Shown: piece after piece, positions 1 through 64,000 of the stretch
Layout of the letters: every line of letters begins with the position of its first letter
Position numbering within the stretch: the first letter of the stretch is position 1
Origin: Corynebacterium ciconiae DSM 44920
GTDB taxonomy: Bacteria > Actinomycetota > Actinomycetes > Mycobacteriales > Mycobacteriaceae
Length of the DNA stretch: 64,000 nucleotides
Assembly (NCBI RefSeq): GCF_030440575.1
Contig: NZ_CP047189.1
Coordinates: 124,001-188,000, forward strand
Reading direction: 5' to 3'
Program-made: the position numbers and the translations under genes
Notes under the pieces: generated by a model
The model's database searches: none
Told to the model about the DNA's origin: nothing
Seen by the model: only the letters and a program-made list of their open reading frames with translations

Positions 1-54
1 GTTGATTTATGCTTATCGTGTCGACAATCATCGAAATGTATGGAGGCTGTGTTC

Positions 55-1152
55 ATGACGACGGAACAACAATCCCAGCCATCCCGCACGGAACCGGCGT
101 CGCTGTCCATCGTGGATCGTTACCTGCCGGTGTGGATCATCGCCGCGATGGCGCTGGGGCTGGCACTAAGCAGGATCGCGCCGGGGTTCGGCTCGGCGCT
201 TCATAACCTTGAGGTCGGTACGATCTCTGTGCCCATCGCCATTGGCCTACTCGTTATGATGTATCCACCTCTGGCTAAGGTGCGTTATGACAAGTTGGGC
301 GGACTCGCCACTGATAAGCGGCTCATGGCAGTATCGCTCACACTGAACTGGGTGGTGGGGCCGGCCTGTATGTTTGCGCTTGCTTGGCTGTTCCTGCCCG
401 ATCAACCAGAGCTGCGCACTGGGCTAATCATTGTGGGCTTAGCGCGCTGTATCGCCATGGTATTGGTGTGGTCCGATCTCTCCTGTGGTGATCGTGAAGT
501 CACCGCAGTGTTGGTGGCCATTAACTCCATCTTCCAAGTGCTCATGTTTGGAGTCTTGGGCTGGTTCTATCTCCAGATCCTTCCTCAGTGGCTGGGGCTG
601 CCCACCACTTCGGCTAACTTCTCTTTCTGGGCGATCGTTGTGTCTGTCCTCGTCTTCCTCGGCATTCCCCTGGCTGCAGGCGCGCTGTCTCGTGTCATTG
701 GAGAGAAGGCGAAAGGGCGGAACTGGTACGAAGATTCCTATCTCCCCGCAGTCTCGCCCTTAGCGCTGATCGGCCTGTTGTACACCATCGTGGTGCTCTT
801 CGCGATCCAAGGAGAGCAGGTGATCGCCCATCCGGGATCGGTGATGCGAGTGGCACTACCGCTGCTGTGCTATTTCGTGTTCATGTTTTTCCTCGGCCTC
901 GTGCTATCACGAGCAGCCGGCATGGGCTACTCCCAATCCACATCGGTGGCGTTTACTGCTGCGGGCAACAACTTCGAGCTGGCTATTGCAGTAGCCATCG
1001 GCACTTTTGGGGCTACGTCTGGGCAGGCACTAGCCGGCACTATTGGTCCGCTGGTGGAAGTGCCCGTGCTTGTAGCGCTCGTTTACGCCGTCACGTGGCT
1101 GGGGCCGCGCATGTTCCCCAACGATCCCACCCTGCCCGCTTCGAGGTCTTAG
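55..1152 (+). CDS. acr3: ACR3-family arsenite efflux permease
   Basis: Arsenite/antimonite exporter of the ACR3 (BASS superfamily) type, an integral membrane carrier that expels As(III) using the membrane potential. The 365-residue product has about ten hydrophobic segments and the two ACR3 hallmarks: the Cys in LARCIAMVLVW (near residue 132, TM4), needed for metalloid transport in characterised members, and the TM9 motif AGNNFELAIA with its conserved Glu. I chose the ATG at 55 over the in-frame ATG at 40 because GGAGG at 42-46 sits 8 bases before it. It is followed after 11 bases by arsC. Any arsR or promoter lies mostly outside the window; only 54 bases upstream are visible. Family assignment is secure. 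Confidence 0.93.
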   Translation: MTTEQQSQPSRTEPASLSIVDRYLPVWIIAAMALGLALSRIAPGFGSALHNLEVGTISVPIAIGLLVMMYPPLAKVRYDKLGGLATDKRLMAVSLTLNWVVGPACMFALAWLFLPDQPELRTGLIIVGLARCIAMVLVWSDLSCGDREVTAVLVAINSIFQVLMFGVLGWFYLQILPQWLGLPTTSANFSFWAIVVSVLVFLGIPLAAGALSRVIGEKAKGRNWYEDSYLPAVSPLALIGLLYTIVVLFAIQGEQVIAHPGSVMRVALPLLCYFVFMFFLGLVLSRAAGMGYSQSTSVAFTAAGNNFELAIAVAIGTFGATSGQALAGTIGPLVEVPVLVALVYAVTWLGPRMFPNDPTLPASRS

Positions 1153-1163
1153 GAGGATAAAGC

Positions 1164-1589
1164 ATGAAATCCACCCCAACGGTGCTGTTTGTGTGCGTGG
1201 CAAACGCTGGAAAATCCCAGATGGCTGCTGCGCTCGCACGGCTCTATGCCGGAGACGCATTGCGCATCTACTCCGCTGGGACTGAGCCTAAAGAGCACAT
1301 CAATCAGCTGTCCGCGAAGTCAGTGGCCGAACTTGGTGCAGACATGACAGGCGCCACACCTCAGCCGGTGGATCCCACTTTGTTAGAGAGCGTGGATCGC
1401 ACCATCATTCTTGGAGAAGCCGCTCAACTCCGTCTCCCCGCTCATGCCCAGGGAAGCCTCGAACGCTGGAGTGTGTGCGAACCTGCCAACGACGGTATAG
1501 AGGGTGCCGAACGTATGGCGCTGATTCGAGATGACATTGCCGCTCGCGTTCGAGCCCTCATTCGTGAGCTTCTCTCCGAGAAGCCTTAG
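1164..1589 (+). CDS. arsC: Mycothiol-type arsenate reductase (low-MW phosphatase fold)
   Basis: Reduces arsenate to arsenite for export by the preceding carrier. The 141-residue protein has the low-molecular-weight tyrosine phosphatase fold with the P-loop VCVANAGKSQMA at residues 10-21. The nucleophile is Cys11. The usual CX5R arginine is Lys17, a feature I associate with the corynebacterial ArsC1/ArsC2 enzymes, which form an arsenate-mycothiol adduct resolved by mycoredoxin rather than using an intramolecular disulfide. Only one other Cys is visible (near residue 110), which fits that mechanism. AGGAGG at 1151-1156 places the start at 1164. The gene overlaps the convergent pat by 4 bases at the stop codons. 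Function is inferred from motif and operon context. Confidence 0.88.
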   Translation: MKSTPTVLFVCVANAGKSQMAAALARLYAGDALRIYSAGTEPKEHINQLSAKSVAELGADMTGATPQPVDPTLLESVDRTIILGEAAQLRLPAHAQGSLERWSVCEPANDGIEGAERMALIRDDIAARVRALIRELLSEKP

Positions 1590-2608
1590 AGTCCCAGCTC
1601 GCGCCACGCGGCGAGGAAGCGATCCATCTCCGCAGGGTTGGTCACGGTCACCCGCAGTCCCTCGGGGAAGGCGCGCACCAGCACGTCCTTATCTGCAAGT
1701 TTCGACGCCACCTCGAGGGCGTCTTCCCGCGGAATCCACACGAAGTTCGCCTCGGAGGGCACAGCCCCCAGCTCCTCTTGGAGGCGCTGGCGCTGCTCAA
1801 CCACCTCATCGGTGCGGTGCAGCAGCTCTTCGGACTCTGCCAGCGAGGCGCAGGCTGCGGCCTGGGCCACGGCGTTGACGCCGAAGGGGATGGCCACCTT
1901 ATTGAGGGCCTCGATGATGTTCGGCGCGCCGAAGGCATAACCGATGCGCATGCCGGCCAGGCCATAGGCCTTAGAGAAGGTACGAAGCGCAATGAGGTTG
2001 GGGTGGGCGTCGATAAGCATGTGCCCGATGGGGGTGTCCTCGGCGCGCATGTACTCGAAATACGCCTCATCGAGGGCCACGATCACATCGCGCGGCACAG
2101 CCTGCATGAACTCCTCAAACTCGGCGGCGGTGATGGTGGTGCCCGAAGGGTTATTGGGGTTGCACACGAAAATCAGGCGAGTGGACTCGGTGACCGCGGC
2201 GGCCATGGCGGGAAGATCAAGACGGTGCTGATCATCCAATGGCACCGGCACGCTGGTGGCGTTCGCGACCTGCGCGAAAATGGGATACGCCTCGAAAGAA
2301 CGCCACGGGAACACCACTTCCTCGCCACGGTCGCAGGCAATCTGCACCAGCTGCTGGCACAGTGCGGAGGATCCACAGCCCACCGCCACATGATCCACGG
2401 TGAGTCCAAGATGCTCCGCGATCTGCTCGCGAATATCCATCGCCGCCATGTCTGGATAGCGGTTCGCCTGGGAGACCACCTGCTCCATTGCGGCCTGAAC
2501 ACTCGGGAGGGGACCAAAGGCCACCTCGTTACTCGACAACTTAAGGGCACGCGGATTGCGCTTACCCGGAACATAGGCCGGCAAAGAAGCAAGATCAGGG
2601 CGAATCAT
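1586..2608 (-). CDS. pat: Aromatic amino acid / histidinol-phosphate-type aminotransferase
   Basis: PLP-dependent fold-type I aminotransferase of the HisC family, 340 residues. The start MIRPDLASLPAYVPG and the phrase KLSSNEV match the corynebacterial Pat group, which transaminates phenylpyruvate or prephenate in Phe/Tyr synthesis. The PLP-binding Lys is in TFSKAYGLAGMRIGYA. The region CNPNNPSG and the C-terminal Arg in LRVTVTNP are also as expected. The longer reading frame starts 28 codons upstream, but the ATG at 2608 gives the family-typical N-terminus. Upstream lie tRNA-Ser and tRNA-Arg on the other strand. With tyrA (20 kb) and pheA (63 kb) it supplies aromatic amino acid synthesis. A histidinol-phosphate role cannot be excluded from sequence alone. 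Confidence 0.9.
   Translation of the reverse strand: MIRPDLASLPAYVPGKRNPRALKLSSNEVAFGPLPSVQAAMEQVVSQANRYPDMAAMDIREQIAEHLGLTVDHVAVGCGSSALCQQLVQIACDRGEEVVFPWRSFEAYPIFAQVANATSVPVPLDDQHRLDLPAMAAAVTESTRLIFVCNPNNPSGTTITAAEFEEFMQAVPRDVIVALDEAYFEYMRAEDTPIGHMLIDAHPNLIALRTFSKAYGLAGMRIGYAFGAPNIIEALNKVAIPFGVNAVAQAAACASLAESEELLHRTDEVVEQRQRLQEELGAVPSEANFVWIPREDALEVASKLADKDVLVRAFPEGLRVTVTNPAEMDRFLAAWRELGL
2007..2018 (+). repeat. Dispersed motif GCGTCGATAAGC
   Basis: Exact copy of the window-wide 12-mer, inside pat. On the pat strand it encodes Leu-Ile-Asp-Ala. Confidence 0.8.
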
Positions 2609-2702
2609 GGTGCTTAACACTAGCACCCACCGCAGACACCCACGGTTTTTGCGCCCAGATGAATGATTGCTATTATTGCCAGAGCGCATCACGCATGCGC
2701 GT

Positions 2703-2791
2703 GGAGACGTGCCAGAGCGGCCGAATGGGGCTCACTGCTAATGAGTTGCTCTCTTAACGGAGGGCCGGAGGTTCAAATCCTCTCGTCTCCG
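2703..2791 (+). tRNA. tRNA-Ser (anticodon GCT)
   Basis: Class II tRNA of 89 bases. Acceptor strands GGAGACG (2703-2709) and CGTCTCC (2784-2790) pair. The anticodon loop CTGCTAA has GCT at 2737-2739. A long variable arm follows, then a T-arm with GGTTCAAATCC. CCA is not encoded. It decodes AGC/AGU serine codons. Confidence 0.96.
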
Positions 2792-2821
2792 CTCTCACCT
2801 CTCTTCGGAGAGGCTGAGAAT

Positions 2822-2897
2822 GCGCCCGTAGCTCAACGGATAGAGCATCTGACTACGGATCAGAAGGTTAGGGGTTCGAATCCCTTCGGGCGCACCA
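2822..2897 (+). tRNA. tRNA-Arg (anticodon ACG), copy 1
   Basis: 76-base tRNA with CCA encoded. Acceptor strands GCGCCCG and CGGGCGC pair. The anticodon loop CTACGGA has ACG at 2855-2857 (ICG after deamination by TadA, encoded at 21.6 kb). All 76 bases are identical to the copy at 19719-19794. tRNA-Arg genes are the known attachment sites of toxigenic corynephages in C. diphtheriae. Confidence 0.97.
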
Positions 2898-2900
2898 CTC

Positions 2901-2936
2901 AACCCCAGTTCATCGAAGCGATGGGCTGGGGTTTTC
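2901..2936 (+). terminator. Intrinsic terminator after tRNA-Arg copy 1
   Basis: AACCCCAG (2901-2908) pairs with CTGGGGTT (2926-2933), with an inner CATCG/CGATG pairing, followed by TTTT. It resembles the terminator behind the second tRNA-Arg. Confidence 0.85.
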
Positions 2937-2981
2937 GCATGCCTGAGGCTGGTTGTGGGGGAGGGGAGTGGTGGCGAGGTG

Positions 2982-2993
2982 GCGTCGATAAGC
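2982..2993 (+). repeat. Dispersed motif GCGTCGATAAGC
   Basis: Exact intergenic copy, preceded by GAGGTG, between the tRNA-Arg terminator and the surface-protein operon. Confidence 0.8.
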
Positions 2994-3075
2994 AAGCTCA
3001 GATGAAGCTGAGAGAACCCTTTCCGCACGATAATGGGTGTCATTTGCAATTATTAGGAAGGCGGGTGATAATCGG

Positions 3076-3105
3076 CCCTATTACTGAAAAAAGTTGCTAA
3101 TAGGG
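3076..3105 (+). promoter_or_regulatory. Inverted repeat covering the RBS of the surface-protein operon
   Basis: CCCTATTA (3076-3083) is perfectly complementary to TAATAGGG (3098-3105) across a 14-base loop. The right arm includes most of the ribosome-binding site GGGAG (3103-3107), six bases before the ATG at 3114. In RNA it could hide the RBS; in DNA it could be an operator. A -10-like GATAAT lies at 3067-3072. The role is inferred. Confidence 0.5.
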
Positions 3106-3113
3106 AGTGGTCG

Positions 3114-4103
3114 ATGCCAACAATCCGCAAGCTCACCCGAATCGTCGTGGCGCTCAGCCTGGCGCTGCTTGCAAGCATGGGTGTGCCCGCCCACGCGCAG
3201 GAGGCTGTCCTGCTGGACAATGGGCACGTTGATGCCTTCAACGTCACCGCCGACGCTGATGGTCTCTACCTCGATCTGAAGGAAGATATCACTGGTCAGC
3301 ACGTGATTCGTGATCCCGAGTCCGTGACCCTCGGGGTGAAGCAAGAGGCCTATCACGAGAGCATCCCCGGCCTCGATATTCCGGGCTACCTGCTGCCCCT
3401 GACCGCCCAGAGCGGCCTGCTGTGGCCGGGCTGGGACACCAGCGCTGTGGCCGCCGCGAACCTCGGTGCGATCGACATCGTCTTCCAGGAAGTTTCCGGC
3501 CCAGGTCGGGTGTTCCTGTTCACCCAAGAGGGCCTCGGTGGCGGCCTCGCACCGCTGGTTGATACCGGTCTGGAGCTGATGAGCGGCTCCACCATCCACC
3601 AGGATTACCCCGCGCACACCCACGCCTACTGGGTGTTCGAGGAGCCCGGCACCTACCAGATGAACGTCTACGCCTCCTCGCCGGAGACCGGCCAAACCAG
3701 TGATGTCCGCACCTACACCTGGGAGGTCGGCGACGGCACCGGCACTGTTCCGGACACCGACTCCACCGAGGGTGGCGAGTCCGGCGAGGCTGGCGGAACC
3801 GGCGACCACGGCGCGAACTCGGGTGAGGCTACCGGCTCCTCCGGCTCCTCCGCTGCGGGCGGTTCGGGCTCCTCTGCCACTGGCTCCTCCGCAGGTGAGG
3901 GCGCCGGCTCCGGCAAGCCCGTGCCCCCGGCCGCAGGTAAGAGCGGATCTGGCGCCGCTGGCGCAGCTGCCACCCCTGCGGGCGGCAAGGCCGGCAAGAC
4001 TTTAGCCAACACCGGCATTGATGGCGTCACCGCCGCGATGGTTGTTCTCGCGGCTGGTTTCATCCTGCTCGGCGGCGCGATGGTGTACTCCCTGCGCCAA
4101 TGA
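3114..4103 (+). CDS. LAXTG-anchored surface protein with choice-of-anchor M domain
   Basis: First gene of the six-gene surface/transport operon; 329 residues. It has a Sec signal peptide (about residues 1-29, cleavage near AHA-QE) and one domain of the actinobacterial surface-anchored repeat type (TIGR03769, choice-of-anchor M), recognised by GYLLPL, WPGWDT, SGPGRVFLF and the His-rich YPAHTHAYWVF segment. A Gly/Ser/Ala-rich linker (about 205-290) follows. The C-terminus is a sorting signal: LANTG (297-301), a hydrophobic stretch and a short basic end. LAXTG is the motif of class E sortases, one of which is encoded at 27.1 kb. Its stop overlaps the next start (ATGA). It probably displays metal- or heme-related binding at the cell wall; the ligand is unknown. 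Confidence 0.85.
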   Translation: MPTIRKLTRIVVALSLALLASMGVPAHAQEAVLLDNGHVDAFNVTADADGLYLDLKEDITGQHVIRDPESVTLGVKQEAYHESIPGLDIPGYLLPLTAQSGLLWPGWDTSAVAAANLGAIDIVFQEVSGPGRVFLFTQEGLGGGLAPLVDTGLELMSGSTIHQDYPAHTHAYWVFEEPGTYQMNVYASSPETGQTSDVRTYTWEVGDGTGTVPDTDSTEGGESGEAGGTGDHGANSGEATGSSGSSAAGGSGSSATGSSAGEGAGSGKPVPPAAGKSGSGAAGAAATPAGGKAGKTLANTGIDGVTAAMVVLAAGFILLGGAMVYSLRQ

Positions 4104-5722
4104 TTCACTCCCGTCTTTCCAGCCGAGCAGGCGCTGCTCATCGACGCCGCGCCGCAGCCGCCGCAGCCCTCGTGCTCGCGGCGGTACTTGGTGTCACAGG
4201 GTGCGCCACGCCCCCTGCCGGCTCTTCTGCCCACGGCGCAGGCGACTCCGCGGGCGAGAAGCCGCTGCGTGTCGCTGCGACCACTCCCATCATCGCGGAC
4301 ATGGTCTCGCAGGTGGCGGGGCCGCGCGTAGAGGTGACCCAGCTGATTCCGTCCTCGGCGGATCCGCACATCTTTGAGCCTCGGCTCAGTACTGTGCGCG
4401 CAGTCGCCAATGCTGACGTGGTGTTCAGTAACGGCCTGCTGCTCGAGGAGCAATCCATGCAGCGCACCCTCGAAGCACACCAGCACCCGGGCGCGCGGCA
4501 TGTTGTGCTCGGCGATAGCCTCACCACCGCCGGCGGCTATGTGCTGCCGCTGGTGGAACAGGCGAACCTCGACACCGTGTGGCTGGGCTTTCGGGTGGAA
4601 GGACGCAAAAAGGACGGCGCCAAGGTGCGCCTGCGGTTTATGGATACCGACGGCCCGGGCGATGTCGATGCCTTCATTACCGGTACCTTCGGCACCCCAG
4701 AGCGGCTGTTGAGCAGCCGCGATACTCGCCGCGAGGCGCTGCTACCGCAAAACGCTCACACCCATTTGAGCTGGGCGTTTAGCGCAGCTGGCTATTACAG
4801 CGTGCACATCGCCGCGGATTTGGTGGAAGAATCCACCGGCGAAGTGCTCGAGCCGCTCGCCGAGCAGGTGCTGCACTTTGCCGTAGGTGTTGCCCCCGAG
4901 CACTACCCGGCCGAGGACATCGAAGCCCCAGTCACCCTGCTCAACCAGGGACACCAGGACGTCACCGTGGATCTGCACAGCAACGCCATCACCCTCACCG
5001 GCGATAGCGAAGTCGATCCGGCCCACACCGTGATCGATGTGCCGCCCGCCACCTTGCAGCTGCTGCCCGCTGATCCGAGTTATCGCTTCCTCGGGCGCCC
5101 GCAGCAGGAGGTGTACATGCTGCACCAAGCGGTGTTGGGCAAACACATCCACGGCGATACCGACCCGCACGTGTGGCTGGATCCAAACAATGGGGTGGCC
5201 ATGACCAAGGTGATCGCCGAGGCACTCGCCGCCGCGGATCCGAGCGGGCGAGCCGAGTATCAGCGCCGGGCCGAGGCCTACGAGGCGCAGATCAGAGACA
5301 CCGCCACCGAGATGCAACGGGACATCGACCAGATTCCGGCTTCTCGACGCAAGCTGGTGACCACCCACGATGGCTACGGATATCTCGCCGAGGCCTTCGA
5401 GCTGGAGGTCGCGGGATTTGTCTCCCCCAACCCGGCGGTGCAGCCCTCCCCACGGGACCTGCGGGCGCTGCGCGAAACCCTGCGTGGGCTGAACGTGCCG
5501 GCCGTGTTTGTACAGCCCAACACCACCGCCCAAACCCAAGATTTGCTCTCTGCAGCCGATGACGAAGACGTGGAGGTATGCACCCTCTACGGCGACTCCT
5601 TCGGCCCAGACATCGACTCGTACCTGGACATGCTGCGCGCCAATGCGGCCAACATGCGCAGCTGTTTAGGCACAGATAACTCAACCCCTCACACACCAAC
5701 AGGAAAGGATCGCCGTGCGTGA
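4100..5722 (+). CDS. Substrate-binding lipoprotein with inserted choice-of-anchor M domain
   Basis: 540-residue lipoprotein: signal sequence with lipobox VTGC (Cys near residue 35). The ZnuA/TroA-type binding domain is split in two. Residues about 50-140 carry ATTPIIADMVSQVAG and DPHIFEPR. After about 190 intervening residues, DTDPHVWLDP, TTHDGYGYLAEAF and SPNPAVQPSPRDLRAL complete the fold. The insert has the same signatures as the neighbouring surface proteins (LGFRV, DGPGDVDAF, NAHTHLSWAFSAAGYYSVHI). This architecture is known for the 'anchored repeat-type ABC transporter, substrate-binding subunit' family (TIGR03772). His residues of the split domain suggest a divalent metal such as zinc or manganese. 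Translationally coupled to genes on both sides. Confidence 0.88.
   Translation: MIHSRLSSRAGAAHRRRAAAAAALVLAAVLGVTGCATPPAGSSAHGAGDSAGEKPLRVAATTPIIADMVSQVAGPRVEVTQLIPSSADPHIFEPRLSTVRAVANADVVFSNGLLLEEQSMQRTLEAHQHPGARHVVLGDSLTTAGGYVLPLVEQANLDTVWLGFRVEGRKKDGAKVRLRFMDTDGPGDVDAFITGTFGTPERLLSSRDTRREALLPQNAHTHLSWAFSAAGYYSVHIAADLVEESTGEVLEPLAEQVLHFAVGVAPEHYPAEDIEAPVTLLNQGHQDVTVDLHSNAITLTGDSEVDPAHTVIDVPPATLQLLPADPSYRFLGRPQQEVYMLHQAVLGKHIHGDTDPHVWLDPNNGVAMTKVIAEALAAADPSGRAEYQRRAEAYEAQIRDTATEMQRDIDQIPASRRKLVTTHDGYGYLAEAFELEVAGFVSPNPAVQPSPRDLRALRETLRGLNVPAVFVQPNTTAQTQDLLSAADDEDVEVCTLYGDSFGPDIDSYLDMLRANAANMRSCLGTDNSTPHTPTGKDRRA
5339..5350 (-). repeat. Dispersed motif GCGTCGAGAAGC
   Basis: Exact GCGTCGANAAGC copy inside the substrate-binding protein gene, where the coding strand reads Ala-Ser-Arg-Arg. 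Confidence 0.75.
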
Positions 5723-6566
5723 TCGTCACCAGGCCCACCGCCATCGGCAGCACCCCGGAGCTGTGCTTGTAGCAAGCCTTCTGTGTCTCAGCCTTCTCAG
5801 TGGGCTGCTCATGGGCCTGCCGGGTAGCGCTCCGAGCGCCACTGCCGACACCGCTCCGGCCGCTGCCACCGCGATGCATGAAGGCCACGCTGACTTCGGG
5901 CCGGTGATCGCCGATGGTCAGTTTGCCCTGCAGATCAGGGACGATACTGTGTCCCCGCCCGAGTGGCGCAACCCAGATGAACTGGTGTTTGTGCTGGATC
6001 AGTCCTCCGCCCAGCAGCTGCCTGAAGGCGATGAGTTCGCCTTTACCGGTGCCGAGCCCGGGCAAAGCGTGTGGGTGATTCCGCAAACTCAAAAGCCCGA
6101 GGTGCCCTGGCTGGGGTGGAACACCCAGTCGCCCACTCTCGAAGGCGTAGTGGATGGGGGAGTCACCTTCACCTACGAAGGCCACCAGGGTCCGGGAGAT
6201 TTCTCCCTCTTCCTCCAAGACGGCGGACTCAACGGCCCTGAGCAGGTGTTTGTGAACGCCGGTGATACCGCCTTCGTGGACCTCGGCACCCACACCCACG
6301 CCAACTGGGTGTTCACCGAACCCGGAGTGCACCTGGTCAAGCTGAATGTGAACGCCGGCGAGCAGACCGCCGAGGCGGTATTGCGCTTCGTGGTCTCGGA
6401 CAGCTCCGCCAGCGAGGAGGAGATCACCGCCGCTGCCTCCGAGGAGTGGACCGGCCCCACCGAGGAGACCAGCTCCGGGGTGGATGGCCTGCTGCTGCTC
6501 GGCATCGGGTTGTTCGTTGTGGCCGTGCTCATCGTGGGCGCCGCCGTGTGGCTGCGCCGGAGGTAA
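5715..6566 (+). CDS. Membrane-anchored surface protein, choice-of-anchor M domain
   Basis: 283 residues, GTG start overlapping the previous gene by 8 bases. An N-terminal signal (hydrophobic LVASLLCLSLLSGLLMGLPG, about 20-39) precedes one choice-of-anchor M domain: HADFGPVI, PWLGWN, GPGDFSLFL, THTHANWVFTEPGVHLVKL. An acidic stretch and a C-terminal transmembrane helix ending in LRRR follow. Unlike the first protein of the operon there is no LPXTG/LAXTG motif, so it is probably held by its transmembrane segment. It is likely an accessory to the ABC transporter, passing ligand from wall to membrane; this is inferred from co-occurrence in the operon. Confidence 0.85.
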   Translation: MRDRHQAHRHRQHPGAVLVASLLCLSLLSGLLMGLPGSAPSATADTAPAAATAMHEGHADFGPVIADGQFALQIRDDTVSPPEWRNPDELVFVLDQSSAQQLPEGDEFAFTGAEPGQSVWVIPQTQKPEVPWLGWNTQSPTLEGVVDGGVTFTYEGHQGPGDFSLFLQDGGLNGPEQVFVNAGDTAFVDLGTHTHANWVFTEPGVHLVKLNVNAGEQTAEAVLRFVVSDSSASEEEITAAASEEWTGPTEETSSGVDGLLLLGIGLFVVAVLIVGAAVWLRRR

Positions 6567-6570
6567 ACAG

Positions 6571-7329
6571 GTGGTGTCGAATTCGCAGTCCATCTCGGCC
6601 GCCCCGGAGCTTCCGCTGAGCCTTACAGGCATCACCGTGGAGTACTCCGGGCACCGAGCGCTGGACGATGTCTCCTTCGACGTGCCGGCCGGCCGCCGAG
6701 TGGTGCTGCTCGGGCCCAACGGGGCGGGTAAAACCACCCTGTTGCGCGCCGCGCTCGGGCTGATCCGCCCGCGCAGCGGCACCGTGCAGCGCACAAAACG
6801 CACCGGCTATGTGCCCCAGCACTCGGGCTTTCACTGGGACTATCCCGTTACCGCGCTCGATGTGGTGGCCACCGGTTTTACCCACGGCCTATTTTCTAGG
6901 CGGCCCGCTGCCGCCCGGGAGCGCAGCCGCGCTGCCCTTGCGGCGGTACAGCTGGAAGACAAAGCAGACCGGCCGATCGGGGATCTCTCCGGCGGCCAGC
7001 GCCAACGCGTGCTGCTCGCCCGCGCCCTAGTGAATGAGCCGGAGCTACTGCTGTTGGACGAGCCCTTCACCGGCGTGGATGTGCCCAGCCAAGTGCTCAT
7101 TACCGAGGTGGTCGAAAGCCTCGAGGATGTCGGTGTACTCATGTCCACCCACGACATCCCCGCGGCACTAGCCACCGCCAATGATGTGGTGATGCTGCGC
7201 CGCAGGGTGATCGCCCACGGCGGGGCTAAGATGCTGTCCTCGCCCACGGTGTGGGCCACCACCTTCGACATCCCAGAAACCAGCCCGCTGATTCGCGGCT
7301 ATCTCAACCACGTGGAGGTGATGGCATGA
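6571..7329 (+). CDS. ABC transporter ATP-binding subunit (anchored-repeat type)
   Basis: 252-residue ATPase of the metal (ZnuC/MntB) ABC class. Walker A is GPNGAGKTT, signature LSGGQRQRVLLARAL, Walker B LLLLDEPFTG, with the switch His in MSTHD. I chose GTG at 6571 because GGAGG (6559-6563) is 7 bases upstream and the preceding gene stops at 6566; the open frame extends further upstream only as out-of-frame overlap with that gene. It overlaps the permease by 4 bases (ATGA). Works with the following permease and the split lipoprotein; matches the subunit set described as TIGR03770-03773. Confidence 0.93.
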   Translation: MVSNSQSISAAPELPLSLTGITVEYSGHRALDDVSFDVPAGRRVVLLGPNGAGKTTLLRAALGLIRPRSGTVQRTKRTGYVPQHSGFHWDYPVTALDVVATGFTHGLFSRRPAAARERSRAALAAVQLEDKADRPIGDLSGGQRQRVLLARALVNEPELLLLDEPFTGVDVPSQVLITEVVESLEDVGVLMSTHDIPAALATANDVVMLRRRVIAHGGAKMLSSPTVWATTFDIPETSPLIRGYLNHVEVMA

Positions 7330-8168
7330 TCTCCCCGCTCGACTTTATTGCCGACCTCACCAACCCCGCACTGGCCTTCTTGCCCAGAGCACTGCTGGTG
7401 GCGGCGCTCAGCTCCGCGCTGTGCGGGCTGGTGGGCACCCACATGGTGGTACGGGGCATGGCCTTCGCCGGCGACGCCATCTCGCACGCAGTGTTTCCCG
7501 GTCTGGCCATCTCCTTCGTCCTCGGCGGCTCACTCTTTCTCGGCGGAGTAATCGGCGGAGTGGCGGTGGCAGTGATCATCGCGCTCTTCGCCCAGCGCCG
7601 CGTGGTGGGGGAGGACTCCGTGATCGGCGTGTTCTTTGCCGCCTCCTTCGCGCTGGGCCTCGTGGTCTTAAGCAAAAGCCAGGCCTATGCGGGATCCTTG
7701 GCGTCATTTCTCTCCGGCTCCATCACCGGCGTCAACACCCGCGACATCGTGGTCACCATCATCGCTTTCGCCCTCATTGCCTTCGTGCTGGCCGTGCTGC
7801 ACCACAGTATGGTGCTGGCCAGCCTCGACCGTGACATGGCCCGGGCTGCCGGGGTGAAAGTGCTGGTGGTGGACCTGGTGCTGTATGTAGCCGTGGCAGG
7901 GGCCGTGGTGGTGGCGGTGCACACCGTGGGCAACATCCTGGTGCTCGCGCTGCTGATCACACCACCGGCTACTGCCCGGCTGCTGGTTCATCGGCTCGTG
8001 CCCATGATGGCGCTGTCGATGACCTGCGGCGTGATCTCCTCCGTCATAGGGATCTACGCCGCATGGTCGCTCGATATCCCCGCCGGCGCGGCCATCGTGC
8101 TGGTCTCAACTCTTCTCTTCATCTGTGCGTGGGCGCTACGCCCGCTCCGAGCCCTCAGGAAGGTATAA
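7326..8168 (+). CDS. ABC transporter permease (ZnuB/MntC type)
   Basis: 280-residue membrane protein of the ABC-3 family, about eight transmembrane helices. Family features include GTHMVVRGMAFAGDAISHAVFPG near residues 33-55 (the conserved segment facing the ATPase), DSVIGVFF and the late segment ALLITPPATARLL. The start at 7326 overlaps the ATPase stop. The homologues carry zinc, manganese or iron into the cytoplasm. Here the partner proteins with choice-of-anchor M domains suggest uptake coupled to cell-wall capture. The metal cannot be read from the sequence. Confidence 0.93.
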   Translation: MISPLDFIADLTNPALAFLPRALLVAALSSALCGLVGTHMVVRGMAFAGDAISHAVFPGLAISFVLGGSLFLGGVIGGVAVAVIIALFAQRRVVGEDSVIGVFFAASFALGLVVLSKSQAYAGSLASFLSGSITGVNTRDIVVTIIAFALIAFVLAVLHHSMVLASLDRDMARAAGVKVLVVDLVLYVAVAGAVVVAVHTVGNILVLALLITPPATARLLVHRLVPMMALSMTCGVISSVIGIYAAWSLDIPAGAAIVLVSTLLFICAWALRPLRALRKV

Positions 8169-8170
8169 CA

Positions 8171-11100
8171 ATGGCTTCTACTCACCGCCGGACGGTGATG
8201 CTCGCGATCGTCGGTGTGGTGTGCCTGCTCGCCGGGCTCTTCTCACCCGGTGGCGCCGGCATCCGACTGATCGCCGATGCCACCCAACCGCCGCACCGCC
8301 CCGGCAAAAGCGCGGTGTACACCTCGCTGCCCGAGGATCAGCGCTGGGTGAATCCCGATGGCCAAGCCACCGATGATCCCCACCCCTGCGCCGGGCGGGA
8401 CCTGTTGTACAAGGCGCATATCGACGCCGGCTACGTCACCCGTAACGCCGAGGGCGCCCTCGACGTGATGGTGGTGAACTTTGCCAACGTCGAGCCCATG
8501 GACCAGAGCTGCATGCGCATCCCCCCAGAGAGCTACCAGGGCAAGGAAGTCTCCCGCTTTGTGGTTCCCGATGACCCGAACCTCAGCTTCCTAGGCGCGC
8601 CGGGCAGCATCGTGTGGCGTGCACCCTTTGAAAACTACGGCGGCCAGTGGCTGCCGGTGTGGGCGGGTCTCGGCGCTTTCGATGCGCACCACGAGTGGGA
8701 GGTGCCCAATGATTTCGTATCCAACTCTGTGGACCTCACCTTGGCCGATTTCGACGGCCCCGGTGAGATGAACATCTATAACTACGTCTCCAGCTGGGAC
8801 CGTGCGAAGCGCATCATCTCCTCCCGCGATCTGCGCACCACCTCCCTCGACGTGGGCGGACACGGCCACATGAACTGGACCTTCTCCGAGCCTGGCGTGT
8901 ACCGACTGGTGTGGCAGGCCCAGGGCCGGCACTATGACGGCAGCATCGAGCGCTCCAAGCCTGTGGAACAGATTTGGTTGGTGGGAGAGGACGGCCAGGT
9001 GGGTTTGGCCCCTGGCACCACCAAGGAGACCAATGGCTACGGCATAACCGCAGAAGAGCAGCGCGAGGAGATGGGGCTGAGCGAGCCCACCGAGGAGGTG
9101 GCCGACCCCGAAGTACAGGATCACGCCTCCGAAATCTCTGCTGAGGATGCCGCGAGCCTCGTCGAGCAAGCATACAAATCTGACGCAGGTGCCCCGATTT
9201 CTTCTGGGGATGTGAACCTCGAGCTGGAATACGACAAGGCGAATAACACGGTCACCCGCCGCACCACTCGAGACGGCGAAGAGCTCGACAACGCCGTGAT
9301 CATCGAGGTACCTGATAACGGCGGACGCTGCGTAGACCCGGATGATCCGGTGTTGGGGTCGCTGGCGCGTGCCGCCGGCACCCGCTTCTTCTGGTCCACC
9401 GGCGAGCGCGGCGGCGACACCCCGTCCTTCTCCGTGGACACCTCTAAGCTGAACAAGGAAGACCTCAACCAACAAGAAGTGATGGTGGCCTCCGATGTGG
9501 AAGGTCCCGCAGGCATGGTCTATGCCTTAGGCCTAGGCGAGGGGGATTCCATCTCCCCAGATGCCACCAATGCCAGCACCCGTTCCCGCCCCGTGCAGCT
9601 GCTGGGCCAAAAGCCCCACGAGCTGAAGTATCTGATGTCCACCCCAGGCATCTACAGCGAGTACGGAACCGCACTGGTGTACGGCAAGGATAAGTCCAGC
9701 TACGGCTGGCTGGAACACCGTTTCCTCGTGGGTAACCAGGTGATCAATGCTTGGCGTGAGAAGGCCGGCATCGACGAGCGCCTGCCGGAAAACCCCATCG
9801 ACTGCAGCGCCGTCACGGACCTCACCGGCCGTGATCCCTTCGCCAGCGCCCCCGGCGAGGATGATTCCACCACCCCGGGCGATGGTAACGAGGACTCCGA
9901 GCCTGAGGTCCCTGGCGATGGTGGCGATGGTGAGGAGACCAGCACTCCGGACACGACTACCTCCGAGCCCAGCGAGGAGGAGACGAGCACCGAGGAACCC
10001 GAGCCAAGCACGAGCAACCCTGAGCCAACCGCACCGGGTGATGCCGACAACGGCGAGGATTCCGGCGATACCGGTGACAACCCCGGTGCCGATGAGGGTA
10101 CGGATGATGAGGAGAACTCGGATACCTCGGATCTGCACCGTATCGAGGCAGGCCACCTAGACTTCGCCCTCGGCACCATCGACGGCCAAGGCGTTGCCTA
10201 TGTGCGGGATGATTCCGACCCCACCTCCCCGGTACGACGCGACTCCGGCACCGTGGCCATCGTGGTGCCTGACCGGGCGTGGCATGATGCCGCCAAGACC
10301 AAGCACATCGATGGTTTCGGCGAGGGCGCTTATGTGCTGCCCGAGGTGCAAAACCGCCACCTGCCGTGGCCGGGCCTGTCCAACGAGTCCTTCGACTTTG
10401 CGGGAGTGGATCCAGACAATCAGACCACTACGTTCCGCATCGCCGATGTGTTGGCAGCCCCAGAGGGCGGCCGGATGATGATGGGTGCCACCGAGAACAT
10501 GAAGCTGGTGAACCAGCTCGACACCGATGATCTCTCCAAGGCCCTCGTGCTGAACCCGCGGACGCACGCCCACAAGGTGTTCTTGTTCAACAAGCCCGGC
10601 GTCTACGAGATCGAGTACGAGTACTCCTGGTACGACTCCACCGGGGAAGTCCAGCGCACCCCGCTGGTGGTCACCTTCGAGGTAGATGCCGAGAAGGCAG
10701 CTGAGGGCACCGAGCCTCCCACGGCTCCCGGTGACAACGAGGATGGCGAGGAGACCTCGGAGACAACCTCCACCACTCCGACTACCTCGGCTAAGACCGC
10801 CCCGAAGCCGGTGCCCAAGCCGAAGCCGACGCCTACGACCACCTCGAAGCCCGCTCCCAAGCCGAGCAAGCCCGCTCCCAAGCCCACGAAGCCTGCTCCT
10901 AAGCCTGCGCCCAAGCCGGGCGAGGATGCCGATGAGCACGGCTCCAATGAGGGCAAGGAATCGCCTAAGGCTCCCGGCACCGGCAAGGGCGATGCACCGA
11001 AGGACAAGGGCAACGCCACGTCGAAGCCCGGCAAGAAGCCGGATGTGCACGCGGTGTCCACGCCGAATAACACCTCCCGCGGCTACGTGCCGCCGGCAGG

Positions 11101-11554
11101 CAAGTCCGGCAGTGGGGCGACACTTGCCGCACCAGTGCGTGGCGCCGGATCAGCGGCCCCTGCACCGGCCCGCGCCGCACTGCCCGCCCCAGGTGCCAAG
11201 GGCACCCCAGCAAAGGGAGGCGCAGCCAAGGGCACCCCGCCGAAGGCGAAGGGTACCCCGGCAAAGGGCAAGCCCACCCCGCCGCATGCCAAGGACTCAA
11301 AGTCCCGAGTGATGCCGCCGAGTGATCCGCGCACCATGGATCAACAACCCGGCATTAAGAAGAACATCGCGGCAACCTCTGCCACCTCCGAGTTCTGGCG
11401 TGGCCTTATGCTCGGCATCGGAGGCTTAAGCATCCTCGCCGCCCTGTTCCTCTTCGCTCACACTCTGGGGCGCAAGTCGGCAGCAGCAGCCAGCGAGGAC
11501 GATGAGGACACCACCAACAATGGCGGTAACAACCCCATCAACAACTCCTGGTAA
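8171..11554 (+). CDS. Large surface protein with three choice-of-anchor M repeats
   Basis: 1127-residue protein of the 'ABC transporter-associated repeat protein' type (TIGR03773). Signal peptide at about 1-36. Three repeat domains: about 75-270 (DGPGEMNIYNY, GGHGHMNWTFSEPGVYRL), about 330-510 (more divergent, EGPAGMVYAL, STPGIYSEY) and about 655-840 (GHLDFAL, LPWPGLS, NPRTHAHKVFLFNKPGVYEIEY). They are separated by acidic Ser/Thr/Glu/Pro stretches. A long Lys/Pro/Ala-rich wall-spanning region (PAPKP repeats, about 870-1070) precedes a C-terminal transmembrane helix. No sortase motif is seen. Start 8171 has AGGAAGG upstream and 2 bases separate it from the permease stop. It is the last gene before a hairpin terminator. 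Confidence 0.87.
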   Translation: MASTHRRTVMLAIVGVVCLLAGLFSPGGAGIRLIADATQPPHRPGKSAVYTSLPEDQRWVNPDGQATDDPHPCAGRDLLYKAHIDAGYVTRNAEGALDVMVVNFANVEPMDQSCMRIPPESYQGKEVSRFVVPDDPNLSFLGAPGSIVWRAPFENYGGQWLPVWAGLGAFDAHHEWEVPNDFVSNSVDLTLADFDGPGEMNIYNYVSSWDRAKRIISSRDLRTTSLDVGGHGHMNWTFSEPGVYRLVWQAQGRHYDGSIERSKPVEQIWLVGEDGQVGLAPGTTKETNGYGITAEEQREEMGLSEPTEEVADPEVQDHASEISAEDAASLVEQAYKSDAGAPISSGDVNLELEYDKANNTVTRRTTRDGEELDNAVIIEVPDNGGRCVDPDDPVLGSLARAAGTRFFWSTGERGGDTPSFSVDTSKLNKEDLNQQEVMVASDVEGPAGMVYALGLGEGDSISPDATNASTRSRPVQLLGQKPHELKYLMSTPGIYSEYGTALVYGKDKSSYGWLEHRFLVGNQVINAWREKAGIDERLPENPIDCSAVTDLTGRDPFASAPGEDDSTTPGDGNEDSEPEVPGDGGDGEETSTPDTTTSEPSEEETSTEEPEPSTSNPEPTAPGDADNGEDSGDTGDNPGADEGTDDEENSDTSDLHRIEAGHLDFALGTIDGQGVAYVRDDSDPTSPVRRDSGTVAIVVPDRAWHDAAKTKHIDGFGEGAYVLPEVQNRHLPWPGLSNESFDFAGVDPDNQTTTFRIADVLAAPEGGRMMMGATENMKLVNQLDTDDLSKALVLNPRTHAHKVFLFNKPGVYEIEYEYSWYDSTGEVQRTPLVVTFEVDAEKAAEGTEPPTAPGDNEDGEETSETTSTTPTTSAKTAPKPVPKPKPTPTTTSKPAPKPSKPAPKPTKPAPKPAPKPGEDADEHGSNEGKESPKAPGTGKGDAPKDKGNATSKPGKKPDVHAVSTPNNTSRGYVPPAGKSGSGATLAAPVRGAGSAAPAPARAALPAPGAKGTPAKGGAAKGTPPKAKGTPAKGKPTPPHAKDSKSRVMPPSDPRTMDQQPGIKKNIAATSATSEFWRGLMLGIGGLSILAALFLFAHTLGRKSAAAASEDDEDTTNNGGNNPINNSW

Positions 11555-11583
11555 GTCACGGGCCTAGGGGCCGATAGCAGAGA

Positions 11584-11619
11584 CACGAGCCGGCTGGACT
11601 AAGAACCAGCCGGCTCGTG
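11584..11619 (+). terminator. Hairpin after the surface-protein/ABC operon
   Basis: 14-base perfect stem CACGAGCCGGCTGG (11584-11597) with its complement at 11606-11619 and an 8-base loop. The downstream sequence is not T-rich, so it may act as an mRNA 3-prime stabiliser as well as a terminator. Confidence 0.7.
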
Positions 11620-11725
11620 GTCTATCAGTAACCGCTACGCCGCTAACCCAACCCTAGGGAGGGCGGCGCAGACAAGCGCCCGCAATCTCCCCGCAGCAGA
11701 GATCTATGTAATACAGTTCACACAC

Positions 11726-12922
11726 ATGAAGAACAAGCAGTGGTTAAGGGTCGCGCTCCCGGTGTTCGGGGTGGCGTGGGGTGGAAATGGCTTCACGCCG
11801 ATGCTGGTGCACTACCGCGAGCAGGGAGTGCTGGCCGCCGTCACCGTGGACCTCATGCTGGTGTACTACGCCATCGGTGTGGCCATCGGGCTGCTGGGCA
11901 CGGGCCCGTTGTCGGATCGCTTCGGCCGGCGAGCACTGATGCTGCCCGCGCCGATTGTGGCTCTCATGGGTTCGGTGCTGATTGCCAGCGGCGAGCAGAC
12001 CGCTTGGCTGATGGGACTGGGCCGCTTCTGTGCCGGCATTGCTGTGGGTATGGCCATGACCGCCGGCGGTAGCTGGATCAAGGAGCTATCCACCCCGCGT
12101 TTCGACGCCACCGCCAAGCCCTCCTCGGGAGCGATGCGCGTGGCGATGTCACTCAGTGCCGGCTTCGGCCTCGGCGCTGGGGCTTCCGGACTGATCGGTC
12201 AGTGCGCACCGCTTCCTGGCCAACTGCCCTTTGTTTTCCACATCCTTCTCACCCTCGCCTTCCAGCCGCTGCTCTTCGGGGTGCAGGAGACACGCCAATC
12301 GCCGCGCCGAGCTGCGGGTGCGATACCGCGCAGCGGGGTGTTTCCGCTGCGCGCCATGTTCAGCTTCCGCTTCCTCTTCCTCGCCGCCGCCGTGGCGCCG
12401 TGGGTGTTCGGCACCGCCTTCGTGGGTAATGCCATCTTGCCGCAGCGTTTCCAGCCAGAGATGGACCATCCCATCGCACTGACCGGCATGTTCATCACTA
12501 TCGTGCTCATCACGGGCTTCGTGGTGCAGCGCGGTATGCCGCTTCTGCCCGCGCATCTGCGCCCCTCGTTGAGTCTCGGGGCGGTCGTGGTGTCTATGAG
12601 CGCCACGGTGTTTGTGGTGGATCACCTCAGCCTGCTGCGCGTGGCCTTTGCTTGTGTGCTGCTGGGCGTGTCCTATGGTTCCTGCATGTACACCGGCCTG
12701 TCCGAGACGATCGAGGTGGCCGTCCCCAATGAGCTGGGTAGCCTCTCGGGGGTGTACTACTCGCTCACCTACACAGGCATGGTGTTTCCCGCGCTACTGA
12801 CCGCGCTGTCAGGAAGTTTCACCTATCCGCAGATGCTCGGGTTTGGTGCCGCGGTGGCGGTGGTGTTGCTCATCGTCAGCGTGTGGGCCTCTCGGAGGGT
12901 CTATCGCCCCCAGCGGGGGTAG
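11726..12922 (+). CDS. MFS transporter
   Basis: 398-residue major facilitator superfamily protein with about 12 hydrophobic helices. The loop 2-3 signature is GPLSDRFGRRALM near residue 63. A conserved WIKEL segment and a GVSYGSCMYTGLSE motif late in the protein are visible, but the substrate is not recognisable. The gene stands alone between the ABC operon terminator and glpQ-like gene. No clear Shine-Dalgarno precedes the ATG at 11726, so it may be leaderless, which is common in corynebacteria. Confidence 0.85.
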   Translation: MKNKQWLRVALPVFGVAWGGNGFTPMLVHYREQGVLAAVTVDLMLVYYAIGVAIGLLGTGPLSDRFGRRALMLPAPIVALMGSVLIASGEQTAWLMGLGRFCAGIAVGMAMTAGGSWIKELSTPRFDATAKPSSGAMRVAMSLSAGFGLGAGASGLIGQCAPLPGQLPFVFHILLTLAFQPLLFGVQETRQSPRRAAGAIPRSGVFPLRAMFSFRFLFLAAAVAPWVFGTAFVGNAILPQRFQPEMDHPIALTGMFITIVLITGFVVQRGMPLLPAHLRPSLSLGAVVVSMSATVFVVDHLSLLRVAFACVLLGVSYGSCMYTGLSETIEVAVPNELGSLSGVYYSLTYTGMVFPALLTALSGSFTYPQMLGFGAAVAVVLLIVSVWASRRVYRPQRG

Positions 12923-13076
12923 TGCACGAGGGTACGGCTGCGTAGGTTAGTGGGCGCCGAGGAACATTGCCGCCTTAGAGTGGTCTATGAGTGCGGGGGC
13001 AGTGCTGCGCTTATGAACGCGTCCCTCCAGTCAGCTCCCGCTTGGTCCTCACTGAGACAACCACCAAGGAGAACAT

Positions 13077-14132
13077 ATGACACTGCGCCGAAGCCTCTGT
13101 GCCCTCGCCGTTGGATCGCTCGTCCTCGCCGGATGTTCCGACGGCTCCAACGATGATGCCAGCTCCGAGACCCGTTCCGACGCCTCCGAGTCCGTCACGG
13201 TGGACGCCTCCGCCCTCGATGTCCAAGCACATCGCGGCGGCAGGGGAGAGCACACCGAAGAATCCCTCGTGGCGTTTTCCCACGCCCTCGACTTGGGAGT
13301 GGACACCCTCGAGCTGGACATCGTGATGAGCGCCGATGGGGTGCCCATGGTGTGGCACGATCCGCGCATCGAAGACGACAAGTGTGCCGATACCGAGCCC
13401 GCTACCGAGGGCGATGAGCAGTATCCCTATGTGGGCAAGCTGGTTCACGAGCTGACCTATGAGCAGCTGGAGACGCTGCGCTGCGATAAGACCCTCGAGG
13501 ACTTCCCCGACGCCACCCCGGCAGAAGACAATAGGATCGCCCAGCTCTCCGAGGTCTTCGACTTGGCCAAGGAGAAGAACCCCGAGGTGGCCTTCAATAT
13601 TGAGACCAAGATCGAGGCGGAAAATCCGGAGGAGTCGGCTCCGCCGCGCGAGTTCGTAGACGCCATCTTGGCCGCCGCCGATGAGGCTGGGCTGCGGGAG
13701 AAGATCACCATCCAGAGCTTCGATTGGTCCAGTCTCGAGATCGTCCAAGAGATCGCCCCAGAGGTGCCCACCGTGGCGCTGTATGACGAGACCACATGGA
13801 CTGAGAACTCCCCGTGGCTCGGCTCCGTGAGCTACGCCGATGCGGAAGGCGATGTGCTGACTGCGGTGCAGCAGCTCGGTGCCACCGTGGTGAGCCCGGG
13901 CTACGCGGTGCCCTATGGCGCAAAGGCTGGGGAGGATGATTACCACCCCGTGGCCACCGCCGACTATGTGGCCCGCGCCCATAAGCTGGGCCTGACCGTG
14001 ATCCCATGGACCGTCAATGATGAGGCCACCATGCGCGATCAGATCGAGGCCGGTGTGGACGGGTTGATCACCGACTATCCCGCCCTGCTGGTGAAGGTTG
14101 CCCAGGACTATGGCTGGGAGCCGAAGGCCTAA
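13077..14132 (+). CDS. Glycerophosphodiester phosphodiesterase, lipoprotein
   Basis: 351-residue exported GDPD. The lipobox LVLAGC gives Cys at about residue 20, so the mature protein is tethered to the outer face of the membrane. The GDPD fold begins with QAHRGGRGEHTEES (catalytic His/Arg), then TLELDIVMSADGVPMVWHDP (metal-binding Glu, Asp and catalytic His) and the C-terminal TVIPWTVND. It hydrolyses glycerophosphodiesters to glycerol-3-phosphate and an alcohol, supplying phosphate or carbon. RBS AAGGAG precedes the ATG. A second, cytoplasmic-looking GDPD is at 56266. A strong terminator follows. Confidence 0.92.
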   Translation: MTLRRSLCALAVGSLVLAGCSDGSNDDASSETRSDASESVTVDASALDVQAHRGGRGEHTEESLVAFSHALDLGVDTLELDIVMSADGVPMVWHDPRIEDDKCADTEPATEGDEQYPYVGKLVHELTYEQLETLRCDKTLEDFPDATPAEDNRIAQLSEVFDLAKEKNPEVAFNIETKIEAENPEESAPPREFVDAILAAADEAGLREKITIQSFDWSSLEIVQEIAPEVPTVALYDETTWTENSPWLGSVSYADAEGDVLTAVQQLGATVVSPGYAVPYGAKAGEDDYHPVATADYVARAHKLGLTVIPWTVNDEATMRDQIEAGVDGLITDYPALLVKVAQDYGWEPKA

Positions 14133-14150
14133 GAATAGTCTGAGGCGAGC

Positions 14151-14184
14151 AAGCCCCCTGTTGCTAGTGTTGCGCAGGGGGTTT
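14151..14184 (+). terminator. Intrinsic terminator after GDPD lipoprotein
   Basis: CCCCCTG (14154-14160) pairs with CAGGGGG (14175-14181), extended by AA/TT, and is followed by TTTC. Confidence 0.8.
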
Positions 14185-14292
14185 CGCGCTTCCTACCCCC
14201 ACTTGTGCGCATAGGTGGCTGTGGCTTTTTCCACATTCCGTACTCATCTGACGTTATAACCAGCTATGCTTTGAGATGTATCACAGCCCTCG

Positions 14293-14376
14293 GGTGTCAC
14301 TGATTCGATCAGGCATCACCGCGCACTGGATACTCCCATAGTGACTATCGCCGCCGGCCCACCCCCCCCTGATGCC
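14293..14376 (+). promoter_or_regulatory. RAT-like antiterminator leader of the PTS operon
   Basis: A 28-base element at 14293-14320 has the layout of a ribonucleic antiterminator: outer GGTG/CACC pairing, then ACTGAT against ATCAG, with a short AT-rich loop and the CAGGCA part of the LicT/SacY consensus. GGCATCA at 14312-14318, its right half, can instead pair with TGATGCC at 14370-14376, giving a mutually exclusive hairpin. The gene directly downstream encodes a BglG-type antiterminator. The competing hairpin is weak (7 pairs, no clean T-run), so the terminator half is less sure than the RAT half. The rest of 14133-14436 holds the GDPD terminator and AT-rich promoter-like sequence. Confidence 0.6.
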
Positions 14377-14436
14377 GGGTTCGTGCGGTGCACGCCGTGG
14401 GAGTCGATCCCCTTGACACACCGGAGGTGAGCGAGC

Positions 14437-15306
14437 ATGTCAGAGCTTCGAATAGCTCGTGTGCTGAGCAATAACGCCGTGGTGGTGCGCGATGCCGAGG
14501 GCCCAGCCCACCAATCCAAAGTGATTGTGGGTAAAGGACTTGGCTTCGGCGCCTCTATCGGAGACATCATGTCCCGCGCCGAGGTCACCGCCGCAGAGAA
14601 TCGCCAAGAATATGTGGAGCTCACCGCGGAGCAGGAGGAAATCCTCACCAGCTTGGGGCGTATCGACGCCACCCAGCTGGCCGTTATCAGCGCCGCCATT
14701 GACTTGGCCGTGGATGTGCTGGGGGAATTACACCCCTCCATTTATGTGATTCTCACCGAGCATCTCTCAGCGGCAATTGAGCGCGTCGATCGTGGCGAGC
14801 TCATCGAAAATACCCTCGTCAACGAGATCAAAGCGGTATTCCCCGAGGCTTTCTCCGCCGCGGAAGTGGTGGTGCACTACCTCAACGCCAACCTCGACAC
14901 CCGAGATCTCCCACTGGACGAGGCCGCGTTTATCACCCTTCACCTCACTGCCGCCCGCACGGGTGACACCGTGAAGAAACCCCTGGCCACAGCCAATGCC
15001 ATATCTCGGGCGGAACAGCTCATTCACCGGCGGCTGGGCCATCTTCGGGCGGCTGAGGTGAGCGTCGATAAGCGCGATAATTCCGATGATTCCCTGCCCA
15101 TTAGGCTGCGTTATCTCCTCACGCGACTGCGGGAGCACAACTACCGCCATAATGCACTGGCCAGCACCATTGCTCGGCACTTGCCGGAGGAGTGGGAGCT
15201 AGCCGAAGACGTGATACGCGGCCTGCAGGGCGCAGAAACGTTGGATCCGGAACTGCGCGGAGAAATCGCATTTCTCGCGATATATCTGCACGGATACACG
15301 CACTAA
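14437..15306 (+). CDS. BglG/LicT-family transcriptional antiterminator
   Basis: 289-residue RNA-binding regulator. Residues 1-55 are the CAT RNA-binding domain (RVLSNNAVVV, VIVGKGLGFGA). Two PTS regulation domains follow, PRD1 about 65-170 (His in ILTEHLSAAIERV and FITLHLTAAR) and PRD2 about 175-285 (His in NALASTIARHL and AIYLHGYTH). Such proteins bind a RAT hairpin in the leader and prevent termination when the sugar is present, with activity set by PTS phosphorylation of PRD histidines. GGAGGTGA lies 7-8 bases before the ATG. It is 32 bases from the EIICB gene, which it probably controls together with itself. Confidence 0.93.
   Translation: MSELRIARVLSNNAVVVRDAEGPAHQSKVIVGKGLGFGASIGDIMSRAEVTAAENRQEYVELTAEQEEILTSLGRIDATQLAVISAAIDLAVDVLGELHPSIYVILTEHLSAAIERVDRGELIENTLVNEIKAVFPEAFSAAEVVVHYLNANLDTRDLPLDEAAFITLHLTAARTGDTVKKPLATANAISRAEQLIHRRLGHLRAAEVSVDKRDNSDDSLPIRLRYLLTRLREHNYRHNALASTIARHLPEEWELAEDVIRGLQGAETLDPELRGEIAFLAIYLHGYTH
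15062..15073 (+). repeat. Dispersed motif GCGTCGATAAGC
   Basis: Exact copy inside the antiterminator gene, read there as part of Ser-Val-Asp-Lys-Arg. Confidence 0.8.
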
Positions 15307-15338
15307 AACACAACTATTTCCACACAAAGAAGGGGTGA

Positions 15339-16940
15339 GTGAAGGTCATGAACAAGGTAATGACTTCACTGCAGCGTCTGGGCAAAGCCCTCATGGGCGC
15401 TGTGGCCGTCCTCCCAGTGGCGGCAATTCTCATGGGTATCGGTTATTGGATCGACCCCACCGGCTGGGGCGAGGATAATACCTTTGCCTCGATTCTCATT
15501 TCCTCCGGAAGTGCGATTCTGGATAATCTCGGCCTGATCTTCGCCATCGCGATCGCCTTCGGCCTAGCCAAGGATTCCAATGGTGCCGCGGCGCTTGCCG
15601 GTTTCATCGGCTTTGCCACGCTCACCAAGCTCTTGGGTGAAGACGCCGTGGCCGTCTACCGCGGAATTGGTGATCCCGAGGAACTCACCGGCCAAGCGGC
15701 CCGCGACTGGGCCGCCGAAGGCTGGGCTGCCGTGGGCAGCAAGAACGTGCTCTTCGGTATCGTCATCGGTGTGCTCGCCGCCTGGGTGTATAACCGCTTC
15801 AGTGGCGTGAAACTACCGGACTTCCTGGCGTTCTTCTCCGGCCGCCGTCTGGTGCCGATTCTCACCTCTTTCTTCTCCATCATCCTTGCCGGCATTTTCT
15901 ACTTCGTGTGGCCGGTGATCTACGGAGTGCTCTTCAACTTCGGTACCTGGATCCAGGGTCTTGGCGCCGGCGGCGCAGGCGTGTACGGCTTTTTCAACCG
16001 TCTGCTCATCCCCACCGGCCTGCACCACGCGCTGAACTCCATCTTCTGGTTCGACGTGATCGGTATCGATGACATCGGCAAGTTCCAGGGCGGTGCATCC
16101 ACCATCGCTGATGCTGCCGCAGCCAGCGACGCCGCCAGCTGCCCCGGCATCTGGGACGGCAGCCACTGTGAGGTAGTGGGCGTGATCGGCCAGTATCAGG
16201 CCGGCTTCTTCCCGATCATGATGTTCGGCCTGCCCGGTGCGGCACTGGCCATCTACTTGCGCGCCGACCGCAAGCGCCGCAAGGTGGTGGGCTCGCTGAT
16301 GCTGGCCGGCGCCCTGGCCGCCTTCTTCACCGGCGTGACCGAGCCGCTCGAGTTCTCCTTCATGTTCGTTGCCCCCATGCTCTACGTGGTGCACGCGGTA
16401 CTCACCGGTATCTCCCTGGCGATCGCCGCCGCATTCCACTGGACCGCAGGCTTCGGCTTCTCCGCCGGATTCGTGGACATGCTGCTCTCCGCCCGCAACC
16501 CGCTGGCCAATAACTGGTGGATGCTGCTGGTGCTCGGCGTGATCTACTTTGCCCTCTACTTCGGCATCTTCTACTTCCTCATCGGCGCCTTCAACATGTC
16601 CACCCCGGGACGCGGTAAGGACGCCGAGGTAGACAGTGACGAGGACGACGATGCCGGCGACGATGACACCCGCGCCACCGCCGCGAAAATCATCACCGCC
16701 CTCGGCGGCGCTGAGAATATTGACGCCCTCGATTACTGCGCTACCCGCCTGCGCGTGGTGGTGAAGGATGGCGAGAAATTTGAGGAGTCTCAGCTGCCTC
16801 AGAACAAGGTGCTCGGCGTGATTAAGCCCTCCAAGAACTCGGTGCAGATCATCATCGGCCCCCAGGTGCAGTTCGTCTACGACGAAGTTGTGCGCCAGAC
16901 CCCGAGCAGTGTGAGCGCCACCGGGGAAGGCGAGGACTAG
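15339..16940 (+). CDS. PTS EIICB, glucose/N-acetylglucosamine family
   Basis: 533-residue sugar permease: EIIC (about 1-410) with ten or so membrane segments and EIIB (about 440-515) with the phosphorylated Cys in DYCATRLRV. The EIIC motifs FNRLLIPTGLHHALN, GFFPIMMFGLPGAALA and GVTEPLEFSFMF place it nearer NagE-type than maltose-type permeases, so glucose or N-acetylglucosamine are the likely substrates. EIIA is not fused but encoded separately 149 bases downstream. An acidic linker DSDEDDDAGDDD joins C and B domains. Transcription probably depends on the upstream antiterminator. Confidence 0.92.
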   Translation: MKVMNKVMTSLQRLGKALMGAVAVLPVAAILMGIGYWIDPTGWGEDNTFASILISSGSAILDNLGLIFAIAIAFGLAKDSNGAAALAGFIGFATLTKLLGEDAVAVYRGIGDPEELTGQAARDWAAEGWAAVGSKNVLFGIVIGVLAAWVYNRFSGVKLPDFLAFFSGRRLVPILTSFFSIILAGIFYFVWPVIYGVLFNFGTWIQGLGAGGAGVYGFFNRLLIPTGLHHALNSIFWFDVIGIDDIGKFQGGASTIADAAAASDAASCPGIWDGSHCEVVGVIGQYQAGFFPIMMFGLPGAALAIYLRADRKRRKVVGSLMLAGALAAFFTGVTEPLEFSFMFVAPMLYVVHAVLTGISLAIAAAFHWTAGFGFSAGFVDMLLSARNPLANNWWMLLVLGVIYFALYFGIFYFLIGAFNMSTPGRGKDAEVDSDEDDDAGDDDTRATAAKIITALGGAENIDALDYCATRLRVVVKDGEKFEESQLPQNKVLGVIKPSKNSVQIIIGPQVQFVYDEVVRQTPSSVSATGEGED

Positions 16941-17089
16941 CCTCCCCACGCCAGCTGCCCCGCAGCTGATGGGATGAGTGAGGCCGCGGTGCGTGCTGCG
17001 GCCTCACCACAGCACTAGACTCGCTCATGGCATGCGGGCACACCCTCACAGCCCGCACAGCGCGAGTAGACACAACCCAAGGAGACACA

Positions 17090-17569
17090 ATGTTCGGATT
17101 CGGCAAGAAAACCAAGGTTCACGCACCCTGCGAGGGTGAGGTCTGCGCCATGTCCGAGGTCGATGACCCCGTATTCGCCGAGGGCATGATGGGCCAAGGC
17201 TTCGCCCTCAAACCCGCCGGCGGCGTACTCGAGGTGACGGCGCCTGTCGACGGCACGCTCGTGACCGTATTTCCTACCGGCCACGCCTTCGCCCTGAAAA
17301 CCGAGAAGGGCCTCGAGGTGCTGGTGCACGTTGGCATCGATACCGTGAGCATGAAGGGCCGTGGCTTCGAACGCCTCGTGGATAAAGGCCAGAGCGTGAG
17401 CCAAGGCACCCCGATCGTGCGCGTGGACTTCTCCGAGATCGACAAAGAGGGTCTTTCCACGATCATCCCCGTGGTGTTTACCAACAAGAAGCAAGTTAAA
17501 AGCGCAGAGGTTCACCCGGCGAAGGCAGTCACCCCAGCCGATGTGGCCTGCGAGGTCTCCATGAACTAA
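17090..17569 (+). CDS. PTS EIIA component, Crr type
   Basis: 159-residue soluble EIIA-Glc-like protein. HAPCEGEV, the phosphate-network His in FPTGHAFAL and the phosphorylated His in LVHVGIDT (about residue 85) are all present. It passes phosphate from HPr to the EIIB domain of the preceding gene. I chose ATG 17090 (AAGGAG at 17079-17084) over the longer frame from 17027, because MFGFGKKTKVHAP is the family-typical N-terminus. Separate EIIA is notable, as the main corynebacterial glucose permease is usually a single EIIBCA chain. Confidence 0.93.
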   Translation: MFGFGKKTKVHAPCEGEVCAMSEVDDPVFAEGMMGQGFALKPAGGVLEVTAPVDGTLVTVFPTGHAFALKTEKGLEVLVHVGIDTVSMKGRGFERLVDKGQSVSQGTPIVRVDFSEIDKEGLSTIIPVVFTNKKQVKSAEVHPAKAVTPADVACEVSMN

Positions 17570-17610
17570 CAGCGTGGGCCTCGCCCAACCGCGCCACCTC
17601 CAGTGGACGA

Positions 17611-17658
17611 GGGGCCGGACACCGCCTGCCAAGTGCAGCCGCGGTGGCCGGTCCCTTT
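17611..17658 (+). terminator. Terminator of the PTS operon
   Basis: GGGGCCGG (17611-17618) and CACCGC (17620-17625) pair with GCGGTG (17641-17646) and CCGGTCCC (17648-17655), one mismatch between them, followed by TTTT. The remaining sequence to 17983 is the untranslated upstream region of dccT, in which I see only AT-rich promoter-like sequence around 17690-17820. Confidence 0.88.
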
Positions 17659-17983
17659 TGCGTATCTATGAACCAACCGCCGGCCCGAGTGCATACCGTG
17701 GCCACGGAACCCATCCAGATAGGGGTAGTGTTCTCAGGTTTTCCGGTGATTTCGGGCGAAAACACTCACAGTGATCACCCTAAGAACTACTCTAAAAAGG
17801 GTAAGCACTCCCTGCTACAGGAAGTGCTGCGCGGAAGCTGCCTTGGCAGCGGCCCCCGCCCCTGCCAGCAGGGGAAATGCCAGAAAAAGGGGGGCCGTAC
17901 ATCACCACAGAGAGCCCATGAGGTGTTGGCGAGCGGCTTCGCACCCGTTTTTCTTCACTCACACATGGAAAGCTGGTACCGCT

Positions 17984-19570
17984 GTGTCTACCCCAGTTAC
18001 TCACGAGTCGAGCTCCCACGCGCCGGCTGCCGACGCGGAGGCCCCCTCGGCCTCAGCGTGGCGTCGACAAGCCTTTGGACTCTTCTTGGGCGTCGTGCTC
18101 GCACTGATCGTCTACTACATCTTCCCGGAATCCGCGGCTGAGACCGTGAACAAGGCCTACCCAGACGCCGAGGATCCCTACACCTATCAGGCACTCCGCA
18201 CCACAGCCGCAGGCGCGGTGCTCATGGGCGCCTGGTGGATGACAGAAGCCATCCCGCTCGCTGCCACCGCCCTCGTGCCGCTGGCACTCTTCCCCTTGGC
18301 GCAGCTGGTGGACTTCGGAGACATCTCCGGCCAATACGGCAACCCCACCATCTTCCTGTTCATGGGCGGATTCATCCTGGCGCTCGGCATGCAACGCTGG
18401 AACCTGCACCGGCGTCTCGCGCTCAGCGTGGTGATGCTCGTGGGCACCAAGCCCAAGCAGCTCATCGCCGGCTTCATGATTGCCACAGGCTTTTTGTCCA
18501 TGTGGGTCTCCAACACCGCCACCGCCGTGGTGATGCTGCCCATCGGTGTTTCCGTGCTCGCGCTCACCGCTGAGCAGATCGGTGGATTTGAGAAGCAGAA
18601 GAAGTTCGCCACCGCGCTCATGCTCGCCATCGCCTACTCGGCCTCCATCGGCTCGCTCGGCACCATCATCGGCACCCCGCCCAACGCCCTGCTGGTCGGC
18701 TACATGTCCGACAACCACGACGTGCACATTGGCTTTGGTCAGTGGATGCTGGTGGGCGTGCCGCTCGCGGCGGTGTTCCTCGCCATCGCGTGGTTCGTGC
18801 TGGTCACCGTGTTCAAACCCGAGGTGAAAGACATCCCCGGCGGCCGCGACCTGATCCGCAATGAGATCAAAGCAATGGGCCCGATGAGCCGCGGCGAAAT
18901 CTACGTGGGCCTGATCTTCCTACTCACCGCGCTGAGCTGGATCTTCATCCCGATCATCATCCGCATCAGCGGCTCGGCGCTCAACATTGCCGACGCCGCC
19001 ATCGGCATGACCGCAGCGCTCCTGCTGTTCATTCTCCCCGCCGATGCCAAGACCGGTGTGCGGCTTATTGACTGGGACACCGCCAAGGAACTCCCCTGGG
19101 ACGTGCTGCTGCTCTTCGGTGGCGGCTTGGCGCTGTCCAAGATGTTCTCCGTCTCCGGACTCTCGCTGTGGATCGGTGAGCTCGCCCGAGACCTCAACGC
19201 CCTGCCCACCATCCTGTTCATCTTCGTCATCGCCGCGGTGGTGCTCATCCTCACCGAGTTCACCTCCAACACCGCCACCGCCGCAGCCTTCTTGCCCATC
19301 CTGGGTGGTGTGGCCGTAGGTATCGGCCTGACCACGATCGGTGGCGAGGAAAACGTGCTCCTGCTCACCATCCCCGTGGCTCTCGCCGCCACCTGCGCCT
19401 TCATGTTGCCGGTGGCCACGCCGCCCAACGCCATCGCCTTCGGTTCTGGCTATGTGCGCATCGGCGAGATGGTCAAGGGCGGTATCGGGCTGAACATCGT
19501 CGGCCTCTTCCTCATCACCGCCACCGTCTACCTCCTCGCGGTGCCTGTGTTCGGCCTCGTGCTGCCCTAG
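17984..19570 (+). CDS. dccT: Dicarboxylate:Na+ symporter (DASS/SLC13 family)
   Basis: 528-residue membrane carrier with about 12 helices, for C4-dicarboxylates (succinate, fumarate, malate). It has the two repeated SNT motifs of the family: WVSNTATAVVMLPIG and EFTSNTATAAAFLPI, and the PPNALLVG and PPNAIAFGSG segments. Corynebacterial DccT belongs here. The frame is open from 17771, but the first 71 codons look non-coding; I prefer the GTG at 17984 (STPVTHESSSH...), with GGAAAG at 17967-17972. This start is uncertain. It lies directly before the second tRNA-Arg. Confidence 0.88.
   Translation: MSTPVTHESSSHAPAADAEAPSASAWRRQAFGLFLGVVLALIVYYIFPESAAETVNKAYPDAEDPYTYQALRTTAAGAVLMGAWWMTEAIPLAATALVPLALFPLAQLVDFGDISGQYGNPTIFLFMGGFILALGMQRWNLHRRLALSVVMLVGTKPKQLIAGFMIATGFLSMWVSNTATAVVMLPIGVSVLALTAEQIGGFEKQKKFATALMLAIAYSASIGSLGTIIGTPPNALLVGYMSDNHDVHIGFGQWMLVGVPLAAVFLAIAWFVLVTVFKPEVKDIPGGRDLIRNEIKAMGPMSRGEIYVGLIFLLTALSWIFIPIIIRISGSALNIADAAIGMTAALLLFILPADAKTGVRLIDWDTAKELPWDVLLLFGGGLALSKMFSVSGLSLWIGELARDLNALPTILFIFVIAAVVLILTEFTSNTATAAAFLPILGGVAVGIGLTTIGGEENVLLLTIPVALAATCAFMLPVATPPNAIAFGSGYVRIGEMVKGGIGLNIVGLFLITATVYLLAVPVFGLVLP
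18061..18072 (+). repeat. Dispersed motif GCGTCGACAAGC
   Basis: Exact GCGTCGANAAGC copy inside dccT, preceded by GTG and read there as Trp-Arg-Arg-Gln-Ala. Confidence 0.75.
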
Positions 19571-19608
19571 GCGCTGCGCTGGGAGAAAGCGGCGCATCCG
19601 CCTCGGAA

Positions 19609-19654
19609 GAAACCGGCATTATGCCTTATGAACAGGCAATTTGCCGGTTTCTTT
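19609..19654 (+). terminator. Terminator after dccT
   Basis: GAAACCGGC (19609-19617) pairs with GCCGGTTTC (19643-19651) with an inner TGCCT/AGGCA pairing, followed by TTT. Confidence 0.82.
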
Positions 19655-19718
19655 GCGGAGGGTGTAATGTATTTTCTCGTTGCACAGCACTGATAATCAT
19701 CATCAGTTGCCACGCACT

Positions 19719-19794
19719 GCGCCCGTAGCTCAACGGATAGAGCATCTGACTACGGATCAGAAGGTTAGGGGTTCGAATCCCTTCGGGCGCACCA
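19719..19794 (+). tRNA. tRNA-Arg (anticodon ACG), copy 2
   Basis: All 76 bases match copy 1 at 2822-2897; anticodon ACG at 19752-19754, CCA encoded. Upstream flanks of the two copies are unrelated beyond one base; downstream both run into related terminators sharing AACCCCAGTTCATC. Confidence 0.97.
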
Positions 19795-19796
19795 AC

Positions 19797-19838
19797 AGAA
19801 ACCCCAGTTCATCCACATGATGAACTGGGGTTTCTGGT
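19797..19838 (+). terminator. Intrinsic terminator after tRNA-Arg copy 2
   Basis: 17-base perfect stem 19797-19813 / 19819-19835 with the 5-base loop CACAT. Its core AACCCCAGTTCATC repeats the one behind copy 1. It is a strong hairpin but the T-run lies inside the right arm. Confidence 0.82.
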
Positions 19839-19991
19839 ATGCGCGGCTGGCTGTGGCTCGCTATGGCGGGCCGGTGAGAGGCGGAAGCGGGGCGGTGCCT
19901 CTCGGCGGCCAGTATCACCGGGGTGCGGTGGCTGGTGCCTGCACAGGCCGTGTCCGCCTCCTGCCGCACCGCACCGCCTCGCCTGTTTTTT

Positions 19992-21041
19992 TTACAGCTG
20001 CTCCTCGTTCGACAGTGGGGCAGGGGCTTCGAGGAGTTCGATCCGGGCTCCAAGCCCCTCGGCGTGCACCAACTGCTGCACCCAGGAGGCGCTGCCGGGT
20101 TGAATGCGCAGCACGGGGCGGGAGCTGATCTGGGTGCCGCTGGTGGGGGTGGAATTGCTGCGTGCCTCGAAGCGCACGCGGGAGCGATACCCGAAATCCA
20201 CCAGCTCGCCGATGTTCGGCGCGGAGGTGGTGAGGTGCGTGCGGGCGTCGTTCAGCAAATTCAATGCCTCATCAAGGGCGGTGAGTACTGCCTCGTGGTT
20301 GGTTTCGCACATGGCGCGTACGAGCGAGGGCGCCGAGCCGGCCACGCGGGTGCCGTCGCGGAAAGAGCCCGCGGCAAGGGATAGGGCGAGCGGTCCGCCG
20401 TTGTCACCCACCACGGCGAGAGCCTCGGCGAGCAGATGCGGCACGTGGGAAATGCGGGCCACCGCGGAATCGTGATGATCGCTGCGTGCAGGAATCACCT
20501 CGGCGCCGACCTTGCTGGCCATGCGCACGCAATCCACCCACAGTTCCAGCCAGGTATCGTCCACGGCCTCTGGGTTGTCTGCTGCGTAGTCAAAAGTAAT
20601 CACCCATGCGGCCCCTTTGAAGAGCTCGTGGTGGGCGGCCGACCAGCCGGAATCGGCGGTACCGGCCATGGGGTGTCCGCCCACGTAGCGGCTGGCCATG
20701 CCGCGGGAAGTCACCTCGGCGAGCACGGCGGACTTCACGCTCACCACATCGGTAATGCCGCAGGAGGGGGCGTAGGTGGCGATGGCATCAAGCATTGTGC
20801 CGATCGCCGGCATCGGCACCGCCAACACAATGAGGGCCCCCTCCCGCTCGGCGCGCTCAAGGGTGGGCTCGAGCTCAGAGGAGACGTTATAGCCCTCATC
20901 TTGGGCCGTAGACACGGCAGAGGGGGAGCGGTTAAAGCCGAAGCAGGCGTGGCCGGCGCGGTGTAGATCGCGCAGCAAAGAGCCGCCAATCAGGCCCAAA
21001 CCGAGGATGCAGACGGGACGAGAAATGTTATGCGGGATCAT
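19992..21041 (-). CDS. tyrA: Prephenate/arogenate dehydrogenase
   Basis: 349-residue TyrA: oxidative decarboxylation of prephenate or arogenate in tyrosine synthesis. The Rossmann motif GLGLIGGSLLRD is near residue 13, followed by VVSVKS and GGHPMAGT. No chorismate mutase domain is fused. Characterised corynebacterial TyrA enzymes prefer arogenate; the sequence alone does not settle it. I used ATG at 21041; a TTG six codons upstream is possible. No clear RBS, so probably leaderless. It is transcribed away from the 21080 gene with only 38 bases between. Confidence 0.92.
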   Translation of the reverse strand: MIPHNISRPVCILGLGLIGGSLLRDLHRAGHACFGFNRSPSAVSTAQDEGYNVSSELEPTLERAEREGALIVLAVPMPAIGTMLDAIATYAPSCGITDVVSVKSAVLAEVTSRGMASRYVGGHPMAGTADSGWSAAHHELFKGAAWVITFDYAADNPEAVDDTWLELWVDCVRMASKVGAEVIPARSDHHDSAVARISHVPHLLAEALAVVGDNGGPLALSLAAGSFRDGTRVAGSAPSLVRAMCETNHEAVLTALDEALNLLNDARTHLTTSAPNIGELVDFGYRSRVRFEARSNSTPTSGTQISSRPVLRIQPGSASWVQQLVHAEGLGARIELLEAPAPLSNEEQL

Positions 21042-21079
21042 CCGACAAGTGTGGCACAAAACGACTACGGTTACGTGGT

Positions 21080-21574
21080 ATGAGTGCCGATCGCGTCGAC
21101 TTTTCTGTGGTGGTTACCCTCAACAACGGCCAGTGGCAGGTGCAGAGCTACGAGGATGACTTCGAAAGCCTAGACACCTCCATTTCTGCGGTGCGCAGCC
21201 TCCGCGCGGAAGGCCCCGCCTTCGCCCTGCTGTGCAGCGAGGACGACTATTTCATCATCGTTCGCCCCACCCCTTCGCGGGTTTTTGCATTGCTTTCCGA
21301 CGCCACCTACGCCCTCGAGGACGACCTTGCCGAGGACGTACTCGATGAACTCGGCATCGACCTGCCGGATCTGGATGAGGACGAGCTTGATGATGTCGAC
21401 CCGTGGGCTGAAGGAGACTTCACCATCCTCGAAGACGTCGGCCTGCCCGAGCAGGTGATGGACGTGATCCTCGACGACGAGGAGCTCTGGCCCTCCGAGG
21501 CGCTGATGAAGATCGCCGAGGAGCTGGGCTTTGATGAGCAGCTCGCCGATGTCACCGGGCTTGAGCTCTCCTAA
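21080..21574 (+). CDS. tRNA adenosine deaminase-associated protein
   Basis: 164-residue acidic protein of the actinobacterial family found next to tadA (TIGR03941). Recognisable features are FSVVVTLNNGQWQV at the N-terminus, AFALLCSEDDYFIIVRP and a strongly acidic middle (DLPDLDEDELDDVDPW). No catalytic motif is seen. Its stop lies 4 bases before the proposed tadA start, so the two are co-transcribed. It may assist TadA, but the function is not established. Confidence 0.85.
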   Translation: MSADRVDFSVVVTLNNGQWQVQSYEDDFESLDTSISAVRSLRAEGPAFALLCSEDDYFIIVRPTPSRVFALLSDATYALEDDLAEDVLDELGIDLPDLDEDELDDVDPWAEGDFTILEDVGLPEQVMDVILDDEELWPSEALMKIAEELGFDEQLADVTGLELS

Positions 21575-21578
21575 ATCC

Positions 21579-22052
21579 GTGTTGCCCACACCGCGCTACC
21601 TGCGCGAGGCTGAATTGCTCATGCACCGCGCCCTTGAGGTGGCGGCGCGTACCCCCGCCGGCGATGTCCCCGTAGGTGCGGTGATTGTCGATCCTGAAGG
21701 GCGTGAGGTGGCGCGGGCAACGAATCGTCGAGAAGCCGATGCCGATCCCACAGCCCACGCCGAGGTGCTCGCCATCCGGGAGGCCGTGCGCCAGGTGGGC
21801 GATGGCTGGAGGTTAGAAGACTGCACGCTGGTCGTGACCCTCGAACCCTGCGCCATGTGCGCCGGCGCGGCCGTCGGGGCCAGGGTGGGGCGCATCATTT
21901 TCGGAGCGTATGAACCCAAAACGGGCGCCTGCGGCTCCGTCTATGACATCCCACTAGATCCGCTCACCGTGCATCGCCCTGAGCTTATCGGCGGCGTGTT
22001 GCGAGAAGAGTGCGAGGCGCTTATGCAGGGGTTTTTCCGAAACCTACGGTGA
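21579..22052 (+). CDS. tadA: tRNA adenosine(34) deaminase
   Basis: 157-residue zinc deaminase converting A34 to inosine in tRNA-Arg(ACG). Zinc and catalytic motifs are TAHAEVLAIREA (His and the proton-shuttling Glu) and LEPCAMCAGA (two Cys). Both tRNA-Arg(ACG) genes of this window encode its substrate. I chose GTG at 21579, just behind the previous stop; ATG at 21549, overlapping that gene, is an alternative because no strong RBS is present at either. Ordinary length for the family. Confidence 0.9.
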   Translation: MLPTPRYLREAELLMHRALEVAARTPAGDVPVGAVIVDPEGREVARATNRREADADPTAHAEVLAIREAVRQVGDGWRLEDCTLVVTLEPCAMCAGAAVGARVGRIIFGAYEPKTGACGSVYDIPLDPLTVHRPELIGGVLREECEALMQGFFRNLR

Positions 22053-22156
22053 GATAGGTAACGATTGGGTCTCAAAAACAACCCCACGTGGCGCGAGACG
22101 GGTTTCACATCTATTGTCGGTGATTGATAAACGTTCACCAACGGAAGGAGACTTTT

Positions 22157-22354
22157 ATGTCTGATCTCGAAAACGCAAAGGACGACCTCGTAGGAAAGGC
22201 CAAGGAAGGCTTCGGCGAGGCTACCGACAACCAGGACGTCAAGAACGAGGGCAAGGCCGACCAGGTTAAGTCCGACGTGAAGGACAAGGTTGAGGAAGCC
22301 GGCGAGGCTATCAAGGACAAGGCCAACGAGGTCCTCGGTAAGTTCAAGGACTAA
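22157..22354 (+). CDS. CsbD-family small stress protein
   Basis: 65 residues, rich in Lys/Glu/Asp, of the CsbD type: KDDLVGKAKEGFGEATD and a second half of the same helical pattern. Homologues are induced by general stress; the molecular role is unknown. GGAAGGAG (22143-22150) is 6 bases before the ATG at 22157, which I prefer to a TTG-started extension from 22124. It sits next to other predicted stress genes (UspA, YeaQ type). Confidence 0.85.
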   Translation: MSDLENAKDDLVGKAKEGFGEATDNQDVKNEGKADQVKSDVKDKVEEAGEAIKDKANEVLGKFKD

Positions 22355-22487
22355 TTCCTTAGCGCACGCCGCCGCTGTCCCAGTAGCGGCCGTGTGATTA
22401 GCCCGATCCGCTGCGTGCAGCCACTGCTGGACAGTGCTGCGCCAGCGGATTTGGTGTATGGCGCCACCTGACCGTAACCTATTACGC

Positions 22488-22575
22488 GGTGGCGTGTCCG
22501 AGCGGCCGAAGGTGCTCGCCTCGAAAGCGAGTGTAGGGTAATCCCCTACCGAGGGTTCAAATCCCTCCGCCACCG
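22488..22575 (+). tRNA. tRNA-Ser (anticodon CGA)
   Basis: Class II tRNA. Acceptor strands GGTGGCG (22488-22494) and CGCCACC (22568-22574) pair. Anticodon stem CTCGC/GCGAG encloses CGA at 22522-22524. Long variable arm, no encoded CCA. Confidence 0.96.
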
Positions 22576-22581
22576 CTCTTT

Positions 22582-22622
22582 AACTCCCGATGTATCTGTG
22601 ATGGATGCCTCGGGAGTTTTTT
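22582..22622 (+). terminator. Terminator of tRNA-Ser(CGA)
   Basis: AACTCCCGA (22582-22590) pairs with TCGGGAGTT (22610-22618), followed by TTTT. Confidence 0.85.
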
Positions 22623-22820
22623 CATGCCCGGCCCAAGCTAGGAGGCATAAGTGCAGGTCACAGTCTATGTGGGTGGGCAGGTGGCTGCTCGTGGGGGAGA
22701 TCCCTCACGGTGATAGTGGCCTCACCGGGCCCGCACTGGTTATAAACACTATCCCCACGGGCTATATCCAGGTAGGCTGAGAGGTGACAACAAGCCACGT
22801 GATTGGGAAGGCGATACACG

Positions 22821-23723
22821 ATGAGCAAAGAGCAAATCATTGTTGCTGCCGTAGATGGCTCGGAGGCCTCCAAGACCGCCGTGCGCTGGGCCGCCAACAC
22901 CGCTATGAAGCGCGGCGAGCCCCTTCGTTTGGCCGCAAGCTACGCGATGCCGCAGTTCCTCTACGCAGAGGGCATGGTTCCGCCGCAGGAGCTTTTCGAC
23001 GACCTGCAGAAGGAAACCCTCGAAAAGATTGAAGAAGCCCGGGCAATTGCGCACGAGGTGGCGCCCGACATCAAGATCGGGCACACCATCGCCGAAGGCT
23101 CGCCGATCGACATGCTGCTGGATATGTCCAAGGACGTCACGATGATCGTCATGGGCTCCCGCGGCCTAGGCGGGCTCTCCGGGATGGTGATGGGATCGGT
23201 CTCGGCGGCTGTGGTCAGCCACGCTGTCAGTCCGGTCGTGGTGGTTCGCGAAGACAGCCAGGTGCTGGACTCCACCAAGTACGGCCCCGTGGTCGTTGGC
23301 GTGGACGGCTCTGGGGTGTCCGAGAAGGCCACCGCCTACGCTTTTGCTGAGGCAGACGCCCGAGGTGCTGAACTGAACGCCGTGCACACCTGGATGGATA
23401 TGCAGGTGCAAACCTCCCTCGCGGGTCTGGCCGCCGCTCAACAGCAGTGGGCAAGCGTGGAGCGCGAGCAGGAAGAGATGCTTGATGAGCGTCTCGCCCC
23501 CTTCATTGAGCGCTACCCGAACGTGAAGGTGAACAAGATCGTCACCCGCGACCGGCCAGTGCGCGCCTTGGTAGACGCCGCCGAAGGCGCCCAGCTACTG
23601 GTGGTTGGCTCGCATGGTCGAGGCGGATTCAAGGGCATGCTGCTGGGCTCCACCTCGCGGGCTCTGCTGCAGTCCTCGCCCTGCCCGATGATGGTGGTTC
23701 GCCCAGATTCGGATCCTGATTAA
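22821..23723 (+). CDS. Universal stress protein, tandem UspA domains
   Basis: 300 residues made of two Usp domains (about 5-145 and 155-298). Each has the ATP-binding glycine motif: VMGSRGLGGLSGMVMGSVS and VVGSHGRGGFKGMLLGSTS, and each starts with an Asp-containing VAAVDGSEAS or VVGVDGSGVS. Such double Usp proteins bind ATP and are linked to dormancy and stress in actinobacteria. Start at 22821 is preceded by GGGAAGG; the frame from 22803 adds only six residues. Monocistronic. Confidence 0.92.
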   Translation: MSKEQIIVAAVDGSEASKTAVRWAANTAMKRGEPLRLAASYAMPQFLYAEGMVPPQELFDDLQKETLEKIEEARAIAHEVAPDIKIGHTIAEGSPIDMLLDMSKDVTMIVMGSRGLGGLSGMVMGSVSAAVVSHAVSPVVVVREDSQVLDSTKYGPVVVGVDGSGVSEKATAYAFAEADARGAELNAVHTWMDMQVQTSLAGLAAAQQQWASVEREQEEMLDERLAPFIERYPNVKVNKIVTRDRPVRALVDAAEGAQLLVVGSHGRGGFKGMLLGSTSRALLQSSPCPMMVVRPDSDPD

Positions 23724-23889
23724 AACGATCCCCACATTAAGGTTTGGACACGATTCGAGCACGAAACGTCCTACGGCTAGCTTTTAGGGATTCCGCTCTG
23801 TAGAACGGGTAGAAGCACCACACAACCTACGTGTGACTAAAAGTAGCGGTGCCTGCAGAAGGCGGGCACCATTAAGAAAGGACATACAC

Positions 23890-24147
23890 ATGCTTGGACT
23901 TGGTTTCTTTGGCTGGATCATTATCGGCGGCTTGGCAGGCTGGATTGCCTCCAAGATCATGGGCACCGACGCTCAGATGGGCATCGGCATGAACATCCTC
24001 GTGGGTGTTGCCGGCGGCCTCATCGGCGGCCTGATTCTCGGCCTCGCCCTGGACGTTGAGTCCGGTGGCTGGTGGTTCAGCTTCTTCACCTGCTTGCTGG
24101 GCGCTGTGCTCCTGCTCTGGGTCGTGGGCAAGGTCAAGAAGAACTAG
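23890..24147 (+). CDS. GlsB/YeaQ/YmgE-family membrane protein
   Basis: 85-residue protein with three hydrophobic helices and the family pattern GFFGWIIIGGLAGWIASKIMG, GIGMNILVGVAGGLIGG and a C-terminal VGKVKK. Often called transglycosylase-associated protein; induced under stress in several bacteria, activity unknown. AAGAAAGGA precedes the ATG at 23890. The frame from 23833 contains a non-conserved N-terminus and was trimmed. Confidence 0.88.
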   Translation: MLGLGFFGWIIIGGLAGWIASKIMGTDAQMGIGMNILVGVAGGLIGGLILGLALDVESGGWWFSFFTCLLGAVLLLWVVGKVKKN

Positions 24148-24159
24148 CCGATCACACCC

Positions 24160-24229
24160 CACAGCCTCTCAATATGAGGCTGTGAGAGCACGATCGTACG
24201 AAGGCCGTCGGGATATCCCGGCGGCTTTT
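24160..24229 (+). terminator. Two tandem hairpins after the YeaQ-type gene
   Basis: First hairpin: CACAGCCTC (24160-24168) with GAGGCTGTG (24176-24184). Second: a 22-base near-palindrome at 24204-24225 followed by TTTT, the better intrinsic terminator. From 24230 to the TetR start I find only the tandem repeat described next. Confidence 0.8.
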
Positions 24230-24446
24230 GTTATGCCTGCAGTACCCGTGTCGGATCTATCCCAACCACCCTGGACACATGTGCTGCGGTATCGGTGAAT
24301 CCACGCGGGGCATTGCTCTATCGATCCGTTCGCTCGGGCCGATTCGCTACCACGGCCCGCCCCAAACACGATATGCTGCTAGGGAAGAAACAAAACAGAC
24401 CGGTGCGTCTATACCGCCTTCAGGTGGCGCTATATGCGCGCCGGAT

Positions 24447-24492
24447 CCTCGCATGTGGCATCTACAGTGCCTCGCATGTGGCATCTACAGTG
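24447..24492 (+). repeat. Perfect 23-bp tandem repeat upstream of tetR-type gene
   Basis: Two adjacent identical 23-base units, 24447-24469 and 24470-24492, each containing CTCGCATGTGGCATCTACAG. They end 38 bases before the TetR start. Two units at a spacing near two DNA turns would suit cooperative binding of a regulator, perhaps the TetR protein itself; they could equally be a chance duplication. Confidence 0.75.
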
Positions 24493-24530
24493 AAGGCACT
24501 CACGTGAAGGAAGGGTGAGCGGAGAAAGCG

Positions 24531-25169
24531 ATGGCAGCAGCAAAGGGTGCAGGGACCAAGAAGCCTGGTCGGGCACGGCGGAAGAATCGCCCGAGCCCGC
24601 GGGAGCGGCTCCTCGCCAGCGCCACCTCGCTGTTCACCACCGAGGGCATTCGCGTGATCGGCATCGATCGCATCCTGCGCGAGGCAGATGTGGCCAAAGC
24701 GAGTCTCTACTCCCTCTTCGGTTCCAAGGACGCGCTCGTGATCGCCTACCTCGAGGCTCTGGATCAATGTTGGCGCAACGATTGGCAAGAGCGCGTGGCC
24801 GAGCTGGCAGATCCCGAGGAGAAGATCCTTGCCTTCTTCTCCAAGGCCATTGAGGATGAGCCGGAGAAGGACTTCCGCGGCTCCCATTTTCAAAACGCAG
24901 CCAGCGAGTATCCTCGGCCCGAAACCGATTCCGAGCGGGGCATCATCGCCGCAGCCCTCACCCACCGTCAGTGGATGCACGAGACCATGACGGCCCTGCT
25001 CACCGAGAAAAACGGCTATCCCAGTGAATCACTGGCAAGCCAGCTCCTCATCTTCCTTGACGGCGGCCTAGCCGGGGCCAAGCTCACCCACGATATCGCA
25101 CCGCTGCTTACCGCCCGCGATCTGGCGAAGCAGCTCCTCGGCGCCCCGCCCGCCGACTACGCCATCTAG
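24531..25169 (+). CDS. TetR-family transcriptional regulator
   Basis: 212 residues. The N-terminal helix-turn-helix reads RERLLASATSLFTTEGIRVIGIDRILREADVAKASLYSLFGSKDALV (about 24-70), in short segments typical of TetR. The ligand-binding C-terminal half (RGSHFQNAASEYP) resembles regulators with a TetR_C-type helical core of unknown inducer. A basic N-terminal extension KKPGRARRKNR may add DNA contacts. GGAG lies about 8 bases before the start. No obvious target gene is adjacent: the next gene is convergent. Confidence 0.88.
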   Translation: MAAAKGAGTKKPGRARRKNRPSPRERLLASATSLFTTEGIRVIGIDRILREADVAKASLYSLFGSKDALVIAYLEALDQCWRNDWQERVAELADPEEKILAFFSKAIEDEPEKDFRGSHFQNAASEYPRPETDSERGIIAAALTHRQWMHETMTALLTEKNGYPSESLASQLLIFLDGGLAGAKLTHDIAPLLTARDLAKQLLGAPPADYAI

Positions 25170-25341
25170 CGCAGCCAAGCAGGTAACCGAGCCGCGAGCG
25201 CGGAGGGCTTTCGTTCCTGCGCTCTGAGCTCTAGGGCTGTGTGGCGCGTTCTGCGGCGCACTGGCGCCTGAGCGCTCGAGAGACCACCCCCAGCTCAAGC
25301 ACGGCCCTTCTCGACGCCCGCTCTACTACGTCCCGCCCGCT

Positions 25342-26892
25342 CTACCGCGGCCGCCGCGGCTTATTCACATCGGCCATGCGATGCCGCCCGCGGTGCGGTT
25401 TCACGTGCCGCATCAGCTGTTCCTTCGGTCCCACGGTGTTCTTACGCCGCAGAACATGCGAAGTCGGCTGGGGGCGTGGCGATAGTGGCGCAGGCTTTGC
25501 TGACGCAGCCGTCCGGTGGTGACTGGCGCTAGCGTGCTGCGGCTGCGGGCTCTGGGGGCTGTCCGCATGACGCGGGGCGGTGATATCCGCCATGGCGGGC
25601 ACGGTGCGTGGCGCCTGGCGCCGCTTAGAGGCCGTCGGCGCGGCCATGTGCTCCTCGTCGAGGTTGAGGGTGATCACTGTCCGTTTCGGCTTCTGGGTGG
25701 TCCCTTCGCCCGCATCGTTGGCAGGAGACTCTTCGCGGCTGTGCTGCGGCGGTTCCGGCGGTGGGGGGAGGGGCTCGCCGCGTTTGAGCGCCTGCTTGTG
25801 GGCGCGTTTGGCGCTACGCAGCGCCTTGGCGGCCTGTTTGGCCTGGGCTTTGGCTTTGGCGACTGCCTCGTCATAGGCCTTGCCCCGCTCTTTGATCATG
25901 GCGATCTCTTTGTGCAGCTGGGCCCGCTTGGACTTGCCGGCGGTGATGCACTGCAGGCGGCGTCGACGCACGCCCCACTTACGCTGGCGGAAGAAGGCTT
26001 TCTTTTTGCGGTAGTTTTCGCGGCCCTTATCGCGATGGGCGATGAACTCCTCGCTCAACGGATAGCGGTAATGCATGATGGTCATCACCGTCATGGACTG
26101 GGTGAGAGTCCACAGGTTATTACCGAACCAGTAGATGGCGATCGCCACCGGGAAGGGGCCAAGCAGGCCGAAGTAGATGGGGAAGATCGCCGCCATGAAC
26201 ATGAAGGGCAGCATGAACTTCTGCATCTTCACCGCACTACGCGAGTTGAAATCGAGGGTGAAGTAGTTGCGAATCGAGGCGGTCACCATGTTGACGGTGG
26301 TGAACACGGAGGCACAGATCACCAGCGGCAACACAAAGTGGAAGACCTGCTGGTGGGTGGTGTGCAGGAGCGCGAACTGTTCCTCGGACATCGACACATA
26401 CGAGGCAATGGGCACATCCCGTACGCGCACCTGCAAGAAGCTGGCTACTTCCTCGGAGCTGAGCAAACCGATGGGCGGGTGATTGGTGGATTCGATGCCA
26501 TCGGAGGGGCGTGCCACGCGCAGCATCAGCCGGTAGAGGCCAATAAATACAGGAATTTGGATGAGCGCCGGCACGCATCCAGCACTTGCTGAATATTGGT
26601 TTTCCTTGTACAGCTGCTTGCGTTTTTGCTTCTGCTCTTTGAGTTTGACCGGATCGGTCACGAGCCCATATTCCTTGCGCAACGCCGCAAGTTGTGGGCG
26701 AAGCTTATAGGACATGCGGCTGTTCTTCTGCTGTTTCCAGAAGAAGGGGAAGATGGAGAGCCGGACGGTGATAATCAGGCCAAAGATGGTGAAAAGCCAA
26801 GCTCGGGATTCGCTCAATCCGATCCCGTCATGAAGCAGGATATGCCAGAGCTTCATTACCCCGGAGACGGGGAATACGAGAGCATCAACCAT
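25342..26892 (-). CDS. YidC/Oxa1-family membrane insertase paralogue with long basic tail
   Basis: 516 residues. The first 270 or so form the YidC/Oxa1 insertase fold, five membrane segments, with the family region RMSYKLRPQLAALRKEYG, ASAGCVPALIQIPVFIGLYR and PIYFGLLGPFPVAIAIYWFGNNLW. It would insert small membrane proteins into the inner membrane. The C-terminal 240 residues are Lys/Arg/Ala/Pro-rich, of low complexity, with KAKAQAKQAAKALRSAKRAHK, suggesting contact with ribosomes or RNA. The gene is not near rpmH/rnpA, where the housekeeping yidC normally lies, so this is probably a second copy. Confidence 0.87.
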   Translation of the reverse strand: MVDALVFPVSGVMKLWHILLHDGIGLSESRAWLFTIFGLIITVRLSIFPFFWKQQKNSRMSYKLRPQLAALRKEYGLVTDPVKLKEQKQKRKQLYKENQYSASAGCVPALIQIPVFIGLYRLMLRVARPSDGIESTNHPPIGLLSSEEVASFLQVRVRDVPIASYVSMSEEQFALLHTTHQQVFHFVLPLVICASVFTTVNMVTASIRNYFTLDFNSRSAVKMQKFMLPFMFMAAIFPIYFGLLGPFPVAIAIYWFGNNLWTLTQSMTVMTIMHYRYPLSEEFIAHRDKGRENYRKKKAFFRQRKWGVRRRRLQCITAGKSKRAQLHKEIAMIKERGKAYDEAVAKAKAQAKQAAKALRSAKRAHKQALKRGEPLPPPPEPPQHSREESPANDAGEGTTQKPKRTVITLNLDEEHMAAPTASKRRQAPRTVPAMADITAPRHADSPQSPQPQHASASHHRTAASAKPAPLSPRPQPTSHVLRRKNTVGPKEQLMRHVKPHRGRHRMADVNKPRRPR

Positions 26893-27096
26893 CGAATTCT
26901 CCTACTGATAATTAAGTATAAAATCTCCTTCACACTGTATAGGTTCGCCAGCGCAATCCAACTCCGGGGCGGCATCTAAGGCCACGAGTTGTCTTAGAAC
27001 TCATACTCTGCCTGTTGGGTAGTCACCCCCGCCGCCGTGTTGTGCGAGCTGCGTGAATAGTGCTCACCATGACACTCTGGCTTAAAATATCCACTT

Positions 27097-27942
27097 ATGA
27101 GTGCCCCTGTCCCCGAATCTGGAAAGCTAGCGCAGATTTTTCATAACTGGCGTCGCCGTTACCGCCCTGGTGTTCATCGTGCCCCGGACTGGAAGCGTCT
27201 CGGCGGTGTTCAGGTCCTCGGCGAGCTGCTGCTGACCATCGGCGTGCTGATCCTGCTTTTCGCCTATTACGAGGCCTATTGGACCAATCTCGAGGCCGGC
27301 AAGAAGCAGGCCGCCGCCAATGATCAGCTGGATGCCGAGTGGTCTAATCCGCGCCAGAAAAAGGTGCCCGAGCTGGGCGATGCTTTTGCACGCATGTATG
27401 TGCCGGCCTTCGGCTCGGATTACCACTTCGCCATCTTGGAAGGCACGGACGATCACACGCTGCTCTCGGGCCCGGGTCGCTACACCGGGACCGAGATGCC
27501 CGGCGAGGCGGGTAACTTTGCGATTGCCGGCCACCGAGTGGGTAAGGGTGCGCCTTTCAACGATCTGGGCAAGCTCAACACCTGTGATGCCGTGGTGGTC
27601 GAAACCCAAGACACGTGGGAGGTCTATCGGGTGCTGCCGGTGGATGGCGATGATCAGCACACCGACTGCTTCACCCCAGAGCAGCAGCGGCGCATAGCCT
27701 CGGGTGATTATCACTCGGTGCATGGCCGCACCATCACCACCCCGAATAATGTCTCCGTGCTGGAGACCATCCCTGGGGTGACGGATGATGACCCAGAGGT
27801 GCTTAAGGCCGAGCCGTTGATGACGATGACCACCTGCCACCCGCAGTTTTCCAATGCGGAGCGCATGATCATTCACGCCATGCACGTGGCCCACTACGAT
27901 AAACAGGGCGGTTTTACCCCGCCGGAGCTGGAGGAACGATAA
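27097..27942 (+). CDS. Class E sortase
   Basis: 281-residue membrane-bound transpeptidase: N-terminal transmembrane helix (about 41-58), then the sortase barrel. Catalytic His146 in FAIAGHRVG, Cys247 in MTMTTCHPQFSNA and Arg256. The TxTC motif and the spacing match class E enzymes, the housekeeping sortases of high-GC Gram-positives (SrtF in C. diphtheriae), which cut LAXTG. A fitting substrate, the LANTG protein at 3114, is in this window. It is directly followed by a 50-residue membrane protein. No pilin cluster surrounds it, supporting a housekeeping role. Confidence 0.9.
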   Translation: MSAPVPESGKLAQIFHNWRRRYRPGVHRAPDWKRLGGVQVLGELLLTIGVLILLFAYYEAYWTNLEAGKKQAAANDQLDAEWSNPRQKKVPELGDAFARMYVPAFGSDYHFAILEGTDDHTLLSGPGRYTGTEMPGEAGNFAIAGHRVGKGAPFNDLGKLNTCDAVVVETQDTWEVYRVLPVDGDDQHTDCFTPEQQRRIASGDYHSVHGRTITTPNNVSVLETIPGVTDDDPEVLKAEPLMTMTTCHPQFSNAERMIIHAMHVAHYDKQGGFTPPELEER

Positions 27943-28095
27943 ATGTATGGATGGATATGGCGAGTGCTGCCCGGCCCGTGGCCGGTGAAGCTCATTCTGC
28001 TCATCGCCTTGCTCGTCGGCATTTTCTTCCTGCTGATGAACGTGGTGTTTCCGATGATTTCGCCGATGCTGCCCTATAACGACGTCTCGGTGTAG
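27943..28095 (+). CDS. Small membrane protein following sortase
   Basis: 50-residue open frame starting at the base after the sortase stop. Sequence features: aromatic start MYGWIWRVLPGPWP, one hydrophobic helix (about 16-38, KLILLIALLVGIFFLLMNV), and a short polar end PYNDVSV. The tight coupling and the single membrane span suggest a sortase partner or assembly factor. Similar short proteins follow class E sortases in related genomes as far as I recall, but I assign no function. Confidence 0.72.
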   Translation: MYGWIWRVLPGPWPVKLILLIALLVGIFFLLMNVVFPMISPMLPYNDVSV

Positions 28096-28098
28096 GGC

Positions 28099-28692
28099 TT
28101 ATAGCCCGAGGTTGGAAATGACTTCCTCTGCGATCGACTCGGGCTTAATGGTTTGTTCCTGATCGCTGAACACCACCACGCTGGTGGCACCCTTGGCCAC
28201 CGCGTACACGGAGTAGCCCGGCAGCCCAGACTCATCGAGGCTGCCGCGCCCGCCCTGAAAACCGGCGGGCTGGTCGGCGGGTTCGGTGGAGCCCACCGGT
28301 GCGGCCCAATCCACCACCTGGCGTGCGATCGCCTCGTCCTCGTTGTACCGCACGCTCACCATCACCTGCGGGTTATCCCCATAGGACCAAAACACGCAGG
28401 CGGGCGGATCAAAGCGTGTGTCCACGCCCTGATCGATCACGCGCTGGCCGTTGGTGTTGGCCACGAACTGGGTGTCCAGATAGGGGCACACCTCGTTGGC
28501 GCCGCGCGCCACCTCCGGGAGGGTATCCACCGGCAGCCCAGGCTGCGCATCGCTTATCGACGCCTCCTCGCTGCCCTCATCCGCCCCGCCAAAGCCCAGT
28601 GATGCGGTCGAGGAATCGCTGCAGCCGGCCAGGCCAAGGGCGAGGGCGGTGCCAAGAATAAGCGGGAGGCGGCTAGGGTGGCGAAAGGTCAC
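28099..28692 (-). CDS. Lipoprotein, DUF2020-like
   Basis: 197-residue predicted lipoprotein: lipobox LGLAGC, Cys near residue 24, then an acidic Ser-rich linker and a globular domain with two Cys (NEVCPYLD, PPACVFWSYG) likely forming a disulfide. It resembles the corynebacterial DUF2020 family, which has no known function. GTG start at 28692; the short ATG frame 10 bases upstream ends at once. Convergent with the sortase pair, stops 3 bases apart. Confidence 0.78.
   Translation of the reverse strand: MTFRHPSRLPLILGTALALGLAGCSDSSTASLGFGGADEGSEEASISDAQPGLPVDTLPEVARGANEVCPYLDTQFVANTNGQRVIDQGVDTRFDPPACVFWSYGDNPQVMVSVRYNEDEAIARQVVDWAAPVGSTEPADQPAGFQGGRGSLDESGLPGYSVYAVAKGATSVVVFSDQEQTIKPESIAEEVISNLGL
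28552..28563 (-). repeat. Dispersed motif GCGTCGATAAGC
   Basis: Exact copy inside the DUF2020-like gene, read in frame as Ala-Ser-Ile-Ser. Confidence 0.8.
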
Positions 28693-28725
28693 GGCGGGTC
28701 CATCCTTCGGCTGGGGAGGGGGGAA

Positions 28726-28779
28726 TAAAAAACTCAGCCCTTCACACTACTGTGATCAGTGACGTGAGGGGGCTGAGTT
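28726..28779 (-). terminator. Terminator of the Lsr2-type gene
   Basis: On the minus strand AACTCAGCCC (28779-28770) pairs with GGGCTGAGTT (28740-28731), followed by TTTTATT. Confidence 0.82.
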
Positions 28780-28812
28780 GAGCTCAGAGGGGAAAAATCT
28801 GGGCCACGGGTA

Positions 28813-29160
28813 TTACTTAGCGTGGGCCTCGTAGTAGGCGTCGTAGACCTCTTGGGGGATCTTGCCGCGGGATGCCACCTGGTAGCCCTTGTCCTGGGCC
28901 CACTTACGGATCTCGCGGGACTGGTTGTTCCGTCCCGTAGCGGCGGCGGACTTGCGGCGGGAGCGCCCCGTGGCGCTGACAGTGCGGCCAGCAGTCATGT
29001 ACGGCTGGAGATCCTGGCGGAACTTAGCGGCGTTTTCCGCCGACAAATCCAGTACATACTCGCGACCCTCAACGGCGAAGTGGACGATGTGTACGGCGTC
29101 CTCCTCCAGCGGGGTCTGATCAAGATCATCGAAATACTGGGTTACTTCCCTGCGTGCCAT
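28813..29160 (-). CDS. Lsr2-type nucleoid-associated protein
   Basis: 115-residue H-NS-like silencer of the Lsr2 family (CgpS relatives). N-terminal oligomerisation domain MARREVTQYFDDLDQTPLE and GREYVLDLSAENAAKFRQDL, then a basic linker (about 66-80) and a C-terminal DNA-binding domain SREIRKWAQDKGYQVASRGKIPQEV. The AT-hook-like loop is RGK rather than the usual RGR. These proteins bind AT-rich, often horizontally acquired DNA. I set the start at the ATG at 29160, which gives the canonical N-terminus; the frame extends 22 codons further upstream. Confidence 0.9.
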   Translation of the reverse strand: MARREVTQYFDDLDQTPLEEDAVHIVHFAVEGREYVLDLSAENAAKFRQDLQPYMTAGRTVSATGRSRRKSAAATGRNNQSREIRKWAQDKGYQVASRGKIPQEVYDAYYEAHAK

Positions 29161-29395
29161 GGTGAGAGTACCTCTCCTCAAACGATTCTTCGTGTTCTGC
29201 GTTTCTTGTAGCTGCTCGCGGCGCACTATGCATAGTGCATAACCAGCGCCACCCGCTACCCATTGCCAATGCTACAAGAAGAAATGTTTTTTCGAAGTAA
29301 TTCCGCAGAGAAAACAGCTTGGGAAGGAATTTTATATGAGAACACCATTCATAATCGCTGAGCGCAGCCTAAGCAGGCCGGAACAAAGGGGGTAG
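29161..29395. promoter_or_regulatory. AT-rich control region of the Lsr2-type gene with palindrome
   Basis: The 318 bases between the Lsr2-type gene and the next gene hold a 16-base perfect palindrome, GCACTATGCATAGTGC at 29223-29238, 63 bases before the start codon. An AT-rich stretch follows (about 29280-29360), distinctly richer than the surroundings and a plausible Lsr2 binding site for autoregulation. The terminator of the upstream gene ends the region. Confidence 0.55.
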
Positions 29396-29450
29396 AAAAA
29401 ACCAGCCCACGCACGTTTCTCCTCTGGAAGGAGAGGGGCGGCGGGGCTGG
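29396..29450 (-). terminator. Terminator of the Lys-rich gene
   Basis: On the minus strand CCAGCCC (29450-29444) pairs with GGGCTGG (29408-29402), with an inner CTCTCC/GGAGAG-type pairing, followed by TTTTTT. Confidence 0.82.
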
Positions 29451-29478
29451 GAAGTGAGGTGAGTTGCCTCACTAAGAC

Positions 29479-30111
29479 TTAAGACTTCAGCTTGGAATTA
29501 ATTTCCTGCATGATCTGGTCGAGGTCGCGGTTAATGGAGGAATGGGAACGGCGACGCTGCTCCACAGTCATGTACTCCGCATTATCCACGGCGGCGTCGA
29601 GCTCCTTGAGGCGGTCATCCACATCCATCTTGAATCCACGCGGCAGGGAGGACTGCTCCAGGTTAGTGCTGATGCCTGCGATGCGGGCCTTGAGTGGTGC
29701 GCCGTGGCCGTTGAACTGGGCGAGCTGATCCGGGGCCACCCCCAGCTTGCGAGAGCGCTGCTGGATGCGCTGCTCCTTTGCCCAGGTGATGCCGCGGTAG
29801 ACCAGCGGCAGCAGCAGCGGTGCGAGGGTGCGGGCGAAACCGGCGTAGCGCTTCGCGTTCTTCTTATTGAACTTGCCGGCCTTGAGCTTATCCAGCTCCT
29901 GCTGGGCGCGCTTACGCTCGTGCTTGCGCTTATCCTTCATACCCTTGCGATCAGCCTTGAGCAGGTTCTTCTCCTGCTTAGCCAGCAGTTTATCGCGCTT
30001 GTACTCCAGCTTGGCGGCCTCCTTCGCCTCCTTCTTGGCGCGCGCCTTAGCGGCCTTGATTTCGGCTTTGGACTTTAAGCGTGCCTTTCGGATTGAGCCG
30101 AACAAACCCAT
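29479..30111 (-). CDS. Lys/Arg-rich coiled-coil protein (DUF6474-like)
   Basis: 210 residues. The first half is a charged helix (KSKAEIKAAKARAKKEAKEAAK and on to residue 75) without heptad breaks. A short hydrophobic patch, LAPLLLPLVYRGITWA (about 97-112), is followed by a second helical part containing LKELDAAVDNAEYMTVEQRRR. It resembles a corynebacterial family, DUF6474, of unknown function. No signal peptide; probably cytoplasmic or peripheral to the membrane. Monocistronic with its own terminator. Confidence 0.75.
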   Translation of the reverse strand: MGLFGSIRKARLKSKAEIKAAKARAKKEAKEAAKLEYKRDKLLAKQEKNLLKADRKGMKDKRKHERKRAQQELDKLKAGKFNKKNAKRYAGFARTLAPLLLPLVYRGITWAKEQRIQQRSRKLGVAPDQLAQFNGHGAPLKARIAGISTNLEQSSLPRGFKMDVDDRLKELDAAVDNAEYMTVEQRRRSHSSINRDLDQIMQEINSKLKS

Positions 30112-30256
30112 GCTGAACTCCTTGTTGCATTGTGCCGCCGGGGATGCAGCGGCGTTGTGTTCTGCCGGTGAGAATACCGTGCCTCATCTATTTCTGCGCC
30201 CAAGTCTACAGTGTGGTTTCTCAGGTTCCCGCAGCGGTGCGCAGGTGAGCGGGGTG

Positions 30257-30268
30257 GCGTCGATAAGC
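30257..30268 (+). repeat. Dispersed motif GCGTCGATAAGC
   Basis: Exact intergenic copy, preceded by GGGGTG, nine bases beyond the stop of the nitrite reductase-like gene. Confidence 0.8.
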
Positions 30269-30277
30269 GATGCATCA

Positions 30278-32896
30278 CTAATCGCTCACAATAATGTGGC
30301 CCTTCGCCCCGCGCTCGGCGTCGATGAACTGGTGATTAACAAAAGTGTAGGTGCCGGCCTCGGGAAAACGCGCCTCCACAAACCCTCCTTGAGCGGCCAG
30401 CAGGTCTAGGGCTTGGGCGGCGCCATCGCCGGCGGCATCGCGCAACTGATAGGCACCCTCCTTATACATTGTGTGAAATTGCGTGCCCACGATGTGGAAA
30501 CTGGTTGCGATATTCGGCCCAGCATTCACCACCCAGAAGCGGGCGGTCTCACCGCTGCGCAGAGCAAGAGGGGCGGCAACATAACCGAACTCGAGGCCAT
30601 TAAATACCGTGGCGTCCGGGTGCAGTGCCTGTAGCTTCGCCTCATCCACCGGATGCGCCGCCGTGGTATTCAGCCCATAAACCTCGGATTGCACCAGAAT
30701 GTATTCGTGATCCACCTGTGCCAGATCGGGTGGGTCGATGATGACGGCACCAAACATTCCGGCAGCGAGGTGCAGTGACATCGGCGCGGTGCCGCAGTGA
30801 TACAACCAAGCGCCGGCGTGCTCGGCGCGGAAACGATACTGCAGCTGCTCGCCTGGGGCGATCTCCCGCATCACCTCATCGGGGCTGACCATGCCGGCGT
30901 GGAAATCAATGGAGTGGTTCATCGAGCCGTGGTTGAGAAGCGTGATCTCGAAGATATCGCCCACCCGCCCGCGCAGGGTAGGGCCGGTGAGTTGGTCGTT
31001 GAAGGTCCACCGCCCGCGGGTGCGACCATCAACGCTGAACTCGGTTTCGCTTATCTCAAAGGTGTGGCGGTGCACCGAGGATTCCGGCGCGGCCGCCAGC
31101 TCGGGATCGGCCACCATGGCCGGATCGATCTTCTCCGGCTGGGTAGGTGTGTCTGCTGCGGCGGCGGGGGTGTGCTCGCCGTGGGCGGAGGCGTGGCCAT
31201 CGGCGCTGGTGCGCTGGCCAGCCACAGTGATCTGCAGAGTCATGCCCTGCAGCCGGTGTCCCGCAATCGAGCACCAGCCCTCCACCGGGGCGGTGATGAC
31301 CCCAGCGTCCAGCTGTACTGATTCGCCAGCGGGGATACGGCCCGTGGCCTGGCCGGTGGCGAGCACGAGGTCGTGTGCCTGATGGGGGTCGGTGTTGCGC
31401 ACCGTGAGCAGGAGCCGATGCCCCTTCGGCACCTCGAGGGTGGCGGGGCTAAAGCGCATGTCGTGGGCATCCACGCTGAGCTCAGTCGTGCCGCTTTCTG
31501 CCACCGGCCCTGATGTGGGGGCGGGCGCCATGCGAGGGGAGGATTGCATGCCGACGAGGCTGGCTACGAGGGCCAGAATCGCCAAGCCTGCCGTGATCTG
31601 CTGGGCGGGGGAGTGGGTGCGCGGGGCTGGTCCCTCGAGCCGGCCAGCGAGGACGGCCCGCTGGCGGCGCCGAGAACTCAGCAGCAGGGGAAGAAAAGCC
31701 GCGAGGGCGCCGGTGGCCAGGATCGAGGCGGCTACCTTCAACCAACTCGAGCTCCCAGGCAGGATCCAGATGAGCAGCCCGCCATTGAGTAGCGTCCAGC
31801 GCAGCAGGCCCGCGGCCTGGAGCCGATAAAGCCCGGCGCGCACTGCGGCAGGGCCGCCGCCGAGCATGCTGGGCAAAAGGTGGGAGAGGGTGCCGATGAG
31901 CAGCTGGGCGGCGAAGCCCACCAGCAGTGGCAGCACTGGTAGCTCCGGGATAGTGCCGCCCAGGAGGGAGGCACTCATCGCGGCGAGGGAGCCGATGAGC
32001 CAGAGTGGGGCGGTGGCCAGCGCAAGAGAGGAGAACGTGATGCGATCCCTCGGAGCGGCGAACACGCTGCGCATCACAGGGATCCAGCTGAGCCAGCGAA
32101 TCAGCCAGCCCACCCCGTAGATCGCGAGGGCGAGGCCGATAAGCAGAACGGAGTGTAGCCGTAGCGCGCAGATAGCCAGCACGCTGCCGGATCCCAGTAT
32201 CCAAGCGATGGCGTTATCGGCGCCGAAGTTGCCTTGTGCCCGCCAGATCGTGGGAAAGAGCAGCGCGGCGGCGCCGGCGGCGGTCAGCCCGACAAATCCG
32301 AAGACATTGGTGATCACATGGCCAAGGGCGGCGGTGGAGGCGGTTTTTGCACTCAGCGTGCCGAGGTGGATGAAGGCGGTATCGAGGAGATCATAGGCAA
32401 ATAATGCCTGGGCCAGCGCGAATAGCCAGAGGGAGGCGCCGAAGCGCCGCGGAGAGTCAGTGCCACGGCGCAGCAGGATCAGATGCACGGCGTTGGCCAG
32501 CACACTGCAGGTCACCACCACCGCGCCGAGGCTGAGTAGCGGGGCGTCCCACTCCAGCTCTGGGGTGAGCAGCTGGCCCACAAGCACCGCCACGATGCCA
32601 AGGTTGAGCCCGCCGATGATCCACGCCCTCGTGCGGAACGTGGAGGGGCTGGGGCGCAGGTGGAGCAGCTGGTCGCTGAGCTGGCAGGACCAGATGAGAA
32701 TGGAGTTGCTCAACACCCCCAGCGTGAAGGTGTGGGTGAGTATCCACTGGTTGTGGGGGATAAAGGGGTGCGCCAGGGAGATGATCACGAGCGCGATCAG
32801 CCAGAGGGTCGCTGGCAGTGCTTGCTGTCTGCCGCGTCGGCTGCGGGTATCGGCGCGTGTCGACGGAGTGGGCAGGGGAAGCACACCAGCATTCAT
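30278..32896 (-). CDS. Membrane-anchored copper nitrite reductase-like protein with extra cupredoxin
   Basis: 872 residues in three parts. Residues about 20-430 are hydrophobic, about 12 helices. Then a cupredoxin (about 450-550) with a full type-1 site: His in PHQAHDLVL and WCSIAGHRLQGM. The C-terminal 300 residues form a two-domain NirK/AniA-type unit: NHSIDFHAG (type-1 His, catalytic Asp, type-2 His), LYHCGTAPMSLHLAAGM (type-2 His, type-1 Cys, His, Met), SFHIVG and FVNHQF (remaining His ligands). The Cys-His spacing is that of AniA. It likely reduces nitrite to NO outside the membrane. ATG at 32896 was preferred to a TTG 12 codons earlier. Confidence 0.85.
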   Translation of the reverse strand: MNAGVLPLPTPSTRADTRSRRGRQQALPATLWLIALVIISLAHPFIPHNQWILTHTFTLGVLSNSILIWSCQLSDQLLHLRPSPSTFRTRAWIIGGLNLGIVAVLVGQLLTPELEWDAPLLSLGAVVVTCSVLANAVHLILLRRGTDSPRRFGASLWLFALAQALFAYDLLDTAFIHLGTLSAKTASTAALGHVITNVFGFVGLTAAGAAALLFPTIWRAQGNFGADNAIAWILGSGSVLAICALRLHSVLLIGLALAIYGVGWLIRWLSWIPVMRSVFAAPRDRITFSSLALATAPLWLIGSLAAMSASLLGGTIPELPVLPLLVGFAAQLLIGTLSHLLPSMLGGGPAAVRAGLYRLQAAGLLRWTLLNGGLLIWILPGSSSWLKVAASILATGALAAFLPLLLSSRRRQRAVLAGRLEGPAPRTHSPAQQITAGLAILALVASLVGMQSSPRMAPAPTSGPVAESGTTELSVDAHDMRFSPATLEVPKGHRLLLTVRNTDPHQAHDLVLATGQATGRIPAGESVQLDAGVITAPVEGWCSIAGHRLQGMTLQITVAGQRTSADGHASAHGEHTPAAAADTPTQPEKIDPAMVADPELAAAPESSVHRHTFEISETEFSVDGRTRGRWTFNDQLTGPTLRGRVGDIFEITLLNHGSMNHSIDFHAGMVSPDEVMREIAPGEQLQYRFRAEHAGAWLYHCGTAPMSLHLAAGMFGAVIIDPPDLAQVDHEYILVQSEVYGLNTTAAHPVDEAKLQALHPDATVFNGLEFGYVAAPLALRSGETARFWVVNAGPNIATSFHIVGTQFHTMYKEGAYQLRDAAGDGAAQALDLLAAQGGFVEARFPEAGTYTFVNHQFIDAERGAKGHIIVSD

Positions 32897-32961
32897 AGCC
32901 ACGAGTTTATCCGTGGAAAATCCTGCCTCCAACTAGGGCCTGGGCAGGTGGGTGCTGGTGG

Positions 32962-34218
32962 CTAGGGGCGTCGAGAAGCGCTCAAGAGCGCGAGACCGAT
33001 GCCCAGGGTGATCGTGCTGACTGCCGCCAATCCCAGAATCAGCCCAGTCCAGTGGGTGGCATCAAAGAGCAGGCCCGAGAGCCAGCCGAATACCGAGGAG
33101 CCCAGGTAATAGCAGGCCACATACATGCTCGAGGCCTCGGCGCGGTTGTCGGTGGCGGTGCGGCCCACCCATGCGGAGGCGGTGGAGTGAACAATGAAGA
33201 AGGCTGCGGTAAACACCAGCATCGCGGCGATGAGCACCCCCAGCTGCGGCGCCAAGCACACCACGAGCGCCAGGAGGGAGGCGCCGGCGCCGAACACCAG
33301 CGTGATGCCGGGGCCATATTTACTGCTCCACACCCCGGCCCGCGCCGAGGACCACGTGCCCGCGAGATACAGAATGAACACCACACCCACGAGGGCTTCG
33401 CTTAAGCCGAAATCGTGAATGAGCACAAAGCCCACATAGTTATAGAGCGAAACAAACACGCCCATGGCCAAACCGGCAATAAGGAACAGGCCCGCGAGGC
33501 GGGGGTTTTTCCAGTGTGCTGCCATGGCCTCCAGCTCGTTGCCGAGGCGCAGCTGCTTGGGCTGGAAGCGTCGCTGCGTGGGCAGGGCAATGATCGCAAT
33601 CGCCGCGCAGATCCCCGCGAAGAGCAGATTGGCCCCGAGCGCCCACCGCCACGTGGACAGCTCTAGCACGCCGGCAGGAATGAGGCGACCAGACAACCCG
33701 CCGAGCGAGGTGCCGGCGATATAGACGCCCATCGCCTTTGCCAGCGCGGCGGGGGCGAGCTCCTCCGAGAGTAGCGTCATGGCCACTGCGGGAACCCCTG
33801 CGATCATCGCGCCCTGAATGCCGCGGCCGAGGATCAGCCACGTCGCACTCGGAGAAAAGGGAAGCAGCAGGCCGATGAGGATGCTCGCGATCAATGAGAC
33901 TGTCATGATTCGCCCTCGGCCGAAACGCTCCGAGAGGATCGAGGCCGGCACCACGCACAGCGCCAGCGCCCCAGTTGCTGCCGAGACCGTGAGCGCGCTG
34001 ATCGTGGGGGTGATGTCGAAGGCGGTGGTCAGCCGCGGCAGCATCGCCTGGGTGCAGTAGAGCGTGTTGAAGGCCGCAAGGCCCGCCGCGAGAGTGGCGG
34101 TGAGAGCGCGGCGATAATCGGGGTCGTTGCGCTCGAGGCCGGGTGGTAGCGCGGCTGCGGTTGAGGGGGCGGCGGCCGGGGTGGCGTCTGCGGGGCGGGT
34201 GCGGGGTGTGGCGGACAT
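32962..34218 (-). CDS. MFS transporter, YnfM-like
   Basis: 418-residue major facilitator with 12 helices. Features: FNTLYCTQAMLPRL in TM1, LSERFGRGRIM (signature loop), GRGIQGAMIAGVPAVAMTLLSEE. The pairing with a divergent LysR regulator (34311) resembles the ynfM/ynfL arrangement. Probably a drug/metabolite exporter; substrate unknown. Start at 34218 chosen; the open frame upstream runs into the shared promoter. The last codons overlap a copy of the dispersed repeat motif. Confidence 0.87.
   Translation of the reverse strand: MSATPRTRPADATPAAAPSTAAALPPGLERNDPDYRRALTATLAAGLAAFNTLYCTQAMLPRLTTAFDITPTISALTVSAATGALALCVVPASILSERFGRGRIMTVSLIASILIGLLLPFSPSATWLILGRGIQGAMIAGVPAVAMTLLSEELAPAALAKAMGVYIAGTSLGGLSGRLIPAGVLELSTWRWALGANLLFAGICAAIAIIALPTQRRFQPKQLRLGNELEAMAAHWKNPRLAGLFLIAGLAMGVFVSLYNYVGFVLIHDFGLSEALVGVVFILYLAGTWSSARAGVWSSKYGPGITLVFGAGASLLALVVCLAPQLGVLIAAMLVFTAAFFIVHSTASAWVGRTATDNRAEASSMYVACYYLGSSVFGWLSGLLFDATHWTGLILGLAAVSTITLGIGLALLSASRRP
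32968..32979 (+). repeat. Dispersed motif GCGTCGAGAAGC
   Basis: Exact GCGTCGANAAGC copy in the last codons of the MFS gene, read there as Ala-Ser-Arg-Arg before the terminal Pro. Confidence 0.75.
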
Positions 34219-34310
34219 GCACACTATGGTGCGCCGCCAGCGATAATTAGTAAAATGTAGAAAATAGTTCAGTTCCATGCGAAATGTGCATGAATCTCGG
34301 GGAGGGGCCC
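34219..34310. promoter_or_regulatory. Divergent MFS/LysR control region
   Basis: 92 bases between divergent starts, AT-rich at its centre (34240-34270, containing GATAATTAGTAAAATG). LysR regulators normally bind such intervals. I cannot identify a unique T-N11-A box. Confidence 0.5.
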
Positions 34311-35270
34311 ATGAGTTCACTCAGTATCGAGGATCTGCGGGTATTTATGGCCATCGCCCGCAATCAGCACATCACCGCCACCGCCGATGAGCTCGGCATG
34401 GCGCAGCCCACCGTCACTCGCGTCTTGCAGCGCGTCGAACGCGAGGTGGGCGCCCAGCTCTTCGAGCGCCGCGGCCGCACCCTGGTGATCAACACCCGCG
34501 GGGACACTCTGCGCCGCGCCGCCGAGGCCATCATTGCACGTTATGACGCCACCCGTTTGGACATTTCCCGACTGCTCGATCCAGAACACGGCACCATTCG
34601 CCTGGACTTCATGCACTCCCTCGGCACCTGGATGGTGCCGGATCTCATCCGCGACTATCGCCGCGCCCACCCCGGGGTGCACTTTGCCCTGCACCAAGGG
34701 CCCGCCTCGGCGCTGATTGAGCGGGTGCATGCCGACGAGGCGGATCTCGCCTTGGTGGGGCCGCAGCCCCGCGGCGCCGAGGCCGCCGAGCTGCACTGGC
34801 GCCAGCTCTACCGCCAGCCCTTGGCGGTGGCCTGCCCGCTCGGGCACCCCCTGGCCGCGGCGGGGCCAGAGCCGATCACCATGCAGGAGGTGGATGGGCA
34901 GGCCTTCATCGCCACCAAACTGGGCTATGGCACCCGCCAATTGCTCGATGAGTTGGTGGCCGAGGCTGGCATCACCGCCCCGGTGGCCTTCGACTCCATG
35001 GAGCTATCTACCGTGGCCGGGCTGGTGAGCGCTGGGCTGGGGGTGGCGCTGCTGCCGATGAATGATCCTTACCTGACCGGCGGGACAGCTCAGCAGGGTT
35101 TCATTCTGCGCCCGCTGCGCCCGGCCTGCTACCGCGAGCTCGGAGTGGTGTGGCGAACGGGCGTGGAGCTCACGCCCGCGGCCGAGCAGTTCCGGCGCTG
35201 GGTGCTCGAGCGCATCCCCGCCCACGGCGAGGATCCTGCAGATCTGGGCTCGCCGGGGTATGGGGTGTGA
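34311..35270 (+). CDS. LysR-family transcriptional regulator
   Basis: 319 residues. The winged helix (1-65) reads IEDLRVFMAIARNQHITATADELGMAQPTVTRVLQRVEREVG in overlapping LysR pattern. The effector domain starts around residue 90 (GTIRLDFMHSLGTWMVP). Start at 34311 has GGGGAGGGG upstream. It lies back to back with the MFS gene and most likely controls it in response to an unidentified small molecule. The linker and effector domain are of normal length. Confidence 0.9.
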   Translation: MSSLSIEDLRVFMAIARNQHITATADELGMAQPTVTRVLQRVEREVGAQLFERRGRTLVINTRGDTLRRAAEAIIARYDATRLDISRLLDPEHGTIRLDFMHSLGTWMVPDLIRDYRRAHPGVHFALHQGPASALIERVHADEADLALVGPQPRGAEAAELHWRQLYRQPLAVACPLGHPLAAAGPEPITMQEVDGQAFIATKLGYGTRQLLDELVAEAGITAPVAFDSMELSTVAGLVSAGLGVALLPMNDPYLTGGTAQQGFILRPLRPACYRELGVVWRTGVELTPAAEQFRRWVLERIPAHGEDPADLGSPGYGV

Positions 35271-35372
35271 GATTGCACCCGAAAAACGGCCACATCATTG
35301 GCTTAAGGTGTGTGCCCGCGTACGATGAAGAGCCACTGTATGTCCTCTACCGTCTTAAGAAAGGGCGGCTGA

Positions 35373-36410
<1,038 letters not shown>

Positions 36411-36432
36411 GCACCGCCTCTACATATGCGAT

Positions 36433-36480
36433 AGCCACCGACGAGCCCGCACAGGCTCGGCCGGTGGCTCCCGCTTTTTC
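36433..36480 (+). terminator. Terminator of asd
   Basis: AGCCACCG (36433-36440) and CGAGCC (36442-36447) pair with GGCTCG (36454-36459) and CGGTGGCT (36462-36469), followed by CCCGCTTTTTC. It may serve the convergent mutarotase gene as well. Confidence 0.85.
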
Positions 36481-36488
36481 TGGGGTGT

Positions 36489-37202
36489 CTAGCTCACCTT
36501 CACCGTCATCCCAATGGAGGCCCAATCCTCCGGCCCCACCGAATGGCCCGTCGAGTCCGGCCCCAGCAACGCCGGCTCCACGCACACGAAACGGCGCCAA
36601 TCGCCGGGCTGGAGATCCCCGATGTTCTCATCGGCGGCCTCGCCCGGATTCCACACCACCACATGATCGGTGCCCTGGGAGGTGATGGTGAGGGTGCGGG
36701 AGCGGTCGCTAATAGTGAAGGGGGAGTACTCCTCGGCGGCGACGCGCTCGTCGGTGGGGGTGGCGTCGAAAAGCCAGGTGCGGCCTGCGCCCTCCACGCG
36801 CGTATCGGTCACATCCTCGACCAAAAAATAGGGGTGAAACGCCAGCTGAATGGGGCGGCGATACTCGGTGAGGTTGTGCGCGCGCAGCATCAACGCGAAA
36901 CCCTGCTGCGTATGCTGCGCCGAGAAGCGCAGATCCCAGCCGTCGTGGCTGCAGCGCGCGTCGATACCGCCGGTAGTGTCCTGCACCTCCCACGGGATGC
37001 GCCGCGCCCAACCATGCTGCAGCTCATCGTGGCCCAGATCCTGAGCGAACCACGGCGCAATCACCGGCACCCCGCCACGAATCGAACTATTCTCGCTAAA
37101 ATCCGCCAGCGTGGACATAAACAGCAGCTCACCGCTACTATGCCGCGCGGACTCAAGATGGCCGCGCCCCGCCGGCATGGACAGACTCGTCTGATGACTC
37201 AT
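36489..37202 (-). CDS. Aldose 1-epimerase-like hexose-6-phosphate mutarotase
   Basis: 237 residues of the galactose mutarotase-like fold. Catalytic residues appear as His in LAFHPYFLVEDV and Glu in FVCVEPALL; the RGGVPVIAPWF motif is typical of the D-hexose-6-phosphate branch, which equilibrates anomers of glucose-6-phosphate. Shorter than the usual 270-290, mainly in the N-terminal strands. ATG 37202. Convergent with asd and divergent from the next gene. Confidence 0.85.
   Translation of the reverse strand: MSHQTSLSMPAGRGHLESARHSSGELLFMSTLADFSENSSIRGGVPVIAPWFAQDLGHDELQHGWARRIPWEVQDTTGGIDARCSHDGWDLRFSAQHTQQGFALMLRAHNLTEYRRPIQLAFHPYFLVEDVTDTRVEGAGRTWLFDATPTDERVAAEEYSPFTISDRSRTLTITSQGTDHVVVWNPGEAADENIGDLQPGDWRRFVCVEPALLGPDSTGHSVGPEDWASIGMTVKVS
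36763..36774 (+). repeat. Dispersed motif GCGTCGAAAAGC
   Basis: The only copy with A at the free position, inside the mutarotase gene (Leu-Phe-Asp-Ala on its strand); preceded by GGGGGTG. Confidence 0.7.
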
Positions 37203-37238
37203 AACACCTCAGTCTAGCCCGCCCACAGGCCCCCGCAC

Positions 37239-37250
37239 GCTTATCGACGC
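37239..37250 (-). repeat. Dispersed motif GCGTCGATAAGC
   Basis: Exact intergenic copy between the divergent mutarotase and ketopantoate reductase-like genes; read on the minus strand it is preceded by GAGGGTG. Confidence 0.8.
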
Positions 37251-37289
37251 CACCCTCACGCACATCCACCCGCGCTGCCGACAGCTACG

Positions 37290-38228
37290 ATGACGGGCAT
37301 GAGAATCGCGATCGTGGGAGCAGGAGCAATCGGCGGCGGCTACGGAGTCCGCCTCTATCGGGCAGGCGAAGACGTAACCTTCCTCGCCCGCGGCGCCAGC
37401 CTCGACGTGCTACGCAGCACCGGGCTGACCTTCCACACCCCCGAAGGCACCACCGTCACCCAGGTGCCCACCGTGGCCAGCTTCGACGAGATCGACCACG
37501 CCGATCAGCTCGACCTGATCATCGTGGCCACCAAGGCCCTGCGCGCTGGCGACTGGGAGGAAGCCTTCACCGGACTGCCCGCCGGGGTGCCGGTGCTCAC
37601 CACCCACAACTCGGTGGAGGCGCCCTACCGTGCCGCCGAGATCATCGGCGCTGAGCGGATCATCCCCGCCGTGGTGCGCACCTTCATCCACTACGAGGCG
37701 CCCGGGGAGATCACTCAGCATCCCGGCACCCTCAGCCTCACCTTCGGCGCCTGGGAAGGCGGTGGCGCCGCCGGGCCGCACGCCCACACCATCCGCCAAC
37801 TCGAGCAGGCCTTGCAGCGCGCCGGGATCACCGCGATCGTTCATTCAGATATCTGGGTAGACATCTGGGAAAAGTCCATGTTCGTGGCCAGCTGCGGGGT
37901 GCTGGGCGCGATCTTTAACGCCCCCATCGGTGAGCTGCGCAGCACCTACCGGCGCGACCTGCAGGCCGTGGTGGAGGACTTCGCGCGCGTCGGCCGCGCC
38001 CATGGCGTCCACCTCGGCGAGGACGTGGTGGAGCGCACCATGAGCTTTGTCGACGCCAGCCCCGCGGCCGCGACCACCTCGATGCAACGCGACTACGCCG
38101 CAGGCAAAGCCAATGAACTCGACGCCCAAATCGGGGCAGTAGTGCGCCTAGCCGCCGAGACTAAAGTGCCGGCACCGGCCGCCACCTTCGCCTATGATGT
38201 GGCGCGGCATCTGCATCGCGCGCGCTAG
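37290..38228 (+). CDS. Ketopantoate reductase-like protein (ApbA/PanE family)
   Basis: 312-residue NADP-dependent reductase with Rossmann motif IVGAGAIGGGYG (about 5-16). The conserved Lys lies in VATKALRAGD, and the C-terminal helical domain contains WEKSMFVASCGVLGA and AGKANELDAQIGAVVRLA, with Lys and Glu/Asn of the active site. It may reduce 2-dehydropantoate for CoA synthesis, or belong to one of the look-alike paralogues. A start at 37299 (MRIAIVGAG) is about as likely. Followed closely by dnaX. Confidence 0.83.
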   Translation: MTGMRIAIVGAGAIGGGYGVRLYRAGEDVTFLARGASLDVLRSTGLTFHTPEGTTVTQVPTVASFDEIDHADQLDLIIVATKALRAGDWEEAFTGLPAGVPVLTTHNSVEAPYRAAEIIGAERIIPAVVRTFIHYEAPGEITQHPGTLSLTFGAWEGGGAAGPHAHTIRQLEQALQRAGITAIVHSDIWVDIWEKSMFVASCGVLGAIFNAPIGELRSTYRRDLQAVVEDFARVGRAHGVHLGEDVVERTMSFVDASPAAATTSMQRDYAAGKANELDAQIGAVVRLAAETKVPAPAATFAYDVARHLHRAR

Positions 38229-38251
38229 GCGCACAGGTAGACTTGCCTACC

Positions 38252-40504
38252 GTGGCTCTCTATCGCAAGTACCGTCCCGCGTCCTTCGCAGAAGTTGTCG
38301 GCCAGGAGCACGTCACCCAACCCTTGTCGGTGGCGCTGGACTCCGGCCGCATCAACCATGCCTACTTGTTCTCGGGGCCGCGGGGCTGCGGTAAAACCTC
38401 CTCGGCGCGCATCATGGCGCGCTCCCTCAACTGCGTCAATGGCCCCACCTCCACCCCGTGTGGGGTGTGCCCCTCGTGCGTGTCCCTAGCCCCAGGCGGG
38501 CCCGGCAACCTCGACGTCACCGAGCTCGACGCCGCCAGCCACCGCGGCGTGGATGATATGCGTGAACTGCGCGATCGCGCCTACTACGCACCAGCGGAAT
38601 CCCGCTACCGGGTGTTCATCATCGACGAGGCCCACATGATCACCACAGAGGGCTCGAACGCGCTGCTGAAGATCGTGGAAGAACCCCCAGAGCACCTCAT
38701 CTTCATCTTCGCCACCACCGAGCCGGAGAAGGTGATCAACACCATCCGCTCGCGCACCCACCACTATCCTTTCCGTCTACTCACTCCCATGGCGATGCGC
38801 GGGCTCCTCGAGCGCACCGTAGAGGCCGAGCAGGCGCAGGTCGACGATGCCGTGTACCCACTGGTGATCCGTTCCGGTGGTGGCTCCCCGCGTGATTCGC
38901 TGTCCATCCTGGACCAGCTACTCGCCGGCGCCGGCCCGGATGGGCTCAGTTATGAGCAGGCTGTGGCGCTGCTCGGGGTGACCAATGATTCGCTTCTCGA
39001 CGCCGCCGTCGAGGCACTCGCAAGCGAAGATTATGCGGCGATGTTCGCCACGGTGGACGACGTGATTGAAGGCGGCTTTGAGCCCCGTCAGTTTGCCCTC
39101 GACCTGCTCAATCGCCTGCGGGACCTCATGGTGGTGCGCACCGTGCACGACGCCATGAACCACGGGCTGGTGGATGTGCCCTCTGGCAGAGAAGCGGTCC
39201 TAAGCGAACAGGCGGCGCGCTTCAGCCCCGATCAGCTTGCCCGCATGGCCGCGCTTACCAACGATGGCCTCAGCGATATGCGCGGAGCTACCTCCGCTCG
39301 GCTGCTGCTCGAGGTGATGTGTGCCAAGCTCATGCTGCCCACCGCTGCCGCCGGCAGCATCAGCGGCGCCGAGAGTGTGGCTGCCGCAGCCCCAGCGAGC
39401 CCTGCTGCGCCTGCGCGGGGCGGCAGCTCGGACAGTGAGGAGAAAAAGCCAGCGCGCCGCTTTGAGCGCAAGTCCGTGCGCGAGCAGCGAGAGCGCGAAC
39501 AGCGCGAACGGGAGGAGCGCGAGCGGCAGCAACGGCAGCAGGAGCGCGAGCGGCAGCAACGGCAGCAGGAGCGCGAGCGGCAGGCTGAGTCCCCGCGGAC
39601 CGAATCCCCACAGGAGGTGGCCCAATCCGAGGCCCCGCAGGCCCAGCCTGCCGCGGAGTCTGCGGCGGAGCCGGAGCGGGAGGAGGCCGGGGAGGAGGCG
39701 TCGACAAGCGTTGTAGAACACCAGCAGAGCATCGTCGAGCAGTGGCCGGAGATTCGCCGCGCGATCTTTGAGGCCAATGCCCGCACTGGCGTGATGATTG
39801 CCGAGGCGCGGGTGCTGGAGGAAACCCCCGAGGCGCTCACCCTCGGCCACCACACTGGGGCGCTCGCGACACGGCTGTCCGCGCCGGAGCATGCCGAGGT
39901 GATCGCCCAGGCAATCACCCAGGTCACCGGCGCGCAGGTGACGGTCAGCTGCGTGATCGGCACCCGCGTGCCCGCGCGCACAGCAGCGAGCGAAAACACT
40001 GCGGACGCCGACACCGAGGAAGAAGAACCCGCCCGCCCCGAGCCGCGCGCCCCCGGCGGCTGGGTAGCCCCGCAGCTACCGCCCGAGCCCGGCACCACCG
40101 CCCCGGTACGCGAACCCGAACCAGAGAAGAAGCCCGAGCCGCCGCGGCGACGCTGGCAGGAACGCGCAGCGCGCGGTAACCCCTATGCCCGGCCTGGTCA
40201 GCAGCCCCCACCGCCCGAGCCGGAGGAGCCCAGCGACTACAGCGGCCGCGATCCCTATGCGGGGATGGCGGATTCCGTGCCGCTGCCACCCGAACCCGAG
40301 CCGGACGACGCCGCCCCCGAGCACGAGGCACCCCCGAGCATGCCGACGCCCACCCCGGGCCCGCCGGTGGAGGAAAGCGAGGAGGATGTGGAGGAGTCCT
40401 TCGCCCGCGAAGCCGCCGAGGGCGAAGGCAGCGCCGATCGGCGTGACCAGCGCACTGTGGCCATCGAGCTGCTGCAGGAGCAGCTGGGAGCGAAGCTGGT
40501 ATAA
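38252..40504 (+). CDS. dnaX: DNA polymerase III gamma/tau subunit
   Basis: 750-residue clamp-loader ATPase. MALYRKYRPASFAEVVGQ at the GTG start, Walker A GPRGCGKTSSAR, zinc module C-x8-C-x2-C around residues 63-80 (LNCVNGPTSTPCGVCPSCV), Walker B IIDEAHM, sensor ATTEPEKV. Domain III ends near residue 370. A low-complexity Arg/Glu/Gln linker (about 400-450, with a 27-base tandem repeat) leads to a tau-like module (WPEIRRAIFEAN..) and a Pro/Glu-rich tail. Codons 398-399 are AAA AAG with a -1 frame stop at 39463-39465, a possible gamma-producing frameshift. Starts 23 bases after the previous stop. Confidence 0.95.
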   Translation: MALYRKYRPASFAEVVGQEHVTQPLSVALDSGRINHAYLFSGPRGCGKTSSARIMARSLNCVNGPTSTPCGVCPSCVSLAPGGPGNLDVTELDAASHRGVDDMRELRDRAYYAPAESRYRVFIIDEAHMITTEGSNALLKIVEEPPEHLIFIFATTEPEKVINTIRSRTHHYPFRLLTPMAMRGLLERTVEAEQAQVDDAVYPLVIRSGGGSPRDSLSILDQLLAGAGPDGLSYEQAVALLGVTNDSLLDAAVEALASEDYAAMFATVDDVIEGGFEPRQFALDLLNRLRDLMVVRTVHDAMNHGLVDVPSGREAVLSEQAARFSPDQLARMAALTNDGLSDMRGATSARLLLEVMCAKLMLPTAAAGSISGAESVAAAAPASPAAPARGGSSDSEEKKPARRFERKSVREQREREQREREERERQQRQQERERQQRQQERERQAESPRTESPQEVAQSEAPQAQPAAESAAEPEREEAGEEASTSVVEHQQSIVEQWPEIRRAIFEANARTGVMIAEARVLEETPEALTLGHHTGALATRLSAPEHAEVIAQAITQVTGAQVTVSCVIGTRVPARTAASENTADADTEEEEPARPEPRAPGGWVAPQLPPEPGTTAPVREPEPEKKPEPPRRRWQERAARGNPYARPGQQPPPPEPEEPSDYSGRDPYAGMADSVPLPPEPEPDDAAPEHEAPPSMPTPTPGPPVEESEEDVEESFAREAAEGEGSADRRDQRTVAIELLQEQLGAKLV
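38992..39003 (-). repeat. Dispersed motif GCGTCGAGAAGC
   Basis: Exact GCGTCGANAAGC copy in dnaX, where the coding strand reads Leu-Leu-Asp-Ala. Confidence 0.75.
39440..39465 (+). promoter_or_regulatory. Candidate -1 frameshift site in dnaX
   Basis: GAG AAA AAG (39440-39448) offers the AAA-AAG slippery pair used in E. coli dnaX. In the -1 frame five codons follow and then TGA at 39463-39465, which would yield a 404-residue gamma-like product ending right after domain III. The base before the pair is G rather than A, which should weaken slippage, and I see no convincing Shine-Dalgarno-like stimulator. Confidence 0.35.
39521..39574 (+). repeat. 27-bp in-frame tandem repeat in dnaX linker
   Basis: Two identical 27-base units (39521-39547 and 39548-39574) encode Glu-Arg-Gln-Gln-Arg-Gln-Gln-Glu-Arg twice, part of a charged flexible linker. 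Such repeats vary in copy number between strains. Confidence 0.85.
39698..39709 (+). repeat. Dispersed motif GCGTCGACAAGC
   Basis: Second copy within dnaX, on the other strand to the first, read as Ala-Ser-Thr-Ser. Confidence 0.75.
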
Positions 40505-40556
40505 AACGTCTAGACTCGTTGGGGCGAATCCGATACCCCGAAGAAAGGCAACAACC

Positions 40557-40886
40557 ATGACTCAGCCCGATATGCAGCAGATTCTCGCCCAGGCCCAGCA
40601 GATGCAGGAGCAGCTGCAGCAGGCGCAGCAGGAGATTATGGCCACCGAGGTTGTCGGCGAGGCTGGCAATGGTTTGGTGAAGGCCACCATGAACGGTGCC
40701 GGCCACATCACCGCCGTCGCCATTGACCCGAAGGTCGTGGACCCGGAGGATGTAGAGACCCTGCAGGACCTCGTCGTGGGGGCACTGGAAGACGCCCACA
40801 AGCGCATCTCCGATGTGGCCGAGGAAAAGATGGGCCCGCTGCAAAACGCCGGCTTCGGCGGTGACTTGGACGGCATGCTCGGCTAG
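40557..40886 (+). CDS. YbaB/EbfC nucleoid-associated protein
   Basis: 109 residues. Helical N-terminus rich in Gln (MQQILAQAQQMQEQLQQAQQ), then VKATMNGAGHITAVAIDPKVVDPEDVETLQDLVVGALEDA, the family core in overlapping pieces. It binds DNA as a dimer and is almost always encoded between dnaX and recR, as here. GAAAGG precedes ATG 40557, 52 bases after dnaX; probably one operon. Confidence 0.94.
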   Translation: MTQPDMQQILAQAQQMQEQLQQAQQEIMATEVVGEAGNGLVKATMNGAGHITAVAIDPKVVDPEDVETLQDLVVGALEDAHKRISDVAEEKMGPLQNAGFGGDLDGMLG

Positions 40887-41038
40887 CATCCGCCTCCGCC
40901 GCTGTCTGGCACACGCACTCGCCCCGCCGCCGTGCGGGGTGTTTGTCTGTTCCCAGACCGCCGCCAGCACATCCCTGAATCATTAGCTGCAGGCCCCATC
41001 CGGCGCCTGTACCGGCACACGAAGGACACTCACCCCGC

Positions 41039-41665
41039 ATGTTCGAAGGCCCGCTCCAAGATCTCATCGACGAGCTTTCTCGGCTCCCAGGAGTGGGGCC
41101 GAAATCCGCGCAGCGGATCGCCTTTCACCTGCTCAACACCGACCCCGAGGATGTAGAACGCCTACAAAACGCCCTCGGTGCGGTGCGTGGGGGAGTGACC
41201 TTCTGCCGCATCTGCTGCAATGTTTCCCGCGATGAGGTGTGCCGCATCTGCGCCGACTCGCAGCGCGACCCGAGCGTGATCTGCGTGGTGGAAGAACCCA
41301 AAGACATCCAAGTGATCGAGCGCACCGGGGAATACGAGGGCCGCTACCACGTGCTCGGCGGGGCGCTCGACCCGCTCAACAATGTGGGCCCGAAAGACCT
41401 CACCGTGTCGCAGCTGCTGCAGCGCATCGGAGGGGTACTCGAGGATCGTGAGGGCGAACCCGCCCCCGATATCAACGAGGTGATCCTCGCCACCGACCCC
41501 AACACAGAAGGAGAGGCCACAGCCTCGTATCTGGCGCGGCTGCTGCGCGACTTCCCCGACCTCGTCATATCGCGGCTGGCCTCCGGAATGCCGCTGGGCG
41601 GCGACCTTGAGTTTGTCGATGAGCTCACGCTCTCCCGCGCGCTCACCGGCCGCCACCGGCTCTAG
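41039..41665 (+). CDS. recR: Recombination mediator RecR
   Basis: 208 residues; with RecF/RecO loads RecA at gaps. Helix-hairpin-helix [17 protein letters not shown] (15-31), four-Cys zinc finger [16 protein letters not shown], and Toprim domain with [25 protein letters not shown]. The C-terminal Walker-B-like [17 protein letters not shown] is complete. ATG 41039, AAGGA upstream at a distance of about 10. Last gene before a strong bidirectional hairpin. Confidence 0.97.
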
Positions 41666-41689
41666 CCGCGCCCCGCTTCTACACACCAG

Positions 41690-41727
41690 CACGCCCGCGG
41701 GTGAAGACACATCACCTCGCGGGCGTG
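41690..41727. terminator. Bidirectional hairpin between recR and gatD
   Basis: CACGCCCGCG (41690-41699) plus GGTGA pairs with TCACC and CGCGGGCGTG (41718-41727); one bulged T and a 7-base loop. It separates the convergent recR and gatD-murT units. Confidence 0.8.
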
Positions 41728-41766
41728 ACAACGCTGTGGTGGCCGTGGAGCCCTTGCGGTGCTGCG

Positions 41767-42519
41767 CTAGCCTTCGAGGCGCTCCTCGCGCAGCTGCGAG
41801 ACCTCATCGAGCACCAAGGGCTCGAGATCAGTGAACTCCACGCCCATCGCCCGAGCAAGCAGGAGATCCGCGATGTGCGGATTGCGGGCCAAAAACGGCC
41901 CATGCATATAGGTGGCAATCACGGTGCCCTGGATGGCACCGTCACAGCCGGCCCCGTGGCCGGAATCAGTGTTGCCGATACCGCGGGAAATCGAGCACAG
42001 CGGCTGAGCATCCGGGCCGAGCACCGTGGAGCCCATGTGGTTTTCAAAGCCACTCAGGCTCAGGCTCGAGGTGCCGCTAATGCGCAGAGCATCCGAGATC
42101 TGCTCGGTGAGGACCGCGGAGGGGGTGGCCTCCACCTCGCCGATGGCCCGCTTCTGCAGTTGCGAGGTGGTGGCGTCGATAAGCCCCAAGCCCTCGTGGA
42201 CCCCGCCGGAGGCGTGGAAGGACTCGCCCAGCACCTGGAAACCAGCGCAGATGCTCAAAATCGGCGTTTTCTTCTCCGCGGCGCGGGTGAGACCACCTTG
42301 GGAGCGTAGGTGCTCCGCCGCCAGAATCTGAGCGGCATCCTCGCCGCCGCCGATGCAATAAAGGTCGCAAGAATCCGGGATGGCGTCCTGCAAGGTGATG
42401 CGGGTGACCTCGGCGTCGATGCCACGGAGGCGGGCGCGCTGGCGCAGCACGAGGGCATTGCCATCATCGCCATAGGTGCCCAACACATCCGGTAGCAGCA
42501 GTCCGATAGTGAGAGTCAT
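41767..42519 (-). CDS. gatD: Lipid II isoglutaminyl synthase, amidotransferase subunit
   Basis: 250-residue class I glutamine amidotransferase of the CobB/CobQ type. Nucleophile Cys in SICAGFQVLG (about residue 94), oxyanion region IGGGEDAAQ, and catalytic His in ATYMHGPFLARNP. It frees ammonia from glutamine and delivers it to MurT for amidation of the D-Glu in peptidoglycan stem peptides. The start codon directly follows the murT stop, as expected for a complex. Was formerly annotated as a cobyric acid synthase-like protein in corynebacteria. Confidence 0.94.
   Translation of the reverse strand: MTLTIGLLLPDVLGTYGDDGNALVLRQRARLRGIDAEVTRITLQDAIPDSCDLYCIGGGEDAAQILAAEHLRSQGGLTRAAEKKTPILSICAGFQVLGESFHASGGVHEGLGLIDATTSQLQKRAIGEVEATPSAVLTEQISDALRISGTSSLSLSGFENHMGSTVLGPDAQPLCSISRGIGNTDSGHGAGCDGAIQGTVIATYMHGPFLARNPHIADLLLARAMGVEFTDLEPLVLDEVSQLREERLEG
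42173..42184 (+). repeat. Dispersed motif GCGTCGATAAGC
   Basis: Exact copy inside gatD, read on the gatD strand as Leu-Ile-Asp-Ala; preceded by GTGGTG. Confidence 0.8.
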
Positions 42520-43812
42520 TTACTCGTTTCCTTCCTTGGCTGCCTGCGCGGAACGTTCTAGGGCCTTCTTCAGATCGCGGAATGCTGTGTAATTGGCCAG
42601 CACCTCCACCCGACCGGTTGGACAGGCGCGGATGGCTTCCACGGGGTCGTGAATGAGATCGTGGTTGATCGAGGCGTACTTGAGCCTGACCGCAAGGTCA
42701 GTGCCGCGCTCGCCGGCGGCGTGCACCTTCAAGCCCTCGAAGTTCTCGAAGACCACATCCCACAGCCACGAAAGATCCTCACCGTCGGCCACTTGGCCGT
42801 TCACCGCGATCACGTGGCCATCGGCATCGCGATCGAGCATGGACAGCGCCTCCTGCCAGCCGGCAGGGTTCTTGGCCAGCAGCATGTGTACCTCGCGGCC
42901 TTCGAACTCGATGGTGGAGTAGCGTCCCGCCACATTATCCACCTCTTCCACCGCGTTGCGGGCGCCATCGAGGCTGATATCGAAGCAGCTCACTGCAGCC
43001 GCGATCGCCTGGGCCGCATTGCCTCGGTTGGCGTTGCCCGGCAGCTTCAGATCCAAGGGCGTATCGCCCATCGGGGTGCGCAGCGCCTCGGAATCTACTA
43101 CCCAGGTGGGCTCGGGGCGGCGGAACTCGCGGCCATCCGCCAGCGGCTTGGTGGCGTACCAATCATCGCCATTGTGCACCACGTGCGAGCCGGTGCGCGG
43201 GCAGGACACAGAATCGCCGATCCAGCCGGCGCCGGCGGAAACCCACACCACGTTCTCGGCGTCGAAAGCCGCAGAGGTGACCAGCACATCATCGCAGTTA
43301 GCGATCACAGTCATCTCAGGGTGGGCCTCGATGCAGGCGCGCAGGGCCCGCTCGAGCTTGTTGATCTCGCCCACCCGGTCCAGCTGGTCGCGGGTGAGGT
43401 TGAGCAGAATCAGGGCCGTGGGGTGTAGCCGATCCGCCACCTTCGGCACATGCAGCTCATCGCACTCCAACACCACGTGGCTGGCATCCTTGCCGGCCAT
43501 GAGTGCGGAAATGATGCCGGCATCCATGTTGTCGCCACCATCATTGGTCGCCACGGTGTAGCGGCTACGCAGCGCGTTGGCGGTCATGCGAGTGGTGGTG
43601 GACTTGCCGTTGGTGCCGGTGATCAACACAGTGGGGCGGTCCTTGCCCACGGTGGACATGATGGTGGGGTCGATCGCATTGGCCACCAGGCCGCCGATCA
43701 TGCCGCCGGCGCCGCGGCCGGTCGCACGCGAGGCCGCAGTGGCTGCTGAGGCTGCCGTCGTGGCCACAGTGGCACGCAGACGGCGAAGGGGCCGAGGAAG
43801 GTTGATGCTCAT
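42520..43812 (-). CDS. murT: Lipid II isoglutaminyl synthase, Mur ligase-like subunit
   Basis: 430-residue partner of GatD. ATP loop ITGTNGKSTTTRM (about 65-77), central ligase motifs LECDELHVPKV and LNLTRDQLDRVGEINKLE, then NANRGNAAQAIAA, and the MurT C-terminal DUF1727 domain (NPAGWQEALSML, YASINHDL). MurT proteins of Firmicutes carry a four-Cys zinc ribbon in the central domain. Here the equivalent place reads SCPRTGSHVVHNGDDWYA, with a single Cys, so zinc is probably not bound. It amidates isoglutamate at lipid II, which affects cross-linking and sortase-anchoring targets. Confidence 0.94.
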   Translation of the reverse strand: MSINLPRPLRRLRATVATTAASAATAASRATGRGAGGMIGGLVANAIDPTIMSTVGKDRPTVLITGTNGKSTTTRMTANALRSRYTVATNDGGDNMDAGIISALMAGKDASHVVLECDELHVPKVADRLHPTALILLNLTRDQLDRVGEINKLERALRACIEAHPEMTVIANCDDVLVTSAAFDAENVVWVSAGAGWIGDSVSCPRTGSHVVHNGDDWYATKPLADGREFRRPEPTWVVDSEALRTPMGDTPLDLKLPGNANRGNAAQAIAAAVSCFDISLDGARNAVEEVDNVAGRYSTIEFEGREVHMLLAKNPAGWQEALSMLDRDADGHVIAVNGQVADGEDLSWLWDVVFENFEGLKVHAAGERGTDLAVRLKYASINHDLIHDPVEAIRACPTGRVEVLANYTAFRDLKKALERSAQAAKEGNE

Positions 43813-43872
43813 GGTTAAGAAATTGTAGCCTCAACCGCCGCCACGAGGGGTAGCGCCTCCGCGCGGCCGTGG

Positions 43873-44934
43873 CTAGCTGTTGTGTGGGTGCTCGGCGGCG
43901 GCCGCCGTGGCGCGGGCGAGTTCGACAAACGCGGTATCGGCCATGAGGGGAATGTTTTTGCGCTGCGCGTGCATCGCCTTGCCCTTGAGGTCACGGGTGT
44001 GGTTGCAAATGACCAGCGAGGACCCGCGGCCCAGCTTCTCGCTGTAGCTTAGCCCCGCATCCAGGGCGGCCTGAATGATCTCGGTATCCGGCAGCTCGAT
44101 CTGAGGGGTGAGCACCACCTCCATGCCAGGTTCGAGGGCCCCGCCTGGCTGGTAGGCGCCGGGATTATCCGCAGTGGGGGCGGTGTGGGCGGCATCCACG
44201 CGCAAGACGGTGCGCTGCAGGCCGCAGCGATCCGCCTTCAACTCCTCGGTCTGGTAGCTCACCGGATCGCTCAGAGCAGCGTAAAGATCCCACGTCAGCT
44301 GGGTGGATTCGAAGGAAAACTCGGCCTCAGGGATCTGTGCGCGCTCCGGCGTTGCGTGGGGGGAGGCGTCGGAAAGCCCCCACTGGCGGGTCACGCCGCG
44401 CAGCCGCTCATCCTCGATCGTGGCGCCAGTGCGGCGCACGGTGGTGAGAACATCGATGATCGCCACCGGCTTGGGCACATGGCCAAAGTTGGAGCGGTTG
44501 CGCTTGCCGCCGCGTCGGCGCCGCTGCTTCGGGGCCTGGGCGCGCCGGTTATGCGCGATCGCCCGCTTCGACTCCGAAACAATGAACCCCCACGTCAACG
44601 CCATATCGAAGGTGATCAGAGTGCGGCCGTCGATCATACGGCAGATACTCTTGGCCACCGCGGCAAACGTCGGCGCGGCAGCCACCTCCTCTTTGCTCAG
44701 CCCGTGCAGATGCGGCGGGCCGGGATCGGCCTTGGGATTAAGCACGTGATGCACGTGCTCGTCGAGCTCGCCCGTGGGCGTGAACGTAGCCAGATCGATG
44801 GCCACCATCCGCGCCGAGCTGGGGTGAATGCCGGAAGTGTGCACCGTGGCAACCACATAGGGGGCCCGCTCGAGCTCGGCTTGTCGACGCGCCCTGCGCT
44901 CCTCGCGGGAAAGATGATGGTTACCGGTACTCAT
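43873..44934 (-). CDS. DnaQ/epsilon-like protein with degenerate exonuclease and BRCT-like end
   Basis: 353 residues in the position where corynebacteria carry a gene annotated as polymerase III epsilon. The fold is recognisable, yet exonuclease motif I (D-x-E) reads VATVHTSGIHP, motif II reads LITFDMALTWGF, and motif III is also altered; the catalytic acids appear lost. A basic stretch AQAPKQRRRRGGKRNR interrupts the middle. The C-terminal 90 residues (DAGLSYSEKLGRGSSLVICN, DLKGKAMHAQRKNIPLM) look like a BRCT domain. It is probably a structural or regulatory DNA-repair protein rather than a proofreader. Confidence 0.75.
   Translation of the reverse strand: MSTGNHHLSREERRARRQAELERAPYVVATVHTSGIHPSSARMVAIDLATFTPTGELDEHVHHVLNPKADPGPPHLHGLSKEEVAAAPTFAAVAKSICRMIDGRTLITFDMALTWGFIVSESKRAIAHNRRAQAPKQRRRRGGKRNRSNFGHVPKPVAIIDVLTTVRRTGATIEDERLRGVTRQWGLSDASPHATPERAQIPEAEFSFESTQLTWDLYAALSDPVSYQTEELKADRCGLQRTVLRVDAAHTAPTADNPGAYQPGGALEPGMEVVLTPQIELPDTEIIQAALDAGLSYSEKLGRGSSLVICNHTRDLKGKAMHAQRKNIPLMADTAFVELARATAAAAEHPHNS
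44879..44890 (-). repeat. Dispersed motif GCGTCGACAAGC
   Basis: Exact GCGTCGANAAGC copy in the dnaQ-like gene, read as Arg-Arg-Gln-Ala. Confidence 0.75.
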
Positions 44935-44995
44935 AGGCTCCTATGCTAAACCACAACCACCGCCTCCCCGCGGAACAGGGCTCGGCCACGCCGGA

Positions 44996-46273
44996 TTAGA
45001 AGTAGCCCATGATCTGGTTGATACAGATCGCCACGAAAGCCACAGAGATGATGCCCATCATGGTGTTGGCGAACCAGCCGTTACGCCACCACTTCGGGGT
45101 GGCATCAGTATTGAGCAGAATGAGCAGGGTGAAGCCCAGGAAAGGCATGAAGAACGCGCCCAGCACGCCATAGAGCAGGACCAACGCCACCGGGCGCCCA
45201 AGGAACAGCAGCAGCATCGGCGGGAAGGTCAGCCACAGGGTGTAGAGCTTGTAGTACTTACCACCCGTCGTGGTGGAGGGGTGGTTTTCCGGCAGCTTAC
45301 GCAGATGGCCGATGTAGTCGGCGAACATCAGCGACACACCATTCCACACGCCCAGCACCGAGGAGAAGCTCGCCGCCCAGAAACCGATGAGGAAGATCTT
45401 GCCGATGGTGGGGTTATAGCGATCCGACAACACATCCGACAACCCCAGCAGCGCCTTATCGCCGCTTTCCACCGCGACATTCGCGGAGTAAAGCAGGTCA
45501 GCGCCGAGGATCAGCATGGCCACCACGAAGATACCGGTGACCACATATGCCACCGTGTTATCGATACGCATCACCTTCATCCAGCCAGGAGTGCGCCAGC
45601 CCTTCTCACGGCACCAATAGCCATAAGCCGCCAACGTGATGGTGCCGCCCACACCACCAGCGAGGGATAGCACATACAGCCCAGAGCCCTCCGGAATGCG
45701 AGGCACAAGGCCGCCCAAGATTTCGGGCAGGTGCTGCAAGGACAGTGTGGCGATGCCAACGACGGTGAGAAACATCAAACCCACCAGCACGGCGATGATC
45801 TTTTCGAAAAACTCGTAGCGGCCCACCCAGGTGAGGATGAAGCCAAGAATGCCGGTACCGATGGCCCACCATTTTAAGTCCGTGCCTGGAAAGAGCGCGG
45901 CCAAAGGAAGCGCCGTGGAACTCATGGCCGCCGCGCCATAGACAAAGCCCCACACCACGATGTAGGGGGCGAAATACCAGCTGGTCCAGCGGCCAATTCG
46001 GCGCCAGCCGGTGTAAATCGTGTGCCCAGTAGAAAGGGAATAGCGCCCCACCCCCTCGACGAGCACAATCTTCATGATCGCGCCCACCACGGCCGCCCAA
46101 AGCAGGGTGTAGCCGAACTTCTGTCCGGCGATCATGGTAGCCACAAGATCGCCGGCGCCCACGCCGGTGGCAGCGGCTACCAGGCCGGGACCAATCACGC
46201 GCCACTTCGCGCTGGGATCAGGGCCATCCGTGGGTGGCGTAGCGGTGGTCTGTGCCGTGTCAGAGCTAGACAT
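44996..46273 (-). CDS. Nramp-family-like transporter lacking canonical metal motifs
   Basis: 425 residues, about 11 helices. The overall pattern (IGPGLVAAATGVGAGDL, then AGQKFGYTLLW) is that of Nramp carriers. The TM1 metal motif DPGN is replaced by GVGAGD and the TM6 MPH motif by a region around TLAAYGYWCREKG without Met-Pro-His. Similar divergent Nramp-related proteins have been linked to other substrates, so manganese transport should not be assumed. The start at 46273 has GGAGG five bases upstream, stronger than the ATG nine codons earlier. Confidence 0.82.
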   Translation of the reverse strand: MSSSDTAQTTATPPTDGPDPSAKWRVIGPGLVAAATGVGAGDLVATMIAGQKFGYTLLWAAVVGAIMKIVLVEGVGRYSLSTGHTIYTGWRRIGRWTSWYFAPYIVVWGFVYGAAAMSSTALPLAALFPGTDLKWWAIGTGILGFILTWVGRYEFFEKIIAVLVGLMFLTVVGIATLSLQHLPEILGGLVPRIPEGSGLYVLSLAGGVGGTITLAAYGYWCREKGWRTPGWMKVMRIDNTVAYVVTGIFVVAMLILGADLLYSANVAVESGDKALLGLSDVLSDRYNPTIGKIFLIGFWAASFSSVLGVWNGVSLMFADYIGHLRKLPENHPSTTTGGKYYKLYTLWLTFPPMLLLFLGRPVALVLLYGVLGAFFMPFLGFTLLILLNTDATPKWWRNGWFANTMMGIISVAFVAICINQIMGYF

Positions 46274-46439
46274 GTGAGCCTCCTTCGTCAAATCCCCCAA
46301 GTGTTTTGTGAATCACAATCCTATCAAGCAATAGAAAAAAAGGGGGTGAGTGCCAAGCGCTAGTGCTACCCCTCTACGAGCGGTCATAGAGCGGCTAAGG
46401 TTTTGGGCAAGGGGGCAAGGCCTCGACAATGGACTCCGC

Positions 46440-46700
46440 CTAGGTGGCCGCCGTTCCGCAGAGCTGGAGCGCTTCCTTCCACGAGGCCACCACGGCCAAA
46501 TAAGGCCGGACCAAAAGAATGCGCGATAGGCGTGGGTGGTGCTCGTAGAGCATGGCGCAGCACCCGCTATCGGCATCTCGCAAAGAGACGCTCTGCTTTA
46601 CACATGCCTCCGCTGCCTCCGCAGAGGTGAGATAAGGAACAAGGCTAGAGGTGGAGGGGATGCGGCACTTCGTGGGAGGCACTGAGGCTACATACCACAC
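46440..46700 (-). CDS. Possible small protein, 86 residues
   Basis: GTG-started frame between leuA and the Nramp-like gene. Codon choice looks moderately coding and the middle is helical (SAEAAEACVKQSVSLRDA), with five Cys in total. I recognise no family, and no good RBS precedes the GTG. The rest of the 457-base interval 46274-46730 shows no other feature beyond an A-rich stretch near 46325. Confidence 0.3.
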   Translation of the reverse strand: MWYVASVPPTKCRIPSTSSLVPYLTSAEAAEACVKQSVSLRDADSGCCAMLYEHHPRLSRILLVRPYLAVVASWKEALQLCGTAAT

Positions 46701-46730
46701 GGCTCACGCATCCCGCAGGCCACTAAGCCG

Positions 46731-48632
<1,902 letters not shown>

Positions 48633-48639
48633 TTAAGCG

Positions 48640-48693
48640 CTAACACCCGCCGCGGCGACTAAGGAGGAGGAAACCCCGACTACCGCGAATCAT
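48640..48693 (-). CDS. leuL: leuA leader peptide with three consecutive Leu codons
   Basis: 17-residue frame MIRGSRGFLLLSRRGGC, read CTC CTC CTT in the middle. It starts a few bases after a -10-like TAATGT/TATCTC stretch, so the transcript is probably nearly leaderless. Leader peptides with Leu runs before leuA are known in corynebacteria and other actinobacteria; stalling at these codons when leucine is scarce would change folding of the downstream hairpin. Confidence 0.75.
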   Translation of the reverse strand: MIRGSRGFLLLSRRGGC

Positions 48694-48792
48694 GTGAGAT
48701 ACATTACCGCACCGGCGTCCAAATTCGGGCGTCAGCGTTCCATCTCCTGGGAAATTCCAGCTCGGCTTTCCCCTAATTGGGGGCCTATGTGC

Positions 48793-48804
48793 GCTTATCG
48801 ACGC
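48793..48804 (-). repeat. Dispersed motif GCGTCGATAAGC
   Basis: Exact intergenic copy 14 bases beyond the stop of the DMT permease gene. Confidence 0.8.
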
Positions 48805-48817
48805 TTCCTCGCCGCCA

Positions 48818-49657
48818 TCAATCAATACCCAGCCGCGAGAGCTGGAAGGTGGAGCCGATCATCGCCAGCAGCGCCACGGCCATCCATGCCCACTGCCAGC
48901 CGCTGGCCTGGAAGGATTCGCCCAGTACCGCGTATCCCAGAATGAAAGCCACAATCGGCTCGGAGACTTTCATAGCCGGCAAGGAATTCTTCAAGGCGCC
49001 GGCATTGAAAGAAACCTGCTGCACGAGGGTGCCGATGACGGCGCAGGCAAGGAGGGCATAGAGTTCCCACGAGGTGGCGATGCCGCGGACTCCGCCGCCG
49101 TGGACGAAGATGTCGGCGATGGCCTTGGAAAGCACGGCCACATAGCCGAAGACGGCGCCGGTCACGATACCGAGGAGCAGGGCTTTCTCACGGCGAATCT
49201 GGCGTTGCGCCCAGCGGTCGAGTGCCACCAACGCGACAACCCCGATGCTGATGGCCAGCACCCAGCGGTGCAGGGAGGGGTCAGGATTGCCTGAGGCAGG
49301 GCGGCCGAGGATCACCAGCACCGAGACGGAGACAGTCAAAATTCCCGCCCAGAACATTTCACCGACCGTGAGACGGTGCTTGTCGTAGTATGCCGATAGC
49401 GGCAGGGTAAACATCAACGACAACACCAAAATGGGCTGCACCACGAGCAGGGTGCCGAAGCCGAGTGCCACCACCTGCAGACCATAGGCGCCTAGTGCAG
49501 ATAATGACCCTGCCCACCACAGGGGGCGTCGCATTGCCGTGGCGATGGAGTGACCCTCCGGCGCTTCTGCGGCGATGTTGTGCCGCACGACCGTGCCCCA
49601 CGCGATCGTCAGTGCGGACGCGGTGGCAAAAATAATGGCAAGCAGGGTATTAGGCAC
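48818..49657 (-). CDS. DMT-type membrane permease
   Basis: 279 residues with nine or ten hydrophobic helices of the EamA/DMT superfamily: VPNTLLAIIFATASALTIAWGTV at the start, LGFGTLLVVQPILVLSLMF, and the C-terminal VSEPIVAFILGYAVLGESF typical of the second EamA half. Substrate unknown. I use the GTG at 49657; the longer frame runs into promoter sequence. No RBS is visible, so it is likely leaderless. Located between leuA and lysC as in other corynebacteria. Confidence 0.83.
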   Translation of the reverse strand: MPNTLLAIIFATASALTIAWGTVVRHNIAAEAPEGHSIATAMRRPLWWAGSLSALGAYGLQVVALGFGTLLVVQPILVLSLMFTLPLSAYYDKHRLTVGEMFWAGILTVSVSVLVILGRPASGNPDPSLHRWVLAISIGVVALVALDRWAQRQIRREKALLLGIVTGAVFGYVAVLSKAIADIFVHGGGVRGIATSWELYALLACAVIGTLVQQVSFNAGALKNSLPAMKVSEPIVAFILGYAVLGESFQASGWQWAWMAVALLAMIGSTFQLSRLGID

Positions 49658-49883
49658 GCCACTTAGAGTATCTCTCGGGGTGGGGCAGGGGCGTGGTGGC
49701 ACGCGGGTTGTGCACCACTTGCGTGGCGCGCTCCTCACCGTGGGGGTGAATGTGAACTCGATAGTGTCCCAGTGTGGGTGCCATGTACGATGAGTGCGGA
49801 AAAACCGATACTTCGGCAGAAATTGCCTCGCTGACCCACAGCAGCATGGTGCGGGGCCCTACGCCAAGGAAAGGACGGCACCT

Positions 49884-51149
49884 GTGGCACTTGTTGTGCA
49901 GAAATATGGTGGATCATCTCTGGAGAGCGCGGAGCGCATCCGCAGCGTCGCTGAACGTATTGTGGCCACCAAGAAGCAGGGCCACGATGTGGTGGTGGTG
50001 TGCTCCGCTATGGGCGATACCACCGACGAGTTCCTCGATTTAGCGGCGCAGGTCAACCCCGTTCCGCCGGCCCGAGAAATGGATATGCTGCTCACCGCCG
50101 GCGAGCGTATCTCCAACGCCTTGGTGGCCATGGCTATCGAAAGCTTCGGAGCGAAGGCCCAGTCCTTCACCGGCTCCCAGGCGGGTGTGCTCACCACGGA
50201 GCGCCACGGCAATGCCCGGATTCTCGAGGTCACTCCGGGGCGAGTGCAGGAGGCGCTCGCCGAGGGCAAAATCTGTCTGGTCGCTGGCTTCCAGGGTGTG
50301 AATAAGGAAACGCGCGATGTCACCACCTTGGGTCGTGGCGGCTCCGATACCACCGCGGTGGCGCTGGCAGCAGCGCTGGAGGCGGATGTGTGCGAGATCT
50401 ACTCAGACGTGGATGGGGTGTATACCGCCGACCCGCGCATCGTGCCCAATGCCCGCAAACTAGACAAGATCTCTTTCGAGGAGATGCTCGAGCTGGCAGC
50501 CGTGGGATCGAAGATCTTGGTGCTGCGCAGCGTCGAGTACGCCCGCGCGTTCAACGTGCCGCTGCGCGTGCGTTCGTCCTACAGTAATGACATTGGCACC
50601 CTCGTCGACGGATCAATGGAGGATATTCCCGTGGAAGAAGCAGTACTCACTGGCGTGGCAACCGATAGCTCGGAAGCAAAGATCACCGTGTTGGGGATCT
50701 CGGACTTGCCGGGCGAGTCCGCCCGCATCTTCCGCGTGATCGCGGATGCAGAGATTAACATCGACATGGTTCTGCAGAACGTCTCCTCCCTCGAGGATGG
50801 CAAGACCGACATCACCTTCACCTGCCCGCGCGCCGATGGACCGCGCGCCATGGAGCTGCTGAAGAAAATGCAGGTCGATGCCGGTTATGAGAATGTGCTC
50901 TACGACGACCAGGTGGGCAAGGTCTCCTTGGTGGGTGCCGGAATGAAGTCCCACCCCGGTGTCACCGCAGACTTCTGCGAAGCTCTGCGTGATGTGGGAG
51001 TCAATATCGAGCTCATCTCCACCTCCGAGATCCGTATCTCTGTGCTGGTTCGCGAGGCTGACCTGCCCGAGGCCGTGCGCGCTCTGCACGAGCGTTTCGA
51101 GCTCGGTGGCGAGGAAGAAGCTGTCGTCTACGCAGGCACCGGCCGCTAG
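49884..51149 (+). CDS. lysC: Aspartokinase, alpha subunit
   Basis: 421 residues, feedback-regulated aspartate kinase opening lysine/threonine synthesis. GTG start gives [19 protein letters not shown]. Kinase motifs [33 protein letters not shown], in short pieces, and two ACT domains (about 265-420) including [14 protein letters not shown] and [12 protein letters not shown]. Length and start equal the corynebacterial enzyme, an alpha2beta2 complex inhibited by Lys plus Thr. AAGGAAAGGA at 49866-49875 is the RBS. A terminator follows at once and asd does not, unlike in C. glutamicum and C. diphtheriae. Confidence 0.97.
50631..51149 (+). CDS. lysC: Aspartokinase beta subunit (internal in-frame start)
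   Basis: 172-residue regulatory subunit translated from a GTG inside lysC. GGAGG at 50618-50622 lies 8 bases before it, and the product begins [12 protein letters not shown], exactly as described for C. glutamicum. It consists of the ACT domains only and binds lysine and threonine at the alpha-beta interface. Confidence 0.85.
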
Positions 51150-51179
51150 AGGATGTAGCTGCGTCTTTAACCCGTCCCA

Positions 51180-51212
51180 CCGCCCGAGGCATGTACTGCC
51201 GCGGGCGGTTTT
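51180..51212 (+). terminator. Terminator of lysC
   Basis: CCGCCCG (51180-51186) pairs with CGGGCGG (51202-51208), followed by TTTT. Confidence 0.85.
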
Positions 51213-51316
51213 GTGTGAGGTGGGTTAAAAAGTTTTGTGGCCAAGTGGTTTTCAGGATATTCTCATACGCATTGCATCCAACTGGGGTGAGCTGCGTGAA
51301 AGGTGAAATATAGCTG

Positions 51317-52180
51317 ATGAGAATCTCGAAAAGCCTGAAGAAGGTCACTGCCATCGTGCTGGGCGCTGCCGCGGCGGCGGTGACCGCCGTGAGTGTCAGC
51401 CCAGCGGCTGAGGCCGCCCCGAATGGCAACATCGCCTATTTTGGTGATTCCTACTCTGCCAACCCGGACCAGATTCTCAATGCCTTGCGCGGGGTTAATC
51501 CGCAGATCTATCACGACTACCCCTCCCGCGAGGGCTGCCTGCAGGCCCCGAATAATGCGCCGCGTCTGCTCGGCCAGATCGCTGGTGCGCCGATTTCTGA
51601 CTGGTCCTGCACCGCAGAGACCTCTCGCGTAGCGACCCAGCGCGTCACCCGCGCCATTCAGGTCGGCGATATCCACAGCGGTACCCGTGCCGTGGTCCTG
51701 GCCGCTGGCATGAACAACTATGGCGGCTTCGGTATTCGCGATGGTGTCAATATTCTTGATAACCAGGCCGTGCACAACGCCTACCTGAAGGACATCCGCG
51801 ATGCCGTGAAGCAGATCCGCCGCGTCTCTCCGCGTATCCAGATCATCATTCCTGGCATGCTGCAGGTCACCGAGCCCACCTCCGGAATGCTGTGTGCGGT
51901 CAATGTGGTGCCGAATGCTCCGATGGGTGTGCCCGTACCGCTGCTGCGTGACGTGGAAAATTGGAACCGCGATAACCAGATTGCGGCAGCCCGCGAGACC
52001 GGTGCCACCTTCGTGGATATCAAGTCCGGTTCCGCCGGTCACCACACCTGCGTGCCCGATATGCAGCGCTGGGTCTCCGGCAGCATCGATACCACCACCC
52101 CGAAGTACAATATGGGCTTGCACCCCAGCGAGGCTGGTTCCCGCTACGTGGCCCAGCGCATCGCCGCTGTGTTGCGTTAA
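51317..52180 (+). CDS. Secreted SGNH/GDSL-family hydrolase
   Basis: 287 residues with a Sec signal peptide (1-34, ending AEA-AP). Block I contains the nucleophile Ser in YFGDSYSANP. Block III Asn appears in LAAGMNNYGG, and the catalytic Asp/His pair is in the C-terminal NMGLHPSEAGSRYVAQ. Four or more Cys (GCLQAP, WSCTAE, LCAVNV, HTCVPD) suggest disulfides. It is an extracellular esterase/lipase, possibly acting on host or envelope lipids; substrate unknown. Monocistronic with a strong terminator. Confidence 0.88.
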   Translation: MRISKSLKKVTAIVLGAAAAAVTAVSVSPAAEAAPNGNIAYFGDSYSANPDQILNALRGVNPQIYHDYPSREGCLQAPNNAPRLLGQIAGAPISDWSCTAETSRVATQRVTRAIQVGDIHSGTRAVVLAAGMNNYGGFGIRDGVNILDNQAVHNAYLKDIRDAVKQIRRVSPRIQIIIPGMLQVTEPTSGMLCAVNVVPNAPMGVPVPLLRDVENWNRDNQIAAARETGATFVDIKSGSAGHHTCVPDMQRWVSGSIDTTTPKYNMGLHPSEAGSRYVAQRIAAVLR

Positions 52181-52206
52181 GTGCCAGCCCCTGGGGCATA
52201 GTTCCA

Positions 52207-52236
52207 CTGCACGCCGCTTTTGGCGTGCAGTTTTTT
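52207..52236 (+). terminator. Terminator of the SGNH hydrolase gene
   Basis: CTGCACGCC (52207-52215) and GGCGTGCAG (52222-52230) with a 6-base loop, followed by TTTTTT. Confidence 0.93.
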
Positions 52237-52266
52237 GATTCCCGCCTCTCCTCGTGGAGATACACC

Positions 52267-52302
52267 TGTGGCCCCACCCTCGTTCCTTGGGGTGGGGCCA
52301 CA
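52267..52302. terminator. Hairpin downstream of sodA
   Basis: 13-base perfect stem TGTGGCCCCACCC (52267-52279) with its complement at 52290-52302, just beyond the sodA stop. No T-run on the sodA side. Confidence 0.7.
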
Positions 52303-52323
52303 AATTTTGGCGCTTATTCAGCC

Positions 52324-52923
52324 TTAGTGGGCTGCCTTGGCGTAACGCTCAGCCACATCGTCCCAGTTGAAGACGTTCCACACGGCCTCAACGTAGTCTG
52401 CCTTGACGTTCTTGTACTGGAGGTAGAAGGCGTGCTCCCACATGTCCAGCATGAGCAGCGGGGTGAGGTTAGCGGAGATGTTGCCCTGCTGGTCGGTGAG
52501 CTGCTCGATTACGAGGCGGCCACCGATGTGGTCGTAGCCCAGCACTGCCCAACCGGAGCCCTGCAGGCCCAGAGCAGCTGCGGAGAAGTGGGACTTGAAG
52601 TTCTCAAAGGAACCGAACTCGGCGTTGATAGCCTCGGCCAGCTCGCCGGTGGGCTCGCCGCCACCGTTGGGGGAGAGGTTCTTCCAGAAGATGGAGTGGT
52701 TGGTGTGGCCACCCAAGTTGAATGCCAGATCCTTGGACAGGGCGGTAACCACGGAAGCGATCTCACCGTTCTCGCGAGCAGCGGCCAGCTTCTCGAGGGC
52801 GGTGTTGGCGCCCTTGACGTAGTTGGCGTGGTGCTTGGAGTGGTGCAGCTCCATAATCTCGGCGGCGATGTGCGGCTCGAGAGCGTCGTAGGAATAATCC
52901 AGCTCGGGAAGGGTGTAAGTCAT
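52324..52923 (-). CDS. sodA: Superoxide dismutase (Mn/Fe type)
   Basis: 199 residues. Starts [19 protein letters not shown]. Metal ligands: His in [15 protein letters not shown], His in [10 protein letters not shown], and Asp/His in [25 protein letters not shown] in place of the Gln of iron enzymes fits the manganese class. The far longer frame upstream is not coding; ATG 52923 with AAAGG is the family start. Divergent from msrA, an oxidative-stress pair also adjacent in C. glutamicum. Confidence 0.97.
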
Positions 52924-53155
52924 AATAGAAAGCCTTTCGTGGTGTTTCTTGTGACGTTTGCTGTCACGGCACGCTGCCGCAACATCGATACCCATGATAG
53001 GGGAGAATGCGAATTTCGCAACAAAAAGGTTGATAAAACCATGCCGGGTAGGGGGCGGCTGAGCTTTGTGTGCGCGGGTACTACATTGGTTCGAGTTCCC
53101 CCACTCGTTGCCCCGAGTGGATATCACCATTACCGCTTGAGGAAGTGCTAGCACC

Positions 53156-53809
53156 ATGGGTTTTCTTTTTTCCCGCACCCCAGAGATGGTCACCGCAGAG
53201 CAAGCCTTAAAGGGTGGATCCGCGCCAGTGCTCGAGCAGCCGAAGCCCCACGCGGTTCTCGGAACCCCGATCACTGGGCCGTGGAAACCGAGCCAGCGGC
53301 GCCTCATCATCGGTATGGGTTGTTTTTGGGGTGCAGAGAAGCTGCTGTGGCAGCTCGAGGGAGTGGAGTCCACCTCGGTCGGCTACGCCGGTGGCTTTAC
53401 CCCCAATCCCACATATCGCGAGGTGTGCACGGGGCGCACTGGCCACACCGAGGTCGTAGAGGTGGTCTACGACCCCGCCCGTGTCAGTGCCAGGGAGATT
53501 ATCGCCGCCACCCTTGAGGCGCACGATCCCACTCAGGGTTTCCGCCAAGGCAATGATGTGGGCACGCAGTACCGTTCTGCTTATTTCCTCGACACAGCCG
53601 AGGATGAAGAATTGGTGCGAGAGCTCATCGCCGACTACGAGCCAAAGCTCGCCGCGGCCGGCTATGGCCCTATCACCACCGAGGTTGCCCAGCTCAGCGC
53701 AACACCCACGGGCTCTTACTATCTGGCTGAGGACTATCACCAGCAGTATTTGTGGAAAAACCCTGCGGGCTATTGTCCCGTGCACTCCACTGGGGTTGCC
53801 TGCGGCTAG
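53156..53809 (+). CDS. msrA: Peptide methionine-S-sulfoxide reductase
   Basis: 217 residues. Catalytic Cys in [10 protein letters not shown] (about residue 56). [25 protein letters not shown] contains the substrate pocket, and resolving Cys lie at the C-terminus ([13 protein letters not shown]). Reduces Met-S-sulfoxide with thioredoxin or mycoredoxin. Carries an N-terminal extension of about 45 residues before the core, usual in corynebacteria. Overlaps the convergent PAP2 gene by 4 bases. Confidence 0.96.
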
Positions 53810-54402
53810 CGGGCTGGATGGGGCGCTGCGAGCGGCACTGGCAGGTGGCCGCCTCGCCGAGTCAGCCCCTCTACGAGCGCGAGTGCCGCCCCAGCGATGA
53901 TCGCGCCGAAAACCCACCCCGCCAACACATCGGTGCTCCAGTGGTGGGCGAGAAATATGCGCGATACTCCCATGCACAGCGCATAGCAGAGCGCCGCGGC
54001 CCATATCAGTCCGCGCACCCACCGGCGCTGCACTGCTCTGGCGCAGAAGTAGCCCAGAACGAGGGCGAGAACAGTGGCGTTGAGGGTGTGCCCTGAGGGA
54101 AAAGAAAAGGAGTGCTCATAGGGTGGCACCGCGAGGGAGTGTTCTGGACGAGCGCGCCCTACCATCGCTTTGATGATGGTGGTGGTGCTCGTTGATACTG
54201 CTGCCGCCATCGCTACGGTGAGTACGGGGGACCAGCTACGCAGGATGGCGGTGAGGAGAAACGCCATGGGGGTGGCAAGTGGAAGACTCAGCGCGGTCGT
54301 GCCGATATTGGTGAAGGCAGTGACGGCCGCGTCGAGTGCCGGGGAGCGGTGCTCCAGCCCCCAATGGAGATATGTGGTGTCGATGGAGTTAAGCACCCTC
54401 AC
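53806..54402 (-). CDS. PAP2-family membrane phosphatase
   Basis: 198-residue protein with six membrane segments. The three PAP2 motifs are KAMVGRARP (KX6RP-like), SFPSGHT and SRIFLAHHWSTDVLAGW. It dephosphorylates lipid phosphates (phosphatidate, decaprenyl phosphate or similar) at the outer membrane face. Overlaps the HAD gene by 14 bases, so the two are probably co-transcribed. Confidence 0.92.
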   Translation of the reverse strand: MRVLNSIDTTYLHWGLEHRSPALDAAVTAFTNIGTTALSLPLATPMAFLLTAILRSWSPVLTVAMAAAVSTSTTTIIKAMVGRARPEHSLAVPPYEHSFSFPSGHTLNATVLALVLGYFCARAVQRRWVRGLIWAAALCYALCMGVSRIFLAHHWSTDVLAGWVFGAIIAGAALALVEGLTRRGGHLPVPLAAPHPAR

Positions 54403-55057
54403 AGGCTACTAGAACCTCTGTGTGCAGCAGTTCTAGCAGCTTTGCGGGGTCGCTCAGGTGCGCGGCGTGGAGTCCGGCGGCTCGGGCTGCCTGCACATCG
54501 TTGATGTAGTTATCGCCGATCATCACCGCCCGCTCCGGGCGCACCCCCATGAGCGCTAGCGCCTCATGATAGGCCTGCGGATTCGGTTTCGCGCAGCTGA
54601 GCTCCGCGGTAGGGATGAGGCGTATCGACGCCGACTCGAGGCCCGTAGCAGCCAGCTTGCCCGCCTGCATGTCACGGGCACCGTTAGTCATGATCGCCAC
54701 CTGCGCTCCAGACTGCTCTGCGGCGGTCAAAGCGGCGGCAGCGTCGGGGTAGGCACGCCAGTGTGCGCGGTAGGCGGAGGCAAAAACCTCGAAGCGCTGG
54801 CGGGACTCGTCATCGCTGAGCGGGGTATCGAAGAAGCGAGACATGCGATTAAGCCGCTGTTGGGCGTGGCTGATTTCGCCGCGCTCGAAGCGGCTGAACT
54901 CCTCGTGTTCGATGATGAACCAGCGTTCGATCAGTGCGTTTTCGTTCCCAGCGAGTCCATACTGGCGTATCAGGCTGGCGGCGGCCTGGTGGGCGGCAGA
55001 GTCGTGATCGACTAGGGTGCCGTCGAGATCAAAAAGGATGGCGTCATAGCGGGGCAT
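54389..55057 (-). CDS. HAD-family hydrolase
   Basis: 222 residues. Motif I FDLDGTLVDHD, motif II MTNGA, motif III Lys in CAKPNPQAY, motif IV GDNYINDV. A helical cap (about 20-110) makes it a subclass I phosphatase, nearest the YjjG/phosphoglycolate phosphatase group. Substrate unknown. Starts 135 bases before the oppositely oriented ldh. Confidence 0.9.
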   Translation of the reverse strand: MPRYDAILFDLDGTLVDHDSAAHQAAASLIRQYGLAGNENALIERWFIIEHEEFSRFERGEISHAQQRLNRMSRFFDTPLSDDESRQRFEVFASAYRAHWRAYPDAAAALTAAEQSGAQVAIMTNGARDMQAGKLAATGLESASIRLIPTAELSCAKPNPQAYHEALALMGVRPERAVMIGDNYINDVQAARAAGLHAAHLSDPAKLLELLHTEVLVACEGA

Positions 55058-55192
55058 GCTGCCACAGTATAGGCGGTGTGGGGTTTCCCACTTTTGGCCA
55101 CAGAACCGCCCCGAGTGCTAGCGAAAACAAAAACAAACGGGCACAATGGGCTGCGGAAAGCGAAAAAACCAACATCGCGAGGGACGAAAACA

Positions 55193-56137
55193 ATGAAGGA
55201 TATTGTTGGCAACAAGGTCGTGCTCATCGGCGCCGGTGACGTGGGAGTGGCCTATGCCTACGCTCTGGTGAACCAGGGCACGGTGGACCACTTGGCCATC
55301 ATCGACATCGATGAGAAGAAGCTGGCCGGCAACGTCATGGACCTCAACCACGGCGTCGTGTGGGCTAGCTCCCGCACCCGTGTCACCAAGGGCACCTACG
55401 CGGACTGTGAGGATGCCGCCATGGTGGTCATCTGCGCAGGCGCTGCCCAGAAGCCGGGCGAGACCCGCCTGCAGCTGGTGGACAAGAACATGAAGATCAT
55501 GAAGTCCATCGTGGACGAGGTGATGGCCAACAACTTCGACGGCATCATGCTGGTGGCCTCCAACCCGGTGGATGTGCTCTCCTACGCAGCCTGGAAGTAC
55601 TCCGGCCTGCCGTGGCAGCGTGTGATCGGCTCCGGAACGGTGCTGGATTCCGCTCGTTTCCGCTATATGCTCGGTGAGCTTTACGAGTGCTCGCCCACCT
55701 CCATCCACGCCTACATTGTGGGTGAGCACGGCGATAGCGAACTGCCGGTGCTCTCCTCCGCCACGATCGCGGGTGTGTCCATGCGCATGAAGCTGGCCAA
55801 GGAGCCGGGCCTGGAGGAGCGGCTGGAGAAGATCTTCGAGGAAACCCGCGACGCCGCCTATCACATCATCGATGCCAAGGGCTCCACCTCTTATGGCATC
55901 GGTATGGGCCTGGCCCGTATCACCCGCGCTGTGCTGCAAAACCAGGATGTGGCGCTGCCGGTCTCTGCACTGCTGCAGGGCGAGTACGGTCAAGAGGACA
56001 TCTACATTGGCACCCCGGCCATTGTGAACCGCAAGGGCATCAACCGTGTGGTGGAGCTGGAGCTCAATGAGCACGAGATGCACCGCTTCACCAAGTCTGC
56101 AGATGCTCTGCGCGAGGTGCAGAACAACTTCTTCTAA
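55193..56137 (+). CDS. ldh: L-lactate dehydrogenase
   Basis: 314 residues, the corynebacterial length. NAD-binding [18 protein letters not shown] (8-25), substrate Arg in [19 protein letters not shown], and catalytic His in [11 protein letters not shown]. Reduces pyruvate to L-lactate under oxygen limitation. ATG 55193 with GAGGG 9 bases upstream; the open frame upstream (from 55076) has no family match. Strong terminator follows. Confidence 0.97.
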
Positions 56138-56152
56138 GGTGTAGCCCCACCG

Positions 56153-56204
56153 CCGGCCCCTCCCGCATGTCACGTGGAATGTGCGGGGCGGGGCCGGTTG
56201 TGTG
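56153..56204 (+). terminator. Terminator of ldh
   Basis: CCGGCCCC (56153-56160) pairs with GGGGCCGG (56190-56197); inner CCCGCA/TGCGGG. Followed by TTGTGTGTT. Confidence 0.8.
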
Positions 56205-56265
56205 TTGGGCGGGCGGCGTATCCTGAGAGCGTCCAATCGGCAGCGATGAGAAGAGGTAGCGAGAG

Positions 56266-56991
56266 ATGTTTGTGATTGCGCATCGCGGCGCATCCGCCGA
56301 CTATCCGGAGCTGACGGCCACAGCCTTCACCGAGGCTTTTCTACAGGGCGCCGATGGGGTGGAGTGCGATGTTCGGCTCACTCGCTGCGGGGAGCTTGTC
56401 TGTATCCATGATCCCATCGTGGATCGAGTGTCCGATGGTCGTGGCCGAGTATCCACGCACACAGTTGAGCAGCTGCGCGAATACAATTTCGGCACCGAGG
56501 AGGCCCCCTCGGCACCGTGCACGCTGGACGAGTTGCTCGACATCATGGACGATCATCCGGATAAGCACCTCTTTATCGAAAGCAAACACCCAATGCGTTA
56601 TGGGCGAATGCTGGAAGAGGAATTGGTAAAAACGCTGCGCTACCGCGGCTTATTGGCCGACCCCCACATTCACGTCATTTCTTTTTCGGGCTCGGCGATC
56701 CACCGTATCCAACAGCTGGCGCCGGCACTGGATCGGATCTATCTGCGTAACGATCCCAATGCGTGGTACCACCGCATCCGCGAGCTCACCATTCAGCCCA
56801 CGGCGGTGGGCTTATCGATGCGCACCGCCCGCGAACACATTCGTGATCACACGCTGCCGCCGTCGAGCTATGTGTGGACTGTGGATGATCCGGAGGACAT
56901 GACCCTATGCCGCGATAGCGGGGTGCAGTGGCTGGCTACCAATCTGCCTGCCCTCGCCCGCGAAGTGGTAGATCGCGGCACGGGCCACTAG
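56266..56991 (+). CDS. glpQ2: Glycerophosphodiester phosphodiesterase, cytoplasmic type
   Basis: 241 residues without a signal peptide. GDPD motifs: IAHRGASADYPELT, DGVECDVRLTRCGELVCIHDP, FIESKHP and YVWTVDDPEDM. Acts on glycerophosphodiesters inside the cell. C. glutamicum has a gene of this type (glpQ2) near ldh, hence the symbol. Unlike the GDPD at 13077 it is not a lipoprotein. Confidence 0.88.
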   Translation: MFVIAHRGASADYPELTATAFTEAFLQGADGVECDVRLTRCGELVCIHDPIVDRVSDGRGRVSTHTVEQLREYNFGTEEAPSAPCTLDELLDIMDDHPDKHLFIESKHPMRYGRMLEEELVKTLRYRGLLADPHIHVISFSGSAIHRIQQLAPALDRIYLRNDPNAWYHRIRELTIQPTAVGLSMRTAREHIRDHTLPPSSYVWTVDDPEDMTLCRDSGVQWLATNLPALAREVVDRGTGH

Positions 56992-57025
56992 CATCGCCCG
57001 GGTAGCGGGCGGGTATGTTTGTGCC

Positions 57026-57940
57026 ATGGGCAAAAAGAAGAAGAATCGTGAGAACCTGCCGGAGGGCATGAGCCGCAAGCAGGCTAAATTGGCTGCCCGC
57101 GCCGCAGAGCGCGCCGCACTGATGGGCGAAAACCGCCCCTTCGAGGGGCTGGCTGCCGAGCCGCAGCTGGTGGCGCTGCAGGAGTTCATCCCCTCCGCCT
57201 ACGCCAAGGTCGAGGTCGCTGGAAGTGAGCGCGAGGTCTACATTTGCACCGTGCTGCCGGGTGCAGTTGCCGCTCTCGTGCGCGATAATGAGGCCGGTGG
57301 CGAGGCATTCGTGGCCATGCAGACCCAGCACCGCACCAAGACCCAGGGCAAGGATTTGGCCTACGCCCTCAACTGGGCTATTTCCGCCGCTCCCGGTTCC
57401 ACGCTGGCACCTGGTCACCAGGATGGTTCCCAGCCCGCACTCACCGAGTTGCTCAGCGCCGATTCCGAGCTAGATGTGCAGGCTTTCGACACCTTCGACT
57501 GGTGGGTGCCCGAGGGGCAGACCAGTGACGAGCAGACTGGGCGTATGCTGCAGATGGCCAATGACACCATCATCCCCTCGCAGCAGGTGCACGCATCGGT
57601 TCCGGGCGCCTTGTGGTGGGTGGATCCCGGCGAGAAGGCCCACATTCGTTGGGTGCGCCAAGACGATGAGGACAAGCTTCTTGCCGCGTTGGCTCGGATC
57701 GGAGCGGCCGGCAAGCTGCACTTGGGTGAGGACACCAAGTTCGCCGGCACTTTCCGTACCCACGGCCTCGTGGTTCCGGTGTTCGATCTCGATCCCACCA
57801 TCACCGCGCAGGAGTTTGTGCCCGCCATCGAGGAGCTCAACGCCGTCATCGAGGCAGAGCTCAACAATGATGCGCAGCTCACCGCCGAGGAGCGCAAAGC
57901 ACTCAATAACATCAAGTCGCGGCAGCTGACCATTCGCTAA
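57026..57940 (+). CDS. DUF5926 family protein
   Basis: 304-residue soluble protein: Lys-rich start MGKKKKNRENLPEGMSRKQAK, then a globular acidic domain with FIPSAYAKVEV, DTFDWWVPEGQTSDEQTGRML and a C-terminal helix rich in Glu/Asn. Widespread in actinobacteria, function unknown. Its place after glpQ2 is shared with relatives. ATG 57026 follows a spacer of 34 bases. Confidence 0.85.
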   Translation: MGKKKKNRENLPEGMSRKQAKLAARAAERAALMGENRPFEGLAAEPQLVALQEFIPSAYAKVEVAGSEREVYICTVLPGAVAALVRDNEAGGEAFVAMQTQHRTKTQGKDLAYALNWAISAAPGSTLAPGHQDGSQPALTELLSADSELDVQAFDTFDWWVPEGQTSDEQTGRMLQMANDTIIPSQQVHASVPGALWWVDPGEKAHIRWVRQDDEDKLLAALARIGAAGKLHLGEDTKFAGTFRTHGLVVPVFDLDPTITAQEFVPAIEELNAVIEAELNNDAQLTAEERKALNNIKSRQLTIR

Positions 57941-57964
57941 AGCCATATCGCGCACAGATCCCGT

Positions 57965-57997
57965 GGCCGGCTGGGTACTCAACCCAGCTGGCCTTTT
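57965..57997 (+). terminator. Terminator of the DUF5926 gene
   Basis: 12-base arms at 57965-57976 and 57982-57993, with one G-T pair and a 5-base loop, followed by TTTT. Confidence 0.85.
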
Positions 57998-59389
57998 CTA
58001 ATGTCCGGGTTCGGGTGGTGGTTGCGGCCAGGCTTGGCGGCGGATCTTTGCACCGGCGGAGTGTCTGGCCGCAGTCGAGGTATTTGGCACCGGATCGTTC
58101 GGCCGCTCGGCGGTGGCTGAACCCACCACACCGGTGTCGGGATGCCGGGCCGCATGGGTTTTGGCGGGATGCTCCCAGGTGTCATCGTTGTCGCTGTGAT
58201 GTTCTGGGCAGCGCAGTGTGAGGTTCGCCAGGTCGGTTGGTCCGCCATCATTCCACGAGGTGATGTGGTGGATGTCGCAGCGGCTGACCGGCTCCGAGCA
58301 GCCTGGGTGTGAGCAGACGAGTTCGGAGGCGAAAAGCGCAAGCCGCTGGTAGAAGTTCGCCAGCCGCGTGGTGCGCCGCAAGTCGAGGGCCTGACCGGTG
58401 CGGGGATCGTGCACGCAGACGAAACCGTATTTGGCCTCGGTCAGGGCGAGAACATCGGCGACGGTGAGTTCATTGCCGGTGTTGGTGGGAAAGAGCATCC
58501 CAGCGGCAGCACGATCGGCATCGTCGAAATCCTTGGCCGATACCGAAAACACCAAGGTGGGTTTGCCGGGGCTGCCGTGATCGAGAGCAGCGTCGAGGGC
58601 ATCGGCATAGCGCTGTTGGGTACTGCGCGGATCATCCTTATTGGGGGTGCGATCCACGAAGGGCTCGAGCCATGCCCGCAGTTTTGCGGTAATACGCTCG
58701 GGCAAGTAGCCGAAGAGCCGGCTGCCGCCGTCATTATCGGCATCGGTGATGGTGAAGGCGCGGTTGCGTTCCGCACGGGCGGGCTCGGGGCTGAGCTCGC
58801 TGTTCGCTTCGTTCACGAGACGTTTCACATAGGCGCGCGTGTCATCGCAGCTGGCCTCGTAGGCGTAGCGCACGGCGTTGTGGCGCAGTGTTTCACGTAG
58901 CAGAGCGTTCTTTGTGCGCAGCCCAAGCAGGGCCTTATCAATGGCAGTGCGGGTCTCGCCGGAAATGCGGTGATCGCGTAGCTGCTGGCGCGTCTGGCCG
59001 CGAAGCATCTCCGCGGTGTCCCGGTTGATCTCGTTTTCGGTTTCGCTCAGCTGCTCGTCGGGCTCGTCCTTGAGCGTGCCGTAGAGGCAGCTGGCTTGGC
59101 CGATGGTGGAATTCGCCCGCTGATTCGACCACCCGAGATGCTCCTTGAGGATGCGGCGCGGCTTGGAGGTGCCCACTGCATCCATGAGATCCTCGGTGCT
59201 GGCGTGGTGGGCGATAAGCACATCGAGGTGTGCCTTGAGCGCCATGTGTTGTTCTAGCTCCGCCAACTGGGGGAGGGTAGCGCCGAGCGAGGTGAACCCG
59301 CCCGTGTCCACGTCATAGAGCGCCACGAGCTGAGCGAGATCCTCGCCAATACGATCAACGATCTGCTGTACGTGGTCGGTGACAGACAT
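57998..59389 (-). CDS. DUF222 / HNH endonuclease protein (13E12-type)
   Basis: 463 residues. A helical DUF222 domain (about 20-330) precedes an HNH nuclease module: zinc Cys pairs in CSHPGCSEPVSRCDIHH, then SWNDGGPTDLANLTLRCPEHH. ATG 59389 has GGAGG 9 bases upstream, better than the first codon of the frame at 59428. These proteins occur in many copies in mycobacteria (REP13E12) and corynebacteria and may be selfish or phage-defence nucleases. No repeats or transposase flank this one. Confidence 0.88.
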   Translation of the reverse strand: MSVTDHVQQIVDRIGEDLAQLVALYDVDTGGFTSLGATLPQLAELEQHMALKAHLDVLIAHHASTEDLMDAVGTSKPRRILKEHLGWSNQRANSTIGQASCLYGTLKDEPDEQLSETENEINRDTAEMLRGQTRQQLRDHRISGETRTAIDKALLGLRTKNALLRETLRHNAVRYAYEASCDDTRAYVKRLVNEANSELSPEPARAERNRAFTITDADNDGGSRLFGYLPERITAKLRAWLEPFVDRTPNKDDPRSTQQRYADALDAALDHGSPGKPTLVFSVSAKDFDDADRAAAGMLFPTNTGNELTVADVLALTEAKYGFVCVHDPRTGQALDLRRTTRLANFYQRLALFASELVCSHPGCSEPVSRCDIHHITSWNDGGPTDLANLTLRCPEHHSDNDDTWEHPAKTHAARHPDTGVVGSATAERPNDPVPNTSTAARHSAGAKIRRQAWPQPPPEPGH

Positions 59390-59504
59390 TGGGCCCCTCC
59401 TTTCTGTGTGAACGCGTGGCGCACACACTAGAGCAGGAAGGGCCCAGCCGACTAGCGGGGGCTGTGCATAACCTAGCTAGCGCGGAAGGTTATGCACAGA
59501 AAAG

Positions 59505-60878
59505 CTAGCGAAGGGAGCTGAAGAGTTGCTCAGCTTCGGTTTCATCCCATAGCACCACGGAGCCCACATCCACGTTGTCCATGCCACCGACTGGCACCAC
59601 CTCGGTGTTAAAGCCGCCGAGCATGTGCAGCGCCGCCCACATCAAATGCCAAGTGTGGTCGCCGGAGTCCACCGTGAGCGATCCCGCGACGCCGTTAACC
59701 AGTGGGAAAGACCGGAAAGGGTTGAGGAAGGTAGTCGGGGAGGCCACCTTCTTGGCGAGGGCGGTGAGGAACTGTCGCTGACGAGCCGCGCGGTCAATAT
59801 CTCCCTGCGCGGTGGAGCGGGTGCGCACAAAGCTCAAGGCTTGGGCGCCATTGAATTCTTGGCAACCGGCCTCGAGGTGGAAGTTGATGACATCGTCGTG
59901 GATGGGTTCGTCCACGCAGAGATCCACCCCGCCAACGGCGTCGACTGCGTTGGCAAAGCCGCCGAAGCCGACCTCGGCGTAGTGGTCGATCTTGAGTCCC
60001 GTGCTCTGTTCGACGGTCTCGATGAGCAAAGGTGGGCCGCCGAAGGAGAAGGCGGCGTTGATCTTGTCCATGCCGTAGCCGGGAATCGGCACATAGCTAT
60101 CGCGCGGGATAGACAGCAGCGTGGGCTTGCCGAAGGTGGGCACGTGCAGCACCATGATCGTGTCTGTGCGGTTGCCTCCCACATCACCACCGGTCATGAG
60201 CTCGTGGTTTTGCTCAGGGCTAAGCCCTTCGCGGGAATCCGAGCCCACCAGCAGCCAATTCGAGCCACGCGTGTTGGAGATCTGCTGGGCTGGCATCGCG
60301 TCTACTCGTTCGAATTTGGTGTCGGCCCACAGCATGCCCACTACCGCGATGGTGACGATGATCGCCACAGCCCAGCGGAACATGGAGAAACAGCCCATGC
60401 GTGGCAAGCGCAGAGCCCGCCACGGGGCACGACGCCGCGGCGCGGCCGCCGGGCGTGGTGGGGCAGCTGCATGCTGCCTCGGCGAATACTGGCCGTGCTG
60501 ACCCGGCTGCTGCACAGGGGCGTAATACTGGCGGGGGCGCTGCTGCGACGAGCGGGCCGCCTCGGGGTGCTCGCGGTAATAGGCCCGCCGCTGCTCTTCA
60601 TAGCTGGGCTGGCGGTGCCGGGCAGGTGTGTCGCTGTCACGCCGGTGCCGCTGCGGCCGCTGGGGTTCACGGGGAGATTCATGACGGGGTTCGCGACGCG
60701 GCTCACGCCGGGGTTCCCGGCGAGGTTCGCGCCGGGGTTGCGGCTCACGAGGGGGGTGAGGTTCGCGTCGAGAAGCGGGAGAGCCCCCCGACCGGGGCGG
60801 CTGAGGGCGCCGCCTCACGGGGCGGCCGTAGCGATCGCGCAGAATGCGGCCGTCTTTGTCTCTCGCGAAATCGTCCAT
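59505..60878 (-). CDS. lcpB: LytR-CpsA-Psr family glycopolymer ligase
   Basis: 457 residues. The N-terminal 150 are cytoplasmic, Arg/Pro/Glu-rich with REPR repeats (about 45-75). One transmembrane helix (about 168-186) leads to the extracellular LCP domain (about 205-455): LLVGSDSREGL, RTDTIMVLHV, LLSIPRDSYVPIPG, DKINAAFSFGG, and FVRTRSTAQGDIDRAARQRQ. LCP enzymes attach arabinogalactan to peptidoglycan. The neighbourhood (pheA, CPBP protease) matches lcpB rather than lcpA of C. glutamicum. Confidence 0.9.
   Translation of the reverse strand: MDDFARDKDGRILRDRYGRPVRRRPQPPRSGGSPASRREPHPPREPQPRREPRREPRREPRREPRHESPREPQRPQRHRRDSDTPARHRQPSYEEQRRAYYREHPEAARSSQQRPRQYYAPVQQPGQHGQYSPRQHAAAPPRPAAAPRRRAPWRALRLPRMGCFSMFRWAVAIIVTIAVVGMLWADTKFERVDAMPAQQISNTRGSNWLLVGSDSREGLSPEQNHELMTGGDVGGNRTDTIMVLHVPTFGKPTLLSIPRDSYVPIPGYGMDKINAAFSFGGPPLLIETVEQSTGLKIDHYAEVGFGGFANAVDAVGGVDLCVDEPIHDDVINFHLEAGCQEFNGAQALSFVRTRSTAQGDIDRAARQRQFLTALAKKVASPTTFLNPFRSFPLVNGVAGSLTVDSGDHTWHLMWAALHMLGGFNTEVVPVGGMDNVDVGSVVLWDETEAEQLFSSLR
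60765..60776 (+). repeat. Dispersed motif GCGTCGAGAAGC
   Basis: Exact GCGTCGANAAGC copy inside lcpB, Ala-Ser-Arg-Arg on its strand. Confidence 0.75.
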
Positions 60879-60896
60879 GTCTGGTTACTTTAGTGC

Positions 60897-61610
60897 CTAA
60901 GACAATCCGAGCCTCGATACATCGAGGAACTGGTAGCCGAGAAAAGCGACGGCATCGATGAAGAAATGCGCGAATACCAGCGGCCACACCCGCCGAATCT
61001 TAAGATAGACGGCGGCGAAGACGATACCCATCACAATATTGCCCGCCCCGGCGCTCACGCCCTGGTACAGGTGGTAGGAGCCGCGCAGCACCGCGGAGGC
61101 GGCAATGATCGCCACCGGCGCCCACCGCAGCTGCGCGAGCCGGGTGCTGAGCCACCACACCACCACGGTTTCTTCGGCGAAGGCATTGGCGAAGCTCCAC
61201 AGCAGCAGGATCACGCCCGCCCACAGCCCCGAGTGATAGGCGGAGACCACCACCTCTTTACTCCAGCCAGCGTGCAGCGCCACAAGATACAGACCGAGCC
61301 CAGGGACACCAATGATCGCGGCGAGCCCAGCCCCGATCAGTCCATCGCGCAGCCGCGGCCGCGGTAGCAGGATGCGGTCGCGGGCAAGCAGATAGACCAC
61401 CAGCAGCCCCCAGCCGCACAGTGCAGCCGCCGAGATCAATTGCAGGCCCAGATCGAGCCACAGCGCTGAGGATTGCGGGGCGTTGAGCGTGGTGCTTTGC
61501 TCGTTGAGTGCCTCCGGCGCGAGCAGCGCATCAATGAGGCGGAGACTCGACCGCAGCCCCGAGGTGCCGAAGGTGATAAGAAGCACCACAATAATTTCCG
61601 CGAGGATCAT
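60897..61610 (-). CDS. CPBP-family intramembrane metalloprotease
   Basis: 237 residues, about seven membrane helices. Abi/CPBP motifs: FAEETVVVWWLSTRL (two Glu, then Arg), SYHLYQGVSAGAGN (first His) and FAHFFIDA (second His). Likely an intramembrane protease; clients unknown. Shortest spacing is to the amidase, whose stop is 3 bases beyond this start codon region, so the amidase, this gene and lcpB may be one transcript. Confidence 0.88.
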   Translation of the reverse strand: MILAEIIVVLLITFGTSGLRSSLRLIDALLAPEALNEQSTTLNAPQSSALWLDLGLQLISAAALCGWGLLVVYLLARDRILLPRPRLRDGLIGAGLAAIIGVPGLGLYLVALHAGWSKEVVVSAYHSGLWAGVILLLWSFANAFAEETVVVWWLSTRLAQLRWAPVAIIAASAVLRGSYHLYQGVSAGAGNIVMGIVFAAVYLKIRRVWPLVFAHFFIDAVAFLGYQFLDVSRLGLS

Positions 61611-61613
61611 GGC

Positions 61614-62804
61614 TTAATCCTTCTCTCCTGGTGTCTCCAGCTCCTCGGCCACCCCCAGCAGTGCGGCTGGGTCTGCGTGGATGCAGCCTAAATGCAGGCC
61701 CACCGGTGCCCGGCCTGGCAGCTGCCACGGCACCGAGATCGCAGCGCGGCCGGTGATATTAAAAAGACTGCCCCACGGGGTCCAACGGGTTTGTTCATCG
61801 AAATCGGCCTGTGGGTCGAGGGAGCTGAATGCGCCGATCGGCGGGGGATCATAGGCCAGGGTCGGGCTGAGCAGTAGGTCGCATCGCCAGCTATGGCGCA
61901 CGTGGCGGTCCACGCCTGCAAGGACGTGGAGCGCCTCCTCGAGCGCGCCGGACGGGAGCTCAGCACCGCGCTGGCGCATGTACTCCACGATCGCTGAGGC
62001 CGGACCAGGGATGCGGCGGGACTTGCACCACATCAGGGTTTGGAAAGCGGCAAAGGGCTCCGGGCCGTAGGCGGGGTCCACGGCGATGATCTCGTGGCCG
62101 AGGCTGCGAAGGTGCGAGGTGGCGTCGTCAAGCGCGGAGAGCATGATGGGATCCACGTCCCCGTCGCCGTGCAGGGGCGCGCGAAGAACGCCGATGCGCA
62201 GCCGCGAGGGGCGGGGCGTGAGGCCGTGGAGGGCAGCGGCACGGCGGACGCTAGTGGTGAGGAAGCCTTGGGCGGTGAGTCGGCCCTCGCCGGGGGTGTG
62301 TGGCGGTTTGAAGCCCACGAGACCGCAGGCGGCAGCCGGTACCCGGATGGAGCCGCCGCCATCGGAGGCGTGGGCGGCGGGCACAATACCTCGAGCTACG
62401 AGCGCTGCGGCGCCCCCAGAAGAGCCGCCGGGGGTGCGCCCGGGCCACAGCGGATTCTGGGTGGGCGGCTGCCCTACGGGCTCGGTATAGGCTGTCATTC
62501 CCATCTCCGAGGTGGCGGTTTTACCGGCGATGGTGGCTCCCTGGCGCAGTAGCCATGCGCTGACATGATCGTGGCTGCGCGGCAGGTGGCGACGATGCAC
62601 GGAGCCGTAGCTGGTGGGCATGCCGGCCACATCGGAGAGGTCTTTGACAAAGAGCACCATGCCGTCGAGGTGCCCGTGGCCGGTGGGGGCGATGGGGTGG
62701 GCGGTGCCATCGTGGATCACGCCGTGCTCGGCGGGGCTTAGCGCCGCCAGTGCGCGATGGATGCGGGCCAGCTCGGTCTCGATCGGCGGGGTGGGGTGCG
62801 GCAT
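61614..62804 (-). CDS. Amidase (amidase signature family)
   Basis: 396 residues. Catalytic Lys in MVLFVKDLSD, signature GRTPGGSSGGAAALVARG with the cis-Ser, and nucleophile Ser in HASDGGGSIRVPAAACG. It hydrolyses an amide of unknown nature; GatA activity is unlikely because the protein is short and gatCB are absent. ATG 62804 gives MPHPTPPIETE; the longer frame enters the pheA promoter. Divergent from pheA. Confidence 0.88.
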   Translation of the reverse strand: MPHPTPPIETELARIHRALAALSPAEHGVIHDGTAHPIAPTGHGHLDGMVLFVKDLSDVAGMPTSYGSVHRRHLPRSHDHVSAWLLRQGATIAGKTATSEMGMTAYTEPVGQPPTQNPLWPGRTPGGSSGGAAALVARGIVPAAHASDGGGSIRVPAAACGLVGFKPPHTPGEGRLTAQGFLTTSVRRAAALHGLTPRPSRLRIGVLRAPLHGDGDVDPIMLSALDDATSHLRSLGHEIIAVDPAYGPEPFAAFQTLMWCKSRRIPGPASAIVEYMRQRGAELPSGALEEALHVLAGVDRHVRHSWRCDLLLSPTLAYDPPPIGAFSSLDPQADFDEQTRWTPWGSLFNITGRAAISVPWQLPGRAPVGLHLGCIHADPAALLGVAEELETPGEKD

Positions 62805-62898
62805 GAATGTTGATGGTAGACCGCCACCAGTGGCGGGGAAAGGCGGAGCTCTCGCTAGCCCGTGTGCGGGCGCCTGTGAGCCGCTACACTCGAAGATC

Positions 62899-63825
62899 AT
62901 GACGACGACGGTGGCTTTTCTCGGTCCGCGCGGTACCTTCACGGAGATGGCGATGCAGGCCTTCGCTGAGCGCGGCTGCTTCGACAGCCCCGAGCCGGCT
63001 GGTCTGCCGGTGTCCTCCCCGGCGGAGGCGCTCGCCGCGGTGGTGGAGGGCAGGGCCGATTATGCCTGTGTGGCCATCGAAAATTCAGTGGACGGCGCCG
63101 TCACGCCGACCTTTGATGCTCTCGCTGCGGCGGAGGGGGTGCAGATCTATCACGAATTCGCCCTCGAGATCTCCTTCGCACTCATGCGTGGCGACGCCAC
63201 CTCCAGCACCACTCCGCCGCGGTTGAGCACCCACCCCGTGGCGTGGCAACAGGTGAAGAACTCGGCCCAGCAGCTTGTAGGAGAGGTGGAATTTATCCCC
63301 GCCTCCTCAAATGCTGCGGCCGCGGAGGCTGTGGCCAAAGGAGAGGCCGACTATGCCGCCGCCCCGGAAGCCGCGGCTGCGCTGTGGGGGCTTGAGGTGG
63401 TGGCCAGCGACGTGGCGGATGTACCCGGTGCCCGCACCCAGTTTGTGGTGGTGGGCCCAGCGGGAATACCGACCGAGCGTACGGGCAACGATCGCACCTC
63501 GGTGGTGTTTACGCTGCCGAATGTGCCCGGCAGCCTGGTAGGTGCGTTGTCCGAGTTTTCGCTGCGCGGGGTAGATCTCACTCGGATTGAATCCCGCCCT
63601 ACCCGCACTGGGCTGGGTACCTATCGTTTTCACGCGGATTTGGTGGGACATATCGACGATGCCATAGTGGCGGAGGCGCTGCGGGCGCTGCATATGCGCT
63701 GCGAGTCCGTGCAGTATTTAGGCTCGTGGCCGCACAGCTCCACCCCGCCGGAGCAGCCCGACCGCAGCACCGAACGCGAGGCAGCCACCGCCTGGGTGGC
63801 GGCGATGAGAGAAGGTAGGCGATGA
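62899..63825 (+). CDS. pheA: Prephenate dehydratase
   Basis: 308 residues; converts prephenate to phenylpyruvate. Dehydratase domain FLGPRGTFTEMAMQAF (5-20), VAIENSVDGAVTPTFDAL, and the catalytic Thr region GARTQFVVVG. C-terminal ACT domain (about 200-285), NVPGSLVGALSEFSLRGVDLTRIESRPT, in pieces, gives Phe feedback. No fused chorismate mutase. ATGA overlap with the next gene. Confidence 0.96.
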   Translation: MTTTVAFLGPRGTFTEMAMQAFAERGCFDSPEPAGLPVSSPAEALAAVVEGRADYACVAIENSVDGAVTPTFDALAAAEGVQIYHEFALEISFALMRGDATSSTTPPRLSTHPVAWQQVKNSAQQLVGEVEFIPASSNAAAAEAVAKGEADYAAAPEAAAALWGLEVVASDVADVPGARTQFVVVGPAGIPTERTGNDRTSVVFTLPNVPGSLVGALSEFSLRGVDLTRIESRPTRTGLGTYRFHADLVGHIDDAIVAEALRALHMRCESVQYLGSWPHSSTPPEQPDRSTEREAATAWVAAMREGRR

Positions 63826-64000
63826 GTACATCTCCCCGCACGGGTCGAATCATCTTGGCTCGGCACGGCCAGACCTATGCCAACAAAAACCTAGTGCTCG
63901 ATACCCTCCCGCCGGGGGCTGAGCTCACCGAGCTCGGCCAGAGCCAGGCCCAGGAATTGGGGCAGAAGCTGGCCGAGTTCAGCGGCCCGCACCTGGGACG
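63822..64000 (+). CDS. Phosphoglycerate mutase-family protein, 5-prime part
   Basis: First 59 codons of a gene running out of the window. The histidine phosphatase motif LARHGQTYANKN begins near residue 12, and GAELTELGQSQAQELGQ follows. In C. glutamicum a gpm2-type gene follows pheA; that enzyme may be a phosphatase rather than a glycolytic mutase. Coupled to pheA by ATGA. Confidence 0.85.
   Translation, partial: MSTSPRTGRIILARHGQTYANKNLVLDTLPPGAELTELGQSQAQELGQKLAEFSGPHLG

Follow-up and report, generated by a model that had tools for sequence, protein, structure and literature searches.

A dispersed DNA motif with species-specific spellings in Corynebacterium, a putative DNA uptake sequence

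The 64-kb window analyzed here (64,000 nucleotides of Corynebacterium ciconiae DSM 44920, taken at full length) carries many copies of a 12-base motif, both within and between genes. The first-pass annotation had claimed 16 exact copies, and their coordinates, strands, and bases at the free position (N) were all reproduced. None of 100 dinucleotide shuffles reached this count (mean, 0.07; largest, 1). Near matches named at 14658, 54620, and 62122 are also present, and with at most one mismatch allowed, the window holds 29 matches versus 2.0 expected. The base composition assumed earlier, 60% GC, is slightly below the measured 63.2%. According to crude gene calls extended to the longest start, 12 of the 16 copies lie inside reading frames, and the remaining four (2982, 30257, 37239, and 48793) fall between genes. 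The earlier proposal had put at least four between genes or at a gene's end. The copies at 18061 and 60765 are probably inside genes, although a first crude gene call placed both between genes. The copies, and one example of the sequence preceding them, are as follows.

2007..2018, + strand: copy 1, N=T, antisense within an aminotransferase gene (1586-2692, −)
2982..2993, + strand: copy 2, N=T, intergenic by gene calls, with GAGGTG upstream
5339..5350, − strand: copy 3, N=G, antisense within a ZnuA-family gene (4100-5722, +)
15062..15073, + strand: copy 4, N=T, sense within a CAT_RBD/PRD antiterminator gene (14437-15306, +)
18061..18072, + strand: copy 5, N=C; provided the longest start is correct, inside the 5′ portion of a frame of the sodium:sulfate symporter family (17771-19570, +)
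28552..28563, − strand: copy 6, N=T, sense within frame 28099-28692 (−)
30257..30268, + strand: copy 7, N=T, intergenic, past the 3′ end of a gene of the multicopper oxidase family (30278-32932, −)
32968..32979, + strand: copy 8, N=G, antisense to the final codons of an MFS transporter gene (32962-34320, −)
36738..36762, + strand: one instance of the G-rich 25 nt, lying 5′ of the copy 9 core
36763..36774, + strand: copy 9, N=A, antisense within an aldose epimerase-family gene (36489-37202, −)
37239..37250, − strand: copy 10, N=T, intergenic, between divergent genes
38992..39003, − strand: copy 11, N=G, antisense within a DNA polymerase III gamma/tau-type gene (38243-40504, +)
39698..39709, + strand: copy 12, N=C, sense within the same gamma/tau-type gene (38243-40504, +)
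42173..42184, + strand: copy 13, N=T, antisense within frame 41767-42519 (−)
44879..44890, − strand: copy 14, N=C, sense within frame 43873-44934 (−), which has no Pfam match
48793..48804, − strand: copy 15, N=T, intergenic
60765..60776, + strand: copy 16, N=G, antisense within a LytR_cpsA_psr gene (59505-60878, −), if the longest start is right

The full site is longer than 12 bases and consists of a G-rich 5′ tract of ∼25 nt, with GAGGTG at its end, followed by GCGTCGANAAGC(G). The remark that many copies are preceded by GGTG was correct: positions −4 to −1 are GGTG-like in a 79-copy sample (G, 80%; G, 58%; T, 42%; G, 73%), in which the 25-nt stretch 5′ of the core is G-rich on average. Among the 30 copies first called intergenic, this flank is strand asymmetric (50% G and 17% C over 25 nt), and the flanking consensus is sharper among copies called intergenic. 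The information in the site is spread over about 12 + 14 bases, and the motif is among the top k-mers found de novo in a genome sample.

A recurrent sequence in genes might merely reflect codon usage or a protein motif that recurs, and 29 of the 49 genic copies in a 464-kb sample do fall in one antisense frame, read as LIDA. However, all six frames are used by these 49 copies, bearing out the varying frames described for the window, and 200 synonymous-codon shuffles yielded a mean of 1.3 coding copies (maximum, 5) versus the 49 observed. Given also the sharper flank consensus in copies called intergenic, this origin is extremely improbable, and it was rejected for the sampled genome on the basis of frame use and synonymous shuffles. 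Non-coding DNA makes up 13% of the sample yet holds 25 of the 79 copies, a count revised from 30 in the first crude gene call. The codon-preserving control, the use of all six frames, and the non-coding excess thus indicate a DNA-level cause, either selection or biased transfer, and it is in this form that the earlier claim of selection on DNA and not on protein survives. Genic copies are predominantly antisense (33 antisense and 16 sense in the 464-kb sample). Neither gene-terminus bias nor hairpin-type pairs of copies were found, the closest neighbors being 291 bp apart in the 464-kb sample and 66 bp apart within 0 to 892 kb. A role as terminator was rejected, as just three neighboring pairs in the sample are less than 600 bp apart and 3 of the 30 copies first called intergenic lie between convergent genes.

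The excess is not confined to the window, and the observation is both real and larger than claimed. The whole genome contains 496 exact copies versus 7 for a reversed-pattern control, a count far from chance that amounts to one exact copy in every 5.2 kb on average. The copies are distributed over both strands (233 + and 263 −). With the dnaA frame at base 1 and the GC skew turning near 1.3 to 1.4 Mb, the stretch from 0 to 892 kb, in the right replichore, contains 87 + and 100 − copies (P = 0.38). This lack of strand polarity within a replichore disfavors a segregation signal or polar translocase signal, which had been among the candidates offered; another of them, a DNA uptake sequence, fits best, as a putative assignment. 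The spacing of the 187 copies between 0 and 892 kb of this one genome is unusually even, with a coefficient of variation of 0.77 versus 0.99 under a uniform random null, and 0 of 5,000 simulations were as even. In 50-kb bins, the variance/mean ratio of copy counts is 0.33. No exact copies occur in a 61-kb stretch of G000 with a prophage, where about 11.7 would be expected at the genome mean, or in three corynephages (129.5 kb), in which the looser pattern has 4 matches and its control 1.

Of 242 Corynebacterium genomes scanned with the looser pattern GNCRTCGNNAAGC, 182 are clearly positive, 15 are intermediate, and 45 are at or near background. In 140 genomes from 30 related genera, the pattern was at most about 3-fold above control. 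A short motif is scattered in hundreds of copies through most sampled Corynebacterium species, with species-specific spellings. At least 16 of the 182 positive genomes have 15 or fewer exact copies and yet at least 200 of the general pattern, which suggests that their dialect is a different one, such as GCATCGGCAAGC. Among ten positive genomes surveyed for dialects, GCATCGGCAAGC and its relatives were found in G001, G004, G024, G096, and G106, GTCGGC/GTCGTC forms in G005, and GCGTCGATAAGC in G000, G013, G214, and G224. The core common to the dialects, C-TCG-AAGC, is in part fixed by the search pattern. On a 65-taxon tree, the distribution corresponds to about ten gains or losses of the motif. 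No convincing replacement motif was found in the motif-poor genomes G007, G011, G018, G029, G042, G131, and G232. Weak matches to TGGCGTCG in G007 and to GGGGCGTCGA in G018 were noted and may be relics, so that G007 may not be a true negative. Position weight matrix runs from weak seeds (G005, G007, G011, and G018) gave few or composition-driven sites and were excluded. The first-pass annotation knew of no described corynebacterial element of this form; likewise, searches of an open-access library turned up no report of the motif.

The best reading of these observations, which we consider about evenly balanced between right and wrong, is that the motif may be a DNA uptake sequence for a transformation machine composed of a Tad pilus, ComEA, and ComEC. 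The motif would then be a tag by which DNA of the cell's own kind is recognized during natural transformation. A receptor at the cell surface, on the Tad (type IV-like) pilus or close to it, would bind double-stranded DNA containing the G-rich tract and CRTCGNNAAGC, with Flp, TadE, and TadF as possible candidates; the pilus would draw the bound DNA across the mycomembrane and wall, ComEA would receive it, ComEC would move one strand inward, and DprA and RecA would recombine the incoming strand. Under such biased uptake, tagged alleles would displace untagged ones, so that copies would build up evenly at sites able to accommodate them, diverge into species dialects along with the receptor, and decay after uptake, or its specificity, is lost. 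Natural transformation in Corynebacterium, the receptor, and the part played by the motif are all inferred, and the open-access library yielded no account of natural transformation in this genus.

Several features are consistent with a DNA uptake sequence: the abundance, the DNA-level origin, the even spacing, the absence of polarity, the dialects, the absence of the exact form from the prophage stretch and three phages, and the presence of the machinery. Passages in the uptake literature describe the uptake signal sequences (USS) of Haemophilus influenzae as highly abundant and "relatively even" in arrangement (PMC7811141), and report a spacing of the neisserial DNA uptake sequence (DUS) that matches the size of conversion fragments (PMC2397512), and dialects of the DUS in the Neisseriaceae (PMC3630211). 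The dominant genic orientation also supports this reading, one orientation being reported as commoner in genes in a passage on uptake sequences (PMC2346458). On the other side, the density is below that of the Haemophilus USS, given as about 1 per 1 kb in one passage (PMC7811141). It is close to the density of Escherichia coli Chi, and the G-rich flank and the lack of terminus bias and hairpin pairs also count against an uptake sequence.

The evidence from the machinery is mixed. The source genome has open frames for its own comEA, comEC, and dprA and for a tad cluster. Across the 242 genomes, matches were found for ComEC in 241, DprA in 242, T2SSE (TadA) in 239, and T2SSF in 233; because they are nearly universal, ComEC, DprA, and TadA fail to distinguish motif-positive from motif-negative genomes, which counts against an uptake role. 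The ComEC, T2SSE, T2SSF, and DprA families also gave matches in a C. glutamicum control genome. ComEA was present in 64 of the 66 comEC loci examined and was not found in G057, where the contig ends, and in the motif-positive G022, where tblastn found no ComEA beside ComEC. A strong T2SSF pair, defined by our own cut as two matches with E ≤ 1e-7, supports the uptake reading through its association with the motif, being present in 159/182 positive and 10/45 negative genomes (Fisher test, 4.5e-17, not corrected for descent). One or two clades account for most of this correlation. Against it stand six motif-negative genomes of the 65-taxon tree that keep a strong pair (G131, G207, G042, G193, G127, and G165) and 23/182 positives without one. 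Five positives lack any T2SSF match (G156, G168, G171, G189, and G198); three of these are incomplete assemblies, and in G171, TadA is at a contig edge. Every tad gene is present in six tad loci of negative genomes, picked for their listed T2SSF matches, and iterated profiles detected TadE/TadF in G206, G011, and G042. Weak DprA matches (E above 1e-40) occur only in G029, G112, and G162, all motif negative; ComEC has an in-frame stop in the motif-negative G123 and is split in two pieces in the motif-positive G014, G090, and G229. Machinery loss was not found to be a clean cause of motif loss in these genomes, and complete motif loss with intact machinery requires a further cause, such as receptor loss.

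Three other readings accept the DNA-level origin. Even placement in this genome, occurrence on both strands, and the excess in non-coding DNA would suit a chromosome-organizing site, recognized by an abundant nucleoid or division-control protein and spaced for architecture. The absence of replichore polarity means that such a site is not KOPS-like (polarity from origin to terminus was rejected), and 45 of 242 genomes at or near background, about ten gains or losses, and dialects that differ between relatives fit an essential architectural role poorly; we consider this reading unlikely. A Chi-like signal, for which we would allow somewhat less again, would be read on a single strand by a resection enzyme, such as a helicase-nuclease of the AdnAB type. 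The enzyme would then load RecA instead of degrading DNA, and the strand that RecA coats first would be the G-rich 5′ tract. Its density resembles that of Escherichia coli Chi, about one per 5 kb, and the flank is strand asymmetric. PDDEXK nuclease genes were found in 80/80 genomes examined, and among the matches listed, many are in frames of 1,000 to 1,200 amino acids, which we take to be the size expected for AdnAB. However, the family occurs in every genome examined, whether motif negative (45) or motif positive (35), mycobacterial AdnAB is regarded as Chi independent, polarity relative to replication is absent, and the informative site is longer than Chi sites (5 to 8 nt). A RecBCD Chi was rejected, as the RecC domain occurs in 0/242 genomes. 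Finally, the absence of the exact form from the prophage stretch and the phages, together with the TCGA within the motif, a possible methylation target, could point to a self-marking site for a defense or modification system, acting by methylation or by discrimination of self from invader, with no role in uptake. A target over-represented across most of a genus is unusual for modification systems, and we regard self-marking as improbable.

If the motif is an uptake sequence, it would represent a third, independently evolved system and the first in Actinobacteria, with most Corynebacterium species transformable through kin-selective Tad-pilus uptake, with dialects and repeated losses. We put forward this broader proposal tentatively, at slightly under even confidence. 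Sequence-specific uptake has been described for Neisseria and Pasteurellaceae and was called unique to them in a 2013 passage (PMC3630211); uptake tags would instead belong to double-membrane bacteria generally, beyond two proteobacterial families. Natural transformation would be predicted in a genus with commensals, industrial strains, and pathogens, the motif would bear on gene flow among species with a common dialect, and tag-free regions would be a simple marker of foreign DNA. Even without a role in uptake, a dialect-forming motif that is abundant in 182 of 242 species, is evenly spaced in the one genome tested, and has been lost or gained repeatedly calls for a reader protein, which can now be looked for.

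Among known systems, the DUS, read in Neisseriaceae by the minor pilin ComP, is likewise a short non-palindromic tag with hundreds to thousands of copies on both strands, genic and intergenic, with lineage dialects around a conserved core, an atypical distribution in mobile DNA, and a host with a type IV-type pilus, ComEA, ComEC, and DprA. The Corynebacterium motif differs in being of unrelated sequence and phylum, less dense, and extended 5′ by a G-rich tract, with no hairpin-type inverted pairs seen, a Tad-type pilus, and an uptake role that is putative. The Pasteurellaceae USS shares a core with an extended, compositionally biased flank, a relatively even distribution, and an orientation that is commoner in reading frames. 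Its flank is AT-rich, whereas that of the corynebacterial motif is G-rich and 5′, and the corynebacterial copies, again with a putative uptake role, lack gene-terminus bias and hairpin-type pairs. Chi of E. coli RecBCD is similar in density, about one per 5 kb, and in its G-rich strand; the corynebacterial motif is longer, lacks replication orientation bias, and occurs in genomes without RecC. KOPS, the FtsK-orienting sequences, are also dispersed over the chromosome but point toward the terminus, a polarity that this motif does not have. Cyanobacterial HIP1, an abundant, dispersed 8-bp palindrome of unsettled function, is comparable in abundance, dispersal, and lineage specificity, whereas the corynebacterial motif is directional and has a flank.

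A first-pass annotation had reported 16 exact copies of the motif, a 12-base pattern of 11 fixed bases and one free position, in the window. All 16 were recovered at exactly the reported places, compared with a mean of 0.07 in dinucleotide shuffles of the window (0/100 reached 16), and allowing one mismatch gave 29 matches versus 2.0 expected. On both strands of the complete chromosome (2,584,365 bases, with the window at 124001 to 188000), 233 forward and 263 reverse exact copies were counted, versus 3 and 4 for a reversed-pattern control. Sampling 464 kb, made up of the window and 20 further 20-kb stretches distributed across the chromosome, gave 79 copies, which were assigned by our own, crude gene calls: 49 lie inside called genes, and when genes are extended to the longest start, 25 fall in the 13.1% of the DNA left between genes (p = 1.6e-5). 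Against these 49 genic copies, 200 synonymous-codon shuffles averaged 1.3 and never exceeded 5, which supports the earlier proposal that selection acts on DNA, not protein, in the sense of a DNA-level cause (selection or biased transfer); the genic copies use all six frames, with 29/49 in one antisense frame.

The site is longer than the core. Among the 30 copies placed between genes by the initial calls (some few possibly genic), the 25 nt 5′ of the core are G-rich on the motif strand (G 50%, C 17%), ending in GAGGTG (G at −6, 70%; A at −5, 60%; G at −4, 86%; G at −3, 70%; T at −2, 63%; G at −1, 90%). The tract is also present in a 52% G+C genome (G214). There is no comparable signal 3′ of the core except G at +12 (54% of the 79 copies), and the free position is T in 49% and C in 24% of that sample.

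Of 242 Corynebacterium genomes, 237 contain one or more exact copies of the motif (range over all 242, 0 to 869). Dialects emerged when words were counted de novo in genomes with few or middling numbers of copies, namely GCATCGGCAAGC/GCATCGACAAGC in G001 and CGTCGGCAAGC and CGTCGTCAA in G005, and further sampling added ATCG-type dialects in G004, G024, G096, and G106. Cross-species counts used the general pattern GNCRTCGNNAAGC, which dialects differing at its fixed letters would escape. With class cuts chosen by eye from the distribution, 182 of the 242 genomes were rich in it (at least 150 matches, range 188 to 1604; here, positives), 15 had 63 to 149, and 45 had at most 62, a few of the last still 3- to 4-fold above their own control (e.g., G021 and G127). 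In at least 16 of the 182 positives, the exact form occurs no more than 15 times. Outside the genus, the 140 genomes analysed (30 genera of the same family) were near their own controls (maximum, ∼3.1-fold, in G338 and G356). Named genomes of Rhodococcus, Nocardia, Mycolicibacterium, Dietzia, and Gordonia were likewise near control and so, within Corynebacterium, was one of C. urealyticum. On a 65-taxon, single-locus tree (five proteins around comEC; taxa with a listed comEC place), the positive state switches ∼10 times, versus 21 with shuffled labels; thus, the motif tracks descent, yet has been repeatedly lost or gained.

A replacement motif was sought in seven poor genomes (100 to 140 kb each), and none was convincing. 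Motif-poor G007 (L030 to L034) and G018 (L040 to L044) show a mild excess of TGGCGTCG or GGGGCGTCGA, with the AAGC half missing, suggesting a relic or degenerate dialect. Motif-poor G131 (L236 to L240, L073, L086) has strong gapped words CCGCG-N2-CGCG and GTGCG-N2-GAGA, possibly CRISPR repeats. In G232 (L246 to L250, L189), GGCAC-N3-TTAG and CCCAA-N3-TGCA are in excess (each 13 versus 0.3) and are perhaps one repeat family.

Exact copies are absent from ∼924.5 to 985.7 kb of the C. ciconiae chromosome, a gap annotated at 960 to 980 kb only. That motif-free stretch (L008, C1:960001-980000), chosen on a regular grid after the genome-wide copy list was known, is a prophage, with terminase, portal, head protease, major head/capsid, tail, and tape measure genes; the tape measure protein (1975 aa) is nearest to those of Corynebacterium phages Dina and SamW (∼45% identity over 66%). 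The prophage has a GC skew of 0.15. Corynephages Dina, CL31, and IME1320_01 (129.5 kb together) contain no exact copy, and their four matches to the general pattern (control, 1) are not clearly in excess; their hosts may use other dialects.

By eye, the chromosome opens with a DnaA-like frame at base 1, after which come DnaN-, RecF-, and GyrB-like frames, and the GC skew changes sign at ∼1.3 to 1.4 Mb. Within one replichore (0 to 892 kb), 87 copies are on the plus and 100 on the minus strand (p = 0.38). These 187 copies are more evenly spaced than uniform random positions, the only null used for this single genome (CV, 0.77 versus 0.99; 0/5000 random sets as even), with 20 gaps no longer than 1 kb versus 35 expected. 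A chromosome-organising site is one alternative reading of the motif, which we consider unlikely, and a Chi-like signal appears less probable still. RecC was found in none of the 242 genomes, and PDDEXK nuclease genes, including the AdnAB type, were present in 80/80 genomes examined, positives and negatives alike. Other DNA-marking roles, or unforeseen ones, take up the remaining share.

A putative DNA uptake sequence is the reading to which we give an even chance, based on genome comparison. ComEC (241), DprA (242), T2SSE (TadA; 239), and T2SSF (TadB/TadC; 233) are nearly universal among the 242 genomes. C. ciconiae carries open comEA-comEC and a tad cluster, with Pfam support for TadA, TadB, TadC, ComEA, and ComEC and a sub-threshold Tad match for TadF; Pfam searches of TadZ and TadE gave no match, and TadZ, TadE, and TadF are presumed from gene order and resemblance. 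A strong T2SSF pair (two matches at E ≤ 1e-7, our own cut) occurs in 159/182 positives versus 10/45 negatives, an association mostly due to one clade with weak T2SSF matches plus G112 and G029. Six negatives in the tree keep the pair (G131, G207, G042, G193, G127, and G165), 23 positives lack it, including five without any T2SSF match, and all six tad loci read from negatives, each picked from listed hits, were complete. DprA matches are weak in motif-negative G029 (E = 2e-16), G112 (1e-37), and G162 (1e-29; a 50-contig assembly), versus ∼1e-56 to 1e-65 elsewhere in the genus (2e-52 in one fragmented assembly). The ComEC frame of motif-poor G123 (L089, C1:543012-543797) has one in-frame TGA as sequenced; ComEC is split in two in three positives (G014, G090, and G229), and the search next to ComEC in positive G022 gave no ComEA. 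Among these machinery genes, none was found whose loss accounts for motif loss.

The first-pass annotation knew of no described corynebacterial element of this form, and likewise no report of the motif or of Corynebacterium uptake tags was found in a mostly open-access literature (few subscription journals, no bioRxiv); the nearest paper, on spaced motifs in prokaryotic genomes, names Corynebacterium in its available portions only with CRISPR-related pairs (PMC5217627). Taken together, the strong over-representation on both strands, even spacing, dialects built on a conserved core, favoured orientation in reading frames, scarcity in phage DNA, recurrent loss, and the presence of a pilus with ComEA/ComEC/DprA make up the genomic signature of uptake sequences (PMC3630211, PMC2397512, PMC7811141, PMC2346458, and PMC7371117). 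DNA uptake via Tad-type pili is reported in Liberibacter (PMC8513845), and work on the actinobacterium Micrococcus luteus counts tadA genes and comEA among the competence genes (PMC6667448).
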